A DNA stretch of 64,000 bases from an uncultured Dokdonia sp. Lineage in GTDB: Bacteria; Bacteroidota; Bacteroidia; Flavobacteriales; Flavobacteriaceae. Positions 1-64,000 of the stretch are shown piece by piece (within the stretch, counting starts at the first letter, position 1; the number at the start of each line of letters is the position of its first letter). The notes beneath the pieces are model-generated. The model did not search any database. It was not told where the DNA came from and was given only the letters and a program-made list of their open reading frames with translations. The stretch spans positions 434,001-498,000 of the forward strand of contig CANNDF010000001.1 of assembly GCA_947503305.1 (NCBI GenBank), given 5' to 3'. Position numbers and translations under genes: made by a program.

Positions 1-2820
1 ATCGGAGATGTAATTCCAGAAGCACCCGCTATTCATTTTAATAATGAAGTTTATTTTTTACAACAAGTAGTTCCTGGAGAATATAATTTTACTTTTGAAC
101 GACCTATAAGCGATGTATCCTTTTATTTACAAGCAAATAAAGTTACGAGTCAACCCTATACATTAGAAATTCTCAAAGTCCCTGTTCTGGTTGATTTTGA
201 GATGGAATTGGACTACCCTAATCATACAGGAAAGCGTACAGAACGGTTAAAAAACACTGGAAATGCAATCATCCCTGAAGGAACTCAAGTTACCTGGCTT
301 ATGGGCACTCGTCAAACCCAAAAAGTAGAACTTATATTAAAAGATACAGTATACGCTTTTGCAAAATCAAAGGAAACACCAAAGGATGCGTATAATCTTA
401 CACAACGGATCTATAAAAACACAGCATACGAAGTAAGTACGAGTAACGAAAATCTAGAGCGCTATGAAAATCTTGCTTATAACATTCAGGTTATTAAAGA
501 TGAGTTTCCACAAATGGATCTAGAAGTAAAAGCAGATTCTATAAGCAATCAACAAAATTACTTTTATGGAAAGGTAAGTGATGATTATGGATTAACAAAA
601 CTACAATTGGTGTATTTTCCAGCACAGTCGGAAGAAAAAAAGTATAAAGAGATTTCAATATCAAAAGGAAATGTTGATCAGTTTGTTTATGCGTTTCCAG
701 ATACGATACAACTTCAAGAAGGGGTAAATTACGAGTACTATTTTGAAGTATTTGACAATGATGCTATTCATCGATATAAAAGCACAAAGAGTACTGTTTT
801 TAGTTTTGTAAAGTTTACTGAAAGTGAACTAGAACAACAACAATTAGAGCAACAAAATAAGGCGATAAGTGAGTTAGATCGTTCGTTGAGTAAGATGAAA
901 GAACGAGAAAAAGAACTGCAAGAGATTTCTCGTACTCAAAAAGAAAAGAAACAACTAAGTTTTAATGATCAAAAAAAGCTGGAAAATTTTCTAAAGCGGC
1001 AACAGCAGCAGGAAGAGATGATGAAAGACTTTTCTAAACAACTCAAAGAAAATCTTGAAGAATTTCAAAAAGACGAACCTCAAAATGATCAGGATAAAGA
1101 AAAACTTAAGGAACGACTGTCACGTCAAGAAAAGAAAGCCAAAGAAAATGAAAAACTTTTGGAAGAACTCCAAAAATTAAGAGAGAAAATTGACAAAGAA
1201 GAACTTTCAGAAAAACTAGAAAAACTTCAAAAACAGAACAAGAATAACAAGCGTAATTTAGAACAGATGCTCGAACTTACCAAACGTTATTATGTACAAA
1301 AGAAGGCAGAAAAAATAGCACGGGACTTAGATAAACTAGCTCGTAAACAAGAAGAGTTAAGTAAAAAGGATGGAGAAGAAAACACAAAAGAAGAACAGGA
1401 TAAGCTCAATGAAGAATTTAAAAAGCTAGAAGAAGATATAAAGGACTTAGAAAAAGAAAATAAAGATCTTAAAAAGCCTATGGAAATTCCTGCAGATGAG
1501 AAGAAGCAGGAAGAGATTAAAGAAGAGCAGGAAGGAGCCAGTGAAGAGTTAGATAAACAAGAACAACAAGAAAAACAAGACGGAAAACCTCAGGATAAAT
1601 CTGGCGCTCAACAAAAACAAAAAAAGGCAGCTCAAAAAATGAAACAAATGAGCCAATCTATGCAATCTTCTATGCAAATGTCTGGAGAACAGGGGCTTGA
1701 GGAAGATGCAGAAATGTTACGACAGATCTTAGACAATTTATTAGTGTTCTCTTTTGAAGAGGAAGCATTAATGAAAGATTTTAGAAAAATGGACGATAAG
1801 AATCCTAATTTTGCTAAAAAACTCCGTCGTCAAAACGTATTAAAACAAAACTTCACTCATATAGATGATAGCTTATATGCACTTGCTTTACGTAGACCAG
1901 AATTAGATGAAACCATTAACGAGACACTTACCGATATTGATTTCAATATGGAAAAAGCCTTAGAACGTCTCGCAGAGAATCAAATTATTCAAGGAGTAAG
2001 TAGCCAGCAATATGTAATTACTGGAGCAAATGAACTAGCAGATTTCTTGAGTAATTCATTGGATAAAATGAATAATGCTATGATGAGTGGTCAAGGACAG
2101 GGTCAAGGAAAAGGACAGGGGCAGGGACAAGGTCAAGGAAGAGGACAACAATTGCCAGATATAATACAGAGCCAAGAAGAATTAAATAAAAAGATGCAGG
2201 AAGGTAGTAAACCTGGAGATGGAAAAAAGCCTGGTGAGGGAGAACAAGGTGAAGGAGAAGGACTGGGCGAAGACCAAGGAGAAGGAGAGGGTGAAGGTCA
2301 AGGAGAAGGACAAGGAAATGGTAAGGAAGATGGCGAGGGAGAAGGACAGGGAGATGGAAAAGAAGGTCAAGATGGAAAACAAGGAGGTACTGAAGAAGGA
2401 GACGAATATCAGCAAGGCTTACTTTATGAAATTTATAAAGAACAACAACAATTACGTCAACAATTAGAGGATGAAATCCGTAAAAGCGGTTTAGGTGATA
2501 ATGCAGAGCAGTTAGTAAAAGAAATGAAGGATGTAGAGCAACAGCTATTAGATAAGGGCTTTAATAATGAAACCTTAGAGCGTATGACACGTCTTAAGCA
2601 TGAACTTTTAAAGTTAAAAAAAGCAACCTTCCAACAAGGAGAAGAAGAAAAAAGAGAATCTAATACGAACTTAAAAGAGTATGCAAACCCAATAAATTCT
2701 GCTGTAGAAAAAGCAAAAAAATATTTTAATACCACGGAGATATTAAATAGAAAAACCTTACCATTGAAGGAAGAGTATAAAAAGAAAGTTCAAGATTATT
2801 TCCAAAAAAACAATGATTGA
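1..2820 (+). CDS. DUF4175-type large envelope protein, 5' end cut by the window
   Basis: The reading frame is open from the first base, so this is the C-terminal 939 codons of a longer protein. The first ~260 residues look like beta-rich Ig-like modules. Residues ~275-550 are a very charged Lys/Glu/Gln coiled coil. Near residues 695-717 lies a Gly-Gln repeat and near 740-800 a Gly-Glu repeat. The arrangement and the ybeY gene directly downstream fit the DUF4175 family of Bacteroidota, whose members usually have about 1,100 residues and N-terminal membrane helices; that part is outside the window. The function is unknown and a role at the cell envelope is inferred. The stop overlaps ybeY by 8 bases, so the two are probably co-transcribed. 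The nearest internal ATG, at 202, is not the real start because homologous-looking sequence continues upstream. Confidence 0.85.
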   Translation: MGDVIPEAPAIHFNNEVYFLQQVVPGEYNFTFERPISDVSFYLQANKVTSQPYTLEILKVPVLVDFEMELDYPNHTGKRTERLKNTGNAIIPEGTQVTWLMGTRQTQKVELILKDTVYAFAKSKETPKDAYNLTQRIYKNTAYEVSTSNENLERYENLAYNIQVIKDEFPQMDLEVKADSISNQQNYFYGKVSDDYGLTKLQLVYFPAQSEEKKYKEISISKGNVDQFVYAFPDTIQLQEGVNYEYYFEVFDNDAIHRYKSTKSTVFSFVKFTESELEQQQLEQQNKAISELDRSLSKMKEREKELQEISRTQKEKKQLSFNDQKKLENFLKRQQQQEEMMKDFSKQLKENLEEFQKDEPQNDQDKEKLKERLSRQEKKAKENEKLLEELQKLREKIDKEELSEKLEKLQKQNKNNKRNLEQMLELTKRYYVQKKAEKIARDLDKLARKQEELSKKDGEENTKEEQDKLNEEFKKLEEDIKDLEKENKDLKKPMEIPADEKKQEEIKEEQEGASEELDKQEQQEKQDGKPQDKSGAQQKQKKAAQKMKQMSQSMQSSMQMSGEQGLEEDAEMLRQILDNLLVFSFEEEALMKDFRKMDDKNPNFAKKLRRQNVLKQNFTHIDDSLYALALRRPELDETINETLTDIDFNMEKALERLAENQIIQGVSSQQYVITGANELADFLSNSLDKMNNAMMSGQGQGQGKGQGQGQGQGRGQQLPDIIQSQEELNKKMQEGSKPGDGKKPGEGEQGEGEGLGEDQGEGEGEGQGEGQGNGKEDGEGEGQGDGKEGQDGKQGGTEEGDEYQQGLLYEIYKEQQQLRQQLEDEIRKSGLGDNAEQLVKEMKDVEQQLLDKGFNNETLERMTRLKHELLKLKKATFQQGEEEKRESNTNLKEYANPINSAVEKAKKYFNTTEILNRKTLPLKEEYKKKVQDYFQKNND

Positions 2821-3220
2821 ATTCCACAGTGAATATGCATTTGAATTAGAAAATAAAGAAGCAACCATTGCATGGCTAACAAAGGCCGTTTTTAATGAGA
2901 ATAAAGAGCTTGGAGACATCAATTATATCTTTTGTGATGATGCCTATTTACACAAAATTAATGTTGATTTTTTAAATCATGATACGCTTACCGATATTAT
3001 AAGTTTTGATTACACCTTGGGTAATACTATAAATGGGGATATTTATATATCTATTGAGCGTGTACTTGATAATGCCCGTGATTTTAAAACTGAGTTTGTA
3101 GATGAACTAGATCGTGTGATGATTCACGGCATTTTACATTACTGCGGGTATAAGGATAAGAGTGACTCAGAAGCTTTTGAAATGAGAGCTAAGGAGAATC
3201 ATTATCTAAACAATCGATAA
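2813..3220 (+). CDS. ybeY: Endoribonuclease YbeY
   Basis: A 135-residue protein of the UPF0054/YbeY family, a metal-dependent single-strand endoribonuclease used in 16S rRNA 3' maturation and 70S quality control in the cytoplasm. The C-terminal metal motif is visible: His105-Gly-Ile-Leu-His109 followed by Cys-Gly-Tyr-Lys-Asp115. In the E. coli enzyme the third ligand is His; here that position is Asp115, which I believe is usual in this phylum. The length is slightly short for the family but complete. The start overlaps the end of the upstream DUF4175-type gene by 8 bases, indicating translational coupling. Confidence 0.95.
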   Translation: MIEFHSEYAFELENKEATIAWLTKAVFNENKELGDINYIFCDDAYLHKINVDFLNHDTLTDIISFDYTLGNTINGDIYISIERVLDNARDFKTEFVDELDRVMIHGILHYCGYKDKSDSEAFEMRAKENHYLNNR

Positions 3221-3314
3221 TATGTAATCTTTTTCTTACGAATCACTTTATTTACTACTACTCAATTAAATCATTAGCAAGCATCCTATGCTGTTACAAT
3301 CATTTTAAAGAGCG

Positions 3315-3322
3315 TATATTTG
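3315..3322 (+). promoter_or_regulatory. Promoter -7 element for mnmG
   Basis: TATATTTG followed by C fits the Bacteroidota -7 consensus TAnnTTTG. It lies 65 bases before the mnmG start and just upstream of the parS-like site, so the predicted transcript would carry parS in its leader. No clear -33 TTTG is seen. Confidence 0.45.
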
Positions 3323-3363
3323 CACGCTAATTTTTCTATTATATATAGGTAATAGTAGAATAA

Positions 3364-3379
3364 TGTTCCACGTGAAACA
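3364..3379. other. parS: parS-like centromere site, left copy
   Basis: TGTTCCACGTGAAACA is a full match to the consensus TGTTNCACGTGAAACA bound by ParB chromosome-segregation proteins. It directly abuts the mnmG ATG. The second copy, in inverted orientation, sits just after the mnmG stop. ParB would load here and spread to form the partition complex. parA and parB are not in the window. The identity rests on sequence match alone. Confidence 0.8.
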
Positions 3380-5257
3380 ATGAGTTTATTTCAGGATATA
3401 TACGATGTAATTGTAGTTGGCGCAGGTCATGCTGGTTGTGAAGCTGCTGCTGCTGCTGCAAATATGGGAAGTAAAACACTTCTTGTAACTATGAACTTAC
3501 AAACCATTGCTCAGATGTCATGTAATCCTGCTATGGGTGGTATTGCAAAAGGGCAAATAGTCCGAGAGATCGATGCCTTAGGAGGATACAGTGGTATTGT
3601 GTCTGATAAAACAGCTATCCAGTTTAAAATGCTTAATAAATCTAAGGGGCCTGCCATGTGGAGTCCCAGAGTGCAAAGTGATAGAATGCGTTTTGCTGAG
3701 GAATGGCGTTTGAAACTTGAGCAAACGGCTAACCTTGATTTTTATCAAGAAATGGTAAATGGGCTTATCGTTGAAAAAGATACAGTCATTGGAGTAAGAA
3801 CATCATTAGGAATTGAAATAAAAGCAAAAACTGTTGTGCTTACAAATGGCACTTTTTTAAATGGATTAATTCATATAGGAGATAAGAATTTTGGTGGTGG
3901 TAGAGCAGGAGAAAGAGCGGCTACAGGAATTACTGAACAGCTTGTTGGTTTTGGTTTTGATACCGGAAGAATGAAAACGGGAACACCACCCAGAGTCGAT
4001 GGACGCTCTTTGGATTTTTCTAAAATGATTATCCAGCCAGGAGACGATGTTCCTGAAAAATTTAGCTATTCAAAAGAGACAAGTCCACTTACAAAACAAC
4101 GAGCTTGTCATATGAGTTATACATCTCCTGAAGTACATGACTTATTAAGAGAAGGCTTTGACAGATCTCCTATGTTTAATGGTAGAATAAAATCGTTAGG
4201 TCCCAGATATTGCCCCTCTATAGAAGACAAGATCAATCGATTTGCAGATAAAGACAGGCATCAACTTTTTGTAGAACCAGAAGGATGGGATACTGTAGAG
4301 ATATATGTAAATGGATTTTCTACTTCCTTACCTGAAGATGTCCAATTTAAGGCTTTGCGTTCTGTTGCTGGATTTGAAAATGTAAAGTTTTTTAGACCTG
4401 GATATGCCATAGAGTATGACTACTTTCCACCTACACAATTAACACACACATTAGAGACTAAGTTAGTCAGTGGATTATTTTTTGCAGGTCAGATTAATGG
4501 AACTACAGGTTATGAAGAGGCCGCATCGCAGGGATTAATGGCCGGTATAAATGCACATCTTAAAGTTCAAGAAAAAGACCCATTTATGCTTCAGCGTAAT
4601 GAAGCGTATATAGGTGTTTTGATAGATGATCTTATTACAAAAGGAACAGAAGAACCCTACCGAATGTTTACTTCAAGAGCAGAGTATAGAACGCTTTTAC
4701 GTCAGGATAATGCTGACGAACGTTTAACCCCCCGTTCTTTCGATATTGGTCTTGCTTCTGAAGATCGTTTAAAAACTATGGAAAAGAAGCGAGAACAATC
4801 TGATAATCTAGTGTCCTTTTTTGAGAAAACAAGTATCCGCCCGGAAGAGGTAAACACTATTTTAGAAGAAAGAGGCTCTTCACCTATGAAGCAATCTGAC
4901 AAAATGTTTAAGGTTTTTTCAAGACCACAAATACACTTAGCAGACATAAAAAAGTTTGAAAAAGTAGCCGCATATATTGATGAAAATAATCTAGAAAGAG
5001 ATGTGCTGGAACAAGCAGAAATTAAAGTAAAATATGCTGGATATATAGAAAAGGAAAAAGCCAATGCAGATAAGCTTAATCGTCTAGAGAATATCAAAAT
5101 CCCTTTAAACTTTGATTATAGTCAATTAAAATCTCTTTCTTATGAAGCAAAAGAAAAGTTAGAAAAAATACGCCCGGCTACTATATCACAAGCTTCAAGA
5201 ATAAGTGGTGTCTCTCCTTCGGATATTAGTGTTATGTTGGTGTATATGGGGAGATAA
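3380..5257 (+). CDS. mnmG: tRNA uridine-5-carboxymethylaminomethyl(34) synthesis enzyme MnmG (GidA)
   Basis: A 625-residue flavoprotein that works with MnmE to install the carboxymethylaminomethyl group on wobble U34 of certain tRNAs. The FAD-binding motif Gly14-Ala-Gly16-His-Ala-Gly19 is at the N-terminus. It is followed by the family stretch with Asn-Pro-Ala-Met-Gly-Gly and Ile-Val-Arg-Glu-Ile-Asp-Ala near residues 50-70. The C-terminal helical domain is complete, and the length is typical. mnmG is often near the replication origin in bacteria. Here it is bracketed by two parS-like sites 1.9 kb apart, which supports an origin-proximal position. A TAnnTTTG promoter element precedes it. Confidence 0.97.
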   Translation: MSLFQDIYDVIVVGAGHAGCEAAAAAANMGSKTLLVTMNLQTIAQMSCNPAMGGIAKGQIVREIDALGGYSGIVSDKTAIQFKMLNKSKGPAMWSPRVQSDRMRFAEEWRLKLEQTANLDFYQEMVNGLIVEKDTVIGVRTSLGIEIKAKTVVLTNGTFLNGLIHIGDKNFGGGRAGERAATGITEQLVGFGFDTGRMKTGTPPRVDGRSLDFSKMIIQPGDDVPEKFSYSKETSPLTKQRACHMSYTSPEVHDLLREGFDRSPMFNGRIKSLGPRYCPSIEDKINRFADKDRHQLFVEPEGWDTVEIYVNGFSTSLPEDVQFKALRSVAGFENVKFFRPGYAIEYDYFPPTQLTHTLETKLVSGLFFAGQINGTTGYEEAASQGLMAGINAHLKVQEKDPFMLQRNEAYIGVLIDDLITKGTEEPYRMFTSRAEYRTLLRQDNADERLTPRSFDIGLASEDRLKTMEKKREQSDNLVSFFEKTSIRPEEVNTILEERGSSPMKQSDKMFKVFSRPQIHLADIKKFEKVAAYIDENNLERDVLEQAEIKVKYAGYIEKEKANADKLNRLENIKIPLNFDYSQLKSLSYEAKEKLEKIRPATISQASRISGVSPSDISVMLVYMGR

Positions 5258-5265
5258 ATTCCATA

Positions 5266-5281
5266 TGTTTCACGTGGAACA
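5266..5281. other. parS: parS-like centromere site, right copy
   Basis: TGTTTCACGTGGAACA is the exact reverse complement of the site at 3364-3379 and so also matches the parS consensus in full. It lies 8 bases after the mnmG stop and 27 bases before the next gene. Confidence 0.8.
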
Positions 5282-5308
5282 GTTGTAACATATAGATATA
5301 GTGAGCTT

Positions 5309-6139
5309 ATGAAAAGTTGTTTTGAGGTAAAAGATCATTCTGTCACTGGAGAGTCATTTCGTTTAGAATATGACCAAGAACTTCATATGTATATAACGAC
5401 TCCAAAGCCTTCAGAAATCATATTGCCTAAGTATTATGCCAGTGAGGATTATATTTCTCATACAGATGGGAGAAGATCTTTTTTTGAAAAAGCATATCAT
5501 ATAGTAAAGCAAATTACGCTTTCGCGAAAGCAAAACTTACTTTTAAAATATCTTCCTTCTAGAGGACAACTTTTAGATATAGGAGCAGGAACTGGAGATT
5601 TTTTGGAATATGCGCTTAAAAAAGGTTGGAACGTTTCAGGAGTAGAACCTAGCGCTAAAGCAAGAGCACTTGCAAGACAAAAAAAGATAACTCTTATCGA
5701 TGATCTCTCTGATGATGCAACTCTCTATGATGCCATAACAATGTGGCATGTATTAGAACATGTGTATGATTTAGACAATCAAATTAAATGGATAAAAAAT
5801 CATCTACATCCTGACGGAGTTGTTTTTATAGCGGTTCCTAATTTTGAATGCTTAGATGCTCAGTATTATAAAACCGATTGGGCCGCTTTTGATGTGCCAA
5901 GGCATTTATATCACTTCTCAAAAAAATCAATAAGATCTCTTTTTGGAAAAAAGGGGATGAAAGTTATAGATATTGTCCCTATGAAATTTGATGCTTACTA
6001 TGTAAGCTTACTTTCTGAAAAGTATAAAACGGGGTCAATGAATTTTATAAAAGCTTTTTGGATGGGATTACGATCTAATCTTTCTGCAAAACGTACTGGA
6101 GCATACTCTTCTTTAATATATGTGATCAAACACACATAA
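5309..6139 (+). CDS. Class I SAM-dependent methyltransferase
   Basis: A 276-residue Rossmann-fold methyltransferase of the Methyltransf_23 kind. Motif I is seen as Leu-Asp90-Ile-Gly-Ala-Gly-Thr-Gly96, with the ribose-binding acidic residue Glu113 in Gly-Val-Glu-Pro. The post-motif Trp-His-Val-Leu-Glu-His is also present. The N-terminal ~80 residues look like the section found in Bacteroidota homologues next to mnmG. The substrate is unknown. Residues 71-74 (Leu-Ser-Arg-Lys) are encoded by a copy of the dispersed palindrome. The gene begins 27 bases after the right parS-like site and is probably co-transcribed with mnmG. Confidence 0.88.
   Translation: MKSCFEVKDHSVTGESFRLEYDQELHMYITTPKPSEIILPKYYASEDYISHTDGRRSFFEKAYHIVKQITLSRKQNLLLKYLPSRGQLLDIGAGTGDFLEYALKKGWNVSGVEPSAKARALARQKKITLIDDLSDDATLYDAITMWHVLEHVYDLDNQIKWIKNHLHPDGVVFIAVPNFECLDAQYYKTDWAAFDVPRHLYHFSKKSIRSLFGKKGMKVIDIVPMKFDAYYVSLLSEKYKTGSMNFIKAFWMGLRSNLSAKRTGAYSSLIYVIKHT
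5518..5531. repeat. Dispersed palindrome, exact core, inside a methyltransferase gene
   Basis: Exact GCTTTCGCGAAAGC with left flank TAC, matching the extended 20-base consensus at 18 positions. It is read in the Leu-Ser-Arg-Lys frame rather than the common AFAKA frame. Confidence 0.9.
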
Positions 6140-6336
6140 AACTTAAAATAAGCCTTTTTAAGCCCTTTTGGCAGTCTGCACAAAAGAAACACCTTGCCGA
6201 TTTTTATTTGTAATGCTACGGCGATTTAATGCGTTAGCCTTTTATAGAGATCATTTATATTAATACACCTATAAAATAAAGTAAATTTATACCAGAAGAT
6301 TTTTATGATTTTTAACACCAACTCTAGGAAACTTTT

Positions 6337-6344
6337 TATTTTTG
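6337..6344 (+). promoter_or_regulatory. Promoter -7 element for the OmpH-type gene
   Basis: TATTTTTG followed by C matches TAnnTTTG, 21 bases upstream of the start codon at 6365. The rest of the 225-base gap from 6140 holds no gene or RNA that I can recognise. Confidence 0.5.
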
Positions 6345-6364
6345 CCGAAAATTAAAGATATATC

Positions 6365-6877
6365 ATGAAGAAAATTGGAATCGTAGTTCTTGTCGCTTTT
6401 TTAAGTATTGCATGTCAAACAGAAAAAACAGGATATGTAGACACAGAAAAACTCTTAACAGAATATGAAGAACTCAAAGACGCTAAGGATAAATTTACAA
6501 GGCAGAATGATGAAATTCTTGGTGAGTTAGAAATAAAAATTAAAGCATACCAAATCAAAGAAGATCTATTTAGAAAAAATGGACCTTCTATGTCAAGAAG
6601 TAAGCAAGAAGAAAAATATAATGAACTAAATGCCGAAGCGCAACAATTACAACAGGAGCGTCAAGCAAAATTAGGAAAGCTTCAAGTAGAAAGTCAAGGC
6701 GTTATTGACAGTCTGATCACTAAAGTAAGGGATAGAGTAAAAGCATATGGTAAGACAAATGGATATAGTTATATCTATGGAAGCAATGATGCAGGTAGTG
6801 TACTATATGGAAAAGAAGAATTGGATCTTACAGCAAGTATCTTAGCCGAATTAAACGCAGCCTATAAACCAGAATAA
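6365..6877 (+). CDS. OmpH (Skp)-family lipoprotein
   Basis: A 170-residue protein with a lipoprotein signal peptide (Cys17 is the likely lipidated residue). The body is a long charged helix from ~35 to 115, the shape of the Skp/OmpH periplasmic chaperone that holds unfolded outer-membrane proteins. The opening Gly-Tyr-Val-Asp-Thr-Glu-Lys-Leu matches the start of OmpH domains. The C-terminal part with Tyr-Ser-Tyr-Ile-Tyr-Gly and Val-Leu-Tyr-Gly also fits the family. It is a single-gene unit with its own promoter and a strong terminator. Confidence 0.85.
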   Translation: MKKIGIVVLVAFLSIACQTEKTGYVDTEKLLTEYEELKDAKDKFTRQNDEILGELEIKIKAYQIKEDLFRKNGPSMSRSKQEEKYNELNAEAQQLQQERQAKLGKLQVESQGVIDSLITKVRDRVKAYGKTNGYSYIYGSNDAGSVLYGKEELDLTASILAELNAAYKPE

Positions 6878-6900
6878 GTATTGATAGAATAATTTACTTA

Positions 6901-6929
6901 GGGAAGGCCTTAATGCCTTCCCTTTTTTT
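6901..6929 (+). terminator. Rho-independent terminator after the OmpH-type gene
   Basis: The 8-bp stem GGGAAGGC / GCCTTCCC has a 6-base loop and is followed by seven T. It lies 23 bases after the stop codon. Confidence 0.9.
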
Positions 6930-6980
6930 ATTCAAAATGCTGATAATCAATTAATTATCGACAGCTTTATATTGTCCAAA

Positions 6981-7382
6981 CTAGTGATTGGATAACAACC
7001 AAACTCCAAAAATAACAACCATAAAATAGCCCACAATAGTAAAAGCTCCTTGGTAGTCTTTGGCCACTCGTTGACCAAAAAGTAAAGCCAATAAAACGAT
7101 AGCAGCAACTATGGAAGCATACAATCCTAAAGATGAATTATCGTTAAAGGCAAGTTCATAAATTCCTACGATTGATAAAATACCAGCAGCTACTTCTGTA
7201 ATAAGTAAAAAGACTAAAAGTAAAGGCACAAAACTTTTTAAAATAGTTGCTTTAAAATGCTCTTGCAACCATGCGATTTGACCCTTCCAATCGACTACTT
7301 TATCTACCCCAGATTGGAGAAATGTGATCGTAATAAAAAGGAGAATCAATACCTCTGTACTATTTTTAAGTAAAAAATTCAT
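6981..7382 (-). CDS. DoxX-family membrane protein
   Basis: A 133-residue integral membrane protein with four hydrophobic segments (roughly residues 10-27, 48-70, 83-104 and 113-130). The Ser-Gly-Val-Asp-Lys pattern after the first helix is typical of DoxX-like proteins. The biochemical role of the family in Bacteroidota is not established; some members are linked to sulfur or quinone chemistry. It lies 75 bases downstream of holB on the same strand and may be read through from it. Confidence 0.75.
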   Translation of the reverse strand: MNFLLKNSTEVLILLFITITFLQSGVDKVVDWKGQIAWLQEHFKATILKSFVPLLLVFLLITEVAAGILSIVGIYELAFNDNSSLGLYASIVAAIVLLALLFGQRVAKDYQGAFTIVGYFMVVIFGVWLLSNH

Positions 7383-7457
7383 AATATTAGTTTTAGAAGA
7401 TTCATAAATGTTTTTTAGCCATAACTAAAAAGCAAGCTTATACATTAATTTTACTGT

Positions 7458-8603
7458 CTACTTGCGATGTAGAAGGCGTGTCAATTTAATGGACAAATCT
7501 GATAAGATTATCCGAGCATTTCCATTACGTTCTATATGATAAGTGGCTTCTTGAAGTTCAGAAATGATATCTATTATGTTATTTCCGTGTATAAAAGGAG
7601 CAAACTTTTTAAGATCAAAATCAGTCTCAGGTTCTAAATAAACAAGGCTATCAGTTTGGTAATTTAAAAGCATTGCTTGACGAAAAAAATGGACACAATA
7701 ATTGAGGAAATTTTTCTGAGTTTCACGCCCCGTTTTTGCAATAGTATCACTCCAGTTGAGGAGTGCTATAACGGACTCTTTTTTTCCTTTGGCTAGAAAT
7801 GCGGTACGTACCCATGTTATAAACCACTTTTCAAATTGAAGATCATCTCCATCATGATGTAAAATATGTAACGCCTTATTAAAATCTCCTTGAGCTTGAT
7901 GTGCTATCTTTTGAGCAGTTTTAGTATCGCATTGCTCTCTATTTATAAGAGCATCGGCTATATGTGCTTCACTGATAGCAGGAAAATGTAAAACTTGACA
8001 TCTAGATTTTATAGTATCTATAATTTGATCCTCATTTTCTGTTATAAGAATAAAAAGTGTTTTAGAAGGAGGTTCTTCAATAAGTTTCAAAAGCTTATTT
8101 GCAGCAGCAGTATTCATTTTTTCTGCCATCCATATAAGCATTACTTTATAGCCTCCTTCATATGCTTTTAAGGTTAAAGACTTATTTATATCTATCGCCT
8201 CATCAACTCCAATTTGCCCTTGTTTTTTTTCAATTTCTAAATATTTATGCCAATCAAATAAATCCCCATATGGATTTTCTTTAACAAAAGCACGCCATTC
8301 AGAAGCAAAATGACTAGAAACAGGATGACTTTTTACAGAACTCGTCGTAGCAACAGGATATGCAAAATGAAGATCAGGATGCCCAAGCTGCTCAAATTTA
8401 AGATTACAAGAAGCATTCCCTGAAGTATTTTCCCCATCTGAATTGGCACACAAAATATATTGTGCATAAGCAATAGCCATTGCCAGAGTACCAGATCCTG
8501 CCTTTCCTACAAATAATTGTGCATGTGCAATACGCCCAGTATCCACACTAGTAGTAAGGTGGTTTTTAAGAAATTCTTGCCCTATAACGTTTGCGAATAG
8601 CAT
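7458..8603 (-). CDS. holB: DNA polymerase III clamp-loader subunit delta prime
   Basis: A 381-residue AAA+ clamp-loader subunit. Family stretches are clear: Ile-Ala-His-Ala-Gln-Leu-Phe near residue 25, His-Pro-Asp-Leu-His near 75, Asn-Lys-Leu-Leu-Lys-Leu-Ile-Glu-Glu-Pro-Pro, and the Ser-Arg-Cys sensor region. The P-loop position reads Gly-Lys-Ala-Gly-Ser-Gly-Thr-Leu (33-40) and lacks the catalytic Lys-Ser/Thr pair, as expected for the non-ATPase delta prime subunit. Only two cysteines (52 and 66) remain where many homologues have a four-Cys zinc module. It is divergent from pgk. Confidence 0.92.
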   Translation of the reverse strand: MLFANVIGQEFLKNHLTTSVDTGRIAHAQLFVGKAGSGTLAMAIAYAQYILCANSDGENTSGNASCNLKFEQLGHPDLHFAYPVATTSSVKSHPVSSHFASEWRAFVKENPYGDLFDWHKYLEIEKKQGQIGVDEAIDINKSLTLKAYEGGYKVMLIWMAEKMNTAAANKLLKLIEEPPSKTLFILITENEDQIIDTIKSRCQVLHFPAISEAHIADALINREQCDTKTAQKIAHQAQGDFNKALHILHHDGDDLQFEKWFITWVRTAFLAKGKKESVIALLNWSDTIAKTGRETQKNFLNYCVHFFRQAMLLNYQTDSLVYLEPETDFDLKKFAPFIHGNNIIDIISELQEATYHIERNGNARIILSDLSIKLTRLLHRK

Positions 8604-8608
8604 TGTGT

Positions 8609-8616
8609 CAAATATA
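8609..8616 (-). promoter_or_regulatory. Possible -7 element for holB, very close to its start codon
   Basis: On the minus strand this reads TATATTTG, a full match to TAnnTTTG. It ends only 5 bases before the ATG at 8603, so a transcript starting at the usual distance would have almost no leader. Confidence 0.35.
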
Positions 8617-8651
8617 AAAGAAATGTAACGTATATAAATATTCTATCTACT

Positions 8652-8659
8652 TATATTTG
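8652..8659 (+). promoter_or_regulatory. Promoter -7 element for pgk
   Basis: TATATTTG followed by C matches TAnnTTTG, 18 bases before the pgk start. Together with the minus-strand motif at 8609-8616 it makes the holB/pgk gap a divergent promoter region. Confidence 0.5.
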
Positions 8660-8677
8660 CTAGCAAAATAAGCTTTT

Positions 8678-9865
8678 ATGAAGACAGTAGATCATTTCAA
8701 TTTTGAAAATAAAAAGGCATTAATTCGTGTAGATTTTAATGTCCCTCTTGATGAAAACCTGAATGTAACAGATACAACAAGAATTGAAGCAGCAAAGCCT
8801 ACAATTCTTAAAATTCTCGAAGATGGTGGAGCCGCTATTTTAATGTCTCATTTAGGGAGGCCTAAGGCACAAGAAGATGAGTTTTCTATGAAGCATATAT
8901 GCGCTAAGGTGTCAGAAATTATAGGAGTTGAAGTAACGTATGTAGAAGATTCTGTAGGCCCTAAAGCTATAGATGCTGCTGCACAATTAGAAATGGGTAA
9001 GATTCTTTTATTAGAAAACTTACGTTATCATAAAGAAGAAACAGCTGGAGATTTGGCATTTGCAAAATCCTTATCGACTCTAGGAGATATCTATGTAAAT
9101 GACGCTTTTGGGACCGCACACAGAGCACATGCATCGACTACGATAGTTGCACAGTTTTTTCCAGAAAACAAATGTTTTGGAAAATTACTCTCAAAAGAAA
9201 TTGAAAGTTTAGATCGAGTGCTTAATAATAGTGAAAAACCTGTATTGGCTATTTTGGGAGGAGCAAAAGTGTCCTCAAAAATCACAGTTATTGAAAACAT
9301 CCTTGATAAGGTAGATCAGATGATTATAGGAGGAGGCATGGCTTATACCTTTATTAAAGCACAAGGAGGAAAGGTCGGAGGATCTATATGTGAAGACGAC
9401 AAAATGCAACTGGCATTAGATATATTAAAAGCAGCTGAAGAAAAAAATGTAAGCATTCATTTACCAGTAGACGTTCTGGCTGCCGATGATTTTTCTGAAA
9501 CTGCAAACACACAAGTTGTGGATATTACCAATATCCCTGATGGATGGCAGGGCTTAGATGCTGGTCCAGCCTCAAAAAGTGTTTTTGATGCCGTAGTAGA
9601 GAGATCAAAAACAATCCTATGGAATGGCCCTTTAGGTGTTTTTGAAATGGCCCCGTTTGCAGGAGCAACTATTGCATTAGGAGAAAGTATTGCAGCAGCC
9701 ACAAAAAATGGAGCTTTTTCTCTCGTAGGAGGAGGAGACAGTGTAGCAGCAGTCAAGCAATTTGGTTTTGATACTCAAGTAAGTTACGTCTCTACTGGAG
9801 GTGGAGCAATGCTGGAAATGCTGGAAGGAAAAACACTTCCTGGTATAGCAGCAATTCTAGAGTAG
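8678..9865 (+). CDS. pgk: Phosphoglycerate kinase
   Basis: A 395-residue cytoplasmic enzyme of glycolysis and gluconeogenesis that transfers the phosphate of 1,3-bisphosphoglycerate to ADP. The N-domain signature Arg17-Val-Asp-Phe-Asn-Val-Pro-Leu-Asp and the substrate-binding His-Leu-Gly-Arg-Pro are present. The central Gly-Gly-Ala-Lys-Val and the C-terminal nucleotide loop Gly-Gly-Gly-Asp-Ser are also intact. The length is normal. It stands alone with its own promoter, divergent from holB. A natural Ala-Phe-Ala-Lys-Ser segment near residue 128 is not a copy of the palindrome at DNA level. Confidence 0.98.
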   Translation: MKTVDHFNFENKKALIRVDFNVPLDENLNVTDTTRIEAAKPTILKILEDGGAAILMSHLGRPKAQEDEFSMKHICAKVSEIIGVEVTYVEDSVGPKAIDAAAQLEMGKILLLENLRYHKEETAGDLAFAKSLSTLGDIYVNDAFGTAHRAHASTTIVAQFFPENKCFGKLLSKEIESLDRVLNNSEKPVLAILGGAKVSSKITVIENILDKVDQMIIGGGMAYTFIKAQGGKVGGSICEDDKMQLALDILKAAEEKNVSIHLPVDVLAADDFSETANTQVVDITNIPDGWQGLDAGPASKSVFDAVVERSKTILWNGPLGVFEMAPFAGATIALGESIAAATKNGAFSLVGGGDSVAAVKQFGFDTQVSYVSTGGGAMLEMLEGKTLPGIAAILE

Positions 9866-9904
9866 CATCATTCTTTCATAGTATATTCTTTAGAATCAGT
9901 TATA

Positions 9905-9935
9905 TTTGAAGAGCACATAATTCATACGAATTTTG
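9905..9935 (+). promoter_or_regulatory. Promoter of the MltD-like gene (-33 and -7 elements)
   Basis: TTTG at 9905-9908 is followed after 19 bases by GAATTTTG at 9928-9935, then C. This fits the Bacteroidota arrangement TTTG-N19-TAnnTTTG with one mismatch in the -7 part. It is the best complete promoter in the window. Confidence 0.5.
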
Positions 9936-9957
9936 CATTACCCTCGTTCTTAAAACT

Positions 9958-11550
9958 ATGAGATTACTTCATATATATACCCTGATAGGATGTTTATTGA
10001 TTTCTGCTTTTGTAAAAGCACAAGATACTCTTACATATGAGTCATTTAAAAATAAAGAGAAAGATCGTGTCACATTACAACGGGATACCATTACTATTGT
10101 AGACTCCATCCTTACCACCTCATTTGTAAATGAAGTTAATAGAGTAGAACTCAAAACACAGACCAAAGACTCTGTTGCATTTAGATTAAAAGACAACCCA
10201 CTTGCTGCGCGTATGGACTCATTATGGCGCAAAGAGCTTGCTCGTACAGACCTTTTTGACTCTATTACAAAAATGGTACATGACCATGACTACAAAGAAG
10301 AGGTCTATACAGATCTTCCGACAGATACACTCAAAAAAAGATTAGAAGCAATAAATGCAAGAACTCCTTTTAATGTAGCATATAATGCATCTCTTGAGAG
10401 TGTAATTAAAAGGTATCTGAAACGCCATAAACCAGCCATGGAACGGTTGATGGAAATAAGTGCGTTTTACTTTCCAATGTTTGAGGAAATGTTAGACAAA
10501 TATGATATTCCATTGGAAATGAAATACTTAGCTATTGTAGAATCGGCATTAAGACCACGAGCGCGATCAAGAGTAGGTGCAACAGGGCTTTGGCAATTTA
10601 TGTTTAGCACAGGAAAAATATATGGTCTGGATGTAAACTCATATGTAGATGAGCGTATGGACCCTATCATGGCTACCGAAGCTGCTTGCCAGTATCTTGC
10701 AAAACTCTATGAACTTTTTGGAGATTGGGATCTTGCACTAGCATCCTATAATTCTGGGCCTGGAAATGTTTCTAAGGCTATACGTCGTAGCGGAGGCTAT
10801 CAAAATTATTGGAATATAAGACAGAACCTACCTAGAGAAACAGCAGGATATGTTCCAGCTTTTCTTGCAACAATGTATCTTTTTGAATATGCAGATGAGC
10901 ATGGATATCAACCTAAAAAACCACCAGTAAATTATTTTGCTACAGATACGATTCATATCAAACAGTTGATTACTTTAGAACAAGTCTCACAAATTACAGG
11001 AGAACCCTTAGAAGTCATACAATTTTTAAATCCTTCTTATAAATTAGATATCATTCCCGTTGTAAAAAACGAACAGTATTATTTGAGGCTTCCTATAGAA
11101 AGTGTGGGAACCTTTGTGCAAAACGAGGAAGCAATTTATGCTTTCGCGAAAGCAGAATTAGACAAAAGAGAAAAACCATTACCTAAATTTACAGATGCGA
11201 GTTCGCAAGTGCGTTATCGAGTAAGAAGTGGTGATTATTTAGGAAAAATTGCAAACCGATACGGAGTACGTGTCAGCCAGATAAAAAAATGGAATAACTT
11301 ACGTTCCAATAATCTTAAAATAGGACAACGACTCATAATTTATCCTAGAAAACCTGTAACATCAACAGGAACATCCAGCACAAAGACTGTTATGCATAAT
11401 GGAAAAAAAACCTATACGGTGCGACAAGGAGATTCTTTGTGGAAGATTGCCAATAAGTTTCCAGGAGTAAGTGTGAAGAATATAAAAGTTTGGAACGATA
11501 TTAGTGGAGATAATGTAAAACCAGGAATGAAACTTGTCGTTTCCAAATGA
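9958..11550 (+). CDS. MltD-like lytic murein transglycosylase with two LysM domains
   Basis: A 530-residue exported enzyme that cleaves the MurNAc-GlcNAc bond of peptidoglycan. A signal peptide covers about residues 1-21. The SLT (GH23) domain spans ~145-290, with catalytic Glu195 in Val-Glu-Ser-Ala and the downstream Gly-Leu-Trp-Gln-Phe and Tyr-Asn-Ser-Gly-Pro-Gly signatures. Two peptidoglycan-binding LysM domains follow at ~420-462 and ~486-530. Residues 395-399 (AFAKA), in the linker before LysM1, are encoded by an exact copy of the dispersed palindrome. The next gene starts 30 bases downstream and is likely in the same operon. Confidence 0.95.
   Translation: MRLLHIYTLIGCLLISAFVKAQDTLTYESFKNKEKDRVTLQRDTITIVDSILTTSFVNEVNRVELKTQTKDSVAFRLKDNPLAARMDSLWRKELARTDLFDSITKMVHDHDYKEEVYTDLPTDTLKKRLEAINARTPFNVAYNASLESVIKRYLKRHKPAMERLMEISAFYFPMFEEMLDKYDIPLEMKYLAIVESALRPRARSRVGATGLWQFMFSTGKIYGLDVNSYVDERMDPIMATEAACQYLAKLYELFGDWDLALASYNSGPGNVSKAIRRSGGYQNYWNIRQNLPRETAGYVPAFLATMYLFEYADEHGYQPKKPPVNYFATDTIHIKQLITLEQVSQITGEPLEVIQFLNPSYKLDIIPVVKNEQYYLRLPIESVGTFVQNEEAIYAFAKAELDKREKPLPKFTDASSQVRYRVRSGDYLGKIANRYGVRVSQIKKWNNLRSNNLKIGQRLIIYPRKPVTSTGTSSTKTVMHNGKKTYTVRQGDSLWKIANKFPGVSVKNIKVWNDISGDNVKPGMKLVVSK
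11140..11153. repeat. Dispersed palindrome, exact core, inside the MltD-like gene
   Basis: Exact GCTTTCGCGAAAGC read as Ala-Phe-Ala-Lys-Ala (residues 395-399). It sits in the interdomain linker ahead of the first LysM domain, where an insertion would be tolerated. Confidence 0.92.
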
Positions 11551-11579
11551 CAAGGTATTTTTATTTTAAGATATCCATC

Positions 11580-12548
11580 ATGAAAAAATTACTTTTAGCA
11601 ATATGCTTTCTAGGAATAGTCAGCTCTTGTAATCAAAAGCCTAAAGAGCGATCTTTAGGAGTATCTGTAGGAAACATTAATGAAGTAAAGGTGGTCGTAG
11701 ATAAACAACTATGGCAAGGAGCTATAGGAGATGCATTACGAGATGTACTAGCGGCACCTGTAGACGGCTTACCAAGAGAAGAACCATTATTTTCTATTGA
11801 TCAAATTCAGACAGATGCGTTTACTTCCTTTCTATCAACAAGTAGAATTTTTGTGAGAGTTAAATTTGGAGAACCCTCTGGCTTTTTAATAGAAAAAGAC
11901 CTCTATGCTAGACCACAAACCGCCATTACTATTTCGGGAGAAGATGAAGAAGCTGTTTTAAAACAGATACAGACAAATAGTCAAAAAATGGTGAGTGAGT
12001 TGAAAGCCCAAGAACTAGATGCAAATCAAAGACGTATCAGAAAATCACTTAAAAATGTAGATTCATTAAAGACAGCATTTGGAGTAAGTTTACGGTTTCC
12101 TACTGCATATAGATATGCGAGTAGAGAAAAGGATTTTTTCTGGATGCGCAAGGATATTAAACGAGGAGGAAATATGAATATTACTGTGTATCAAGTGCCC
12201 CTATATACAATAGATAGAGATACCTTTACACTCGCTCGTATTGTACGGATGCGAGATTCAATAGGGGGTCCAAATATCCCAGTAGATGGAGGACGTTTTC
12301 AAACAGAACGAGCATTTTCTCCCTACCTGTTTGAAACAGAAATTGACGGACATTTTGCATGGGAAATGAAAGGTACTTGGGATGTAGAAGGACGTTATAT
12401 GGCTGGTCCCTTTTTAAATTATGCCATCCGCGATGAAAAAAACGATAGATATCTAATCTTAGAAGGATTTATATTCTCACCATCTCTAGAGCAACGTAAT
12501 AATATGTTTGAACTTGAAGCCATTTTACGATCTGCAAAACTAGAGTAA
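11580..12548 (+). CDS. DUF4837-family lipoprotein
   Basis: A 322-residue lipoprotein. The start at 11580 is chosen over an upstream in-frame ATG at 11547 because it places a clean signal peptide (Met-Lys-Lys-Leu-Leu-Leu) at the N-terminus with lipidated Cys17. The position between the transglycosylase and tatA, and the general sequence, match the Bacteroidota DUF4837 family. The function is not known; a cell-envelope location is inferred. Transcription ends at the hairpin at 12576. Confidence 0.8.
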   Translation: MKKLLLAICFLGIVSSCNQKPKERSLGVSVGNINEVKVVVDKQLWQGAIGDALRDVLAAPVDGLPREEPLFSIDQIQTDAFTSFLSTSRIFVRVKFGEPSGFLIEKDLYARPQTAITISGEDEEAVLKQIQTNSQKMVSELKAQELDANQRRIRKSLKNVDSLKTAFGVSLRFPTAYRYASREKDFFWMRKDIKRGGNMNITVYQVPLYTIDRDTFTLARIVRMRDSIGGPNIPVDGGRFQTERAFSPYLFETEIDGHFAWEMKGTWDVEGRYMAGPFLNYAIRDEKNDRYLILEGFIFSPSLEQRNNMFELEAILRSAKLE

Positions 12549-12575
12549 ATAACAGATCTTAAGAATAACACATAA

Positions 12576-12604
12576 AAAAACCCGATGCATTGCACCGGGT
12601 TTTT
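12576..12604. terminator. Bidirectional terminator between DUF4837 gene and tatA
   Basis: The 9-bp stem AAAAACCCG / CGGGTTTTT has an 11-base loop that can itself pair through TGCA. The A tract on one side and the T tract on the other allow use from both strands, serving the two convergent genes. Confidence 0.85.
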
Positions 12605-12626
12605 ATGTTTTTATAAGACTAAAAAT

Positions 12627-12818
12627 CTAATTTTTTTCTTCTAGTTTAGAATCATCTTCCTCGTCTTTTGAGGCTTTTTTAAATTCTTTAATACCTCCAC
12701 CTAGGCCACGCATCATTTCTGGAATTTTTTTACCTCCAAAAAGTAATAATACCACTAATACGATAAGTCCTATTTGCCAAGGGCCAACCATTCCTAAAAA
12801 TATTCCTAAAATAGTCAT
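12627..12818 (-). CDS. tatA: Sec-independent translocase subunit TatA/TatB-like
   Basis: A 63-residue single-pass protein of the twin-arginine translocase. The N-terminal membrane helix is followed by the hinge Phe-Gly-Gly-Lys-Lys-Ile-Pro-Glu and an amphipathic helix, then an acidic tail, as in TatA. The start at 12818 is preferred: a longer frame to 12965 would run through the predicted promoter and would place nearly 50 unrelated residues in front of the helix. It converges on the DUF4837 gene and is divergent from the M23 peptidase gene. TatC is not in this window. Confidence 0.92.
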
Positions 12819-12837
12819 GTCTTTCAATTTAGAAACA

Positions 12838-12845
12838 CAAAGATA
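12838..12845 (-). promoter_or_regulatory. Promoter -7 element for tatA
   Basis: On the minus strand this reads TATCTTTG, a full match to TAnnTTTG, 19 bases upstream of the chosen tatA start. It also supports that start over the longer frame. Confidence 0.5.
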
Positions 12846-12899
12846 ATAAGAAATATAATGAGGATACGTTAATGAGAGTAACTTTAGTAGTTTAGATAG

Positions 12900-12907
12900 T
12901 ATATTTG
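12900..12907 (+). promoter_or_regulatory. Promoter -7 element for the M23 peptidase gene
   Basis: TATATTTG followed by C matches TAnnTTTG but ends only 7 bases before the ATG at 12915, implying a nearly leaderless transcript. Confidence 0.45.
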
Positions 12908-12914
12908 CAAGCAT

Positions 12915-13781
12915 ATGGCACGTAAAAAGCGCGAGCAAAAGACGATTACAAAAAAACTCCTGCATAAATACAGGTTGGTAATATTAAACGAGGATACTTT
13001 TGAAGAACGAGTCTCCTTTAAATTGACACGCCTTAATGTTTTTATACTGGTAGGGATTTCTGCCATTGTACTTATTGCATTTACAACGTTGCTTATTGCA
13101 TTTACCCCCCTTAGAGAGTATATTCCGGGATATTCTAGTACCTCTCTTAAGCGTAATGCAACAGCCCTTCTTACAAAAACAGATTCTTTGGAGAATGCAA
13201 TTCGCGTAAATGAACAGTATTATACATCTATTCGTAAAGTGCTTACAGGGGATATAGAGGCATTAGAGTTTAATAGAGATTCGATAAGAGAGGCTGTTTT
13301 TAATAAGGACGAGCTCAATATATTACCCTCAAAAGAAGATTCTTTATTAAGAGCTACAGTAGCGCAAGAAGATAAATACAATCTTTTTGAAAGCGCAAGT
13401 ACAGATGGAGATTTTGCATTATTTCCTCCTGTAAAAGGAACCATTTCTTCAAAATATGATGTAAATAAAAAACATTATGCAGTAGATATTGTTACAGAAA
13501 AAGATGCACCTGTAAAAGCCGCCGCTGATGGAACAGTTGTTTTTGCCGAATGGACTGCAGAAACAGGACATGTTTTAATAATAGAACATGATAATAATCT
13601 CATAACTGCGTATAAACATAATGCTTCCCTATCTGCAGCTCAAGGAGACCTTGTTAAAGCAGGACAGGTGATAGCTATTGTAGGAAATACAGGAGAGTTT
13701 ACAACAGGCCCTCATTTGCATTTTGAATTGTGGAGTAATGGATACCCCATCAATCCTATCAACTTTATAGATTTTGAATAA
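12915..13781 (+). CDS. M23-family (LytM) metallopeptidase, membrane anchored
   Basis: A 288-residue protein with a basic cytoplasmic N-terminus, one membrane helix at ~41-64, a short linker and a C-terminal LytM domain (~170-288). The zinc and catalytic residues all appear intact: His187 and Asp191 in His-Tyr-Ala-Val-Asp, His235, and His267-Leu-His269 in Gly-Pro-His-Leu-His-Phe. It is therefore likely an active peptidoglycan endopeptidase, in contrast to the degenerate homologue at 60814. Its stop and the next start overlap in TAATG. Confidence 0.92.
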
Positions 13782-15268
13782 TGTCTTTTAAGTCCTTTGC
13801 CGCCAAACTTTTTGCCGCTCATATCAAACGTAAAATAGATAGATGGGCATCAAACCCTATTAAAACTCAAGAAAAAGTTTTTAAAGCACTTATTGATGCA
13901 GCTCAATATACTGATTTTGGGAATGATCACCATTTTGAAGAGATCCATTCACATGCTGATTTTGTTCGTCATGTACCCATACGTGACTATGAAGCATTAC
14001 GACCTTACGTAGACCGTGTAGTCGAAGGAGCATCTAATGTTTTATGGCCAGGAAAGCCACTATATTTTGCAAAAACATCAGGAACAACTTCAGGAGCAAA
14101 ATATATCCCTCTAACGAAAGATAGCATGGGAACACATCCCGATACAGCACGTAATGCAATTCTTTGTTATATAGCAGAAACTGGAAAAACAGAGTTTGTA
14201 GATGGGAAAATGATTTTTTTACAAGGAAGTCCTGAGGTAGATGAAAAAAACGGAATTAAAGTAGGCAGACTTTCTGGAATTGTAGCTCACTATGTTCCTA
14301 ATTATCTTCAAAAAAACAGACTCCCTAGTTGGGAAACCAACTGTATTGACGATTGGGAAACTAAAGTAGATAAGATCGTTGATGAAACAGTAGATAAGGA
14401 CATGACAATCATCAGCGGTATTCCTTCATGGGTACAGATGTATTTTGAAAAACTGATAGATAAAACAGGAAAACCTGTAGGCGATCTCTTTAAAAACTTC
14501 CATCTTTTTATATATGGGGGTGTTAACTATGAACCTTATCGTGCTAAATTTGAAAACTTAATAGGGCGTCGTGTAGATAGTATTGAGCTCTATCCTGCAA
14601 GCGAGGGCTTTTTTGCTTTTCAAGATACGCAAACAGAAAAAGGGATGCTCCTTCAGTTGGATAGTGGGATCTTTTATGAATTTGTAAAAGCAGATACTTT
14701 CTTTGATGAAGATCGAGAGCGTATAACACTTAAAGATGTTGAGATAGGCATAAATTATGTCATTATTATATCTACGACAGCAGGTTTATGGGCATATAAC
14801 ATAGGTGATACAGTTATCTTTACATCAACCACTCCTTATCGTTTGATAGTATCAGGTCGTATTAAGCATTTTATATCGGCATTTGGAGAACATGTGATAG
14901 GTAAAGAGGTAGAACAAGCATTACAAGATGCAGTTTCAGGTACCGAAATACGTATTAATGAGTTTACTGTGGCGCCTCAAATTACTCCAGAACAAGGCTT
15001 ACCTTATCATGAATGGTTTATAGAATTTGAAAATGAAAGTGGAGATTTATCCGCTTTCGCGAAAGCAATAGACTCCTCATTACAATCTCAAAATAGTTAC
15101 TATTTTGATCTCATAGAAGGAAAAGTTTTACAACCTTTAAAAATCACCAAAGTTATTTCTGGAGGATTTAACGATTACATGAAATCCATAGGAAAATTAG
15201 GAGGGCAAAACAAAATTCCTCGCCTATCTAATGATCGTAAAATAGCAGATGCGTTAGTTACAGAATAA
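13781..15268 (+). CDS. GH3 auxin-responsive promoter-family acyl-adenylating ligase
   Basis: A 495-residue member of the GH3 branch of the ANL (adenylate-forming) superfamily. Plant GH3 enzymes conjugate amino acids to auxin or jasmonate; the bacterial substrate is unknown. The ATP-binding loop Thr99-Ser-Gly-Thr-Thr-Ser-Gly105 and a later Glu-Leu-Tyr-Pro-Ala-Ser-Glu-Gly motif are visible. Residues 425-429 (AFAKA) come from an exact palindrome copy. The start overlaps the stop of the M23 peptidase gene by one base, so they are translationally coupled. Confidence 0.9.
   Translation: MSFKSFAAKLFAAHIKRKIDRWASNPIKTQEKVFKALIDAAQYTDFGNDHHFEEIHSHADFVRHVPIRDYEALRPYVDRVVEGASNVLWPGKPLYFAKTSGTTSGAKYIPLTKDSMGTHPDTARNAILCYIAETGKTEFVDGKMIFLQGSPEVDEKNGIKVGRLSGIVAHYVPNYLQKNRLPSWETNCIDDWETKVDKIVDETVDKDMTIISGIPSWVQMYFEKLIDKTGKPVGDLFKNFHLFIYGGVNYEPYRAKFENLIGRRVDSIELYPASEGFFAFQDTQTEKGMLLQLDSGIFYEFVKADTFFDEDRERITLKDVEIGINYVIIISTTAGLWAYNIGDTVIFTSTTPYRLIVSGRIKHFISAFGEHVIGKEVEQALQDAVSGTEIRINEFTVAPQITPEQGLPYHEWFIEFENESGDLSAFAKAIDSSLQSQNSYYFDLIEGKVLQPLKITKVISGGFNDYMKSIGKLGGQNKIPRLSNDRKIADALVTE
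15053..15066. repeat. Dispersed palindrome, exact core, inside the GH3-family gene
   Basis: Exact GCTTTCGCGAAAGC read as Ala-Phe-Ala-Lys-Ala (residues 425-429), following Ser and leading into Ile-Asp-Ser. Confidence 0.92.
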
Positions 15269-15269
15269 G

Positions 15270-15277
15270 TATCTTTG
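15270..15277 (+). promoter_or_regulatory. Promoter -7 element for the DUF6909-type gene
   Basis: TATCTTTG followed by C matches TAnnTTTG, 13 bases before the start at 15291. Confidence 0.45.
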
Positions 15278-15290
15278 CCCTAAACTATCT

Positions 15291-16979
15291 ATGAGTACCA
15301 TAAAATCACAAAGACGTACACGCGCCCAAGAAAGTAGTAGCGCAATAGAACGTATGTATATTACCATGCGCCACCTTTTTAATAGAGGATTCTACAAGCC
15401 TATGGGAGTTTCTGGAGAAACATTACGTGAATCATTACTTATTTTACGTCCAGAAATTTATGGAAGTATAGCCGAAGAAAAAGTAGAACTCGATGGACTA
15501 CTTTATGTTATAGATAGACTTCCCGAACGGATAGAAGAGTGTCGGTTTATTAACCTTACTAGTGATGAAGGATATAAAAACAGCTTATTTGAGCCTATAA
15601 TACCTCGTAAACGAAGACGTAACTGTTATCGTATTGATGAGGAACAAATGAATATAGAAATTACGCGTGGACGATCAGAAATATATGATATTCTTACGCA
15701 TCTTACATTTCTTTTTATAGAATCTCATAAGATTATGGGAAGAGTTTTAATCAATGAACGAGGAGATCTTACACGTGATTGGGAAAAGCTAGAGAAAGCA
15801 GTACTCTCTGAAGACGAGTTTACACAAAAAGAACGAGAGATTGCGATCACACATACGGCAAACATATTAGGACGAACTTTTGAAGAAGTAAATGAAATCG
15901 CTCCTCTATTTAATACAAGAAATAATAGTCGTCGTTTTTTAGAAATTATCTATTGGCTAGGAAAACTAGCTATCGCAGAGGTGACAGAAGAAAAAAAACG
16001 TACAGTTACATTTAGTCCTGTGTTGCGAGAACGATTAGGACATCATATTCACGGAGAAGTATGGGCACAAAACATCAAGCAAATACTTAAAGAAAACGAC
16101 CTCCTGCATAGACCTATACATATCATTAGTGCAAATATGCATAGCGTTATGAATACTATATATGCACCTCTAGCTTTAAAAACGGAACTCAAGAAAAAAA
16201 CAAAGCTTGAGATTTATGAATTACTTAGTGATGATTCTAGTGGAAAGCTTAGAGCCAAGGTAGAAAAAACAGCCCAGCAAAATGGGATGATTTATGTTGC
16301 AGATCAAAGCGGGACCAATATAAATGTTCAGATATTTGATATGTGTAAGTTGGATGTTGCCGAAAATGATTTTTGTTCGGCAGAGACGCAACTAAAAGAC
16401 AATCCTATCATCTTAGTTATGGACTATGCTTTTGGAGAACAAGCATATGAGACCATGGAAGAACTATTAAAACCTTTTGTTTTAGGGAATGAAACGACAT
16501 ATCTAGATGTATGCTCTGTTTCTATTATGGGGAAAGCAGGAATATTAGATGGAGGTAAAGGAGATCTTATGATTCCATCTGCCCATCTTTTTGAAGGAAC
16601 AGCAGATAATTACCCTTTTGAAAACGGACTTAAAAAAGAAGATTTTGAAGGGAATGATTTACAGGTATTTGAAGGGGCCATGGTCAGTGTATTAGGCACA
16701 TCATTACAAAATAGAGACATTTTAAAGTTCTTCCATGATAGCACCTGGAATGTAATAGGACTAGAGATGGAAGGAGCTCATTACCAAAAAGCAATTCAGG
16801 CGGCATCAAAATTACGAGGAAATATACAAGAAGATGTAACCGTAAGATATGCATATTATGCCTCTGATAATCCACTGGAGACGGGAAGTACACTCGCTTC
16901 AGGAGGATTAGGGACAACAGGAGTAAAACCTACATATTTGATTACTGAAAAGATCTTATTTAAGATTTTTGATATATAA
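15291..16979 (+). CDS. DUF6909-type protein with a nucleoside-phosphorylase-like C-terminal half
   Basis: A 562-residue cytoplasmic protein found, to my knowledge, across Bacteroidota without an assigned role. The N-terminal half is helical and basic. The C-terminal half contains Gly414-Lys-Ala-Gly-Ile-Leu, then Gly-Lys-Gly-Asp425 and Gly490-Leu-Glu-Met-Glu-Gly-Ala496. These resemble the phosphate-loop, GD and Glu-Met-Glu-Gly-Ala signatures of the nucleoside phosphorylase/nucleosidase superfamily. This link is my inference from motifs. The start at 15291 follows a TAnnTTTG element at close range. Confidence 0.75.
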   Translation: MSTIKSQRRTRAQESSSAIERMYITMRHLFNRGFYKPMGVSGETLRESLLILRPEIYGSIAEEKVELDGLLYVIDRLPERIEECRFINLTSDEGYKNSLFEPIIPRKRRRNCYRIDEEQMNIEITRGRSEIYDILTHLTFLFIESHKIMGRVLINERGDLTRDWEKLEKAVLSEDEFTQKEREIAITHTANILGRTFEEVNEIAPLFNTRNNSRRFLEIIYWLGKLAIAEVTEEKKRTVTFSPVLRERLGHHIHGEVWAQNIKQILKENDLLHRPIHIISANMHSVMNTIYAPLALKTELKKKTKLEIYELLSDDSSGKLRAKVEKTAQQNGMIYVADQSGTNINVQIFDMCKLDVAENDFCSAETQLKDNPIILVMDYAFGEQAYETMEELLKPFVLGNETTYLDVCSVSIMGKAGILDGGKGDLMIPSAHLFEGTADNYPFENGLKKEDFEGNDLQVFEGAMVSVLGTSLQNRDILKFFHDSTWNVIGLEMEGAHYQKAIQAASKLRGNIQEDVTVRYAYYASDNPLETGSTLASGGLGTTGVKPTYLITEKILFKIFDI

Positions 16980-17005
16980 AATACTAACTAAACAACAATT
17001 ATTCT

Positions 17006-18016
17006 ATGAGCGTACAACAAAGTCCTTCTGGCTCTTCTGAAGAGATGGATTTAACAGACGTTTTTTCACTTTTCCAACGAATGTTTTACAAATTTTTAGC
17101 CCATTGTTTTAAAGGGGTTGACTTTGTATTTAAATCTTGGTGGATCATTTTATTACTGATTATTGGAGGTGCTTTATTAGGGTATTTTACAAAACCACCT
17201 CAAGCTTATGAGTCTACAGTGATTGTAAGATCTAATTTTAATATACAACCCTATTTATACAATGCTATTAAGCAGTTTGATGAAAACCTATCAGAAGGTG
17301 ATGCCGCGTTTATCACATCTGTAGGATTAGATACGGAAGTGCCTACAGTTACTGGAGTAACGATAGAACCAGTAATAGATGTAATGGGACTTGTGGAAAG
17401 TTTGAAAGTCTCAGATAGAACTTTAGGAACTATTATTAAAGAATTAGAAGTCGATGAAGAAACCGAACTCTTTGCAAGTGATCGATTTTATTCCAATTAT
17501 AAATACCATAAACTATATGTTGGTCTTGAGAATGAAGATGCCAAGAGAGATATTGTACAGATCTTAAACTATGTGAATGAACTTCCTATAATCAAAAAAA
17601 TAAAAGAATCAGGATTACAGAATTTACAAGAGCGTATAAAGCAGAATGAATCTATTATGGTGCAGTCTGATTTATTAATAGAAAATTATACAAAGAACGC
17701 AGATATTTCAAATCAAGTAACTAATGATAAATTGGCGTTCTATAATAACCAGAACAACCTTAATATAAATGGAATTCTGACGTTTAAAAATGAGCTCGCA
17801 ATAGAAACTGAAAAACTAAAAAATGATAGCGTGACTTCATCTGATGCTGTAGTCGTGGTAAGTGATTTACAAACAGCTAAGAAAAGCTCTCTTAAAGATA
17901 AAAAAGAACTCTTATACCCTATAGTTCTTGTATTTTTATTCCTTTTGATTGCAGGTATTCGATATACTTATAAAACTCTTAGAGAGGTCGTAGAATCTGA
18001 GCTATCACTAGATTAA
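17006..18016 (+). CDS. Wzz-like polysaccharide chain-length protein
   Basis: A 336-residue protein with a membrane helix at ~45-62 ending in Phe-Thr-Lys-Pro-Pro, a periplasmic helical middle part with coiled-coil character, and a second helix at ~300-322. This is the layout of polysaccharide co-polymerases (Wzz/FepE). No tyrosine-kinase domain is present, unlike Wzc. It opens the polysaccharide cluster 33 bases before gmd and probably controls chain length or export. Confidence 0.75.
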   Translation: MSVQQSPSGSSEEMDLTDVFSLFQRMFYKFLAHCFKGVDFVFKSWWIILLLIIGGALLGYFTKPPQAYESTVIVRSNFNIQPYLYNAIKQFDENLSEGDAAFITSVGLDTEVPTVTGVTIEPVIDVMGLVESLKVSDRTLGTIIKELEVDEETELFASDRFYSNYKYHKLYVGLENEDAKRDIVQILNYVNELPIIKKIKESGLQNLQERIKQNESIMVQSDLLIENYTKNADISNQVTNDKLAFYNNQNNLNINGILTFKNELAIETEKLKNDSVTSSDAVVVVSDLQTAKKSSLKDKKELLYPIVLVFLFLLIAGIRYTYKTLREVVESELSLD

Positions 18017-18049
18017 GAATTATAAAAATACTTTTAGAGACATAATTAC

Positions 18050-19165
18050 ATGGGGAAGGTAGCATTAATAACGGGAGTTACAGGGCAAGATGGAGCATAT
18101 CTTAGTGAGTTTTTATTAAAAAAAGGATATATAGTACATGGTATAAAAAGGAGATCATCGCTTTTTAATACAGATCGTATTGATCATTTATATCAAGACC
18201 CTCATATAGACAATCAGAATTTCTTTTTGCATTATGGAGATCTCACTGATAGCTCAAACTTACTACGTATTATACAACAAGTTCAACCGGATGAGATTTA
18301 TAACCTCGGAGCGATGAGTCATGTTCAGGTTTCTTTTGAGATGCCGGAGTATACTGCAAATGTAGATGGATTAGGTGCTTTAAGACTGTTAGAGTCTATA
18401 CGCGCTCTAGGACTTGAGAAGAAAACAAAAATTTATCAAGCATCTACTTCAGAACTTTATGGAAAAGTCCAGGAAGTTCCTCAAACAGAGACGACACCAT
18501 TTTATCCTAGAAGTCCATATGCTGTGGCAAAAATGTATGCGTATTGGGCTACTGTAAACTATCGGGAAGCCTATGATATTTTTGCGTGTAATGGAATTCT
18601 TTTTAACCATGAATCTCCAATACGAGGAGAAACATTTGTAACACGTAAGATTACACGAGCGACATCTAGAATAGGTTTAGGATTACAAGAAAAAATGTAT
18701 TTAGGAAATCTAGATGCAAAACGAGATTGGGGACATGCAAAAGACTATGTAAAAATGATGTGGATGATCCTTCAAGCAGAAGAAGCAGAGGATTGGGTTA
18801 TTGCTACAGGTACCACAACTCCAGTAAGAGATTTTGTGAGAATGGCATTTAGTCATATAGGAGTAACTCTTGAGTTTAAAGGAGAAGGGGTTTATGAAAA
18901 AGGAATTGTAGTTACCTCAGATAATCCTGATTATCCCGTTAAAATAGGGCAAGAAGTTATTGCTGTAGATGAAAAATATTTTAGACCCACAGAAGTAGAT
19001 TTATTGATAGGAGATGCTAGTAAGGCATATAAAAAACTAGGATGGAAGCCGGAATATGAACTTCAAGGGTTAGTAGATGATATGATGGAGAGTGATATTA
19101 ATCTTATGAAGAAGGATAGTTATCTTAAAAAGGGAGGATATACAACCTTAAACTATTTTGAGTAG
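18050..19165 (+). CDS. gmd: GDP-mannose 4,6-dehydratase
   Basis: A 371-residue extended short-chain dehydrogenase that turns GDP-mannose into GDP-4-keto-6-deoxymannose, first step to GDP-L-fucose. The NADP motif Gly9-Val-Thr-Gly-Gln-Asp-Gly15 and the Arg-Arg-Ser-Ser stretch that binds the NADP phosphate are present. The catalytic Thr-Ser-Glu and Tyr-Ala-Val-Ala-Lys (Tyr-x3-Lys) motifs are intact. fcl follows after 6 bases, so the two steps are encoded together. Confidence 0.97.
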
Positions 19166-19171
19166 GCATCT

Positions 19172-20215
19172 ATGAAGAAAGACGCAAAAATATATATTGC
19201 AGGGCATCGGGGTCTCGTAGGTAGTGCCATAAAAAAGGAGTTAGAAAAAAAAGGATATACAAATCTTGTATACCGTACTCATAAAGAACTTGACCTAACA
19301 AGTACAGTCGCTGTAAGTGATTTTTTTGAAGTAGAAAAACCAGAATATGTATTTCTAGCTGCTGCAAAAGTAGGAGGAATTATTGCAAATAATACCTACA
19401 GAGCAGATTTTATCTATAAAAACCTGATGATTCAAAATAATGTAATCCATCAGAGTTACGTACATGGAGTAGATAAATTACTTTTTTTAGGAAGTACCTG
19501 TATTTATCCTAAAGAAGCTCCGCAACCTATGCCTGAAGATAGCCTTCTTACGGGTCCTCTTGAATATACAAATGAACCGTATGCTATTGCAAAAATTGCT
19601 GGGATCAAAATGTGCGAGAGCTATAATATACAATATGGGACTAATTTTCTTTCGGTAATGCCTACAAACCTATATGGATATAATGACAATTTTGATTTAG
19701 AAAAATCGCATGTGTTGCCTGCATTAATTCGTAAGATACATTTAGCAAAGCTTCTTTCGGAAGGAAAAAAAGATGAGGTGATGAAGGATCTTGGGGTTTC
19801 TGCTTTTGCGAAAGCAGAAGAAATCTTAAATACATATGGAGTGTCAAAAGATGCTGTAGAAATATGGGGAACAGGGGCACCCCGAAGAGAATTTTTATGG
19901 AGTCAGGATATGGCAAATGCTTGTGTATTTATAATGGAGAATAGAGATTTTGATGACGTAATACCTGGGGGAGATATTAAAAACACGCATATTAATATAG
20001 GTACAGGAGAAGATATTTCTATAAAAGAACTTGCACATATTATCCAGAAAGAAATAGGATTTACAGGAGTACTTACATTTAACACATCAAAACCAGATGG
20101 AACCCTACGCAAGCTCACAGATGTTTCTAAGTTACACGGATTAGGATGGAAGCACACAATTCATTTGGAAGAAGGTGTTGAAAAACTCTATGCATGGTAC
20201 CTAGATAATAAGTAG
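19172..20215 (+). CDS. fcl: GDP-L-fucose synthase
   Basis: A 347-residue epimerase/reductase that makes GDP-L-fucose from the Gmd product. The dinucleotide motif Gly11-His-Arg-Gly-Leu-Val-Gly17 and the catalytic Tyr-Ala-Ile-Ala-Lys are clear. The protein is longer than the E. coli enzyme (321 residues) because of an insertion around residues 200-230. That insertion contains AFAKA (211-215), encoded by a one-mismatch copy of the palindrome. The next gene starts right after the stop codon. Confidence 0.96.
19802..19815. repeat. Dispersed palindrome, one mismatch, inside fcl
   Basis: GCTTTTGCGAAAGC differs from the core at one base (C to T), a silent change within Ala-Phe-Ala-Lys-Ala, residues 211-215. 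It lies in an insertion relative to shorter GDP-fucose synthases. Confidence 0.8.
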
Positions 20216-21538
20216 ATGTTTAAAGTCAAGCAACTTTTTTCGAACCAAGGAATAGGGAAGTATTTTACAAATACAGTATGGCTGCTTGCAGAAAAAGGAG
20301 CGCGTATTATAGATGCCTTTTTTGTTGGGATATGGCTAGCGCGTTATCTAGGGCCTGATGACTTTGGTATTTTAAGTTATGCAGAGTCTTTTGTATACTT
20401 ATTTGCGGCTTTTGCCGCATTGGGACTAGATCAAATAGTTGTAAGAGAGCTTGTAAAAGACGAATCAAAAAGAGATGAAATCCTTGGAACTACACTAGTA
20501 TTACGATTGCTAGGGTTTTTAATAATGTATGGTGGTGTTATTTTTGTACTACACCTTTTAAATAACTCACCACTTACCAATACTATGGTGATGATTATTG
20601 CCTTAACTATAGGCTTTCAAAGCATCCGAGGGATTGATTTTTATTTTCAAAGTAAAGTACTCAGTAAGTACGTCGCGATAAGTAACCTTCTTGCCGTATT
20701 AGTATTGAGTATTGTAAAAATAGCACTTATTATTTCTAATGCTCCATTGCATTATTTTGCATATGCGCTTGTTTTAGAATGGGTTATTATAGCAATAGGA
20801 TATATTATTTCATATGTGTATAACCGACTTTCTATATGGAAGTGGCGTTTTAAAATAGCTGTTGCAAAGAGCTTACTTAAGAAAAGTTGGGTGTTAATTA
20901 TAGGTTCTGTTGCTGCGGCACTGTATATGAAGATAGATCAAGTAATGATTAATGAGATTCTTGATGAGCGCTCTGTAGGCATTTATAGTGTAGCTGTAAA
21001 ACTCACAAGTATATGGATTTTTGTAACTGTTGCAATTACCCAATCTGTTTTTCCTTCATTAGTAAGTACTCGAAAAAAAGATAAAGCGCTGTTTTTGAAA
21101 AGATTACAACAATTATACGATGTTTTAATCAAAATAGCCGTTGTCGTTTGCATTCTTTATACGATTTTTGCAAATTATTTTGTCCCCTTGCTATTTGGAA
21201 ATGAATACACAGAAAGTAGTCATCTATTAATGTTTTATATCTGGTCTATTGTTTTTGTTTTTTTAAGTAATGGTTCGTGGGGGTATTATTTAAATGAAAA
21301 TTTGGAAAAATTTTCTAGTATTAGACTTGTAATAGGCGCTATTATAAATATAACATTAAACATATTTTTTATAAAATGGTATGGCCTTATAGGCGCTGCA
21401 TATGCAACATTAATATCCTATGCTATTTCAGGGTATCTAGTCAATGCATTATTTACTAAAACTAGGGAGAACTTTTATTTACAAACCAGAGCGTTTTTAA
21501 ATATTTTTAAATTAAACACTTGGACAAACCCATTATGA
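20216..21538 (+). CDS. Oligosaccharide flippase (Wzx-like)
   Basis: A 440-residue polytopic membrane protein with about 12-14 hydrophobic helices and the general pattern of the polysaccharide transporter (PST/MATE-like) superfamily. It opens with an amphipathic N-terminus and the typical Ala-Arg-Tyr-Leu-Gly-Pro-Asp-Asp-Phe-Gly loop after the first helix. It would move lipid-linked repeat units across the inner membrane. It abuts fcl and overlaps the next gene by 4 bases. Confidence 0.92.
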   Translation: MFKVKQLFSNQGIGKYFTNTVWLLAEKGARIIDAFFVGIWLARYLGPDDFGILSYAESFVYLFAAFAALGLDQIVVRELVKDESKRDEILGTTLVLRLLGFLIMYGGVIFVLHLLNNSPLTNTMVMIIALTIGFQSIRGIDFYFQSKVLSKYVAISNLLAVLVLSIVKIALIISNAPLHYFAYALVLEWVIIAIGYIISYVYNRLSIWKWRFKIAVAKSLLKKSWVLIIGSVAAALYMKIDQVMINEILDERSVGIYSVAVKLTSIWIFVTVAITQSVFPSLVSTRKKDKALFLKRLQQLYDVLIKIAVVVCILYTIFANYFVPLLFGNEYTESSHLLMFYIWSIVFVFLSNGSWGYYLNENLEKFSSIRLVIGAIINITLNIFFIKWYGLIGAAYATLISYAISGYLVNALFTKTRENFYLQTRAFLNIFKLNTWTNPL

Positions 21539-22944
21539 AAGAAGAATTAAAAGCACAAGACTTAGCTACTATTGAATTTTCTATAGATAAAGTCTGTACG
21601 CTATATTTTTATGGAGATCAAGTTTTAAGAGGTATACATAGTGAATATGTAGCTCAGGTTACTGAGATGTTTGATAGTGGGATGATACAAGAACTTGTAG
21701 ACAAGCAACTTTTTGTGAAAACATGGATTTCCGAAACTAAAATTGAAGGGTATGAACTTGTTATAGAGCATGAACGTATTGAATATTGGAATTATCCTTA
21801 TGAATGGTCATTTACAATGCTTCATAGAGCTGCAAATCTAGTTTTAGATACAAATGAAGTTGCAAACTCATATGGTTATGAACTTTTTGATGTACATGCT
21901 TTTAATGTAGTATATGATATGGGGAGACCTAAATATGTAGATTTTGGAAGCTTATTCAAAAGAGACCCCAAAAATGGTAAAAGTTGGTCTGGGTATTTGA
22001 ACTTTTATAATTCTTTTTACATGCCTTTATATCTATATAATAAAGGATTTTCTGATTTATCAAATAGTATCTTTTTATACAATGGGTTTTTTAGTGATCA
22101 GGATCTTTTTCAATTGAGGCATAAATATGCAAGCTTTTTTGGGCGTAAACTATCAAATCTACTCTTTAAAGTTCATAACAATACAAGACGTCTTTCTGTA
22201 GCTAGACATAGTCGTGTAATAGATAAATACGGAGGTCACAAACATATAGAGAAGCTACTTAGGTTTAAAAAGCTTTATCAGAATAATTTTACAACAAACA
22301 AGGCTCGTAAACTTATTAATCGTGTCAATAAAAGTAGAATAGATTCATATTGGAAAGATTATCATAATGATAAAAACCCTTCTAGTGATGCTCGTTTTTT
22401 ACGAATCACTGAGGTAATTAAAACAGAATTAAAGGACGCCTCTTCCTTAATAGAGCTCGCATCTAATCAAGGAAAATTTGCAAACTTTGTATTAGAAAGC
22501 ACACAGATAAATAAAATTATTGCTACGGATTATGATAAGAATGCATTGGATCGTATTTTTCTAAACAATGAAAATAGAGACGATGTTTTACCTTTAGTAT
22601 ATGATTTTGTTAGGCCCAATAATAGGAGTAATACATTAAAGATAGATCAACGTATCAACGGTGATATTGTTATGGCACTAGCGGTAACACATCATTTAAT
22701 TCTCACGCAAGATGTAAGTTTAGATCATATTTTTAATGTTCTTGCTTCATTGACAAAAAAATATATCATTGTAGAGTTTATGCCTTTGGGGCTCTATTTT
22801 GGGGATATGGATAATATTCCTGCATTTCCGGAGTATTACACATTAGAATGGTTTAGAGAAGCTTTTTCAAAGAGATTTAGTCATATTCTAGATGAAGAAG
22901 TTGCAATCAATAGACATTTGTTTGTTGGGAAGTTGAAAGAGTAA
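21535..22944 (+). CDS. SAM-dependent methyltransferase with a kinase-like N-terminal region
   Basis: A 469-residue protein. The start at 21535 gives an ATGA overlap with the flippase stop and is preferred over a TTG at 21520. The C-terminal part (~295-469) has a methyltransferase motif I variant, Ile306-Glu-Leu-Ala-Ser-Asn-Gln-Gly313, and Ala-Thr-Asp-Tyr-Asp after the next strand. The N-terminal part contains Asp119-Val-His-Ala-Phe-Asn124 and Asp136-Phe-Gly138, spaced like the catalytic and metal-binding loops of the protein-kinase fold. It resembles NoeA-type proteins of polysaccharide clusters. The acceptor sugar is unknown. Confidence 0.75.
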   Translation: MKEELKAQDLATIEFSIDKVCTLYFYGDQVLRGIHSEYVAQVTEMFDSGMIQELVDKQLFVKTWISETKIEGYELVIEHERIEYWNYPYEWSFTMLHRAANLVLDTNEVANSYGYELFDVHAFNVVYDMGRPKYVDFGSLFKRDPKNGKSWSGYLNFYNSFYMPLYLYNKGFSDLSNSIFLYNGFFSDQDLFQLRHKYASFFGRKLSNLLFKVHNNTRRLSVARHSRVIDKYGGHKHIEKLLRFKKLYQNNFTTNKARKLINRVNKSRIDSYWKDYHNDKNPSSDARFLRITEVIKTELKDASSLIELASNQGKFANFVLESTQINKIIATDYDKNALDRIFLNNENRDDVLPLVYDFVRPNNRSNTLKIDQRINGDIVMALAVTHHLILTQDVSLDHIFNVLASLTKKYIIVEFMPLGLYFGDMDNIPAFPEYYTLEWFREAFSKRFSHILDEEVAINRHLFVGKLKE

Positions 22945-22958
22945 GCTTTCGCGAAAGC
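22945..22958. repeat. Dispersed palindrome, exact core, between two polysaccharide genes
   Basis: Exact GCTTTCGCGAAAGC directly after the TAA stop at 22942-22944, followed by GTAAAA. With flanks it matches the extended 20-base palindrome at 19 positions. The same right flank GCGTAAAA occurs at the copy near 52000. Confidence 0.92.
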
Positions 22959-23004
22959 GTAAAAGAGATAAAATCTTTTAAAGATTATAAATTAAGAACT
23001 CACT

Positions 23005-24450
23005 ATGGGACTAAAGGTTATATTACTTTTTGTCTATACATTTATCACGGTTGCGTTGTTTGTGACGTTTGACGGATCATTTGATGTGCGTTTTTCTTTT
23101 TTAATTAATGCATTGATTCTTGCAGCTATTACTATATATCATGTATTTATAGAGCGTACGTATTCTCCATTTATATCATCATTTATAGTTTTTACCTTTT
23201 TGTTTTTTATTGTGGCCCCTATGGTCCAAATTAATTCATTTGAAGGTATAAACCCTACTTTTGAAAACAAGTTCCCCTATGACAGGAAACTTACGATTTA
23301 TTCTAATACGTTAATTGCATTTTTTAATACAACCTTCTTTTTATGCTATTTACTTTTTAAGAAAAGTAAAATAATAAGTAAGGTTCCCGTGTGGAGACAA
23401 TCTTCTAAACGGATAACTCCTGTGTTAATATTATGTCTTGCGATATTTACTTTTTTTGTTTTTTTAGCAAGTTATACGTTTGTATCTGATGAACTTAGTA
23501 GACCGGCATGGAGGAAGTCCATCTTTCCTGTAATTACTTTTTTAATATGGAAGAAAGTTTTCTTTTTGGTTCCTTTTGCAGGATTGATTTTATGTTTTCA
23601 ATATTTTAAAAATGGACAGAAAAGAGCGGTTAATCTTGTAACGATATGTGCGTTATTTTTCTTTTTGGGACTTATATTATTTTGGTTTAAGAATCCACTT
23701 GTAGAAAAGAGGAATGCATTGGGACCTTTATATATAAGTTTATTCTTTTTGGTAATCCCTAGATTATTTAACACAAATATAAAAACGCTATTCTTTCTTT
23801 TTTTTACAATGATTGTAGCTTTTCCTCTCTCTGCAATATTGACGCATTCTGAGGCATCGTTTAAAGAGATATTAGATAACCCAGTGATTGTTTTTGATCA
23901 TATGAAAGGAGGAGGTATTGCAACGGCCTTTAATACGTTAAATTATGATGCCTTTTCCAATATTTTGGCAACAATGGATTATATAAAGGATTATGGCTAT
24001 TCTATGGGGTACCAACTATTGAGTGCTTTTCTGTTTTTTGTGCCTAGAGCACTATGGGAAGACAAGCCTATTTCTACAGGGCAATTGGTAGGAGAACACC
24101 TTATAGATAATTACGACTTTACATACAGTAATCTATCTAATCCTTTGGTTTCTGAAGGGTTTATAAATTTTGGATTTATAGGAGTAATCGTTGCGGCGGT
24201 ACTACTTGCAATAGTACTAGTACGTGCAATTGCATGGTTAAAGAGTGAAGATTATTTAAAAAAAATAATGGCATTTTACTTAGCAATACATCTTATTTTC
24301 TTGCTTAGAGGTGATTTTACAAATGGATTTTCTTACTATGTCGGGGCACTTATAGGAGTTGTTGTAATTCCTAAATGTATTGAAGAGTTGTTAAGGTTCT
24401 TTCTACACAAACAAAATATATGGAAACAATCAAAAGCAGTAAAAGATTAA
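23005..24450 (+). CDS. O-antigen polymerase-like membrane protein (Wzy candidate)
   Basis: A 481-residue protein with about 12 hydrophobic helices and a large loop before the last four, as in Wzy-type polymerases (oligosaccharide repeat unit polymerase family). Local features include Phe-Phe-Val-Pro-Arg-Ala-Leu-Trp in the loop, a pattern common in such polymerases, and a Ser-Glu-Gly-Phe-Ile-Asn-Phe-Gly segment. It would join repeat units on the periplasmic side. Its last 31 bases overlap the next gene. Confidence 0.8.
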   Translation: MGLKVILLFVYTFITVALFVTFDGSFDVRFSFLINALILAAITIYHVFIERTYSPFISSFIVFTFLFFIVAPMVQINSFEGINPTFENKFPYDRKLTIYSNTLIAFFNTTFFLCYLLFKKSKIISKVPVWRQSSKRITPVLILCLAIFTFFVFLASYTFVSDELSRPAWRKSIFPVITFLIWKKVFFLVPFAGLILCFQYFKNGQKRAVNLVTICALFFFLGLILFWFKNPLVEKRNALGPLYISLFFLVIPRLFNTNIKTLFFLFFTMIVAFPLSAILTHSEASFKEILDNPVIVFDHMKGGGIATAFNTLNYDAFSNILATMDYIKDYGYSMGYQLLSAFLFFVPRALWEDKPISTGQLVGEHLIDNYDFTYSNLSNPLVSEGFINFGFIGVIVAAVLLAIVLVRAIAWLKSEDYLKKIMAFYLAIHLIFLLRGDFTNGFSYYVGALIGVVVIPKCIEELLRFFLHKQNIWKQSKAVKD

Positions 24451-25643
24451 CGATCGTAAAAATAACCTTAGGAGTTCTTTTTGCGCTTGTACTACTACCA
24501 TCAAATATAAAGTCTATCGCTATTCTTTTATTTGGTATGGCAGTACTTATAAATAGCCTACAAAGGAAATGGCATTTTGATAAGCGTTTTTTTATAACAA
24601 ATGGATTAATATACATTGTCCTTGCCTCTACATACTTTTATAGTAGTAACGAAGAATACGGGCAACGAAAGATCATGCAAATGGCATCTTTGATTGTTTT
24701 TCCATTTGTATTTGCAATGCTCACAAAATCAGAAAGCAAAGCTATTTTTAATGACTTAAAGAGATACTTGTGGATTTATCTTTTAGGTGTATTTCTTTTT
24801 AATATAATTCCTTTTTTGTGGTTCTGGGGAGTACACTATTCTTTTGTAGAAATGATAGAGCATTTTGCAACAGTACTTAGAGTCAAAATGGGCAAATTTG
24901 GGATTCACCCCATTTATTTATCAATGCATTGTTGTATTGCGATTCTTTTTTCATTTTATATTTTAAGGGAACTACAATCTAAAATTAAAATAGCGGCTGT
25001 TTTAGCTATAGATATCTCATTAGTCTTGTTCTTGCTTCTGTACGCAAAGAAAGGTCCATTAATAGCGCTTATTATTGTTTTTTCTTTGTTTGTCGTTTTC
25101 CAAAGGAAACAAAAACTTTTAAAGCCTTATTTAATTGCAGTAATTACATTAATATTTCTCACCATCGCAATTCCTAATACAAGAAACAAATTTGTAGAAC
25201 TATTAAAAATAGAAAATATAGAGCAAGGAGAGATAACGTCTACAAACATTAGATATACCATTTATGAAACTGCAGAAAACCTTATACTAGAAGCACCATT
25301 TACGGGATATGGTATAGGTGATTATAATGATGCTTTAATTAAAAGCTATAAAGAAGAAGGGAATCAACTTCTCGCAGATGCAAAATATAATTCTCATAAC
25401 CAGTACCTTAGTTTGCTTTTAATAGGCGGGATCGTATTGCTTCTAGTTTTTGTTTTTATGATAGGGATGAATCTCGTATACGCTATACGGTTTAACAATC
25501 AGATATTGATTTTATTTCTTGTTTTTTATGCTATCGTAATGTTTACAGAAAATATTCTAGAACGAGAATCGGGGATTATTTTCTTTGCTTTCTTTTTAAA
25601 TTTCTTTGGCCTTAAAAGTTTATATGCTCGTGAAGAAAACTAA
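24420..25643 (+). CDS. O-antigen ligase-family membrane protein
   Basis: A 407-residue polytopic protein with about ten helices. A large loop contains Tyr-Asn-Ser-His-Asn-Gln-Tyr-Leu, the His-Asn pattern of the Wzy_C/WaaL family, followed by a glycine-rich helix. It could ligate polysaccharide to a lipid anchor or be a second polymerase; the sequence alone does not decide. It overlaps the polymerase-like gene by 31 bases and the glycosyltransferase gene by 20 bases. Confidence 0.8.
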   Translation: METIKSSKRLTIVKITLGVLFALVLLPSNIKSIAILLFGMAVLINSLQRKWHFDKRFFITNGLIYIVLASTYFYSSNEEYGQRKIMQMASLIVFPFVFAMLTKSESKAIFNDLKRYLWIYLLGVFLFNIIPFLWFWGVHYSFVEMIEHFATVLRVKMGKFGIHPIYLSMHCCIAILFSFYILRELQSKIKIAAVLAIDISLVLFLLLYAKKGPLIALIIVFSLFVVFQRKQKLLKPYLIAVITLIFLTIAIPNTRNKFVELLKIENIEQGEITSTNIRYTIYETAENLILEAPFTGYGIGDYNDALIKSYKEEGNQLLADAKYNSHNQYLSLLLIGGIVLLLVFVFMIGMNLVYAIRFNNQILILFLVFYAIVMFTENILERESGIIFFAFFLNFFGLKSLYAREEN

Positions 25644-26706
25644 GTCTATTCTTATCCTTGGACCTCTTCCAGAACCTACAACAGGAGTTTCTCTTGCAAA
25701 TAAAGTAGTACATGATATTTTAAAAGAACAACCTGACTATAATGTTAGTGTCATTAATACGTCTTATTCTCGATTTGATGAAGCGATAGGAAAGTTTTCA
25801 TTTCATAAACTCTTTTTCAATTTATCTTTTTATCCTAAAGGCTATAAAATTTTTTTAAATAAAATCATTTATATCACGCCTGGACAAACTTTTTTTGGTG
25901 TAATAAAGTATGCAGCATTTATTTTATTAGGCGCATTATTACAGAGAGAAATCATTATCCACGTACATGGTAATCACTTAGGAAACGAATACAAAATTCT
26001 TAAAGGGATTAAGAAAAAAATCTTTTATTACTTAATTTCCAAGACTACAAAAGGGATCGTATTATCAGAATCTTTAAAGGATAATTTAACTCCATTTATC
26101 TCTGAAAATAAGATAAAAGTACTTCCCAATTTTGCCGAAGATTATTTGGTTGAAGGAACTGGAGATAAATCATTTGAGAAATTACATATAGTATACTTGA
26201 GTAATTTAATGGAGGAGAAAGGGATATTTGACCTTCTGGACGCATTAGTATTACTTGAAGAGAATAATATCCTTTATGAAGCTAAAATAGCGGGAGCTAT
26301 TGATCATATACAGCAAGAAGAAATTAAAAAAAGATTTTCCAAATTAACGCATACTAGCTATATAGGTATTGTAAAGGGAGATACAAAAAAAGAATTATTA
26401 CACTGGGGAAATAGCTTTGTATTACCAACGTATTATAAAATGGAAGGACAACCGATATCTATTCTTGAAGCAATGGCCACTGGAAATGCTATTTTAACAA
26501 CTCGACATGCAGGTATCCCCGATATTGTAACAGAAAAAAATGGACGCTTTTTTCAAAAAAAGAATCCAGAAAGTCTCTATGATACTTTTGTATATTATGA
26601 CACACATAAGGATGAGCATTCAAAAGTAAGTAACTATAACAAAGCTTATTTTATCGAAAATTTTACTCGATTACAGTTTAAAGAACGACTTTTAGAAATA
26701 CTATAA
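25624..26706 (+). CDS. Family 4 glycosyltransferase
   Basis: A 360-residue GT-B fold enzyme. The start at 25624 (ATG) is chosen; a TTG six codons upstream adds nothing family-like. The N-terminal Gly-Pro-Leu-Pro-Glu-Pro-Thr-Thr-Gly-Val-Ser loop and the C-terminal Glu-Gly-Gln-Pro-Ile-Ser-Ile-Leu-Glu motif (Glu-x7-Glu) are diagnostic of GT4. It probably adds one sugar of the repeat unit in the cytoplasm; donor and acceptor cannot be read from the sequence. Confidence 0.9.
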   Translation: MLVKKTKSILILGPLPEPTTGVSLANKVVHDILKEQPDYNVSVINTSYSRFDEAIGKFSFHKLFFNLSFYPKGYKIFLNKIIYITPGQTFFGVIKYAAFILLGALLQREIIIHVHGNHLGNEYKILKGIKKKIFYYLISKTTKGIVLSESLKDNLTPFISENKIKVLPNFAEDYLVEGTGDKSFEKLHIVYLSNLMEEKGIFDLLDALVLLEENNILYEAKIAGAIDHIQQEEIKKRFSKLTHTSYIGIVKGDTKKELLHWGNSFVLPTYYKMEGQPISILEAMATGNAILTTRHAGIPDIVTEKNGRFFQKKNPESLYDTFVYYDTHKDEHSKVSNYNKAYFIENFTRLQFKERLLEIL

Positions 26707-26716
26707 GAGTAGGAGT

Positions 26717-27646
26717 ATGAATATTTTAAAATATATAATTACATTATTTTTAGGCTTATCATTCATTAGTTGTAAGCAATCGGAAAAGCCTATAAAAATA
26801 ATAGGATGGGGAGATAGTATGATGAAAGGAGCAGGAGGCAAAAAGTCTATTATGGAGGTCTTATCCGAAGAATTAAATGTACCGTATGAGAATTTTGGAG
26901 TAGGAGGTCTTCGATCTAGTAATATTGCTATTTTACAAGGAGGTCTTCCTATGCGATTAGTCATTAAGGATCATGAAATTAAACAATCAGAACCCTCAGA
27001 GATTACGTATGTTAATATAGAACCTATAAATTTTCAAACACAACAATATAGAGAAGGTAGGATTCAGGATATAAAAGGAAAACTAGAACGTCTATCTGAT
27101 GAAAACAAAAAAACACTAGGATATACATTTACTGCACAAAACCTAGAAGAAAATGTAAAAACACAAGATACTGTTGTTTTTGAATTTAATAATTCACTAG
27201 AAAACAATAATGAATGGACAATTATTTGGGCTGGAAGAAATGATAATAAATCTAAAAATAATGTTTATAATACAAGAGATAATATTCAAGCAATGATTAA
27301 TCATTTGGGAGAAAATGCAAAGAAGCATTATCTAATTTTATCGGTTTGTAATGGGATTGCAGATAAAGAAGGTAAAGGGAGTGGGGCTCATAAAAACATA
27401 ACCCGTCTTAATGACGTTCTTAAAGAAGCTTTCGGAGATCATTTTATAGATGTACGAAGTTATATGGTTAATAAAGCGATATACGATATTGGGATTACTC
27501 CAGAATCTCAGGATCTAGAAGATATGGAGAAAGATTGTATTCCAAGAAGGTTTTTAAAAGATCACGTACATTTTAATACCTTGGGTTATGAAGCTACTGG
27601 AAAATATTTGGCAAAAGTAATTAAGGAAAGAATGTGGATCAAATAA
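26717..27646 (+). CDS. SGNH/GDSL-type hydrolase, lipoprotein
   Basis: A 309-residue protein with a lipoprotein signal peptide (Ile-Ser-Cys lipobox). SGNH blocks are visible: Gly-Trp-Gly-Asp-Ser with the nucleophile Ser near residue 34, Gly-Val-Gly-Gly for block II, Gly-Arg-Asn-Asp for block III, and Asp-His-Val-His near the C-terminus. A role as a polysaccharide O-acetyl esterase or acyl-modifying enzyme is inferred from its place in the cluster, next to an acetyltransferase gene. Confidence 0.82.
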   Translation: MNILKYIITLFLGLSFISCKQSEKPIKIIGWGDSMMKGAGGKKSIMEVLSEELNVPYENFGVGGLRSSNIAILQGGLPMRLVIKDHEIKQSEPSEITYVNIEPINFQTQQYREGRIQDIKGKLERLSDENKKTLGYTFTAQNLEENVKTQDTVVFEFNNSLENNNEWTIIWAGRNDNKSKNNVYNTRDNIQAMINHLGENAKKHYLILSVCNGIADKEGKGSGAHKNITRLNDVLKEAFGDHFIDVRSYMVNKAIYDIGITPESQDLEDMEKDCIPRRFLKDHVHFNTLGYEATGKYLAKVIKERMWIK

Positions 27647-27648
27647 TA

Positions 27649-28194
27649 ATGAAGTACCAAAACCTAGATAAATATCAGACGCCAAAAGACTTTAGAGGAA
27701 AGTCTAAAATTATAGTACAGCTATGGTGGATAGTTCAGGCTATATTTTTTAGATGCTCACCACAATTTTTATATGGATGGCGTCGCTTCTTGCTGAGGTG
27801 TTTTGGAGCAACTATAGGAAAAAAAGTAATTTTAAGGCCTAGTGCAAAGATTACATATCCTTGGAAGTTAACAATAGGTGACTACAGTTGGATAGGCGAT
27901 GACGTTGTTCTATATACTTTAGGAGAAATAGAAATAGGAGCTCATGCTGTTATCTCACAAAAAGGATATATATGTACAGGGACCCATGACTACACATCGT
28001 TAGATTTTAAGATATATGCACAAAAAATTACGATAGGAGAAAAATGTTGGTTAGCAACAGATGTATACGTTGCTCCTGGAGTGTCTATAGGAGAAGGAAC
28101 TGTGGTTGGAGCTAGGAGTAGTGTTTTTAAAGATCTACCAAAAGGTAAAATATGTATAGGTAACCCTGCAAAACCTATACGAGATCGAGTATAA
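27649..28194 (+). CDS. WcaF-type polysaccharide O-acetyltransferase
   Basis: A 181-residue hexapeptide-repeat acetyltransferase. The start at 27649 follows the upstream stop and gives the usual N-terminus with Leu-Asp-Lys-Tyr; an ATG at 27634 lies inside the previous gene. The left-handed beta-helix repeats run from ~70 to 175, with the catalytic His in Gly-Thr-His-Asp-Tyr-Thr. The sequence resembles WcaF of colanic acid clusters, which acetylates fucose from acetyl-CoA. That fits the GDP-fucose genes nearby. Confidence 0.88.
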   Translation: MKYQNLDKYQTPKDFRGKSKIIVQLWWIVQAIFFRCSPQFLYGWRRFLLRCFGATIGKKVILRPSAKITYPWKLTIGDYSWIGDDVVLYTLGEIEIGAHAVISQKGYICTGTHDYTSLDFKIYAQKITIGEKCWLATDVYVAPGVSIGEGTVVGARSSVFKDLPKGKICIGNPAKPIRDRV

Positions 28195-28235
28195 ATTCAT
28201 AAAAAATACGTTCTTTGTAGCTGAAACCCTTTTTT

Positions 28236-29459
28236 TTGAAAAAGAAAACACATATTACCCTTATCGGTCTTAATTTTTATCCAGAGAGTACAGCAATTGG
28301 ACTATATTCTACACAGCTTGCTCAATATCTAGAGGAACAAGACATTCAGCTAGATGTGATCACGGCATTTCCCTATTACCCTCAGTGGAAAATAGCCCCA
28401 GAATACAAAGACAAAAAAAAATATTTAAAAGAACAATTAGGAAGTATTAACCTCTATAGATATAAGCAATACGTTCCAGAAAGGCCAACCTTTGCAAAGC
28501 GTATTTTACATATTTTGGATTTTACATGGGGTTCTTTCCGGAATCTTTGGAAAATACAAAAATGTGATATTGTGATTTCTATTGTTCCCTTTACAAGTGC
28601 TACTCTTTTGGGGCTTATTCAAAAAAGACGGTTTAAAGCAAAATCTTGGATACATATTCAGGATTTTGAGTTTGATGCTGCATTTCAATCAGGACTTACA
28701 ACTGCAGGAGAACAAAAAGGCGGTATTGTCTATTCGTTATTGATGGCCATTGAAAAATCACTTTTTTCTAGAGCTGACATGGTAAGTACGATAAGTCATA
28801 TGATGCTTGAAAAATTAAAAGATAAAACAACAGCCCCCACTTATTTTTTACCTAATTGGATAGATGATAAGAAGATAGATCCCGCTTTCGCGAAAGCGCA
28901 CCCACACTTAAACTCATCGAAGTTTAAAATTTTATATTCTGGAAATATTGGAGATAAACAAGATTGGTCCTTTTTTATGAGATTACTTCATAAACTAGAT
29001 TTTTCTATCTATGAAGTTATTTTAGTAGGTGATGGAGCTATGAGAGCTCAAATAGAAAAAGATATTATACCATATAATGGTGTCAAACTGCATCCGCCAG
29101 TGCCTTATGAAGAATTATCAGATCTACTTTGTAGTGCAGATGTACATGTGCTTTTTCAAAAACCAGAAGTAGTAGATACAGTAATGCCCTCTAAAATTCT
29201 TGGGATGATGGCTAGTTCAAAACCATCTATTATTACGGGACATCCAAAATCTGAAGTAGCACAAGCAATGACTATTTCTGAAGGAGGTTACTATAGCTCT
29301 GACACAGAAATAGACACTGTTATAATGCAATTAGACACATTATCTCAGAACAAAGATCTAGCCATGGAAATGGGCTCAAAAGCAAGAACATATGTAATTT
29401 CTCATTTTGCAAAAAATCAGATTCTTTCTCGATTTTTAGAAGCCTTAAAACAATTATAG
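28236..29459 (+). CDS. WcaI-type glycosyltransferase
   Basis: A 407-residue GT-B glycosyltransferase resembling WcaI of colanic acid synthesis. The N-terminus Leu-Ile-Gly-Leu-Asn-Phe-Tyr-Pro-Glu-Ser-Thr is typical of that group, as is Asp-Phe-Glu-Phe-Asp-Ala in the middle. The start is TTG at 28236; no ATG is close. Residues 217-221 (AFAKA) come from an exact palindrome copy in the interdomain region. The acceptor is probably a fucose-containing intermediate, by analogy only. Confidence 0.88.
   Translation: MKKKTHITLIGLNFYPESTAIGLYSTQLAQYLEEQDIQLDVITAFPYYPQWKIAPEYKDKKKYLKEQLGSINLYRYKQYVPERPTFAKRILHILDFTWGSFRNLWKIQKCDIVISIVPFTSATLLGLIQKRRFKAKSWIHIQDFEFDAAFQSGLTTAGEQKGGIVYSLLMAIEKSLFSRADMVSTISHMMLEKLKDKTTAPTYFLPNWIDDKKIDPAFAKAHPHLNSSKFKILYSGNIGDKQDWSFFMRLLHKLDFSIYEVILVGDGAMRAQIEKDIIPYNGVKLHPPVPYEELSDLLCSADVHVLFQKPEVVDTVMPSKILGMMASSKPSIITGHPKSEVAQAMTISEGGYYSSDTEIDTVIMQLDTLSQNKDLAMEMGSKARTYVISHFAKNQILSRFLEALKQL
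28884..28897. repeat. Dispersed palindrome, exact core, inside the WcaI-type gene
   Basis: Exact GCTTTCGCGAAAGC read as Ala-Phe-Ala-Lys-Ala (residues 217-221), between the two Rossmann domains of the glycosyltransferase. Confidence 0.92.
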
Positions 29460-29492
29460 GACACCAACCTTTATAAGCTGTAAATACTTCCC

Positions 29493-29500
29493 TATTTTTG
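29493..29500 (+). promoter_or_regulatory. Promoter -7 element for ugd
   Basis: TATTTTTG followed by C matches TAnnTTTG, 20 bases upstream of ugd. It suggests that the second half of the polysaccharide cluster has its own start of transcription. Confidence 0.5.
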
Positions 29501-29520
29501 CGCTTTATTCGGTAGATATT

Positions 29521-30828
29521 ATGAAAATAACCGTTGTAGGAACAGGGTATGTAGGATTAGTAACAGGCACATGCCTTGCTGAAACAGGAAATGAAGTTAT
29601 CTGTGTAGATATAGATGAGAAGAAAGTACTACGCATGAAAAATGGGGAAGTCCCTATCTATGAGCCTCATCTCGATGTGCTTTTTGAGCGTAATATAAAA
29701 GCGGGAAGGCTTTCCTTTACAACGACACTTCAGGAAGGTCTTGATCATGGAGAGATTATTTTTTTGGCCCTACCAACACCAGAAGATGAAGATGGCTCTG
29801 CAGACTTATCTTATGTTTTGGGGGTTGCTCAAAATATAGGAGAGCAAATAAAAAGCTATAAAGTTATTGTAGATAAGAGTACAGTACCTGTAGGAACTGC
29901 TGAAAAAGTAAGAGCTACTATTGCTGCAAAAACGTCTATTGATTTTGATGTGGTTTCAAATCCAGAGTTTTTACGAGAAGGATTTGCTGTAGATGATTTT
30001 TTAAAACCAGAAAGGATTGTTGTAGGTTCTTCTTCTGAGAGAGCTACTTCCTTAATGGAAAAACTCTATAAACCTTTTGTGCGATCTGGAAATCCGATCA
30101 TTATTATGGATGAAAAATCGGCAGAACTCACAAAATATGCAGCCAATTCGTTCCTTGCAACAAAAATTACATTCATGAATGAAATCGCAAATTATTGCGA
30201 GCTAGTGGGTGCAGATGTAGACAGTATACGAAGAGGAATGGGTACAGACTCTCGAATAGGAAAACGATTCCTATTTCCTGGGATAGGGTATGGAGGCTCT
30301 TGTTTTCCTAAAGATGTAAAAGCACTTCATAAATCAGGAAAAGAATCGGGATATAATTTTCAAATACTAGAATCTGTAATAGATGTAAATAATCACCAGA
30401 AATTAAAACTTATCCCTAAAATTGACACGTATTTTAATTCTGATTTAAACGGAAAGATAATAAGTATGTGGGGACTCGCTTTTAAGCCCGAGACAGACGA
30501 TATACGTGAAGCACCTTCATTATATATGATAGATGCACTACTTTCTAGAGGCGCACAGATAAAAGCGTATGATCCAGAAGCTATGGATAATGTAAAAGCA
30601 AAATATGGAGATCAAATAGACTTTGCTTCAAATATGTATGAAGCCACAGAAGGTGCAGATGCGTTGGTAATTAGTACAGAATGGAGTATTTTTAGAACCC
30701 CAGACTTTACAAAACTTAAAAAAAACCTCAAGAATACGGTTATATTTGATGGACGTAATTTATATGATATAGAGGATATGGAGAAAGAAGAGTTTACGTA
30801 CGTTTCCATAGGTAGAAAGGAAATATAA
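29521..30828 (+). CDS. ugd: UDP-glucose 6-dehydrogenase
   Basis: A 435-residue enzyme that oxidises UDP-glucose to UDP-glucuronate with two NAD. The N-terminal motif Gly7-Thr-Gly9-Tyr-Val-Gly12 binds NAD. The catalytic Cys261 lies in Gly-Gly-Ser-Cys-Phe-Pro-Lys-Asp. The central helix and C-terminal UDP-binding domain are complete. The product feeds the UXS-type decarboxylase encoded one base downstream and may also enter the polysaccharide directly. Confidence 0.97.
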
Positions 30829-30829
30829 T

Positions 30830-31819
30830 ATGAACAAACGAGTTTTAATTACAGGAGCTGCAGGATTTTTAGGATCTCATTTGTGTGATCGCTTTATTAA
30901 AGAAGGGTTTCATGTGATTGGGATTGATAATTTGATTACAGGAGATCTTGCAAATATTGAACACCTTTTTAAACTTGAGAATTTTGAGTTTTATAACCAT
31001 GATGTTACAAAGTTTGTGCATATTCCAGGAAAACTCGATTATATTTTACATTTCGCATCTCCCGCTAGCCCTATAGATTATTTAAAAATACCTATTCAAA
31101 CACTTAAAGTAGGTTCTTTAGGAACCCATAATTTATTAGGTCTTGCCAAAGAGAAAAGAGCACGTATTCTTATCGCTTCCACTTCGGAAATTTATGGAGA
31201 CCCTTTAGTACACCCGCAGACAGAAGCGTATTATGGTAATGTAAATGCAATAGGCCCTCGAGGTGTTTATGATGAAGCAAAACGGTTTCAGGAATCTATA
31301 ACCATGGCGTATCATCGTTTTCATGGACTAGATACTCGTATTGTCCGTATTTTTAACACCTATGGACCAAGAATGCGACTTAATGATGGTAGAGTAATTC
31401 CCGCCTTTATTGGCCAGGCTTTACGTGGAGAAGATATAACGGTATTTGGAGATGGTATGCAAACACGATCCTTTTGCTATGTAGATGATCAGATAGAAGG
31501 AATTTATCGTTTATTAATGAGCGATTATGTGTTGCCTGTGAATATAGGAAACCCTGATGAGATTACAATAAAGGACTTTGCAGAAGAGATTATTAAACTT
31601 ACGGGAACAAAGCAAAAGGTAGTATATAAAGAATTGCCTGTTGATGACCCTATGCAACGTAAACCAGATACTAGTTTGGCAAAAAAAATTCTCGGATGGG
31701 AAGCAAAGGTTTCCCGTAGCGAAGGAATGAAAAAAACATACTTATACTTTAAAAATCTTTCAAAAGAGCAATTGTATAAAAGTGAGCATAAGGATTTTTC
31801 AAAACATATTTTAAAATAA
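30830..31819 (+). CDS. UDP-glucuronate decarboxylase (UDP-xylose synthase)
   Basis: A 329-residue extended SDR. The NAD motif Gly9-Ala-Ala-Gly-Phe-Leu-Gly15 and the catalytic Tyr147-x3-Lys151 (Tyr-Asp-Glu-Ala-Lys) are present. The Ala-Ser-Pro-Ala-Ser-Pro segment and Gly-Pro-Arg-Gly-Val-Tyr are typical of UXS enzymes. It would convert UDP-glucuronate to UDP-xylose. The coupling to ugd by a one-base gap supports this, although related SDR epimerases cannot be fully excluded. Confidence 0.92.
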
Positions 31820-31822
31820 CAA

Positions 31823-33175
31823 ATGGCCTACAGAAAAGGGAGATATTCTGGGTATATACGGCCTGCAATTTACCTGATTGATCTCTTTATCATTCTGGTA
31901 CTTGCTAAGGTGTATCTTATTATGGATGCACATTTATTATTATTTGCTGTTTTTACGGCATTTACATGGATAGTTACTGCTATTAAGTCTGGGTTTTATG
32001 AAGTTTATAGATATACGAAGTTGACAAAGATATTTTCGTTGATCAGTATACAACTTGTTTTATTTACTTTAATAACATTTTCCTTTTTTGGTTTTTTTCA
32101 AGATATAAATAGTCCTCCTTCAAAAGTGATCTCATATGTATTATATGTATTTCTAGGAATTACCATTGTGAAGCTAGGGGTTTTTTATTTGTTAAAAGAG
32201 TATAGAACAGTACTTGGAGGTAATTTTAGAAGAGTTATTATTTTAGGTGCAAACTCCAAAACACAACAATTAGAAAGTTTTTTCAAATCAAATAAATCAT
32301 ATGGGTATCAAGTAATTAAAAAATTTGATTTAAAAGAATCTGGGGCTTCTTTAGAGTCATGTTTTGGCTTTATTTCAGAAAATAATATAGACGAGATATA
32401 CTGTTCTATTGCAGAGTTTGATAATGAACAAATAAGAGAAATATCAGAATTCACAGATAATAATCTCAAAATTTTAAAATTCATACCTGATAATAAAGAA
32501 ATATTTACAAAAAAATTAAAATATCAATACCTAGGAATTACCCCCATATTATCTCTACGTACCATTCCGATAGATACCCCGATTAATCAATTTATTAAGA
32601 GAAGTTTTGATATTATTATGTCTATTATAGTGCTGGTAGGATTGCTCTCCTGGCTTACACCTCTCATGGCAATATTAATAAAGCTAGATTCTAAAGGACC
32701 AGTCTTTTTTAAACAGAAACGTAATGGACTGGATTATAAAGAATTTTATTGTTATAAATTCCGATCAATGCAACCTAACAATCGTGCACATTTACATCAA
32801 GTAAGTAGAAACGATGAACGGATTACACGGCTGGGTCGAATTATTAGACATACAAGTATAGATGAATTACCACAATTTATTAATGTGCTTAAGGGAGACA
32901 TGTCTGTTGTGGGACCTAGGCCGCATATGGTGAGTCATACACATATGTATGCAGAAAGGATAGATAAATTTATGGTAAGACACTTTATAAAACCAGGGAT
33001 TACTGGACTTGCACAAGTAAGTGGATATCGAGGTGAGGTAGAAACAGACCATGATATTATTAATAGAGTAAAGTTTGATATTTTTTATGTAGAAAACTGG
33101 TCTTTACTGTTAGATATAAAAATTGTTATCCAAACAGTAGTAAAGGCATTGTCTGGAGATGAAAAAGCATACTAA
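31823..33175 (+). CDS. Polyprenyl glycosylphosphotransferase (initiating transferase, WcaJ-like)
   Basis: A 450-residue membrane enzyme that transfers a sugar-1-phosphate to undecaprenyl phosphate to start each repeat unit. Four N-terminal helices (~15-125) are followed by a CoA-binding-like Rossmann region (~135-240) and a C-terminal bacterial sugar transferase domain (~255-450). The motifs Lys-Arg-Ser-Phe-Asp, Gly-Pro-Val-Phe-Phe-Lys-Gln, Asp-Glu-Leu-Pro-Gln and Gly-Pro-Arg-Pro are visible. The likely first sugar is glucose or galactose phosphate, inferred from the family. Confidence 0.93.
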   Translation: MAYRKGRYSGYIRPAIYLIDLFIILVLAKVYLIMDAHLLLFAVFTAFTWIVTAIKSGFYEVYRYTKLTKIFSLISIQLVLFTLITFSFFGFFQDINSPPSKVISYVLYVFLGITIVKLGVFYLLKEYRTVLGGNFRRVIILGANSKTQQLESFFKSNKSYGYQVIKKFDLKESGASLESCFGFISENNIDEIYCSIAEFDNEQIREISEFTDNNLKILKFIPDNKEIFTKKLKYQYLGITPILSLRTIPIDTPINQFIKRSFDIIMSIIVLVGLLSWLTPLMAILIKLDSKGPVFFKQKRNGLDYKEFYCYKFRSMQPNNRAHLHQVSRNDERITRLGRIIRHTSIDELPQFINVLKGDMSVVGPRPHMVSHTHMYAERIDKFMVRHFIKPGITGLAQVSGYRGEVETDHDIINRVKFDIFYVENWSLLLDIKIVIQTVVKALSGDEKAY

Positions 33176-33956
33176 TATAACGCCACTTGTATCAGTCATT
33201 ACACCGCTGTATAATGCAAGTACTTATATTATCAAAACAATAGAAAGCCTACAAAATCAAACCTATTCACACTGGGAACAGCTTATCGTAAATGATTTTT
33301 CTTCAGATAATTCTCTTGAGGTCGTAGAACAACTTTCCAAAAATGATTCTAGGATTAGAATTGTTACATTAGATAAAAATTATGGAGCTGCTTATTGTCG
33401 TAACAGAGCTACAGAAATCGCCAATGGAGAATATATTGCGTTTTTGGATGCTGATGACCTTTGGCATCCGGAAAAGTTAGAAAAACAGCTTTCCTTTATG
33501 CAAGACAATAATGCTGTTGTCTCCTATACAAACTATCTGCATATTGATAAAGAAGGTAAGAGTCTGGGAAAACGTATCAAAGCTTTACCAAAACTTACGT
33601 ATCAAAAACAACACAGCAATAATTATATTGGAAACCTAACAGGGATCTATAATGTGTCCAAAATAGGTAAAATAATAGCCCCTAACATACGTAAAAGACA
33701 AGATTGGGCTGTATGGCTAGAAGCTATAAAGAAAAGCAATAGGCCAGCTTTAGGACTTCAAGAAGACCTGGCTTATTATCGAGTACATGAAGAATCTATG
33801 AGTGCCAATAAATGGAATTTGGTAACGTATAACTTTAGCTTTTATAAAACCTACTTAGGGTATTCCTGGATAAAGGCGAGTTTTTGGTTGTTACGATTTT
33901 TTTATGAATATTTTTTTAAAAGAGTACAATGGATAGAAAAAGTAGCGCAAGAGTAA
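33159..33956 (+). CDS. Family 2 glycosyltransferase
   Basis: A 265-residue GT-A enzyme. The N-terminal Pro-Leu-Tyr-Asn-Ala, the Asn-Asp-Phe-Ser-Ser-Asp nucleotide-binding segment and the Asp-Ala-Asp-Asp metal motif near residue 100 are intact. It overlaps the initiating transferase gene by 17 bases and closes the plus-strand run of the cluster. It converges end-to-end with the CapK-like gene with no gap, so transcripts from the two strands would have to end inside or beyond each other. Confidence 0.92.
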   Translation: MKKHTNITPLVSVITPLYNASTYIIKTIESLQNQTYSHWEQLIVNDFSSDNSLEVVEQLSKNDSRIRIVTLDKNYGAAYCRNRATEIANGEYIAFLDADDLWHPEKLEKQLSFMQDNNAVVSYTNYLHIDKEGKSLGKRIKALPKLTYQKQHSNNYIGNLTGIYNVSKIGKIIAPNIRKRQDWAVWLEAIKKSNRPALGLQEDLAYYRVHEESMSANKWNLVTYNFSFYKTYLGYSWIKASFWLLRFFYEYFFKRVQWIEKVAQE

Positions 33957-35300
33957 TTACTCTAATTTAGAAATAAACTGCTTTAGTTTACCACGTTTAC
34001 TACGATCCATACGATCTACTTTTTCAAAAATCACATTTAATCCATCTTCTAGATATGTATACGTAGCTTTTATGATTTTTTCTTTTTCATTAGTAGTAAG
34101 TTCACGTTGAGAAGTATAAATAATTTTAAAAGTATTCAACAATGTTTGTTCAATAACAAATTCTTGAACATTTCCATCTTCTTCAATAACACTTTTAGTA
34201 ACATAATAAAAGGTAAGCCCAGGCACCACTTTTCCGCTAGGAAGATGCGCAATATCATTAGTGCGACCTATGAGTTTTTCTAGGATGGGTTTTTGGGAAG
34301 TACTTTTACTAGAGAGGATGCCTATATCTCCTATATCGTATCGTATAAATGGATGTGCTTTATTATATAATGATGTGACGACTATACGTCCCGATTCCCC
34401 ATTAAGAATAGGTTTGTTATTCTTATCAAGAATTTCTATAAAGAGTAATTCACTATCTACCACAAACTGACCTTCTTTGTTTTGAAAAGCAATAAGACCT
34501 AGTTCTGAAGCTCCATATTCATTTATTACTGGGATGCCCAATTGTTCTTCCATTAATAGTCTATCACTTTCAAAAAGCATTTCACTTGTCACGATACATG
34601 CTTTAAGGCTAGGACATATAGTGGTAAGCACAATGTTTTTTCTTTGAAGAAATTTTGCAAAGAGCACAATACTACTTGTATATCCATTGAGGTAATCAAA
34701 GGAGGTTTTTTGGAACTTTTTAAGTGCTTTTTCTAGCTCCGTATCATTTAAATTAAAAATAGGAAACCGATATCGGTTTCCTAACCAATCTTTTAAACGT
34801 TCTTTTTGATAACCTATAGGATCAAGAGGAATTCCATAAAACCGCGCTTGTTTTGAAGTATTTATATCAAGATGAAACCATGAATAACGTTCTTGAAAGC
34901 TTGCCCACGAAAGAGCGTGAGTTATTTTATCTTTTGCAAAAATAAAAGGATGACCAGATGAACCAGATGTTTTATTGAGGTATACATTACGACGTGTATA
35001 TCCTTGTGAAAGCCTATCTGAAAGAGGTTGTTGTAAGTCGGTTTTTGTTAAAACAGGAAGGTCCTCCCATGCCTTGGATACAAGTTCTTTTGTTTTTTTT
35101 TGATAAAAAGGGTTTGATGTTTTATGAAAAGAAACAATTTCAGATTTTTTTTGCTCAATATAATCGAGATATTGATTTTCAGAGAGAGATCGGATACGGG
35201 ATAATTCTGCTTTCGCGAAAGCGATATCATACCCTTTAAGCTGTAATGTCCAATCAAATAAATTCACGAGTCGAATATTAGTAAGCCAATGTACAAACAT
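33957..35300 (-). CDS. CapK/phenylacetate-CoA ligase-like adenylating enzyme
   Basis: A 447-residue member of the AMP-forming ligase superfamily. The ATP loop Lys-Thr-Ser-Gly-Ser-Ser-Gly-His-Pro and the later Glu-Tyr-Gly-Ala-Ser-Glu motif are clear. Homologues called CapK occur in capsule clusters. The true substrate is unknown. Residues 27-31 (AFAKA) come from an exact palindrome copy. It is the only minus-strand gene at the cluster end and is divergent from purD. Confidence 0.85.
   Translation of the reverse strand: MFVHWLTNIRLVNLFDWTLQLKGYDIAFAKAELSRIRSLSENQYLDYIEQKKSEIVSFHKTSNPFYQKKTKELVSKAWEDLPVLTKTDLQQPLSDRLSQGYTRRNVYLNKTSGSSGHPFIFAKDKITHALSWASFQERYSWFHLDINTSKQARFYGIPLDPIGYQKERLKDWLGNRYRFPIFNLNDTELEKALKKFQKTSFDYLNGYTSSIVLFAKFLQRKNIVLTTICPSLKACIVTSEMLFESDRLLMEEQLGIPVINEYGASELGLIAFQNKEGQFVVDSELLFIEILDKNNKPILNGESGRIVVTSLYNKAHPFIRYDIGDIGILSSKSTSQKPILEKLIGRTNDIAHLPSGKVVPGLTFYYVTKSVIEEDGNVQEFVIEQTLLNTFKIIYTSQRELTTNEKEKIIKATYTYLEDGLNVIFEKVDRMDRSKRGKLKQFISKLE
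35209..35222. repeat. Dispersed palindrome, exact core, inside the CapK-like gene
   Basis: Exact GCTTTCGCGAAAGC, in a minus-strand gene, again read as Ala-Phe-Ala-Lys-Ala (residues 27-31) near the N-terminus. Confidence 0.92.
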
Positions 35301-35301
35301 T

Positions 35302-35309
35302 TATTTTTG
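35302..35309 (+). promoter_or_regulatory. Promoter -7 element for purD
   Basis: TATTTTTG matches TAnnTTTG, 24 bases before the purD start. It sits just outside the divergent CapK-like gene. Confidence 0.45.
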
Positions 35310-35333
35310 TCAAACAATCAAAAGTAATACTCT

Positions 35334-36602
35334 ATGAATATTTTAATCCTAGGATCCGGTGGAAGAGAACACACATTTGCTTATAAAATAGCTCAAAGCT
35401 CATATTGTGACACCCTTTTTGTAGCCCCTGGAAATGCAGGTACTGCAGCAATAGCCACAAATGTAGGTATGAATGTAACCGATTTTGATGCGATTAAAGC
35501 TTTTGTAATTAAAGAGGATATTGAGATGGTAGTTGTAGGCCCAGAAGATCCTTTGGTACATGGAGTTTACGATTTTTTTCAAGAGGATGAACAACTTAAA
35601 AATGTAGCTGTTATAGGGCCTTCAAAAGAAGGAGCAACCTTAGAAGGAAGTAAGGAGCGTGCAAAAGAGTTTATGATAGCACATGGAATCCCTACAGCGG
35701 CCTATCAGAGTTTTACTCCTCATACCCTTTCTGAAGGGCAGGATTTTTTAGAAACGTTGTCACCGCCCTATGTTCTAAAAGCAGATGGGCTTGCAGCGGG
35801 AAAAGGAGTATTAATTATTCAAGATCTAAACGAGGCAAAAGAAGAACTCAAGAACATGCTGGGGGGGAAGTTTGGAGATGCAAGTACAACAGTAGTAATA
35901 GAAGAGTTTTTAGATGGAATAGAACTCAGCGTTTTTGTGCTTACGGATGGTAAAGACTATAAAATACTTCCTACAGCTAAAGATTATAAGCGAATTGGAG
36001 AAGGTGATAAAGGCCTTAATACTGGAGGAATGGGTGCTGTAAGTCCTGTACCTTTTGTAGATGATGCTTTCATGCAAAAAATAGAGGAACGTATTGTAAA
36101 ACCTACGGTAAATGGGCTTGCTCAAGAAAAGATCGACTATAAAGGTTTTATTTTTATAGGATTAATAAAAGTAGGGGATGAACCTAAGGTTATTGAGTAC
36201 AATGTCCGGATGGGTGATCCAGAGACAGAAGTGGTGTTACCTAGAATTAAAAATGACCTGGTACAATTGTTTTTAGCTGTATCTAAAGGAGCATTGTCAA
36301 ATGAGACATTAGTTCTGGATGACCGTTCTGCCGCTACTATTATGGTTGTTTCGGGAGGATATCCAGAAGCCTATGAAAAAGGAAAAGTAATTTCAGGAAT
36401 AGATAAGATAGAAGACTCTATCGTGTTCCATGCAGGGACTGCCATTAAGGAAGATTTGGTAGTAACCAATGGAGGTCGTGTTATTGCTATTACATCTTTA
36501 GATAATGATTTTAGAGAGGCTATAAAAAAATCCTACCAGAATATAGCAAAGCTAGATTTTGATAGGATGAATTATCGTAGAGATATAGGTTTTGATCTAT
36601 AG
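35334..36602 (+). CDS. purD: Phosphoribosylamine-glycine ligase
   Basis: A 422-residue ATP-grasp enzyme of de novo purine synthesis that joins glycine to phosphoribosylamine. The N-terminal Gly-Ser-Gly-Gly-Arg-Glu-His, the Pro-Gly-Asn-Ala-Gly-Thr segment and the ATP-grasp Lys-Ala-Asp-Gly-Leu-Ala-Ala-Gly-Lys-Gly are intact. The metal-binding Asn-Val-Arg-Met-Gly-Asp-Pro-Glu is also seen. Its last 6 bases overlap the convergent small gene on the other strand. Confidence 0.97.
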   Translation: MNILILGSGGREHTFAYKIAQSSYCDTLFVAPGNAGTAAIATNVGMNVTDFDAIKAFVIKEDIEMVVVGPEDPLVHGVYDFFQEDEQLKNVAVIGPSKEGATLEGSKERAKEFMIAHGIPTAAYQSFTPHTLSEGQDFLETLSPPYVLKADGLAAGKGVLIIQDLNEAKEELKNMLGGKFGDASTTVVIEEFLDGIELSVFVLTDGKDYKILPTAKDYKRIGEGDKGLNTGGMGAVSPVPFVDDAFMQKIEERIVKPTVNGLAQEKIDYKGFIFIGLIKVGDEPKVIEYNVRMGDPETEVVLPRIKNDLVQLFLAVSKGALSNETLVLDDRSAATIMVVSGGYPEAYEKGKVISGIDKIEDSIVFHAGTAIKEDLVVTNGGRVIAITSLDNDFREAIKKSYQNIAKLDFDRMNYRRDIGFDL

Positions 36603-36860
36603 CTTATGCTCTAAATCACTGTCTTTGCCTAAAAAGCCATGAGAAATTGCATCGCGACGCTCATCACCTTCTGCATTATGTTCTTTAAGTTGTAGCATCC
36701 AGTATACGATTGCTACAGAACAAATAATCATAAATAGCCAGTTTACACCATTGGCCGTCCACCAATTTGTAAGTTCTGTATTTGCCATAGAATTAAATGG
36801 CAAGAATAAATATTCTTCTGCTATGTATTGAATTCCTTCAAAAAATCCTTTCCAACTCAT
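36597..36860 (-). CDS. Small membrane protein, DUF6341-type
   Basis: An 87-residue protein with one clear hydrophobic helix (about 40-57) and a charged C-terminus. I recognise it as the DUF6341 type found in Flavobacteria near purD and a DUF6427-type gene. The function is unknown. It converges with purD and overlaps it by 6 bases. A minus-strand TAnnTTTG element lies at 36923-36930. Confidence 0.78.
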   Translation of the reverse strand: MSWKGFFEGIQYIAEEYLFLPFNSMANTELTNWWTANGVNWLFMIICSVAIVYWMLQLKEHNAEGDERRDAISHGFLGKDSDLEHKL

Positions 36861-36922
36861 AAGGTCGTATGTTTACAATAATGGTATCTTAGCTTATATA
36901 CTTTATATAAGGTATAATACTG

Positions 36923-36930
36923 CAAAAATA
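36923..36930 (-). promoter_or_regulatory. Promoter -7 element for the DUF6341-type gene
   Basis: On the minus strand this reads TATTTTTG followed by C, matching TAnnTTTG, 62 bases upstream of the start at 36860. Confidence 0.4.
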
Positions 36931-36943
36931 GAAAAAACCACCT

Positions 36944-37867
36944 ATGCTCACAAGCTTTTTTAGCACCTCAAAACCAGCGACCACTATTACAGTGCTTGTT
37001 TATATGACTGTGGGGTATTTTTTAGCAAATAGAAGCATATTTTCTGGAGGATTTTCAATAGAAAATATTGCTCAATCTGTCGGGATATGGATCTTATTTA
37101 TTCTTACTATGTTCATTCTTAATTTTATATCACAGAAGAATGATCTTACAAAACCAAGTTCTTATAGAATACTACTATTTGCAGTATTTGCTACCGCAAT
37201 ACCTCAAGCACTACAAAACTCTAGCATTATTATAAGCGGAGTATTTGTAATGCTAGCCTTAAGACGCATACTTAGTTTTAGATCAGGTTTACATATGGAG
37301 CGTAAATTATTTGATGCAGGGTTTTGGATATGCTTTGCAATACTCACCTATTTTTGGACAATTACATTTTTTGGAATTCTCGTTATAGGTCTTATGTTTT
37401 ACGGAGGTAGTATTTTAAGATATTGGTTTATTCCTTTACTATCAATTATTTGTGTAGGAACACTTACTGCATGCTATATTCTATATATAGGAGGTGACCA
37501 ATCTTTTATATTAGATGTCATAGATGCAATATCTTTTGACTTTTCTAGCTATTCTGAAATATCAGTGTTACTCCCTATAGCTGTTTTTATAACACTTTAT
37601 TTGTGGACAGTGTTTAGTTATTGGCAAGAATTACGAAAAGCTACAATCTCACAACGTCCTTTATATCGCATTCTTTTATTTGTGTCTTTAATCACATTTT
37701 TAATTATACTACTTGCTCCAGATAAGTCAGGCGCAGAGTGGTATTTTTTTCTAATACCGCTTGCTATTATTATGGCCAATTATCTTGAGAATGTAAAAGG
37801 AAAATGGTTTAAAGAGTTTTTATTATGGATTGTAGTGATTGTACCTATTGCCCGTTATTTTTTATAA
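36944..37867 (+). CDS. DUF6427-type polytopic membrane protein
   Basis: A 307-residue protein with about nine hydrophobic helices and little else, matching the flavobacterial DUF6427 type. No catalytic motif is visible. The function is unknown; a link to envelope lipid or polysaccharide metabolism is only suggested by the GT9 gene downstream. It is divergent from the DUF6341-type gene. Confidence 0.75.
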   Translation: MLTSFFSTSKPATTITVLVYMTVGYFLANRSIFSGGFSIENIAQSVGIWILFILTMFILNFISQKNDLTKPSSYRILLFAVFATAIPQALQNSSIIISGVFVMLALRRILSFRSGLHMERKLFDAGFWICFAILTYFWTITFFGILVIGLMFYGGSILRYWFIPLLSIICVGTLTACYILYIGGDQSFILDVIDAISFDFSSYSEISVLLPIAVFITLYLWTVFSYWQELRKATISQRPLYRILLFVSLITFLIILLAPDKSGAEWYFFLIPLAIIMANYLENVKGKWFKEFLLWIVVIVPIARYFL

Positions 37868-37932
37868 ATAGATGATGATAGAAGAAGTAGGGTGCGATAA
37901 TTATTTAACGCGCTCCCTAATTCAAAATATAA

Positions 37933-37940
37933 TACCTTTG
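37933..37940 (+). promoter_or_regulatory. Promoter -7 element for the DUF4254 gene
   Basis: TACCTTTG followed by C matches TAnnTTTG, 16 bases before the start at 37957. Confidence 0.45.
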
Positions 37941-37956
37941 CAAGCAAAGCAATACT

Positions 37957-38568
37957 ATGTTTACAGATAAAGCAAATCGCATTTTTAGAGAAGCCATAGA
38001 AAACTATCATATTATAAATACGGTAGACCAACCTTTTGAAAATAAATATGATAAAGAAGGGGATCTCCTAGGTCATTTACTATATCGTAAATGCTGGATA
38101 GATACCGTACAATGGCATTATGAAGATATCATTCGTGATCCAGAAATTGATCCTGTGGCAGCACTTACATTAAAACGCCAGATAGATGCTTCAAATCAAG
38201 ATCGTACAGATATGGTAGAGTATATTGATAGTTATTTTCTTGAAAAATATAATGAAGTGACGGTCAAAGAAAATGCTACGATTAATACGGAGAGTCCGGC
38301 ATGGGGTGTAGATCGTCTTTCTATTCTAGCACTTAAAGTATACCATATGCATGAAGAAGCTACTCGAACAGATGCTTCAGAAGCTCATCGTGAAGCATGC
38401 TCAAAAAAGCTAGATATTCTTTTAGAACAACGCGTTGATCTTTCTACAGCGATAGATACTTTACTTAGTGATATTGCACATGGCGATAAATACATGAAAG
38501 TGTATAAACAAATGAAAATGTATAACGATGATGAGTTGAATCCTGTACTACGTAATATCAAAAAGTAG
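37957..38568 (+). CDS. DUF4254-family protein
   Basis: A 203-residue soluble, mostly helical acidic protein. The position directly before a family 9 glycosyltransferase matches the conserved Bacteroidota pair DUF4254-GT9. Its biochemical role is unknown; the pairing suggests it assists in lipopolysaccharide core synthesis. The gene has its own TAnnTTTG element and probably drives the downstream glycosyltransferase, 68 bases away. Confidence 0.82.
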   Translation: MFTDKANRIFREAIENYHIINTVDQPFENKYDKEGDLLGHLLYRKCWIDTVQWHYEDIIRDPEIDPVAALTLKRQIDASNQDRTDMVEYIDSYFLEKYNEVTVKENATINTESPAWGVDRLSILALKVYHMHEEATRTDASEAHREACSKKLDILLEQRVDLSTAIDTLLSDIAHGDKYMKVYKQMKMYNDDELNPVLRNIKK

Positions 38569-38636
38569 GATTACAATACCTTGACTTACAATCAAAGATG
38601 TGTCAGAGAACATATTCTACATGATTATAGAGTGCT

Positions 38637-39656
38637 ATGAAACAACCTGACCACATTCTTATCATCCGCTTATCGGCAATGGGAGATGTAGCAATGGTGA
38701 TGCCTGTTGTATACGCTTTTGCGAAAGCGTACCCAGAAACAAAAATCAGTGTTCTTTCTAAACCCTTTTTCAGGCCTATAATAGAAACTGTTCCTAATGT
38801 GCATTTTATTGCCGCCGAAACCAAAGGCAAACACAAAGGAATTCTAGGAATATGGAAGCTGTCAAAAACATTAAAAGCACAAGGCATTACCCATGTAGCA
38901 GATATTCATAATGTATTACGATCTAAAATCTTAACTACTTTTTTAAGCGTGCCACATGCAAAAATTGATAAAGGTAGAGCTGCAAAGAAAGCACTTACCA
39001 GAACTCATAATAAAATAGTCAAACCTCTTCCCACAACAATACAAAGGTATGTTGAGGTATTTAATTCACTAGGATTTAAGGTTCTGAAACCTGAAGTGCT
39101 TCCTAAACCTAAGCCTAAAAAAGAGATAAGCAAACTCATAATAAATTCTGAGATTAAAAAAATAGGAATTGCTCCTTTTGCCGCACACAAAGGCAAACAA
39201 TATCCATTAGAATTAATGCAAGTCGTCATACAACGATTGTCTCAGAATAATGATATCCAATTATATTTATTTGGAGCACCTTCAGAAAAGACGCAATTAG
39301 AAGAACTATCGAAAGAGAGTCTTAATTGTACAATTGTAGCGGGTCTGTTAAAATTTGATGAAGAAATAAATTTAATTGCTCAATTAGACATCATGCTTTC
39401 TATGGATAGTGGTAATGGTCATCTCTCAGCAATGTATGGAGTGCCTACAGTTACACTCTGGGGAGTGACACATCCTTATGCAGGGTTTGCCCCATTTAAA
39501 CAAGAAGAATATTGCTTGCTTTCAGACCGTGATAAATATCCATTAATTCCGACCTCTGTGTATGGTAATAAATTGCCCGAAAGCTATAAAGAAGTAATGC
39601 ACACAATTACTGTAAAAAAGGTTGTAGATACTATAAGATCGATACTGTATAAATAA
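38637..39656 (+). CDS. Family 9 glycosyltransferase (heptosyltransferase-like)
   Basis: A 339-residue GT-B enzyme of the heptosyltransferase family, which adds a sugar to the lipid A core. The N-terminal Ile-Arg-Leu-Ser-Ala-Met-Gly-Asp motif and the C-terminal Asp-Ser-Gly-Asn-Gly-His-Leu and Val-Thr-Leu-Trp-Gly segments are typical. Residues 27-31 (AFAKA) are encoded by a palindrome copy whose flanks match the extended 20-base form at 19 positions. The donor sugar is not certain. Confidence 0.93.
   Translation: MKQPDHILIIRLSAMGDVAMVMPVVYAFAKAYPETKISVLSKPFFRPIIETVPNVHFIAAETKGKHKGILGIWKLSKTLKAQGITHVADIHNVLRSKILTTFLSVPHAKIDKGRAAKKALTRTHNKIVKPLPTTIQRYVEVFNSLGFKVLKPEVLPKPKPKKEISKLIINSEIKKIGIAPFAAHKGKQYPLELMQVVIQRLSQNNDIQLYLFGAPSEKTQLEELSKESLNCTIVAGLLKFDEEINLIAQLDIMLSMDSGNGHLSAMYGVPTVTLWGVTHPYAGFAPFKQEEYCLLSDRDKYPLIPTSVYGNKLPESYKEVMHTITVKKVVDTIRSILYK
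38715..38728. repeat. Dispersed palindrome, one mismatch, inside the GT9 gene
   Basis: GCTTTTGCGAAAGC differs from the core at one base, silently. With flanks TAC and GTA it matches the extended palindrome at 19 of 20 positions, so both arms are kept even within a gene. It is read as Tyr-Ala-Phe-Ala-Lys-Ala-Tyr. Confidence 0.88.
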
Positions 39657-39684
39657 AATTATTATGCACGCATAATATATTGTG

Positions 39685-39692
39685 TATATTTG
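39685..39692 (+). promoter_or_regulatory. Promoter -7 element for the nitronate monooxygenase-like gene
   Basis: TATATTTG matches TAnnTTTG, 19 bases before the start at 39712. Confidence 0.45.
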
Positions 39693-39711
39693 ATACTTTC
39701 AATACAAGATC

Positions 39712-40662
39712 ATGAGCCAGAAAATACCGCTTACAGAACTTCTAGATATAAAACACCCTATTATTATGGCACCTATGTTTTTGGTGTCCAACGTGGCGAT
39801 GCTTACCGCGGGTATGGAATCTGGAATAGCAGCGTGCGTACCTGCACTTAATTATAGAACAATAGAAGAATTAAAAGCAGCAATTCTTGAACTTAAAGCA
39901 GCAAAAGTACCTGGAGGCTCTTTTGGTATAAACCTTATAGTAAATAAATCTAATGTAAAGTATCCTGCACAGTTAGAAGCGGCTTGTGAATTAGGGGTAG
40001 ATTTTATCATTACTTCTTTGGGAAGCCCCAGACAGGTAATAGAAATGGCAAAGCCCAAAGGAATTAAAGTCTTTTGTGATGTTGTCGATCTTGCATATTC
40101 TAAAAAGGTAGAAGCTATGGGTTGCGATGCATTGGTTGCTGTAAATAATCAAGCTGGAGGACATAGAGGAGGAGCTAGTCCAGAAGATTTAATCAAAGAA
40201 TTAAATGAAAACTGTACTATTCCTGTGATTACCGCAGGAGGAGTCAGTAACAAAGAAGATCTCGATAGAGCGATATCGTATGGCGCTATAGGAGCTAGCA
40301 TAGGTAGCCCTTTTATTGCCAGTGAAGAAGCACCTGTTTCTCAAGAATACAAACAAGCCTGTGTAGATTATGGAGCAGACGATATTGTAATGACTCAAAA
40401 AATATCGGGTACTCCCTGTACCGTGATTAATACTCCTTATGTCCAGAAAATAGGAACAAAACAAACCTGGTTAGAAAGTATACTTAATAAGAATAAAAAA
40501 CTTAAAAAGTGGGTAAAGATGATTCGGTTTGCAAAAGGGATGCGGGATACCACAAAAGCGGCACAAGGAGCTACCTATAAAACGGTATGGGTAGCAGGGC
40601 CTTCTATAGAAGAAACTACAGCTATCGAACCTGTAAAAACAATTATAAAACGATTTATTTAA
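39712..40662 (+). CDS. Nitronate monooxygenase-like flavoprotein
   Basis: A 316-residue FMN-binding TIM-barrel of the 2-nitropropane dioxygenase/nitronate monooxygenase family. The family motifs Asn-Gln-Ala-Gly-Gly-His-Arg-Gly-Gly and Ile-Thr-Ala-Gly-Gly-Val, plus a Gly-Ala-Ser-Ile-Gly-Ser segment, are present. Related enoyl reductases (FabK) share the fold, but the Ala-Gly-Gly-His-Arg-Gly loop favours the oxidase branch. The physiological substrate is unknown. It is convergent with a small lipoprotein gene, 13 bases apart. Confidence 0.88.
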   Translation: MSQKIPLTELLDIKHPIIMAPMFLVSNVAMLTAGMESGIAACVPALNYRTIEELKAAILELKAAKVPGGSFGINLIVNKSNVKYPAQLEAACELGVDFIITSLGSPRQVIEMAKPKGIKVFCDVVDLAYSKKVEAMGCDALVAVNNQAGGHRGGASPEDLIKELNENCTIPVITAGGVSNKEDLDRAISYGAIGASIGSPFIASEEAPVSQEYKQACVDYGADDIVMTQKISGTPCTVINTPYVQKIGTKQTWLESILNKNKKLKKWVKMIRFAKGMRDTTKAAQGATYKTVWVAGPSIEETTAIEPVKTIIKRFI

Positions 40663-40675
40663 AGCAATTATGAGG

Positions 40676-41122
40676 TTAATTCAAATCCTCGTTTGTAATT
40701 GTAAGTTGATATGTTGTCAATGCAAGTGTGCTTGAGTTATCAAAAAAAGTTTGTTCAATAATTTCCCAATCCTCATTATTGATAGAATCAAGTATAAGAA
40801 TAGCATCTGTATCGTCAACCGTGGCGTCAAAGAAAGAAATTTCTGAGAAAGAATTTTCAGGGGTGGGATTTGTTGCGATTATAGAATCTTGAAATATTTG
40901 AAGTGAAGATGCTATAGGAAGGTCATTATCTAATGACATTTCTTCAAGGCCAAGCTCAGTACTTGTAATAAAAATGATATCTAGAACAGTATCACTTTGA
41001 TTATTGATAATGTATATAGCAGACCCTACTGGGTCTGAAATAATGACTCCATTATTTTCATCATCAGAATTACAACCTGTAAGTATCAAAAAAACCACTA
41101 AAAATCGTAAACAAAGTCTCAT
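40676..41122 (-). CDS. Small lipoprotein of unknown function
   Basis: A 148-residue protein with a clear lipoprotein signal peptide (Leu-Thr-Gly-Cys17) followed by an acidic stretch, Asn-Ser-Asp-Asp-Glu-Asn-Asn. That acidic start of the mature protein resembles the export signal that sends lipoproteins to the cell surface in Bacteroidota. The remainder is beta-rich and acidic. I do not recognise a family. Confidence 0.75.
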   Translation of the reverse strand: MRLCLRFLVVFLILTGCNSDDENNGVIISDPVGSAIYIINNQSDTVLDIIFITSTELGLEEMSLDNDLPIASSLQIFQDSIIATNPTPENSFSEISFFDATVDDTDAILILDSINNEDWEIIEQTFFDNSSTLALTTYQLTITNEDLN

Positions 41123-41199
41123 ATATAATTTTTATGTCTAAAATATGAAAATACATTTTTAACAATACTATGATAGTAATAATAATGGTTCTTTTACTA

Positions 41200-41859
41200 T
41201 TATTTTAAATACCCCAACTGCTTTAAATCTTCTAGATCATTAGCCTCTTGACAAATCCCGTCTACCATAACGAGGCGACGATCAGAAATATCCAGAACAT
41301 CATTATAATAATGATCGGTAATAAGAATTCCTTTCTTTGCTTTAAGGAGTATTAGAAGTTCTTTAATTACTTCTTTGTATAGAGGTTCGATCATAGAAAA
41401 AGGTTCATCAAGCAAAAGAAATGGATGATCTAGATGGGCAATTAATAACAACTCTAAGTAACGGAGTTCTCCTAGTGATAAGGTACCTATCTTACGAGTT
41501 GCTATTTTTTCTATAAAATGAGCTCTAAAAATTTTATCTTGATCATCGCCATCAACATAAAATAGGGGAATTACATCGCGTACTTTTATATGTTTAGGTA
41601 AGAAATGATCTTGAGGTAGATACCCTATATATCTATTTGGAATTACATCTTTAGGATTGATCACTTTAGCATTTATCTGCAAGTGGATAGAGTTAGCCTT
41701 CAGCGTTCCAAAAAGTAGTTTAAGTAACGTAGACTTTCCACAGCCATTACGTCCAAATAAGGCAACAATCTCTCCTTGAGAAACCTCTAAAGACACATTT
41801 TTTAAAATTTCTTTTTCCCCAAAAGATTTGGATATATTATCTAACCTTAACACTTTCAT
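41200..41859 (-). CDS. ABC transporter ATP-binding protein
   Basis: A 219-residue ATPase. Walker A is Gly36-Arg-Asn-Gly-Cys-Gly-Lys-Ser43; the signature reads Leu-Ser-Leu-Gly-Glu instead of the common Leu-Ser-Gly-Gly. The Walker B region Leu-Leu-Leu-Asp-Glu-Pro is intact, with an H-loop His in Thr-Asp-His. Its start overlaps the stop of the small membrane gene upstream by 4 bases, so that protein is the likely partner. The transported substrate is unknown. Confidence 0.88.
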   Translation of the reverse strand: MKVLRLDNISKSFGEKEILKNVSLEVSQGEIVALFGRNGCGKSTLLKLLFGTLKANSIHLQINAKVINPKDVIPNRYIGYLPQDHFLPKHIKVRDVIPLFYVDGDDQDKIFRAHFIEKIATRKIGTLSLGELRYLELLLIAHLDHPFLLLDEPFSMIEPLYKEVIKELLILLKAKKGILITDHYYNDVLDISDRRLVMVDGICQEANDLEDLKQLGYLK

Positions 41860-42185
41860 ACTAATAGGATGATTATAGTTCCAAAAACAATAGACAGTAT
41901 ACTATTTACAAGCCATGTACGCATAATGAGATACGATTTGGTAAACCCTAAATTATGGTACATATAATACTGATTTTTTTGAAAGTAGTTAAAGCCCAAA
42001 ACACCAAGGCCAGTTCCAAAAACCCCAAATACAATAAGGGCATTGATAGTCCAACCTATAAATGTATCATACATCCCAGCACTTGCAAATGAGGTAAGTA
42101 TAGTTATAGCAAGATTGTATAGAGTTACATCGCGGTAATAGGTCCACATATGGGAAAAATACAAATTCTCGTCTCTAAAAATCAA
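41856..42185 (-). CDS. Small membrane protein paired with an ABC ATPase
   Basis: A protein of 109 residues, or 97 if it starts at the internal ATG at 42149. It has three hydrophobic helices and ends right after the last one. A loop with Leu-Gly-Phe-Thr-Lys-Ser before the third helix resembles the coupling segments of ABC permeases. It is far smaller than a normal permease, so it may be a reduced permease that works as an oligomer. No known family is recognised. Confidence 0.65.
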   Translation of the reverse strand: MIFRDENLYFSHMWTYYRDVTLYNLAITILTSFASAGMYDTFIGWTINALIVFGVFGTGLGVLGFNYFQKNQYYMYHNLGFTKSYLIMRTWLVNSILSIVFGTIIILLV

Positions 42186-42229
42186 AAAGAAATGATAATC
42201 TTTAACTATAAGATATTGTAAAGGTTTAT

Positions 42230-43285
42230 CTATACATCATCATAATCTACAACTAGCTTTGATGAGGTAGGATGTGCTTGGCAGGTAAGAACAAGGCCTT
42301 CAGCTACTTCGCTATCTGTTAAGATCTGATTTTTACGCATAGTCGCTGTACCTTCTGTTATTCGGGCAATACAACTACTACAAACACCTCCTTGACATGA
42401 GTGTGGTGCATCAATGTTTTGATCAAGCGCTGCATCTAGAATAACTTCATCTTGGTCCATAGTAATCTCAAATTCTTCATCATCTACAAGAATTTTGAGT
42501 TGAGATTTTCCATCTAGGTTTTCTGTTATTTCAGTTTCTTCCTCTGAAGTAGTGAAGAGCTCAAAGTGAATATCAGATGGAGATACGTTATTTGTTGTAA
42601 GAACAGTAGTTACCTCTTTAATCATTGCTTCTGGACCACAAAGATAATGAGCGTCAAAGTCGTATGAAGCATATTTGTTTTTTACTACAAAGTTTACTGT
42701 AGATTTTAAAATACGGCCAAAATGCGCACCATCTTCTCGAGATTGACTATAAATAAATTCAATAGAAAACCGATCTTTATACTGGTCTCTAAGTGCTAAT
42801 AAGGCATCTCTAAAAATCGTTTCTTTAGGTCTTTTGTTACCATAAACCAACACAAAATTACTCTCAGAAGATTGTTCAAGTACCGTTTGTATCATACTCA
42901 TAACTGGAGTAATTCCAGATCCTGCGGCAAATGCGAGGTAGGTTTTTTTTGCTTTCGCGAAAGTAGAATCTATCACAAATCTCCCTTCAGGAGGTGCTAC
43001 TTCTAGAATATCACCTTCTTTTAAATTATGGTTTGCATACACAGAAAAAGTACCATCCTCTACTTCTTTTACAGTAACTCTAAGAATGTCACTTCCCTGA
43101 GAAGAACAGATCGAATATGCACGACGCACTTCATCTCCATCTAGTACCGTTTTTAAAGTAATATACTGCCCAGCTTGATAGGTAAATGTTTCTTTTAAAG
43201 TTGATGGTATTTGAAAACCTATAGAAATAGCCTGGGGGGTCTCGCGAGTAATAGAATGTATCGCTAGTTTATGAAAATCTGACAT
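42230..43285 (-). CDS. PaaE-like ferredoxin/flavin oxidoreductase
   Basis: A 351-residue three-domain electron carrier. The N-terminal FAD domain has Arg-Ala-Tyr-Ser-Ile-Cys-Ser, the middle NAD(P) domain has Ala-Gly-Ser-Gly-Ile-Thr-Pro, and the C-terminal plant-type ferredoxin domain has Cys-x4-Cys-x2-Cys with a fourth Cys near the end. This is the layout of the phenylacetyl-CoA epoxidase reductase PaaE, but no paaABCD genes are nearby. The start at 43285 is preferred since a longer frame to 43312 runs through the promoter motif. Residues 108-112 (TFAKA) come from a palindrome copy. Confidence 0.9.
   Translation of the reverse strand: MSDFHKLAIHSITRETPQAISIGFQIPSTLKETFTYQAGQYITLKTVLDGDEVRRAYSICSSQGSDILRVTVKEVEDGTFSVYANHNLKEGDILEVAPPEGRFVIDSTFAKAKKTYLAFAAGSGITPVMSMIQTVLEQSSESNFVLVYGNKRPKETIFRDALLALRDQYKDRFSIEFIYSQSREDGAHFGRILKSTVNFVVKNKYASYDFDAHYLCGPEAMIKEVTTVLTTNNVSPSDIHFELFTTSEEETEITENLDGKSQLKILVDDEEFEITMDQDEVILDAALDQNIDAPHSCQGGVCSSCIARITEGTATMRKNQILTDSEVAEGLVLTCQAHPTSSKLVVDYDDV
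42951..42964. repeat. Dispersed palindrome, one mismatch, inside the PaaE-like gene
   Basis: GCTTTCGCGAAAGT differs only in the last base. In this minus-strand gene it is read as Thr-Phe-Ala-Lys-Ala (residues 108-112), in the loop joining the FAD and NAD(P) domains. Confidence 0.85.
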
Positions 43286-43301
43286 AGCATTATTTTGATT
43301 G

Positions 43302-43309
43302 CAAAAATA
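43302..43309 (-). promoter_or_regulatory. Promoter -7 element for the PaaE-like gene
   Basis: On the minus strand this reads TATTTTTG followed by C, matching TAnnTTTG, 16 bases upstream of the chosen start at 43285. Confidence 0.45.
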
Positions 43310-43378
43310 CAAAGCTAAGACGTACGATGTAACTTTTTGTATTTTTTAAATACTAACAGTCCGTAAACAATCAAGAGC

Positions 43379-44848
43379 ATGATTAAACAATTTTTGAATC
43401 TTGAATGGAAGTCTTTTTTTAGAAGTGCTTCTTTTCAAGTAAATCTGGTATTAAAAATCTTAATGGGATTCGGGGCACTATGGATGTGTGCTTCTTTTGC
43501 TATAATGGGAGGAGGAATTTTCTTTATCCTTGAAAAGAGTGACCTTGAACCATTAAAGACAGTGAATCAATTCATGTTATACTATGTGGTTTTTGATCTT
43601 CTATTCAGATACTTTCTTCAAAAAATGCCCATTATTAATATCAAACCGATGTTATTAATGCCTTTTAATAAAAGTAAAATTGTAAAGTTTGCTTTAGGAA
43701 AAACAGCATTGTCATTTTTTAACTGGATGCATGCTTTTTTCTTTATCCCTTTTAGTGTTGTTTTATTATCACATGGATATAACCCTGTCGGAGTAATCAC
43801 ATGGCATTTTGGGATGATGGCATTGATTTACATGAACAACTTCATCAATGTTTTTCTTAATGATGAGACTGTGTTTGTTGTTATTTTTGGACTCTTGTTT
43901 ACGGGTTTAGGAGGATTACAATACTATGGTTATTTTGATATTACAGTTTATACAGCTCCCTTTTTTCAAGGGCTATATGAGCAACCTTTAGTAGCAGTAC
44001 TACCCGTAATTCTGCTTGTCGTGATGTTATATGCAGCTTTTAAGTACTTTAAGAAAAGACTCTATTTGGATGCAGGACTTGCTAAGAAAACAGAAACGGC
44101 TACTACTGAACATATGGACTGGCTGAATCGTTTTGGGAAACTATCAGTTTTTCTTAAAAATGATATAAAACTTATTCTTAGAAATAAGCGTTCAAAAATG
44201 ACCATTTTTATGAGTATTATGTTTCTCTTTTATGGGTTACTTTTTTTTACAAATGCTGTTGAGGTATATAAAGGACCTATCTGGAGAATGTTTGCTGCTG
44301 TTTTTGTAACAGGAGGATTTCTATTTAATTTTGGTCAGTTTGTTCCTAGCTGGGATAGTGCCTATTACCCTTTGATGATGACACAAAATATTCGGTATAA
44401 AGAATATTTAAGATCTAAATGGTGGCTCGTGGTAATAGCTACTGGAGTGTCTACCATCTTATGTATCCCCTATCTTTATTTTGGGTGGGAAGTACTAGCT
44501 GCTATTTTTGTAGGAGCCATTTTCAACATGGGCTTTAACTCTCATTTAGTGCTACTGGGAGGGGCATATATTAAGACACCTATAGATTTGTCTAGCGGTA
44601 AAAAAGCTTTTGGAGATAAAAGCTCTTTTAATATTAAAACATTACTCATAAGCTTACCAAAAATGCTTGGACCTATGCTTTTATATGTCATAGGTCATTA
44701 TACCCTAGGTCCTGTTTTTGGATTTGCACTTGTAGCACTTGCAGGGGTAGCAGGATTTGCTTTTAGAGATAAGGTATTTGATATGATTATAAAAATATAT
44801 AAGACTGAGAAGTACAAAACCCTTAATGCTTACAAACAAAACAACTAA
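43379..44848 (+). CDS. DUF5687-type ABC permease
   Basis: A 489-residue membrane protein with about twelve hydrophobic helices and no catalytic motif, of the DUF5687 type found in Bacteroidota. Its partner ATPase is encoded 5 bases downstream. The pair forms a simple exporter of unknown substrate. The ATP-binding subunit next to it is the main basis for the transporter assignment. Confidence 0.85.
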   Translation: MIKQFLNLEWKSFFRSASFQVNLVLKILMGFGALWMCASFAIMGGGIFFILEKSDLEPLKTVNQFMLYYVVFDLLFRYFLQKMPIINIKPMLLMPFNKSKIVKFALGKTALSFFNWMHAFFFIPFSVVLLSHGYNPVGVITWHFGMMALIYMNNFINVFLNDETVFVVIFGLLFTGLGGLQYYGYFDITVYTAPFFQGLYEQPLVAVLPVILLVVMLYAAFKYFKKRLYLDAGLAKKTETATTEHMDWLNRFGKLSVFLKNDIKLILRNKRSKMTIFMSIMFLFYGLLFFTNAVEVYKGPIWRMFAAVFVTGGFLFNFGQFVPSWDSAYYPLMMTQNIRYKEYLRSKWWLVVIATGVSTILCIPYLYFGWEVLAAIFVGAIFNMGFNSHLVLLGGAYIKTPIDLSSGKKAFGDKSSFNIKTLLISLPKMLGPMLLYVIGHYTLGPVFGFALVALAGVAGFAFRDKVFDMIIKIYKTEKYKTLNAYKQNN

Positions 44849-44853
44849 AAACT

Positions 44854-45558
44854 ATGATTGATATATATAATTTGTCAAAAAGCTATAATGGAGTATCTGT
44901 TTTAAACTTAGAACGAGTAGAAATTCCTAAAGGGCAATCTTTTGGACTAGTAGGAAATAATGGAGCAGGAAAAACAACACTATTTAGTAGTTTGCTAGAT
45001 CTTATTCAACCTACTACGGGCTATATAAAAAATGGAGGTTATAAAGTAAACGAAAGTGAAGAATGGAAAACACATACAGCTTCATTTATAGATGAGACTT
45101 TCCTTATAGGATACCTTACTCCAGAAGAATATTTTTATTTTATAGGAGATTTACGCGGTCAAAATAAAGCCGATGTAGATGGATTGCTTTCGGGATTTGA
45201 AGATTTTTTTAATGATGAGATTTTAGGAAAACGTAAATACTTACGAGACTTATCTAAAGGGAATCAAAAGAAAGTGGGTATTGTTGCTACATTAATAGGC
45301 AACCCTGATGTGATTATACTGGATGAGCCTTTTGCAAATCTAGACCCCACTACTCAAATACGATTAAAAGGAATTATTAAAGAACTCGCAACTAATAAAG
45401 ATGTTACGGTTTTAGTATCAAGTCATGATTTGCAGCACGTTACAGAAGTATGTGAGCGTATTGTGGTCTTAGAAAAAGGAGAGCAGGTAAAAGATATCAT
45501 GACGTCTCCAGAAACGCTTAAAGAACTTGAAAATTACTTTTCTGGTACAATTGTATAG
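44854..45558 (+). CDS. ABC transporter ATP-binding protein, partner of the DUF5687 permease
   Basis: A 234-residue ATPase. Walker A reads Gly-Asn-Asn-Gly-Ala-Gly-Lys-Thr-Thr. The signature is Leu-Ser-Lys-Gly-Asn-Gln-Lys-Lys, a variant common in exporters of the ABC-2 kind. Walker B (Ile-Ile-Leu-Asp-Glu-Pro) and the H-loop His (Ser-Ser-His-Asp) are intact. It is the last gene of a two-gene operon closed by the terminator at 45589. Confidence 0.92.
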   Translation: MIDIYNLSKSYNGVSVLNLERVEIPKGQSFGLVGNNGAGKTTLFSSLLDLIQPTTGYIKNGGYKVNESEEWKTHTASFIDETFLIGYLTPEEYFYFIGDLRGQNKADVDGLLSGFEDFFNDEILGKRKYLRDLSKGNQKKVGIVATLIGNPDVIILDEPFANLDPTTQIRLKGIIKELATNKDVTVLVSSHDLQHVTEVCERIVVLEKGEQVKDIMTSPETLKELENYFSGTIV

Positions 45559-45588
45559 TAAAAACAGATGGTTATATAAAATGGTATT

Positions 45589-45628
45589 CCCCTACTTTTT
45601 ATTTATAAATAGACAGTAGGGGTTTTTA
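45589..45628 (+). terminator. Rho-independent terminator after the DUF5687/ABC operon
   Basis: The 8-bp stem CCCCTACT / AGTAGGGG, with an 18-base AT-rich loop, is followed by TTTTT. It lies 30 bases after the ABC stop codon. The remaining bases to 45773 show no gene. Confidence 0.85.
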
Positions 45629-45773
45629 TTATAAGTAAAAAAGGGGGTATATGCGAGTCTTTTAGCTCAATTTTAAACTGCTAATCCTCAATTTTTTCAA
45701 AAAGAAATGTATTTTTACAGGCTTTCATACTAAAAGCAACCTATTTACTGTTTTTATCAAAAACAATTTAAGT

Positions 45774-48377
45774 TTGAAATTACATATAAGATATATCTGT
45801 TTAGTAGTAGTAGTGGCGTTGTTTTTTACAGGCTGTTCACGGAAGAAAAATTCTTTCATCAGTCGTAATTTCCATGCAGTTACTACAGAGTACAATACGT
45901 TATATAATGGAGGAGTTGCTTTAGATCAAGGGCAACAAACATTAATTTCTTCATTTAATGATAATTATTGGGATGTCCTTCCTATCGAAAGAATTGCATT
46001 TACAGATGATATAAGCCTTAGTCTAGGCGATGAAAACAGGGATCCTAATTTTCTAAAAGCTGAAGAAAAAGCCATAAAAGCAATTCAACGCCACTCTATG
46101 AAAATAGATGGGCAAGAGAATAACCCTCAGATAGACGAAGCTTTTATTCTTCTTGGAAAGGCTAGATATTATGATCAACGTTTTGTCCCTGCACTGGAAG
46201 CTTTTAATTATATCCTTGCGTACTATCCTAAAAGTAATAACATAGTACAGGCAAAAATTTGGAAAGAAAAAGCAAATATTCGTCTTGAGAATAATGAAGT
46301 CGCAATTGAGAACCTTCTTAAGATATTCAGGGTAGAAGATAAGATTAAAGCTCAAGACCAAGCAGATGCCTATGCAATTTTAGCACAAGCATATCTTAAT
46401 CTTAAGCATAAAGACACTGCACTTACCTATATAAAACAAGCTACAGAACTTACTAGAAAGAATGAAGAACGTGGGCGTTATAACTTTATAAAAGGACAGT
46501 TATATAATAATTTGGGATTCAAAGACAGTGCAAACTTTGCATTTGATGAGGTGATTGCATTAAACAGAAAAATTCCAAGAAAGTATCTTATAAATGCGCA
46601 TTTGGAAAAGGCACGCAACTTTGATTATGAAAATGGAGATACACTTGTGCTTTTTGAATTATTGGAAGAACTACAAGAAAATAGAGAGAACAGACCCTTT
46701 TTAGATAAGATCTATTATGCAAAAGCAGAGTTTTATATGAAGACGAATCAGGTAGATTCTGCTCTAGCAAATTATAACAAATCGTTACGACAACAATCTA
46801 CTGATAGCTATCTTAATTCTAGAGATTACTTAGCACTAGCAGAGTATAATTTTGAAGAGGCAAAGTATCAGATAGCAGGATCATATTACGATAGTGTAAT
46901 GGGGCAATTAAATGATCGTACAAGAGAGTTTAGACTCATTAGAAAGAAGAGAGAGAACCTTACGGATGTTATCAAATACGAAAACCTATCACAACGTGAT
47001 GATAGTATCATGAGATTAGTCAGGCTTTCTGAAGATGAACAACGTGCTTTTTTTGAAGATTACATTGCAAAAATTAAAGAAAAAGAGGTTCAAGATTCTA
47101 TTGCTCGTGTAGATGAAATTCGTAATAATGAATTTTATAAGTCTAATAAAAAGAAAGGAACAGCTTTTGGAAATACAAATGCTTCAAATTCTTTTAGTTC
47201 CAGATCAGGAAGTAATAGTCAGGCCCAAGTAGGTGAGTTCTATTTTTATAATAAAACTGCTGTTGCATTAGGAAGGCAAGCTTTTCAAAGACGATGGGGT
47301 AAAAGAGGGTCAGAAGATGGCTGGCGTATATCTGCAAGGCAAAATATACCTCTTAATTCAAGTACACTGCCTTTATCATTATCTGAAGATGCTGTAGAAG
47401 ACACTTCACTTACTGTAGATGATTATATAGCTCAAATCCCAAAAGAAGAAAAGGAAATAGATAGCTTAAAAAGAGAACGTGATTTTGCATATTTTCAGCT
47501 AGGACTTATCTATAAAGAAAAGTTTAAAGAATATCCATTGGCATCAGACCGTTTAGAAAAACTGCTCACATATACCCCAGAAGAGCGACTCATACTTCCT
47601 GCAAAATACAATTTATATCAGATCTATAATGAGATGGACGCTTCCGCCAAAGCGAACACTTATATGACAGATATTACGACAAACTATCCAGACTCTCGCT
47701 ATGCATCTATACTTCTTAATCCAGAGAAAGAATTGGAACAAGATGCCGCATCGCCAGAAGCTATTTATAATGGTTTATTCAAAGAGTTTCAAAATCAAAA
47801 CTATGGAAGTCTATTAACAAGTCTAGATCAACGTATTGATCAATTTTATGGAGATCCATTTTTACCAAAGTTTGAATTATTAAAAGCAACTACACTAGGA
47901 CGCTACAAAGGATATGAAGCCTATAAGACAGCACTAAACTATGTAGCACTTACTTATCCTCGTTCTGATGAAGGAAAAAAAGCTCAAGATATCTTGGCAG
48001 GAGCAATCCCGTCAATGAAGTTTAATGGGTTTGACGACGAAGCCGTATCAGTAAGTTGGAAAATACTATATACATTTGATAATTCTGATATAGAAAACGC
48101 AACAACTTTACGTGAACAATTAGATGCTGCATTTGAAAAATTAGGATTTACAAATTTTGTGACATCATACGACATCTATGATGACAAACAGTCTCTTGTT
48201 GTAATCCATTATTTGGATAGTAAATCCCAAGCAGGGGGCCTTGTAGAATTACTTGCTGTAAATAAAGAAATAGAAGCCCCTATTACAATGGCAAATACGA
48301 TTATAGCCTCAGAGAACTATAAAATTGTACAGCTACATAAAAACCTAGCCACCTATAAGGAACAAGAAGCAAAATAA
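45774..48377 (+). CDS. sprE: Type IX secretion lipoprotein PorW/SprE
   Basis: An 867-residue TPR lipoprotein. The start is TTG at 45774, giving a signal peptide with lipobox Phe-Thr-Gly-Cys21. Tetratricopeptide-like repeats fill the body (seen around 120-380 and 560-700), and the C-terminal ~100 residues form a separate domain. Length, lipobox and position before bactofilin and the ATP synthase genes match SprE of Flavobacterium johnsoniae and PorW of Porphyromonas. There it is needed for type IX secretion and gliding motility. The segment ASAKA (623-627) may be a decayed palindrome copy. Confidence 0.92.
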   Translation: MKLHIRYICLVVVVALFFTGCSRKKNSFISRNFHAVTTEYNTLYNGGVALDQGQQTLISSFNDNYWDVLPIERIAFTDDISLSLGDENRDPNFLKAEEKAIKAIQRHSMKIDGQENNPQIDEAFILLGKARYYDQRFVPALEAFNYILAYYPKSNNIVQAKIWKEKANIRLENNEVAIENLLKIFRVEDKIKAQDQADAYAILAQAYLNLKHKDTALTYIKQATELTRKNEERGRYNFIKGQLYNNLGFKDSANFAFDEVIALNRKIPRKYLINAHLEKARNFDYENGDTLVLFELLEELQENRENRPFLDKIYYAKAEFYMKTNQVDSALANYNKSLRQQSTDSYLNSRDYLALAEYNFEEAKYQIAGSYYDSVMGQLNDRTREFRLIRKKRENLTDVIKYENLSQRDDSIMRLVRLSEDEQRAFFEDYIAKIKEKEVQDSIARVDEIRNNEFYKSNKKKGTAFGNTNASNSFSSRSGSNSQAQVGEFYFYNKTAVALGRQAFQRRWGKRGSEDGWRISARQNIPLNSSTLPLSLSEDAVEDTSLTVDDYIAQIPKEEKEIDSLKRERDFAYFQLGLIYKEKFKEYPLASDRLEKLLTYTPEERLILPAKYNLYQIYNEMDASAKANTYMTDITTNYPDSRYASILLNPEKELEQDAASPEAIYNGLFKEFQNQNYGSLLTSLDQRIDQFYGDPFLPKFELLKATTLGRYKGYEAYKTALNYVALTYPRSDEGKKAQDILAGAIPSMKFNGFDDEAVSVSWKILYTFDNSDIENATTLREQLDAAFEKLGFTNFVTSYDIYDDKQSLVVIHYLDSKSQAGGLVELLAVNKEIEAPITMANTIIASENYKIVQLHKNLATYKEQEAK
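47640..47653. repeat. Dispersed palindrome, decayed copy (two mismatches), inside sprE
   Basis: GCTTCCGCCAAAGC differs from the core at two positions but keeps the frame, reading Ala-Ser-Ala-Lys-Ala (residues 623-627). It could be a mutated old copy or a chance resemblance. Confidence 0.5.
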
Positions 48378-48397
48378 ACACTCAACCCCCCTAAACT

Positions 48398-48805
48398 ATG
48401 TTTTCAGATAATAAAAAAGGACGAACTCCAGATCATAGCAACCAACAAAATAGAATAAGTCAAGGCACAAAAATAACGGGAGATATAGGATCACAAGGCG
48501 GGTTCCGTATAGATGGAGAAATAGATGGTACTATTAATACCCCTAATAAAGTTGTTATAGGCAAATCTGGTGTTGTAAAAGGATCTTTAATATGTAAAGA
48601 TGCAGATATTGAAGGGCACGTAAATGGTACTATTCAAGTAAGTAATTTATTATCTATTAAATCCAGTGCGCGCATAGAAGGAGAAGTCGTTGTTGGAAAG
48701 CTTGCGGTAGAACCTGGAGCAACGTTTAATGCATCTTGTGATATGAAGGGAACTCTTAAATCCCTAGCAAAGGATGACAAAAAACAAGGAGAACGGAGCG
48801 CTTAA
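48398..48805 (+). CDS. Bactofilin (polymer-forming cytoskeletal protein)
   Basis: A 135-residue protein with the beta-helical bactofilin domain at ~25-115. The glycine-spaced repeats (Gly-Asp-Ile-Gly, Asp-Gly-Glu-Ile-Asp-Gly, Ile-Glu-Gly-Glu-Val) are plain, and short disordered ends flank the domain. Bactofilins polymerise without nucleotide and act as scaffolds at the membrane. The last 32 bases overlap the atpZ-like gene, tying its translation to the ATP synthase operon. Confidence 0.92.
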   Translation: MFSDNKKGRTPDHSNQQNRISQGTKITGDIGSQGGFRIDGEIDGTINTPNKVVIGKSGVVKGSLICKDADIEGHVNGTIQVSNLLSIKSSARIEGEVVVGKLAVEPGATFNASCDMKGTLKSLAKDDKKQGERSA

Positions 48806-48992
48806 AAACTGGGCAGTTTTTTCAGGTATTGGACTACAAATGGGTTTGATAATTTATTTAGGAAACCTATTGGGCGCTTGGTTGGATACAAAGTTTGAAA
48901 CCTCTTTTTTAGAAACTACAATTACCTTATTATCTATTTTTGCATCAATGTTTATGATCATATACAGGGTAAACAAACTCAATAGTAAATGA
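48774..48992 (+). CDS. AtpZ/AtpI-family ATP synthase accessory protein
   Basis: A 72-residue protein with two membrane helices (~14-35 and ~46-65) joined by a short loop with Gly-Ala-Trp-Leu-Asp, as in AtpZ. AtpZ/AtpI proteins help assemble the c-ring and may form a small ion channel. It begins inside the end of bactofilin and its stop overlaps the next start in ATGA. Confidence 0.88.
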   Translation: MTKNKENGALKNWAVFSGIGLQMGLIIYLGNLLGAWLDTKFETSFLETTITLLSIFASMFMIIYRVNKLNSK

Positions 48993-49396
48993 TAAAACAA
49001 CTAGCAGTGTATGCAATAAGTTTTATACTATTGACATTTATAGGGTACAATGTCCATGCTAAGATACTTGCAAATACATTGAACTCTTTACCATTCTCTT
49101 TATATCAAGCATACGTATTTCACACAGTATTCTCATTACTATTATGTATTGGACTTTTATTGCTTTCAAAAAAGAGGAAGTATACGGACCAACTAGGCTT
49201 TCTGTACCTAGTTAGTGTTGGATTAAAGATTATACTGTTCTGTGTAGTTTTTAATGAGCCTATTTTTGGAGAGAAAGCTTTAACAAAATCGGAAAGTGTT
49301 AACTTACTGATTCCTATGTTTTTATTCCTTATTTTGGAAGCTATTGTCATTATAAAACTATTAAATAAATTAACACCAATAAAAAATGATAAGTAA
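48989..49396 (+). CDS. AtpI-position membrane protein, DUF6168-type
   Basis: A 135-residue protein with four hydrophobic helices. It sits where atpI stands in other bacteria, with an ATGA overlap to the atpZ-like gene. I recognise it as the flavobacterial DUF6168 type. Its role is unknown; an ATP synthase assembly function is inferred from position only. Confidence 0.75.
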   Translation: MIKQLAVYAISFILLTFIGYNVHAKILANTLNSLPFSLYQAYVFHTVFSLLLCIGLLLLSKKRKYTDQLGFLYLVSVGLKIILFCVVFNEPIFGEKALTKSESVNLLIPMFLFLILEAIVIIKLLNKLTPIKNDK

Positions 49397-49422
49397 GGTG
49401 TTTTTAGTCGAAAAATAATACC

Positions 49423-49430
49423 TACCTTTG
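49423..49430 (+). promoter_or_regulatory. Promoter -7 element for the atpB operon
   Basis: TACCTTTG followed by C matches TAnnTTTG, 49 bases before atpB. It suggests the structural genes can be transcribed apart from sprE, bactofilin and atpZ. Confidence 0.5.
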
Positions 49431-49479
49431 CGCCGAATTTTAGACCTCAATATTCGGATCATAAAGGAATTATAAAGGA

Positions 49480-50598
49480 ATGAAGGTAATACCAAAAACA
49501 ATTACGTCTCTAAGTTTTATTTTTCTTATTTCATTCACAGCTTTTGCTACTGGAGACAAAAAAGAGGGTCAGTCAAGTCATGGAGATCCTGTAAATACCC
49601 CTGAGGAAATCAATGAATATATCCAACATCACGTTAAGGATTCTCATGATTTTCATATGTTTTCATATTTTTCTGATGGAGAAGAACATCATGTAGGTTT
49701 TCCGCTTCCTGTAATTCTTTGGGGAGAAAACGGATTATCAGCATTTATGTCTTCTGCTTTTCACCATGATGATGATGGAAAAGAAATCGTAGCAAAAGGA
49801 GAGAGTAACTTCGTAAGATTACACGGTAAGATTTATGAATTGAATGCAGGTGCTACAGAAGTTAGTTTTGACGAAGCACATCACCCGACAAATGCATCAA
49901 CACCAATTGACTTATCGATTACAAAAAGTGTTTTTGGAATCCTATTAATAGGATTGTTAATGTTGCTTTGGTTTGGAGGATTAGCAAAGCAATATAAAAA
50001 GAAAGCGATCCCTACAGGTTTCGGTAGAGTATTAGAGCCACTTGTATTATATGTACGAGATGAAATAGCAAAACCAAATATTGGACCTAAGTATAGAAAG
50101 TTTACTGGGTATTTAATGACCGTATTCTTTTTTATATGGATATTAAACTTAATGGGTTTAACACCATTTGGATTTAATGTTACAGGTCAACTTGCAGTTA
50201 CTGCAGCACTTGCTCTGATAACATTGGTAGTTTATTTATTTAGTAGTAATGGACATTTCTGGAGTCATCAATTATGGATGCCAGGAGTACCTTATTTTTT
50301 ACGTCCACTACTTGCGGTAATTGAACTTGCAGGAACGCTTATTATTAAGCCGTTTTCATTAATGGTTCGTTTATTTGCAAATATTACAGCAGGACATATT
50401 GTAGTCATGAGTTTGATTGCTATTGGTATTACAATGCAAGAGCAAATGTCTGCAGTAGGGTCTACGATATTGTCATTTATATTATCATTATTTATTACCC
50501 TTATAGAAGTGCTTGTCGCATTTCTACAAGCTTATATATTTACGATGCTTTCAGCCTTATTTATCGGAATGGCGGTAGAGGAGCCTGAGCATCATTAA
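49480..50598 (+). CDS. atpB: ATP synthase F0 subunit a
   Basis: A 372-residue membrane protein, about 100 residues longer than the E. coli subunit. The extra part is an N-terminal signal-like helix (to ~21) and a His- and Asp-rich extension up to ~130 that should face the periplasm. The conserved proton-channel Arg297 in Leu-Met-Val-Arg-Leu-Phe-Ala-Asn is present. The last helices end with Glu-Pro-Glu-His-His. Such long subunits are, to my knowledge, normal in this family of bacteria. It heads the atpBEFHAG run. Confidence 0.96.
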   Translation: MKVIPKTITSLSFIFLISFTAFATGDKKEGQSSHGDPVNTPEEINEYIQHHVKDSHDFHMFSYFSDGEEHHVGFPLPVILWGENGLSAFMSSAFHHDDDGKEIVAKGESNFVRLHGKIYELNAGATEVSFDEAHHPTNASTPIDLSITKSVFGILLIGLLMLLWFGGLAKQYKKKAIPTGFGRVLEPLVLYVRDEIAKPNIGPKYRKFTGYLMTVFFFIWILNLMGLTPFGFNVTGQLAVTAALALITLVVYLFSSNGHFWSHQLWMPGVPYFLRPLLAVIELAGTLIIKPFSLMVRLFANITAGHIVVMSLIAIGITMQEQMSAVGSTILSFILSLFITLIEVLVAFLQAYIFTMLSALFIGMAVEEPEHH

Positions 50599-50631
50599 CA
50601 TTGAATTTATTTTTTAACTATATATATTTAA

Positions 50632-50862
<231 letters not shown>

Positions 50863-50870
50863 ATGAACAC

Positions 50871-50909
50871 CATTTTCCTGCAACGGTTGGTTGCAGGAAA
50901 ATGTTTTTT
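50871..50909 (+). terminator. Strong hairpin with T tract between atpE and atpF
   Basis: A perfect 14-bp stem (CATTTTCCTGCAAC / GTTGCAGGAAAATG) with a 5-base loop is followed by TTTTTT. It lies 9 bases after atpE and 31 bases before atpF. It has the form of a terminator within an operon. Partial termination or 3'-end protection would raise atpE mRNA over the distal genes. Confidence 0.85.
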
Positions 50910-50940
50910 CAAACTATAGTTATAAAGAACAAAACGTAAC

Positions 50941-51441
50941 ATGGAACAATTATTAGAAAATTTTTCACTTGATTTATTTGTAAAGCAAACAATCTTGTTT
51001 CTTGTGCTTATTTTCCTAATGGTAAAATTTGCATGGAAACCTATTCTTACGGCATTAAATGATCGTGAAGAAAGTATTCAAGGAGCTTTAGATGCAGCAG
51101 AAGATGCTAAAAAGGAAATGCAAAACCTTCAGGCAGATAATGAAAAATTAATCAAAGAAGCTCGTGCCGAACGCGAAACGCTACTTAAAGAAGCTCGTGA
51201 GATCAAAACAAAAATGATTGAAGATGCAAAGGGTGAAGCAAAAGCCGAAGCCGATAAGATGATTGCACAGGCACAAGCAGCTATTGAAGCAGAGCGTAAG
51301 GCTGCAGTTGCAGATCTTAAAAGTCAGGTAGCTTCTCTTTCTGTAGATATCGCAGAGAAAGTAGTAAAAAGCGAGCTTTCTAATAAAGATAAGCAACTAG
51401 GTCTTGTAGAAGAGATGCTAGGTCAAGCCACTTTAAACTAA
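50941..51441 (+). CDS. atpF: ATP synthase F0 subunit b
   Basis: A 166-residue peripheral-stalk protein: one N-terminal membrane helix (~8-28) followed by a long charged helix rich in Ala, Glu and Lys that dimerises and reaches up to F1. The length and the Phe-Ala-Trp-Lys-Pro-Ile motif after the helix are typical. atpH follows after 6 bases. Confidence 0.96.
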   Translation: MEQLLENFSLDLFVKQTILFLVLIFLMVKFAWKPILTALNDREESIQGALDAAEDAKKEMQNLQADNEKLIKEARAERETLLKEAREIKTKMIEDAKGEAKAEADKMIAQAQAAIEAERKAAVADLKSQVASLSVDIAEKVVKSELSNKDKQLGLVEEMLGQATLN

Positions 51442-51447
51442 ACCAAC

Positions 51448-51990
51448 ATGGGTAGTACAAGAGCAGCAATACGATATGCAAAAGCCATTCTAGATCTTTC
51501 ACAAGATAGGGGTGTAAAAGACACCGTATTGAATGATATGAAAGCTGTTGTAGCCATATTAGGAGAAAATAAAGAACTCCGTCTTGCGCTACAAAGCCCT
51601 GTAATCAAGTTAGAAGATAAGCGTGCAGTATTGCATAAAGTTTTTAGCAATGCTTCTAAAGAAACCTCTGGACTTATAGATATCCTTGTGGATAATAAGC
51701 GTGTTGATATGCTAGGTGCTGTAGGAAGTAGTTTTATAACACTCTATAACCAAAGCCTAGGATTGCAAGAAGCAACAGTAACTACGGCAATAGCAATTAC
51801 TCCAGAACTAGAAGCAAAAGTACTTGCAAAAGTAACAGAGCTTACGGGAAGCACCGATATAAAATTAGAAAACATCATTGATGAAAGTATCATCGGTGGA
51901 TTTATATTACGTGTAGGTGATACACAATATAATGCAAGTATCGCTAGCCAGTTAGGCAAATTAAAAAGAGAATTTAGTAATAGTTTATAA
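51448..51990 (+). CDS. atpH: ATP synthase F1 subunit delta
   Basis: A 180-residue OSCP-type subunit that links the peripheral stalk to the top of F1. The N-terminal helical domain begins Ala-Ile-Arg-Tyr-Ala-Lys-Ala. The C-terminal signature Ile-Gly-Gly-Phe-Ile-Leu-Arg-Val-Gly-Asp is present. A palindrome copy separates it from atpA. Confidence 0.95.
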   Translation: MGSTRAAIRYAKAILDLSQDRGVKDTVLNDMKAVVAILGENKELRLALQSPVIKLEDKRAVLHKVFSNASKETSGLIDILVDNKRVDMLGAVGSSFITLYNQSLGLQEATVTTAIAITPELEAKVLAKVTELTGSTDIKLENIIDESIIGGFILRVGDTQYNASIASQLGKLKREFSNSL

Positions 51991-51994
51991 TTAA

Positions 51995-52008
51995 ACTTTC
52001 GCGAAAGC
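51995..52008. repeat. Dispersed palindrome, one mismatch, between atpH and atpA
   Basis: ACTTTCGCGAAAGC differs in the first base. It begins 4 bases after the atpH stop and ends 16 bases before the atpA start, with the same GTAAAA right flank as the copy at 22945. It can form a hairpin in the operon mRNA but has no T tract. Confidence 0.88.
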
Positions 52009-52024
52009 GTAAAACCAATACAAA

Positions 52025-53602
52025 ATGGCAGAAGTTAAACCAGCAGAAGTTTCAGCAATTTTAAAAAAGCAACTTTCAGGTTTTGAAGCATCAGCTTCAC
52101 TGGATGAAGTAGGAACCGTATTAACCGTGGGTGATGGTATTGCTCGTGTATATGGACTTTCTAATGCTCAATACGGAGAATTAGTAGAGTTTGAGAGCGG
52201 TCTTGAAGCAATCGTTTTGAATCTTGAAGAAGATAACGTAGGAGTCGTACTTTTAGGTTCTTCTTCGGGAATTAAAGAAGGAGATACTGTAAAGCGTACA
52301 CAACGTATCGCTTCTATTAATGTAGGAGAAGGTATTGTAGGTCGTGTGGTAAATACTTTAGGTCAACCTATAGACGGTAAAGGACCTATTGCAGGAGAAA
52401 CTTATGAGATGCCATTGGAGCGTAAAGCACCAGGGGTAATTTTCCGTGAGCCTGTAACAGAACCATTACAAACAGGTATCAAATCTATTGATGCTATGAT
52501 CCCTGTAGGTAGAGGACAACGTGAGCTCGTTATTGGTGATCGTCAGACAGGAAAATCTACTGTGTGTATTGACACCATCCTTAACCAAAAAGAATTTTAT
52601 GACGCTGGAGAACCAGTTTATTGTATATACGTTGCAATAGGGCAGAAGGCTTCTACAGTTGCAAATATTGCTCAGGTATTAGAAGATGCAGGTGCACTTG
52701 CATATACAACGATCGTAGCAGCAAACGCATCTGATCCTGCAGCTATGCAGGTATATGCACCATTTGCAGGAGCTGCAATCGGAGAATATTTCCGTGATAC
52801 AGGTCGTCCAGCATTAATCATTTATGATGACTTATCTAAGCAAGCAGTAGCATATCGTGAGGTATCACTTTTATTACGTCGTCCACCAGGACGTGAAGCA
52901 TACCCTGGAGATGTATTCTATCTTCACTCAAGATTATTAGAGCGTGCAGCAAAAGTGATCAATGATGATGATATTGCTAAGGATATGAATGATCTTCCTG
53001 ATAGTCTTAAACCTTTAGTAAAAGGAGGAGGTTCCCTTACAGCACTTCCAATTATTGAGACACAAGCGGGAGATGTATCTGCATATATCCCAACAAACGT
53101 AATCTCAATTACAGATGGTCAAATCTTCTTAGATGGAGATTTATTTAACTCTGGTGTACGTCCTGCAATTAACGTAGGTATCTCGGTATCTCGTGTGGGA
53201 GGTAATGCGCAGATTAAATCAATGAAGAAAGTATCAGGTACATTAAAACTAGATCAAGCAGCCTTCCGTGAACTAGAAGCGTTTGCAAAGTTTGGTTCTG
53301 ATCTTGATGCAGCTACCTTAAATGTAATTGAAAAAGGAAAACGTAATGTTGAGATTCTTAAACAATCTGAGAATACACCATTTACAGTAGAAGATCAAAT
53401 TGCTATTATCTATGCAGGATCTAAAAACTTATTACGTGATGTTCCTGTAAATAAAGTAAAAGAATTTGAAGCTGAATATCTAGAGTTCTTAAATGCTAAA
53501 CATAGAGGTATCTTAGATACATTGAAGTCTGGTAAACTTACAGATGAAGTAACAGATACGCTTGCTGCTGTAGCAAAAGATCTTTCAGCAAAATATAATT
53601 AA
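52025..53602 (+). CDS. atpA: ATP synthase F1 subunit alpha
   Basis: A 525-residue subunit that forms, with beta, the hexamer of F1. The nucleotide loop Gly171-Asp-Arg-Gln-Thr-Gly-Lys177-Ser is intact, and the later [13 protein letters not shown] signature is complete. The usual beta partner (atpD) is not in this operon. It is flanked on both sides by palindrome copies. Confidence 0.98.
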
Positions 53603-53608
53603 GAATAC

Positions 53609-53622
53609 GCTTTCGCGAAAGC
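53609..53622. repeat. Dispersed palindrome, exact core, between atpA and atpG
   Basis: Exact GCTTTCGCGAAAGC starting 7 bases after the atpA stop. With flanks TAC and GGA it matches the extended 20-base palindrome at 19 positions. Together with the copy before atpA it brackets that gene. Confidence 0.92.
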
Positions 53623-53660
53623 GGAAACAACATTAATAATAACCCTTAACAAGAGCGCCC

Positions 53661-54521
53661 ATGGCAAATCTTAAGGAAATAAGAAATAGAATCTCCTCCG
53701 TATCTTCTACGATGCAGATTACCAGTGCCATGAAAATGGTGTCTGCTGCAAAATTGAAAAAAGCGCAGGATGCTATTACGGCAATGCGCCCTTATGCAGA
53801 TAAGCTCACTGAGCTTCTGCAAAATTTAAGCGCAGGACTTGATAGTGATTCTGGAAGTAATTATGCAGACGACCGCGAAGTAAAAAAGGTACTTATAGTA
53901 GCTATTTCTTCTAACAGAGGTCTTGCAGGTGCTTTTAACTCTAATATCATTAAAGAAGCAAAGCGACTTGCAAATGATACCTATGCAGATCAAGAAGTAA
54001 GCTTTTTGACATTAGGTAAGAAGGCAAATGATATCTTATCAAAATCAGAAACTGTAATTGAAAATAACAATCAGATATTTGATGAGTTAACATTTGATAA
54101 TGTTGCGGTAATTGCCGAAAATTTAATGGAACGTTTTGTTACAGGTGAATTTGATAAAATCGAAATTATCTATAATAAGTTCAAGAACGCTGCGACACAA
54201 ATTGTGACAACAGAACAGTTTTTGCCGATTCTTCCTATTGAAAATGAAGAGACGTCTAGTGCAGATTATATATTTGAGCCCTCTAAAGGTCAAATAGTAC
54301 AAGGATTAATTCCTAAAGCATTAAAGACGCAATTATTTAAGGGAATTAGAGATTCTGTAGCTAGTGAGCATGGGGCACGTATGACGGCAATGCACAAAGC
54401 AACAGATAATGCAACAGAACTTAGAGATGCGCTTAAGTTGCAATATAATAAAGCTCGTCAAGCAGCAATTACTAATGAAATTCTTGAAATTGTAGGAGGA
54501 GCAGAAGCTCTTAATAATTAA
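53661..54521 (+). CDS. atpG: ATP synthase F1 subunit gamma
   Basis: A 286-residue central-shaft subunit. The N-terminal helix with Ile-Thr-Ser-Ala-Met-Lys-Met-Val-Ser-Ala-Ala-Lys and the C-terminal helix with Met-His-Lys-Ala-Thr-Asp-Asn-Ala are conserved. It is the last gene of the operon. atpD and atpC (beta and epsilon) must be elsewhere in the genome, as is usual in Flavobacteria. Confidence 0.97.
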   Translation: MANLKEIRNRISSVSSTMQITSAMKMVSAAKLKKAQDAITAMRPYADKLTELLQNLSAGLDSDSGSNYADDREVKKVLIVAISSNRGLAGAFNSNIIKEAKRLANDTYADQEVSFLTLGKKANDILSKSETVIENNNQIFDELTFDNVAVIAENLMERFVTGEFDKIEIIYNKFKNAATQIVTTEQFLPILPIENEETSSADYIFEPSKGQIVQGLIPKALKTQLFKGIRDSVASEHGARMTAMHKATDNATELRDALKLQYNKARQAAITNEILEIVGGAEALNN

Positions 54522-54544
54522 TAGAAAGCACATTATATAGTTTA

Positions 54545-54575
54545 AAAAAGCCTCATCCTAGTGACGAGGCTTTTT
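54545..54575 (+). terminator. Rho-independent terminator of the atp operon
   Basis: The 10-bp stem AAAAAGCCTC / GAGGCTTTTT has an 11-base loop and a T-rich tail (TTTTTCTTTT). It lies 23 bases after atpG. Confidence 0.9.
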
Positions 54576-54670
54576 CTTTTATTAGGAAACAATTATCGGG
54601 AGTGACTGATTTTATTGAGGTTGAATATATATTTACATCACTTTCTTCACAATATTTTGGTTTGAGTTGT

Positions 54671-54711
54671 AAGCCCTGAGATGTACTATTCCTCAGGGCT
54701 TATCTTTTTTA
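54671..54711 (+). terminator. Second terminator-like hairpin after atpG
   Basis: The perfect 10-bp stem AAGCCCTGAG / CTCAGGGCTT with an 11-base loop is followed by ATCTTTTTT. It lies 95 bases beyond the first terminator. The DNA between has no recognisable gene; it may be a backup terminator or the end of a small RNA. I see nothing in the remaining bases up to the next gene at 54807. Confidence 0.75.
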
Positions 54712-54806
54712 ATTTTAACAGGAAACTATTTTTATGGACTCTATAGTGTTATAAATATACCAGCGATAATTTCGTTACTTTTAACAATAAGAAAATAGTT
54801 ACCTTT

Positions 54807-56276
54807 TTGAGCTCACTTAAAAACCTTTTTAGGCACACATTTGTCTACGGTCTTGCAACAATATTGCCTAGATTACTTACGGTACTATTAACTCCATTAC
54901 TAACTACGTACCTAGATACAGAAGTAGATTTTGGGGAGGTATCACTTTTATTTACCTATATCTTACTGTTTAATGTAATACTAACATATGGTATGGAAAC
55001 TGCTTTTTTTCGATTTTATAATGAAGAAGGAAAAGCAAACAAATCTCTAAGTACGGCATTGTGGATGCTATGTATTTCTACACTAGTTTTTGTGGTAATT
55101 GCCTTTTTAAGTTTGAAAGAAATATCTAATGTAACGGCTATAGATAGTTCCTATTGGCGTTGGGTCATAGGTGTAGTTGCCTTTGATACGCTTATGGTTA
55201 TCCCTTTTGCAAATATGAGGGCACAAGGGAAAGCAATGAAATATGCATTGATTAAATTAATAAATGTCATTATTTCTGTAGGATGTGTTGCATTGTTCTT
55301 GATGGCCACACAAAAGATGACCACCACTTTTTCCTGGCTTCCACCAGATAAAATAGAATTATATTTTATTGCTTTTTTTATGGCTAGCGGACTTACTTTT
55401 TTAGTAGTAATAAAGCCTTATTTCAGACCTATTCATTTTGACTTTAAATTAGGAAAGAAAATGCTTTCTTATGGCTGGCCTATTCTCATTGCGGGAATTG
55501 CATTTGCCATTAATGAAGCTTTTGATAAAGTTCTTTTACAATGGTTATTACCTCTAGATGAAAATAGTGCAAAGGAACAAGTAGGCATTTATACAGCTTG
55601 TTATCGATTAGCAATCGGAATGACATTATATGCAACAGCCTTTAGATTAGGTGTAGAACCCTTTTTCTTTAGTCAAGCAAAACACAAAAATGCAACAGAA
55701 CAATATGCCTTGATTACAAAAGCATTTGTGATGATAGGAGCTATAGCTTTATTTATCTATGTTGTCTTAATAGATATCATTAAGCCTATTTTAGTCACTA
55801 AACCATCCTATTGGGAGGCTATGAATGTTGTTCCATTAGTTTTATTTGCTTTTTTCTTTTTTGGAATCTATCAAACCCTTTCTGTATGGTATAAAGTCAC
55901 TGATAAAACAAAATATGGAGCTTATATATCTGTCATAGGTGCAATTCTAACGATAGTTATTAATGTAGTATTTATACCTAAGATAGGATATATGGCGAGT
56001 GCTATAGCTACTTTTGTAGCGTATGGGCTTATGATGGTATTATCCTATTCAATAGGAAGAAAGCACATGTCTATACCTTATGACCTTAAAAACATTGTTT
56101 TATATCTATTTTTATCTATAGGTTTTTCTAGTGTTTTCTTTTATATTTTAAGAGATTATTTTGGAATAGGAAGTGTACAACTTTATCTTGCAGGTGCCCT
56201 TATGATTGCTATTTTAATTGGAATCATTTGGAATAGGGAGCAGAAACTTATACAGAACGTAATTTTAAAAAGATGA
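54807..56276 (+). CDS. Polysaccharide flippase/exporter (MATE-like)
   Basis: A 489-residue membrane protein with about 14 helices of the lipopolysaccharide/polysaccharide biosynthesis flippase family. The start is TTG at 54807; the next residues (Ser-Ser-Leu-Lys-Asn-Leu-Phe-Arg-His-Thr) fit the usual N-terminus of this group. It is unrelated in position to the Wzx at 20216. Its place before dut and a TPR gene is, in my knowledge, a conserved flavobacterial arrangement. Substrate unknown. Its stop overlaps the carbonic anhydrase start by 4 bases. Confidence 0.88.
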   Translation: MSSLKNLFRHTFVYGLATILPRLLTVLLTPLLTTYLDTEVDFGEVSLLFTYILLFNVILTYGMETAFFRFYNEEGKANKSLSTALWMLCISTLVFVVIAFLSLKEISNVTAIDSSYWRWVIGVVAFDTLMVIPFANMRAQGKAMKYALIKLINVIISVGCVALFLMATQKMTTTFSWLPPDKIELYFIAFFMASGLTFLVVIKPYFRPIHFDFKLGKKMLSYGWPILIAGIAFAINEAFDKVLLQWLLPLDENSAKEQVGIYTACYRLAIGMTLYATAFRLGVEPFFFSQAKHKNATEQYALITKAFVMIGAIALFIYVVLIDIIKPILVTKPSYWEAMNVVPLVLFAFFFFGIYQTLSVWYKVTDKTKYGAYISVIGAILTIVINVVFIPKIGYMASAIATFVAYGLMMVLSYSIGRKHMSIPYDLKNIVLYLFLSIGFSSVFFYILRDYFGIGSVQLYLAGALMIAILIGIIWNREQKLIQNVILKR

Positions 56277-57064
56277 GACTAATTTTAATATTATCTATGG
56301 TAGTTTTATGTTTTTCATGTAAGGAAAAACATAATCCTAAAGAAACAAAGCCACATACAGAAGCACACGCTGAAACGAAAGAAGCAAATATTGTTGAAGA
56401 ACACTCATACAAGCATTCTGATGGTACAATTTGTCATGCACAGTCTCCTATAAACATCCTAACATTTAGAGATAATAGTGCAGGAAAACACAATATCACA
56501 TTTAATTTTAAAGATGAGATTAATGCTATAGAAAACCTAGGTCATACCGTACAATTAGATTTTAAAGAAGGGAGTACTATAACAGTAGATGAGGAGGTTT
56601 TTGAATTTAAACAATTGCATTTTCACACCCCTTCTGAGCATCTAGTAGATGGAATACAATATCCTATGGAAATGCATATGGTAAATACACTACAAGGACA
56701 AAAGGAAGGAGAAACACCACAGTACCTTGTTATAGGGATTTTATTTAAAATGGGGGAAGACAGTACATTTATTAATGAGTTTATTAATTCAATTCCAGAA
56801 GAAGCTCATAGTACTAAAAGTGTAATGCCTGGAGAAGTCGTAATTAGAGATTTAGTATCAGAAAAACCAGAAGAGGTATTAGACAGTTACTACCATTATA
56901 TGGGATCTCTTACAACCCCACCTTACACAGAGAGCGTACGTTGGTATGTGTCTAAACCTATTTTTGAAGCCTCTCCAGAACAAATTAAAAAAATATTAGA
57001 AATAGAAGGAGCAAATGCGAGACAAGTACAAAGTTTAAATGAAAGAGAACTAGAAAGTAAATAG
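56273..57064 (+). CDS. Alpha-type carbonic anhydrase, lipoprotein
   Basis: A 263-residue enzyme that interconverts CO2 and bicarbonate. A lipoprotein signal peptide (Cys-Phe-Ser-Cys) puts it in the periplasm or on the outer membrane. The zinc ligands His116, His118 and His135 fall in His-Phe-His-Thr-Pro-Ser-Glu-His and Glu-Met-His-Met. The substrate-pocket signature Leu-Thr-Thr-Pro-Pro-Tyr-Thr-Glu and a following Trp are intact. It lies between a flippase and dut, with a 4-base overlap to the flippase. Confidence 0.95.
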
Positions 57065-57095
57065 CAGACATTCAAAAAAGGAAATATATAAAAGA

Positions 57096-57530
57096 ATGAA
57101 AATTAAAGTTATAAATAAATCAAAGAATGCTCTTCCACACTATGAAACGATCGCTAGTGCAGGAATGGATGTAAGGGCACATATTGATGCACCTATTACA
57201 ATAGGGCCATTAGAACGCGCTATTGTCCCCACAGGACTGTTTATAGAGCTTCCTATAGGCACAGAAGCCCAAGTACGACCTAGAAGTGGTTTAGCGGCCA
57301 AAAAAGGCATTACGGTGCTTAACGCTCCAGGAACCATAGATGCAGATTATCGTGGAGAAGTAGGAGTTATTTTAGTAAACCTATCCAATAAACCTTTTAC
57401 AATAGAAAATGGAGAACGTATTGCTCAGATAGTGATCGCACAACATGCGCAAGGACAATGGGAAGAAGTCTCAGAACTTTCTTCTACAGATAGAGGGGTA
57501 GGAGGTTTTGGAAGTACAGGAGTAAAATAA
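57096..57530 (+). CDS. dut: Deoxyuridine triphosphatase
   Basis: A 144-residue trimeric dUTPase that hydrolyses dUTP to dUMP and pyrophosphate. All five motifs are visible: Gly-Met-Asp-Val-Arg-Ala, Arg-Pro-Arg-Ser-Gly-Leu-Ala, Gly-Thr-Ile-Asp-Ala-Asp-Tyr-Arg-Gly, Gly-Glu-Arg-Ile-Ala-Gln and the C-terminal Gly-Val-Gly-Gly-Phe-Gly-Ser-Thr-Gly. Normal length. Confidence 0.98.
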
Positions 57531-57620
57531 CCTACCGATATAAATAAGTAAGAAATAGAAAAGTGTTGCATGAGCAACCTTAAAAATAATTAATAAAAGA
57601 CCCACTTAAAGGGTACAAAT

Positions 57621-58640
57621 ATGAAAATAATAGTTCCAATGGCTGGACGCGGTAGCCGTCTTCGCCCACATAGCTTAACAGTACCAAAACCGTTAATACC
57701 AGTAGCAGGAAAACCGATTGTTCATAGGTTAGTACGAGATATAGCTAAGGTTTTAAAAGAACCTATAGAAGAAATTGCATTTGTGTTGGGAGACCCTGCA
57801 TGGTTCGATGATTCTGTAGTTGAAAGTCTTCAAGACTTAGCCCATAGCCTAGGAGCTATACCGTCCATCTACCGTCAGGATCAACCTTTAGGAACCGGTC
57901 ATGCAATTATGTGTGCAGCCCCATCACTATCGGGTCCTGCGGTTATTGCTTATGCAGACACCTTAATACGTGCAACATTTGAACTTGATCCGGAAGCAGA
58001 TAGTGTGATTTGGACCAAAAAAGTAGAGAACCCAGAAGCTTTTGGTGTAGTAAAACTCAATGAAAAAGATGAGATTACAGAACTTGTAGAAAAGTCAAAA
58101 ACATTTGTGTCTGATCAAGCTGTAATAGGGATTTATTATTTTAAAGATGTAGCAGTTCTTAAGTCAAAACTCCAAGAAGTTTTAGAAGAAAACATCATGA
58201 ATGGAGGAGAGTATCAGATCAATGACGGAATTAAAAAAATGATGACAGATGGAAAAATATTTAAAACAGGGACAGTAGATGAATGGATGGATTGTGGAAA
58301 CAAAGCTGTAACGGTAGAAACCAATGGAAAAATGCTTCAGTTTTTACATGATGATGGAGAAGAGCAATTGATTTCAAAAACGGCTGTTCTAGAAAATGCG
58401 AGTATCATTCCACCATGTTATATAGGAGAAAATGCAATCTTACGCAATGTTACTATAGGACCTAACGTTTCTGTAGGGGATGGCACGGAGATTGAAGATA
58501 GTACTATAAAGAATAGTTTGATCCAATCACAATCATTTATTAAAAATGTACAATTAGACAATGCGATGATTGGAAATCATGTAAGATACGATGGAACGTT
58601 TACACAAGTAAGTTTAGGAGATTATACAGTTTTAGAATAG
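57621..58640 (+). CDS. Sugar-phosphate nucleotidyltransferase
   Basis: A 339-residue enzyme. The N-terminal nucleotidyltransferase domain has Met-Ala-Gly9-Arg-Gly-Ser-Arg-Leu-Arg-Pro and a Val-Pro-Lys-Pro-Leu motif. The C-terminal part (~250-335) forms left-handed beta-helix repeats with Ile-Gly-x-Asn patterns. It is of the RmlA/GlmU-like type, making an NDP-sugar; the exact sugar cannot be read. It sits in the conserved dut-nucleotidyltransferase-TPR order. Confidence 0.92.
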   Translation: MKIIVPMAGRGSRLRPHSLTVPKPLIPVAGKPIVHRLVRDIAKVLKEPIEEIAFVLGDPAWFDDSVVESLQDLAHSLGAIPSIYRQDQPLGTGHAIMCAAPSLSGPAVIAYADTLIRATFELDPEADSVIWTKKVENPEAFGVVKLNEKDEITELVEKSKTFVSDQAVIGIYYFKDVAVLKSKLQEVLEENIMNGGEYQINDGIKKMMTDGKIFKTGTVDEWMDCGNKAVTVETNGKMLQFLHDDGEEQLISKTAVLENASIIPPCYIGENAILRNVTIGPNVSVGDGTEIEDSTIKNSLIQSQSFIKNVQLDNAMIGNHVRYDGTFTQVSLGDYTVLE

Positions 58641-58665
58641 TGCTTTCTAAAAAAGGGGATTGATC

Positions 58666-60045
58666 ATGAAAAAAAATACATACATTTTAATATTTTTTCT
58701 ATGCGTAAGTATGCTTTCGCAACAATATATTTATGCACAAGACACCACCCCTTTTGCAGATGAAAATATAGACGATTTAGGAGATGTGTCTGATGAATTT
58801 CAAGAAGCATTTTTTGAAGCATTAAAACAAAAAGGCATTGAAAACTACGAACGTGCAATTACATACTTAAATGAATGTATTGTGATGGAACCATCACTTT
58901 CTATCCTTTATTTTGAACGAGGAAAAAACTACAACCTGCTTAAAAACTATGATAGAGCAACAGAAGACTTTATAAAGACCCTAGAACTTCAACCAAATCA
59001 AGAGTCTGTACTAGAGTTACTTTATGAAGTATACTATCGCAATCGGGATTATAAAAAAGCAGAAGACATTGTATTAAAACTGGTGACTTTTGACATTCAG
59101 TATAAAGAAGATCTAGCGAGATTATATATAGCAACACAAAAATATGATCAAGCACTGGATATGCTAGACGAGTTAGATAATCAAAAAGGATCAGATATAT
59201 ATAGAAATCAATTAAGAGATAGAATATATACATTAACAGGCGATACAAATAGACAAACAGAAGCTATTGAAAAAAAGATAGCAAGTAATCCACAAGAACA
59301 GTCTGAATATCTTAAACTTATCTATTTATATAGCGAACAGGGAGCTACAAAAAAAGCATATGACATCGCATTAAAATTACAAGAAGTAAATCCGGAAGCC
59401 GAAGAAGTACAACTCGCATTATATAAATTCTACCTTGAAGATGGTAAGATAGAAGAAGCGATAACATCAATGCAGAAAGCATTAAAAAGCAATAAAATCC
59501 CAAATAAAGCTAAGCATAGAGTTCTTAATGATTTTTTATTATTTGTAAATAAAAATGAGCAATACGAACCCCAATTGGAGAGTGCGATAGCCATATTTGA
59601 CTCTCAAGCGGGAGACACAAAAATATACCAAGAGCTGTCAAATTATTATATAGGAAAAGGTTTAAAAAACAAAGCATTGCCTTACTTAAGAAAGGCATTA
59701 AATAAAGACCCCGAAAACCTAGAACTTATTAAAAACACACTATTATTACAATTAGATGCTGGAGATAATAATGCTGCTGCAAAAATTGCTTCTGAGGCAT
59801 TAGAACTATATCCATCACAACCTTTACTATATCTTACATATGGAGCGGCACTTAACAATCAATCCAAGCATAGAGAGGCAATCGAGCAATTAGAAATAGG
59901 GATAGATTATATTATCGATGATGTACGAATGGAAGCCGATTTTTATCAGCAATTAAGTAATGCTTATACGGCTAGTGGGGATACGATTAAGGGGCAACAG
60001 TATCTGGAGAAGTCACAAACCTTAAAATCCCAGATTGACAAATGA
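58666..60045 (+). CDS. Tetratricopeptide-repeat periplasmic protein
   Basis: A 459-residue exported protein. The start is set at ATG 58666 rather than a TTG two codons upstream. A signal peptide of about 25 residues ends at Tyr-Ala-Gln-Asp. About ten TPR units follow from residue 50 onward, with Tyr-Asn-Leu-Leu and Ala-Leu-Pro-Tyr-Leu-Arg-Lys-Ala patterns. It overlaps the DUF4292 lipoprotein gene by 4 bases. A role as an envelope assembly adaptor is inferred. Confidence 0.88.
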   Translation: MKKNTYILIFFLCVSMLSQQYIYAQDTTPFADENIDDLGDVSDEFQEAFFEALKQKGIENYERAITYLNECIVMEPSLSILYFERGKNYNLLKNYDRATEDFIKTLELQPNQESVLELLYEVYYRNRDYKKAEDIVLKLVTFDIQYKEDLARLYIATQKYDQALDMLDELDNQKGSDIYRNQLRDRIYTLTGDTNRQTEAIEKKIASNPQEQSEYLKLIYLYSEQGATKKAYDIALKLQEVNPEAEEVQLALYKFYLEDGKIEEAITSMQKALKSNKIPNKAKHRVLNDFLLFVNKNEQYEPQLESAIAIFDSQAGDTKIYQELSNYYIGKGLKNKALPYLRKALNKDPENLELIKNTLLLQLDAGDNNAAAKIASEALELYPSQPLLYLTYGAALNNQSKHREAIEQLEIGIDYIIDDVRMEADFYQQLSNAYTASGDTIKGQQYLEKSQTLKSQIDK

Positions 60046-60827
60046 AGTATCTATCCATCATTAGTATAGTCTTATTATTTGTAGGTTGTAAGGGCACAAA
60101 AAAAGTAGTAAATACCGCTACAGTAGATGACATAGAAACGACACGCCTTATAGAAAATTATTATGAAAACTCTTTTGACTTTACGACACTAGTTGCAAGA
60201 ACGAAAGTAAAATATCAAGACAAAAAGACGAGACAAACAGTCACCGTTAGTATCCGTATTGAAAAGGATAAAAAAATATGGATGAGCGCTTCTGTTTTGG
60301 GAATTACAGGAGCAAAAGCATTAATAACGCCAGATAAGGTGTCTTTTTATGAAAAAATAAATAGAACTTACTTTGATGGAGACTTCACTTTTTTAAGTCA
60401 ATATTTTGGGGTTCAAATGAATTTTGATCAACTCCAACGACTACTTATAGGCCAGACAGTATACGACCTTAGAAAAGGAACATATGAAGTAGACAAACAA
60501 GAAAGTGTATATAAGATAATACCCAAACAACAGTTAGATATCCTTAAGTTGTTTTTTTATATGGAACCTCAACAATTTTTATTAAAAAAACAGCAAGTCG
60601 TTCAGCCTAAAGACAAGCTTTTTATGGATGTGGATTATATAAACCATCAATCTGTAAATGGCAAACCTTTTCCTCAAGAGATTCAAATTAAAGCTGTAGA
60701 TAATAGTAAAGGAGATCAAACAATGATTAATATAGAATATCGGAATATAGATATAAATGTTCCAGTAAGATTTCCATTTTCGATTCCGTCCAGTTACAAA
60801 GAAGTTACACTAGATGAAATTCGTTAA
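60042..60827 (+). CDS. DUF4292-family lipoprotein
   Basis: A 261-residue lipoprotein (Val-Gly-Cys16). The mature part is beta-rich with Val-Ser-Ile-Arg-Ile-Glu-Lys-Asp and Lys-Ile-Trp-Met-Ser-Ala-Ser, a fold reminiscent of LolA/LolB lipoprotein carriers. I recognise the DUF4292 family. The function is unproven. It overlaps both neighbours (4 and 14 bases), so it is part of a tight envelope operon. Confidence 0.88.
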   Translation: MKYLSIISIVLLFVGCKGTKKVVNTATVDDIETTRLIENYYENSFDFTTLVARTKVKYQDKKTRQTVTVSIRIEKDKKIWMSASVLGITGAKALITPDKVSFYEKINRTYFDGDFTFLSQYFGVQMNFDQLQRLLIGQTVYDLRKGTYEVDKQESVYKIIPKQQLDILKLFFYMEPQQFLLKKQQVVQPKDKLFMDVDYINHQSVNGKPFPQEIQIKAVDNSKGDQTMINIEYRNIDINVPVRFPFSIPSSYKEVTLDEIR

Positions 60828-62046
60828 GAAGACACATATTCTTTTGGTTATAATGCTACTTTTTGTAGGAAGCATACAAGAAGTATGTGGACAAACCTCT
60901 ACGCGAAAACAGTTAGAAAAACGGAGAGCAGCTTTAAAAGCAGAAATGCAACAATTAAATCGCTTGCGCGAAAGCAATAAAAAGAAAGAGATCTCTCTTT
61001 TAACACAAGTTGAAGATCTTGATCAACAAATTCAAATCCGTTCTGACTTAATTAAAGTGACTAACAGACAAGCAAATTTACTTACCAGAGAAATAGATGA
61101 AAACCTCAATAAAGTAGAAAACCTGAGAGAAGAGTTACAAGATCTTAAAGCAGATTATGCGACGATGATTCAAAAGTCATACAAAAGTAAAAGTGGACAG
61201 AGTAAAGTCATGTTTTTACTTTCAAGTGAAAGCTTTAAACAAGCCTATAAGCGTATACAGTATATGAAACAATACGCAAATTATAGGAAGAAACAAGGGG
61301 AGCAAATACAAGAACGAACAGCATTAATACAACAAGTAAACACTGATCTTATTAAGCAAAAAGCAGATAAAGAAAATCTTATTGCTGAAAATAGAATTGC
61401 AAAGGAACAGCTGGATAATGAAAAGCTTGCGCAAGATGAATTGATTAAACAAGTGCGTAAAAAATCCAGCACCTATGCATCTCAAATCAAAAAGAAACAA
61501 AAAGAAACTGACCGTATAGATCGTCAAATAGATAAAATTATTGCAGATGCAATTGCGGCAAGTAATGCTAAAGCCGGGAAAGCAAAAACCAATAAAGAAT
61601 TTGCATTAACCCCCGAAGAGGTAGCCCTAGCTTCAAATTTTGCCTCAAATAAAGGACGTTTAATATGGCCCGTAGAGCGAGGTAGAGTATCAAGACGTTA
61701 TGGAAGGTCTAAGCACCCTACGCTTCCTAATATTACAACGTATAGCAGTGGGGTAGAGATAGAAACATCTCCCAATGCTATTGCAAGAGCGGTTTTTAAG
61801 GGAGAAGTTATTGCAATACAAGATGTACAAGGAGGAAATTTGGTCGTATATATACGTCACGGTAATTACATAACAGTTTATTACAATCTCAAGAATATTA
61901 AGGTGAAAAAGGGAGACCAAGTCGCCCTAAAACAACCCATAGCAGAAGTAGCTCAAAATGCTTTTAGTGGTAAGACCATCCTTAAATTCTTAGTAAGAAA
62001 AGATAATACAAAACTTAACCCTGCAGATTGGGTCTTAAATATGTAA
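60814..62046 (+). CDS. EnvC-like murein hydrolase activator with a degenerate LytM domain
   Basis: A 410-residue exported protein: signal peptide (~1-27), long coiled coil (~30-235) and C-terminal LytM/M23 fold (~285-410). The catalytic residues seem lost. The HxxxD position reads Ser-Ser-Gly-Val-Glu and the HxH position reads Leu-Lys-Phe. This is the state of E. coli EnvC, which activates amidases at the septum instead of cutting peptidoglycan. A palindrome relative lies near the start of the coiled coil (residues 50-54). Confidence 0.9.
   Translation: MKFVKKTHILLVIMLLFVGSIQEVCGQTSTRKQLEKRRAALKAEMQQLNRLRESNKKKEISLLTQVEDLDQQIQIRSDLIKVTNRQANLLTREIDENLNKVENLREELQDLKADYATMIQKSYKSKSGQSKVMFLLSSESFKQAYKRIQYMKQYANYRKKQGEQIQERTALIQQVNTDLIKQKADKENLIAENRIAKEQLDNEKLAQDELIKQVRKKSSTYASQIKKKQKETDRIDRQIDKIIADAIAASNAKAGKAKTNKEFALTPEEVALASNFASNKGRLIWPVERGRVSRRYGRSKHPTLPNITTYSSGVEIETSPNAIARAVFKGEVIAIQDVQGGNLVVYIRHGNYITVYYNLKNIKVKKGDQVALKQPIAEVAQNAFSGKTILKFLVRKDNTKLNPADWVLNM
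60962..60975. repeat. Dispersed palindrome, one mismatch, inside the EnvC-like gene
   Basis: GCTTGCGCGAAAGC differs at one base. It is read in a third frame as Leu-Arg-Glu-Ser (residues 51-54) within the coiled coil. The flanks do not match the extended palindrome, so this one could be coincidental. Confidence 0.6.
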
Positions 62047-62099
62047 TTTAATAATGTATTTTAGATGTTGACGCAACCTTATTAAAAAGTACCCATCTA

Positions 62100-62816
62100 A
62101 TGGGTATGAATAAAATTACCAACACTTTTATTATTATTTGCTTTACTTTTTTAAGCTGTGGAGATCCTATAGAAGATAATAGGCGTATCGCTTTTGAAGT
62201 AAAAGTGGCAGATGAAAATAACCAACCTCTTTCTGATATAGATGTCAATGTAGCTATTTTTAGAAGAGGAGCATCTGCTATTATTTTCAGCGTTTCTAGC
62301 TTTGAAGGAATTATTGGACTAGGAAAAACAAATACTATAGGAGAAGCACGCATTACCTCTCTAAGACCTAGTTTAAATAACGATAAAATCAATGTGATCA
62401 TAAATGGAGATAATGATTTTGAATCTACTTCAATAAACAATGATTATGGGATTGTATTATACGAATTAGAAAGAGCAAATGATTTTGAAATATTTTTACC
62501 AGATGTTACATTGAGAAAGAATGCTACATTAAATTTTAGTATTGATCACACATCATCTTTAGATACCTTATCATATTCATTAGAATATAGTACTAGAATT
62601 CAAAAATTTCAATTTCCCGAAGGAGAGGAAATGACAACAACGGTTATAGAGGATATAGTATTTCCCGATAGTGAAAACGCCTCTATACTTCTTAATACTT
62701 TAGAAAGTACTTCAGCTATATTTTCATATCAATTACGCAATAATGGAGTTATAGCATCAGATACAATAGAAATTCCTGTTAATCAAAATACGGTAAACTA
62801 TGTTTTTGAATTTTAG
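62100..62816 (+). CDS. Lipoprotein of unknown function
   Basis: A 238-residue lipoprotein with a signal peptide ending in Leu-Ser-Cys. A second ATG two codons in (62106) is an equally good start. The mature protein is acidic and beta-rich; residues ~35-105 look like a carboxypeptidase-regulatory-like or Ig-like fold. A 6-bp inverted repeat TACCCA / TGGGTA (62090-62106) spans the start region. It overlaps the next gene by 17 bases and is probably an outer-membrane partner of it. I recognise no family. Confidence 0.75.
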   Translation: MGMNKITNTFIIICFTFLSCGDPIEDNRRIAFEVKVADENNQPLSDIDVNVAIFRRGASAIIFSVSSFEGIIGLGKTNTIGEARITSLRPSLNNDKINVIINGDNDFESTSINNDYGIVLYELERANDFEIFLPDVTLRKNATLNFSIDHTSSLDTLSYSLEYSTRIQKFQFPEGEEMTTTVIEDIVFPDSENASILLNTLESTSAIFSYQLRNNGVIASDTIEIPVNQNTVNYVFEF

Positions 62817-63477
62817 GATTTTTCTTTTATTAATTTGTACTCAGATTGTCTGGTCTCAAGAAGAAAATATAGTAAAAGATACGATAGATATTAGGACCTA
62901 TGAGACCTTTTTTGAACTTAATTATACTCAGCCTACTTTCTATGGGAATAACTTTATTAATGAAGGATATGATCTCCAAAGTGGTTTTAGTATAGGTATT
63001 ACAACTAGTTTTATATATAAAACAACATTACATATAGATTTAAGCATTCATTCGGGGGATGTTACAAGACCCGAATTAGTAGGAAATATAAGTTCTTCCA
63101 ACTTTACAAGACTATCTTTTGGGTTTGGATACCCACTAAAGGTTAGTGAGAAATTCACATTTCTTCCCTCACTACACTATGGATATATAAAGCTAGGTCA
63201 TGATGTGCCTAATTCTTCTGAAGAGGATAGATTGCGAGATGACGGTGCATTTGTAGGCATTAAGGCACAGCTTAATTATCGTATTATAGAATGGTTAGAT
63301 ATTAATGTGGGTATTATACAACAGTTTGATTTTTTAAGCATACAAACAGCACCTCAGGAGCAATCCTTCTTTGATAATGCACAATCTATATACCCTTCGA
63401 TAGGATTACGATTTAGAATAGATAGTCATAGTAAAGATTGGGCAACAAGTTTGTGGAAACGGAAAGACGATCTTTAA
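62800..63477 (+). CDS. Outer-membrane beta-barrel protein
   Basis: A 225-residue exported protein with a signal peptide ending at Trp-Ser-Gln. It shows alternating hydrophobic strands, frequent aromatic girdle residues and a Phe-Gly-Phe-Gly-Tyr-Pro turn, typical of a small beta-barrel of about eight strands. The last strand has Ser-Ile-Gly-Leu-Arg-Phe-Arg, followed by a basic tail. Function unknown. It overlaps the upstream lipoprotein gene by 17 bases and converges with the thioesterase gene, 3 bases apart. Confidence 0.75.
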   Translation: MFLNFRIFLLLICTQIVWSQEENIVKDTIDIRTYETFFELNYTQPTFYGNNFINEGYDLQSGFSIGITTSFIYKTTLHIDLSIHSGDVTRPELVGNISSSNFTRLSFGFGYPLKVSEKFTFLPSLHYGYIKLGHDVPNSSEEDRLRDDGAFVGIKAQLNYRIIEWLDINVGIIQQFDFLSIQTAPQEQSFFDNAQSIYPSIGLRFRIDSHSKDWATSLWKRKDDL

Positions 63478-63480
63478 AAC

Positions 63481-63990
63481 CTATATAAAAAGAGCTTTAA
63501 GTTCTGTGGCATCTTTTGGATCCATTTTTCCAGCAAGGACTAAGCTTAATTGCTTACGTCTTAGAGCTGCATCATAACGCTCTTTTTCTTCGCTAGATTC
63601 TGGAACCAGTTGAGGGATTGGCACAGGTTGTCCTTGTTCATTTACAGCAACAAAAGTATAAATAGCCTCATTTGCTTTGCTACAAATACCACTCTCACGA
63701 TCTTCTATCCATACATCAATATAAATCTCCATAGATGTTTTAAAGGCTCGGGATATTTTAGCCTCGACAGTAACAACACTTCCTAAAGGAATCATTTTAT
63801 TAAATGCAACATGGTTTACAGAAGCAGTAACAACAATACGGCGTGAGTGACGTCTTGCAGCGATACTAGCAGCACGATCCATTCTGGCAAGTAATTCTCC
63901 TCCAAAAAGGTTATTTAAAGGGTTTGTTTCGCTAGGTAAAACAAGATCCGTAAGTATTGTTTTTGATTCACTAGGGGTACGAGATTCCAT
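63481..63990 (-). CDS. Acyl-CoA thioesterase (hot-dog fold)
   Basis: A 169-residue member of the YciA/BACH-like acyl-CoA hydrolase group, which splits acyl-CoA to free acid and CoA in the cytoplasm. Motifs are Asn-Pro-Leu-Asn-Asn-Leu-Phe-Gly-Gly (active-site Asn region), Met-Asp-Arg-Ala-Ala and Val-Ala-Phe-Asn-Lys. The end of the window lies 10 bases upstream of its start, so its promoter is only partly visible. Confidence 0.92.
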   Translation of the reverse strand: MESRTPSESKTILTDLVLPSETNPLNNLFGGELLARMDRAASIAARRHSRRIVVTASVNHVAFNKMIPLGSVVTVEAKISRAFKTSMEIYIDVWIEDRESGICSKANEAIYTFVAVNEQGQPVPIPQLVPESSEEKERYDAALRRKQLSLVLAGKMDPKDATELKALFI

Positions 63991-64000
63991 ATATGCACAT

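Follow-up and report, generated by a model that had tools for sequence, protein, structure and literature searches.

An evenly spaced 14-base palindrome in Dokdonia genomes and phage contigs: a possible recognition site for intracellular DNA handling

The window analysed here, a 64-kb stretch of an uncultured Dokdonia genome, carries methyltransferase, glycosyltransferase, epimerase-family and TPR-protein genes together with atpH, atpA and atpG, and dispersed through these genes and the gaps between them are copies of a 14-base palindrome, GCTTTCGCGAAAGC. Our scan found 13 copies (seven exact, five with one mismatch, one with two), where dinucleotide shuffles of the window gave a mean of 0.12 and a maximum of 1. 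These reproduce in place and mismatch class the 13 listed by an earlier sequence-only reading, and the copies and ORF domains bear out its description of the motif as dispersed, palindromic and present in unrelated genes. The perfect 20-base palindromes that it also reported do not occur in the window; the best are three copies matching the 20-mer TACGCTTTCGCGAAAGCGTA at 19 of 20 bases. With one decayed copy added, the sites are:

5518..5531: exact copy within a methyltransferase-domain ORF (5309-6139, + strand)
11140..11153: exact copy, in frame and read as AFAKA, in an SLT/LysM ORF (9958-11550, + strand)
15053..15066: exact copy lying in frame within a GH3-family ORF (13781-15268, + strand)
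19802..19815: one-mismatch copy GCTTTTGCGAAAGC, synonymous with AFAKA retained, in an epimerase-family ORF (19172-20215, + strand)
22945..22958: exact copy, intergenic, immediately following the ORF 21520-22944 stop codon
28884..28897: exact copy lying in frame within a glycosyltransferase ORF (28236-29459, + strand)
35209..35222: exact copy in an ORF without Pfam match at E 1e-5 (33957-35300, - strand)
38715..38728: one-mismatch copy lying in frame within a glycosyltransferase family 9 ORF (38637-39656, + strand)
42951..42964: one-mismatch copy; the surrounding ORF has 2Fe-2S and FAD/NAD-binding domains (42230-43312, - strand)
47640..47653: two-mismatch copy GCTTCCGCCAAAGC, placed in a TPR-protein loop (ORF 45774-48377, + strand)
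51995..52008: one-mismatch copy in the gap between atpH (F1 delta) and atpA
53609..53622: exact copy in the gap between atpA and atpG
58713..58726: decayed copy GCTTTCGCAACAAT with four mismatches, the fourteenth in the window
60962..60975: one-mismatch copy within an ORF for an M23 peptidase (60814-62046, + strand)

At three of these places copies also occur in relatives. Among the relatives listed, nine have an exact copy at the place aligned to the decayed copy at 58713, and a tenth has a copy with a single mismatch. The atpA-atpG gap holds a copy in ten other Dokdonia genomes, with two mismatches in six of them, and in genus g210. The position of the TPR copy is exact in five Dokdonia, three g11 genomes and one g210 genome, and noncarriers have other residues there. 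The trees used were built from atpH, atpA and atpG (99 taxa) and from the TPR protein (84 taxa); a first tree from atpB and atpF was discarded because both genes are mosaic.

The sequence-only reading had staked the motif on its genome-wide count, and this is far over chance: the source genome (4.26 Mb) has 570 exact copies, and the reversed-sequence control has 0. Over-representation in both genes and gaps, the HIP1-like behaviour that it had suggested, holds as well, with 39 coding and 24 intergenic copies in a sample of 63 from the same genome; copies are 3-5 times enriched in intergenic DNA. The palindromic core TTTCGCGAAA is invariant and tolerates the loss of one GC arm. In 400 kb of genome G006 this core occurs 136 times, with both GC arms in 99 cases, one arm in 37 and no arm in 0; the corresponding counts in 400 kb of the source genome are 53, 8 and 0. 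Shorter pieces of the motif are almost confined to the full motif, and exact copies outnumber one-mismatch copies by 124:17 in G006 (520 kb), 63:16 in the source genome, 14:2 in g11 and 14:9 in g210, with 0:0 on average for shuffled palindromes. The exact 20-mer has 7 occurrences in 400 kb of the source genome and 19 in the same length of G006, and the sequence flanking the palindrome shows a weak common base preference and nothing more. A fully palindromic copy has no orientation; the 37 one-armed G006 sites are split 17 to 20 by orientation, and 11:12 and 6:8 by GC-skew sign, where the skew assignment is rough. We reject an RNA hairpin or terminator, since the bases of the would-be loop do not vary and an arm can be missing. 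A screen of 80 loci (4.2-20.9 kb, from Flavobacteriaceae and related records), taking the two commonest 10-, 12- and 14-base palindromes per locus seen at least three times, found no other palindrome dialect; it returned AT-rich palindromes or a run of N.

All 17 sampled Dokdonia relatives carry the motif, at 369-905 copies each and a density of 0.13-0.27 copies per kb, as do four sampled genomes from two other genera, g11 and g210 (408-664 copies); the remaining sampled Bacteroidota have 0-19. In several further genera the copies are clustered in efflux-gene islands. Sequence and word searches of the open-access literature found no iterated genomic signal of such length and regularity in Bacteroidota, and the string TTTCGCGAAA appeared there only in items whose titles are unrelated.

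The copies are spaced evenly. The gaps between them have a CV of 0.46, and only 3 of 93 are under 2 kb where about 25 are expected; none of 20,000 simulated runs was as low in gaps of this size. Around the G006 chromosome, the sole one examined for position, 20 stretches hold 1-8 copies each (Fano 0.61), with no ori/ter trend or macrodomain restriction. Coding copies are often translated as AFAKA, which sits in signal-peptide-like starts and in loops.

Exact copies also occur in phages: seventeen viral records have 1-5 each. Six phage contigs, selected for having a copy, were checked: five showed matches of the head, tail, baseplate or integrase type, and the only match in the sixth is to a phage family of unknown function. 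In three pairs of homologous phages, 68-75% identical, an exact copy is retained at the corresponding position; the places are not conserved in L222/L142 (70%) or L164/L195 (64%), and two distantly related Cellulophaga phages have no copy at two or fewer mismatches. A portal search for unselected prophages in 22 carriers gave two loci, one of them over the cut-off, both under 4 kb and with no site at up to one mismatch. In the source genome, a 76-kb region with TraG-type and integrase genes has 0 sites and a 63-kb region with an integrase gene has one mismatched copy, so that residence does not strictly need a site.

Our leading reading, to which we give a probability of roughly 40%, is that the palindrome is an intracellular recognition site for a putative dimeric double-stranded DNA-binding protein, either Chi-like or nucleoid-organising. 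The putative dimer would read the core together with one or both of the GC(G) arms. The site would be useful about once per 4-7 kb of long-resident DNA, that is, chromosome, adapted islands and temperate phages, and this utility would account for its origin by point mutation, for its exactness, kept through selection, and for the rarity of close repeats, a new site seldom being selected near an existing copy. The likeliest job would be DNA handling, the site serving perhaps as a Chi-like mark of self DNA for a recombination or degradation machine, with the palindrome working in both directions, or perhaps as an anchor for a nucleoid protein. A two-fold core that stays intact while one arm is dispensable would fit such a protein, and the exactness, the even spacing and the conserved phage copies favour this reading; the two site-poor regions and the lack of orientation preference among one-armed sites oppose it. 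The RecBCD-Chi system itself is ruled out, because RecC is missing from all 80 genomes examined. We regard as doubtful a more far-reaching version, in which the palindrome is a two-way "self" mark that can move from one lineage to another and that selection sets at intervals of about 5 kb along resident DNA, a putative dimeric reader would decide the fate of DNA, temperate phages would evolve this mark so as to be taken for self, and the reader would have entered at least two separate lineages.

The sequence-only reading had considered a minimal mobile element resembling the Rickettsia palindromic elements, and a repeat copied to new places in this or a REP/RAYT-like manner would explain the numerous identical copies in genes and gaps alike; one intergenic G004 copy does face a 20-base gap in several relatives. 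However, the aligned differences among G006, G008 and G009 are all single-base substitutions but for one with unrelated flanks, the TPR copy lines up with diverged codons of relatives, codon for codon and mostly gap-free, and beyond the palindrome the flanks share only their weak base preference. Judged from these alignments, an insertion element does not fit, and we consider the mobile reading very improbable. Nor do the alignments show all copies to be ancestral codons conserved in distant homologues: the codons are missing from the noncarrier homologues compared. The main rival, possible if rather unlikely, is an uptake signal: competent cells would favour palindrome-bearing DNA, and biased uptake with recombination would spread the motif by molecular drive. 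Excerpts of PMC1939737 describe uptake sequences as evenly spaced, in excess in non-coding DNA and gained by point mutation, all of which holds for the Dokdonia motif, and also as not palindromic, which does not. The type II/IV pilus ATPase family (T2SSE) exceeds its cut-off in 8 of the 22 carriers and in none of the single-contig carriers G006, G008, G009, G016 and G230, so that the usual pilus for uptake need not be present; excerpts of PMC8459023, however, present Riemerella, of the Flavobacteriaceae and without pilus homologues, as naturally competent, and this precedent means that a missing ATPase does not exclude uptake. The two site-poor regions, which bear mobile-element genes, favour uptake; exact phage copies at 68-75% identity are no obvious product of uptake drive, and nothing on Dokdonia and transformation was among the literature matches listed.

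A site of the HIP1 type, produced by an orphan methyltransferase with methylation-directed repair, we judge improbable. In the text excerpted from PMC4390886, the cyanobacterial HIP1 is an iterated palindrome, about one per kb, whose outer bases are most variable, and the Dokdonia motif likewise varies in its outer GC arm, but it is longer and sparser. The C5-methylase family PF00145, the class searched, has matches in 10 of the 22 carriers and in none of the other 12; the source genome and the single-contig G004, G006, G009 and G230 are without a match. The inner TCGCGA occurs outside the 14-mer 19 times per 400 kb in the source genome and 66 times in G006, with 38 and 44 expected from base composition, and one-armed copies account for 8 and 37 of these occurrences. 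It is thus neither enriched nor strongly avoided there, and a restriction-modification site does not fit; the methylation or restriction signal of the sequence-only reading is, in its simple form, not supported in view of this and of the 12 carriers. None of C5-methylase, type II/IV pilus ATPase or RecC can be a requirement. Closest to our leading reading, and a specific form of it that we hold to be unlikely, is an abundant architectural protein that would shape the chromosome by anchoring every ~5 kb. The sites are palindromic and evenly set round the chromosome, and Noc-type sites (ATTTCCCGGGAAAT), also palindromes of 14 bases, look similar. Against this, Noc, SlmA and MatP sites show an ori or ter pattern, which is lacking in G006, the spacing of the TTTC/GAAA halves is unlike that of Noc/ParB sites, and it is not obvious what a phage genome of tens of kb would gain.

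The motif offers a clean test case for the old question of why iterated repeats fill genomes, whether through uptake drive, through methylation or because selection keeps them for a task inside the cell. It rewrites proteins by putting AFAKA into their signal-peptide-like starts and loops. It also marks DNA from the carrier genera, and the efflux-gene islands in other genera suggest that it may trace gene transfer.

Among known systems, Rickettsia palindromic and REP elements insert whole at new sites, whereas here one alignment, that of the G004 copy, has this appearance. Noc, SlmA, MatP and ParB sites are palindromes of 12-16 bases bound by dimers, and a dimer is what we infer for Dokdonia, but the Dokdonia motif has far more copies, a different half-site spacing and, in G006, no macrodomain pattern. 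The USS/DUS of Pasteurellaceae and Neisseriaceae number hundreds or more per genome, and known Chi sites have 5-8 bases, are directional and are not palindromic. USS/DUS share even spacing, non-coding excess and point-mutation origin with our motif (PMC1939737, in excerpt), which differs in being palindromic, in lying in phage contigs, sometimes at conserved places, and in its five single-contig carriers without the pilus ATPase family over the cut-off. Chi is likewise genome-wide at similar density, 0.2 per kb in E. coli, and is shared by phages lacking recombinases and found in temperate phages at host-like density (PMC3784561, in excerpt); the Dokdonia motif differs in its 12-14 palindromic bases, its carriers without RecC and its one-armed copies without strand preference. 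HIP1 (GCGATCGC), in another phylum and of another sequence, is also a palindrome iterated genome-wide through genes and gaps with variable outer bases and unsettled function, but it has 8 bases and about one copy per kb (PMC4390886, in excerpt), as against a motif of 14 bases once per 4-7 kb that is evenly spaced, does not require a C5 methylase, and is found in phages and in three genera among those sampled.

The exactness of the 14-base palindrome, its even spacing, its fixed two-fold core and its maintenance in phages point to a putative protein site that would be needed at intervals on resident DNA. We recovered all 13 copies that the sequence-only reading had listed in the window (seven exact, five with one mismatch and one with two), against 0.12 in the shuffled window; the perfect 20-base extension it had also claimed for several copies was seen in none of them. 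Comparison with relatives added one copy to the 13:

Window 58713: decayed copy

A count over the whole genome, which that reading had proposed, gave 570 exact copies in 4,264,867 bases, of which the window spans C1:434001-498000, and none of the reversed pattern. A 400-kb sample of this genome contained 53 exact copies, 11 with one mismatch and 7 with two; ten shuffled palindromes of equal composition had no exact match there and at most one within one mismatch. In pooled samples the corresponding numbers were 63, 16 and 9 in 544 kb of the same genome (window included), 124, 17 and 42 in 520 kb of the complete relative G006, 14, 9 and 4 in 120 kb of genus g210, and 14, 2 and 0 in 60 kb of genus g11. 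The flanks show a weak preference for TTAC...GTAA. A single GC arm accompanies 37 of 136 TTTCGCGAAA in G006 and 8 of 61 in the window's genome, and armless cases number zero; in two 400-kb samples TTCGCGAA was always part of the longer TTTCGCGAAA, and sub-parts of the motif are almost confined to the motif itself.

Among the first 100 copies listed for the window's genome, the 93 gaps below 20 kb have a CV of 0.46, and only three are shorter than 2 kb (about 25 expected; equally low in 0 of 20,000 simulations). The 66 gaps of G016 (CV 0.61; two under 1 kb, 16.5 expected) and a separate 57-gap test agree with even spacing. Six further gaps among the 100 copies span 22-76 kb (76, 63 and four of 22-33 kb), and with large gaps counted the evenness of exact copies over 400 kb is no better than chance (CV 1.1). 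Around the G006 chromosome, 20 stretches hold 1-8 copies each (99 in total, Fano factor 0.61), with no trend in copy number between origin and terminus. By simple ORF calls, 24 of 63 copies are intergenic in the window's genome, 43 of 124 in G006, 6 of 14 in g210 and 7 of 14 in g11, a 3.4-4.7-fold enrichment over the non-coding share. Intergenic copies approach a start codon no closer than 16 bases in G006; two in the window's genome do (6 and 12 bases).

The two largest gaps carry marks of mobile DNA. No copy lies in the 76-kb gap (747-824 kb), whose genes include those for a TraG-type ATPase and a phage-type integrase. One mismatched copy lies in the 63-kb gap (326-390 kb), which likewise encodes a phage-type integrase. 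Because these copy-poor regions bear such genes, newly arrived DNA seems to begin without copies. The palindrome-poor regions examined were L400-L403 (C1:745-825 kb) and L017-L020 (C1:320-400 kb); a 1151-residue ORF at C1:326604-330059 had no Pfam match.

Copies were aligned over about 120 kb of synteny among the close relatives G006, G008 and G009. From G006, 23 of 25 copies aligned in G009 (21 identical, two with one-base changes) and 23 of 25 in G008, every one identical; conversely, 23 of 27 G009 copies (20 identical, three one-base) and 27 of 29 G008 copies (23 identical, three one-base, one against unrelated sequence) aligned in G006. At larger distances, 102 of the 107 carrier alignments with more than two site mismatches contain gaps, and one G004 copy lies opposite a 20-base gap in several relatives, so occasional short insertion may also be a source of copies.

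A search of 59 genomes found copies in 20: the window's genome, all 17 relatives of its genus (369-905), one g11 (578) and one g13 (6), with none in the other 39 (16 of the same family, 23 of the same order). We take the genus as Dokdonia because the rhodopsin of G006, a member of it, is presumably KR2 of Krokinobacter (now Dokdonia) eikasta, a species that the taxonomy lists. This sodium-pump rhodopsin matches PDB 7q36/4xtl (E ~1e-180) and differs visibly from 7q36 at two positions; a search of the window's genome found no rhodopsin. In the family survey, 80 of 397 genomes had at least one copy and just six had hundreds: the window's genome, G012, three g11 (578, 609 and 664) and one g210 (408). 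Across the phylum, 22 of 395 genomes, that of the window included, had a copy, those outside the family being eight with one each.

The other 74 copy-bearing family genomes have 1-19 copies, whose positions were listed for part of the set. All 16 copies of G116 lie inside 78 kb, 12 of 17 in G091 inside 40 kb, and 18 of 19 in G326 fall into one 31-kb and one 62-kb stretch; those of G184 and G368 are more dispersed. These islands look like transfers from carriers, the genomes with hundreds of copies. A copy pair exactly 933 bases apart is common to G118, G127, G141, G254, G116, G326 and G200, and falls in a 405-residue ORF in G116, G118 and G254; in G116 this is an outer-membrane efflux protein adjoining an AcrB-family transporter. 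The G116 island (16 exact, nine one-mismatch and one two-mismatch copies) also encodes an E1-E2 ATPase, and its end is marked by a large serine recombinase adjoining ftsZ and ftsA; residues read by eye suggest metal-resistance cargo. The island covers about 84 kb (L389-L393, C3 about 31.5-115.8 kb) with its 16 exact copies, and encodes numerous small proteins that look membrane-anchored, as well as large ORFs of an unusual kind.

Both protein trees place g11 apart from Dokdonia, g210 and Leeuwenhoekiella, whose group has support of 0.844 and 0.997; the large group containing g11 has 0.998 in the atpH+atpA+atpG tree, and g11's own position only 0.782 in the TPR-protein tree. Therefore the system reading the motif may either have switched lineages or be old with many losses. 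The same 14-mer is borne by g11 (L331-L333) and g210 (L330) despite g11's different part of the family tree. A Leeuwenhoekiella locus (L067) had no copy. Separately, atpB/atpF look mosaic within the genus (window 49480-51441; L319 of G005, L316 of G015, L320 of G017): in three species atpB is 46-52% identical to the window's while atpA is 95-97%, which suggests exchange of the membrane part of ATP synthase.

Within genes, the preferred frame encodes Ala-Phe-Ala-Lys-Ala (49 of 81 genic copies in G006, 19 of 39 in the window's genome). The ORFs of the window's genome contain this peptide 28 times in 165,020 residues and those of G006 52 times in 155,196; it never appears in 450,862 residues of 80 noncarrier loci, which cover the atp neighbourhood and differ in gene content from the carriers. 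The peptide lies within the first 30 residues in 7 of 28 cases in the window's genome and 10 of 52 in G006, and copies near the N-terminus yield signal-peptide-like starts ending AFAKAQ (L009:18284-19417, L390:10012-11229). In the TPR protein (window 47640) the site occupies a variable loop. It is exact in five Dokdonia (G003, G010, G012, G016, G017), in G230 of g210 and in all three g11 genomes; the remaining Dokdonia have one or two mismatches, except for other sequence in G011, G014 and G015, and noncarriers have different residues. Given the trees, either the site arose in parallel in a loop that tolerates it, or it was inherited from long ago.

An IMG/VR scan gave at least 120 stretches with the motif, against 74 for a composition-matched control pattern; many of those listed are GC-rich with a single match, plausibly by chance. 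The six AT-rich contigs with copies that were examined had these protein matches:

L206: portal and major head protein
L204, L155: tape measure
L173: integrase
L159: baseplate hub
L172: a family of unknown function only

Seventeen viral records among 20 hand-chosen loci carry 1-5 exact copies each, a set picked for bearing a copy, with presumed hosts, and so not an estimate of phage density. An exact copy is at the same place in the homologous pairs L163/L166 (75%), L142/L222 (68%) and L155/L226 (69%), and differs by one base in L155/L173 (83%); it is not shared at the places compared in L222-8297/L142 (70%) and L164/L195 (64%). Two of the phage proteins have Cellulophaga phages as nearest named relatives (35% and 44% identity); the records of these two phages lack the motif even when two mismatches are allowed.

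For such a protein site we rank first a role in intracellular DNA handling, which may be Chi-like or architectural. Uptake drive ranks second: uptake sequences equally fit even spacing, non-coding excess and origin by point mutation (PMC1939737), and competence without a pilus is reported in the family (PMC8459023). Among 60 genomes, the T2SSE family exceeded its cut-off in 14, of which 8 belong to the 22 carriers and 6 to the 38 others; all matches in the single-contig carriers G006, G008, G009, G016 and G230 fell below it. A methylation-linked site of the HIP1 type ranks third; the C5-methylase family matched 10 of 22 carriers and 23 of 38 others, 33 in all among 60 genomes, with no match in the window's genome, G004, G006, G009 and G230 among others. 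RecC matched none of 80 genomes, and none of the three families follows the distribution of the motif.

In the open-access literature, outside which most subscription journals lie, CTTTCGCGAAAG was not found, and the word-search matches listed included no comparable Bacteroidota repeat, HIP1 of cyanobacteria being one that did appear; TTTCGCGAAA occurred there in ten papers, whose titles concern unrelated matters. According to PMC3784561, phages without recombinases retain the same Chi density as E. coli, about 0.2 copies per kb, compared with 0.13 to 0.27 per kb for the Dokdonia palindrome.
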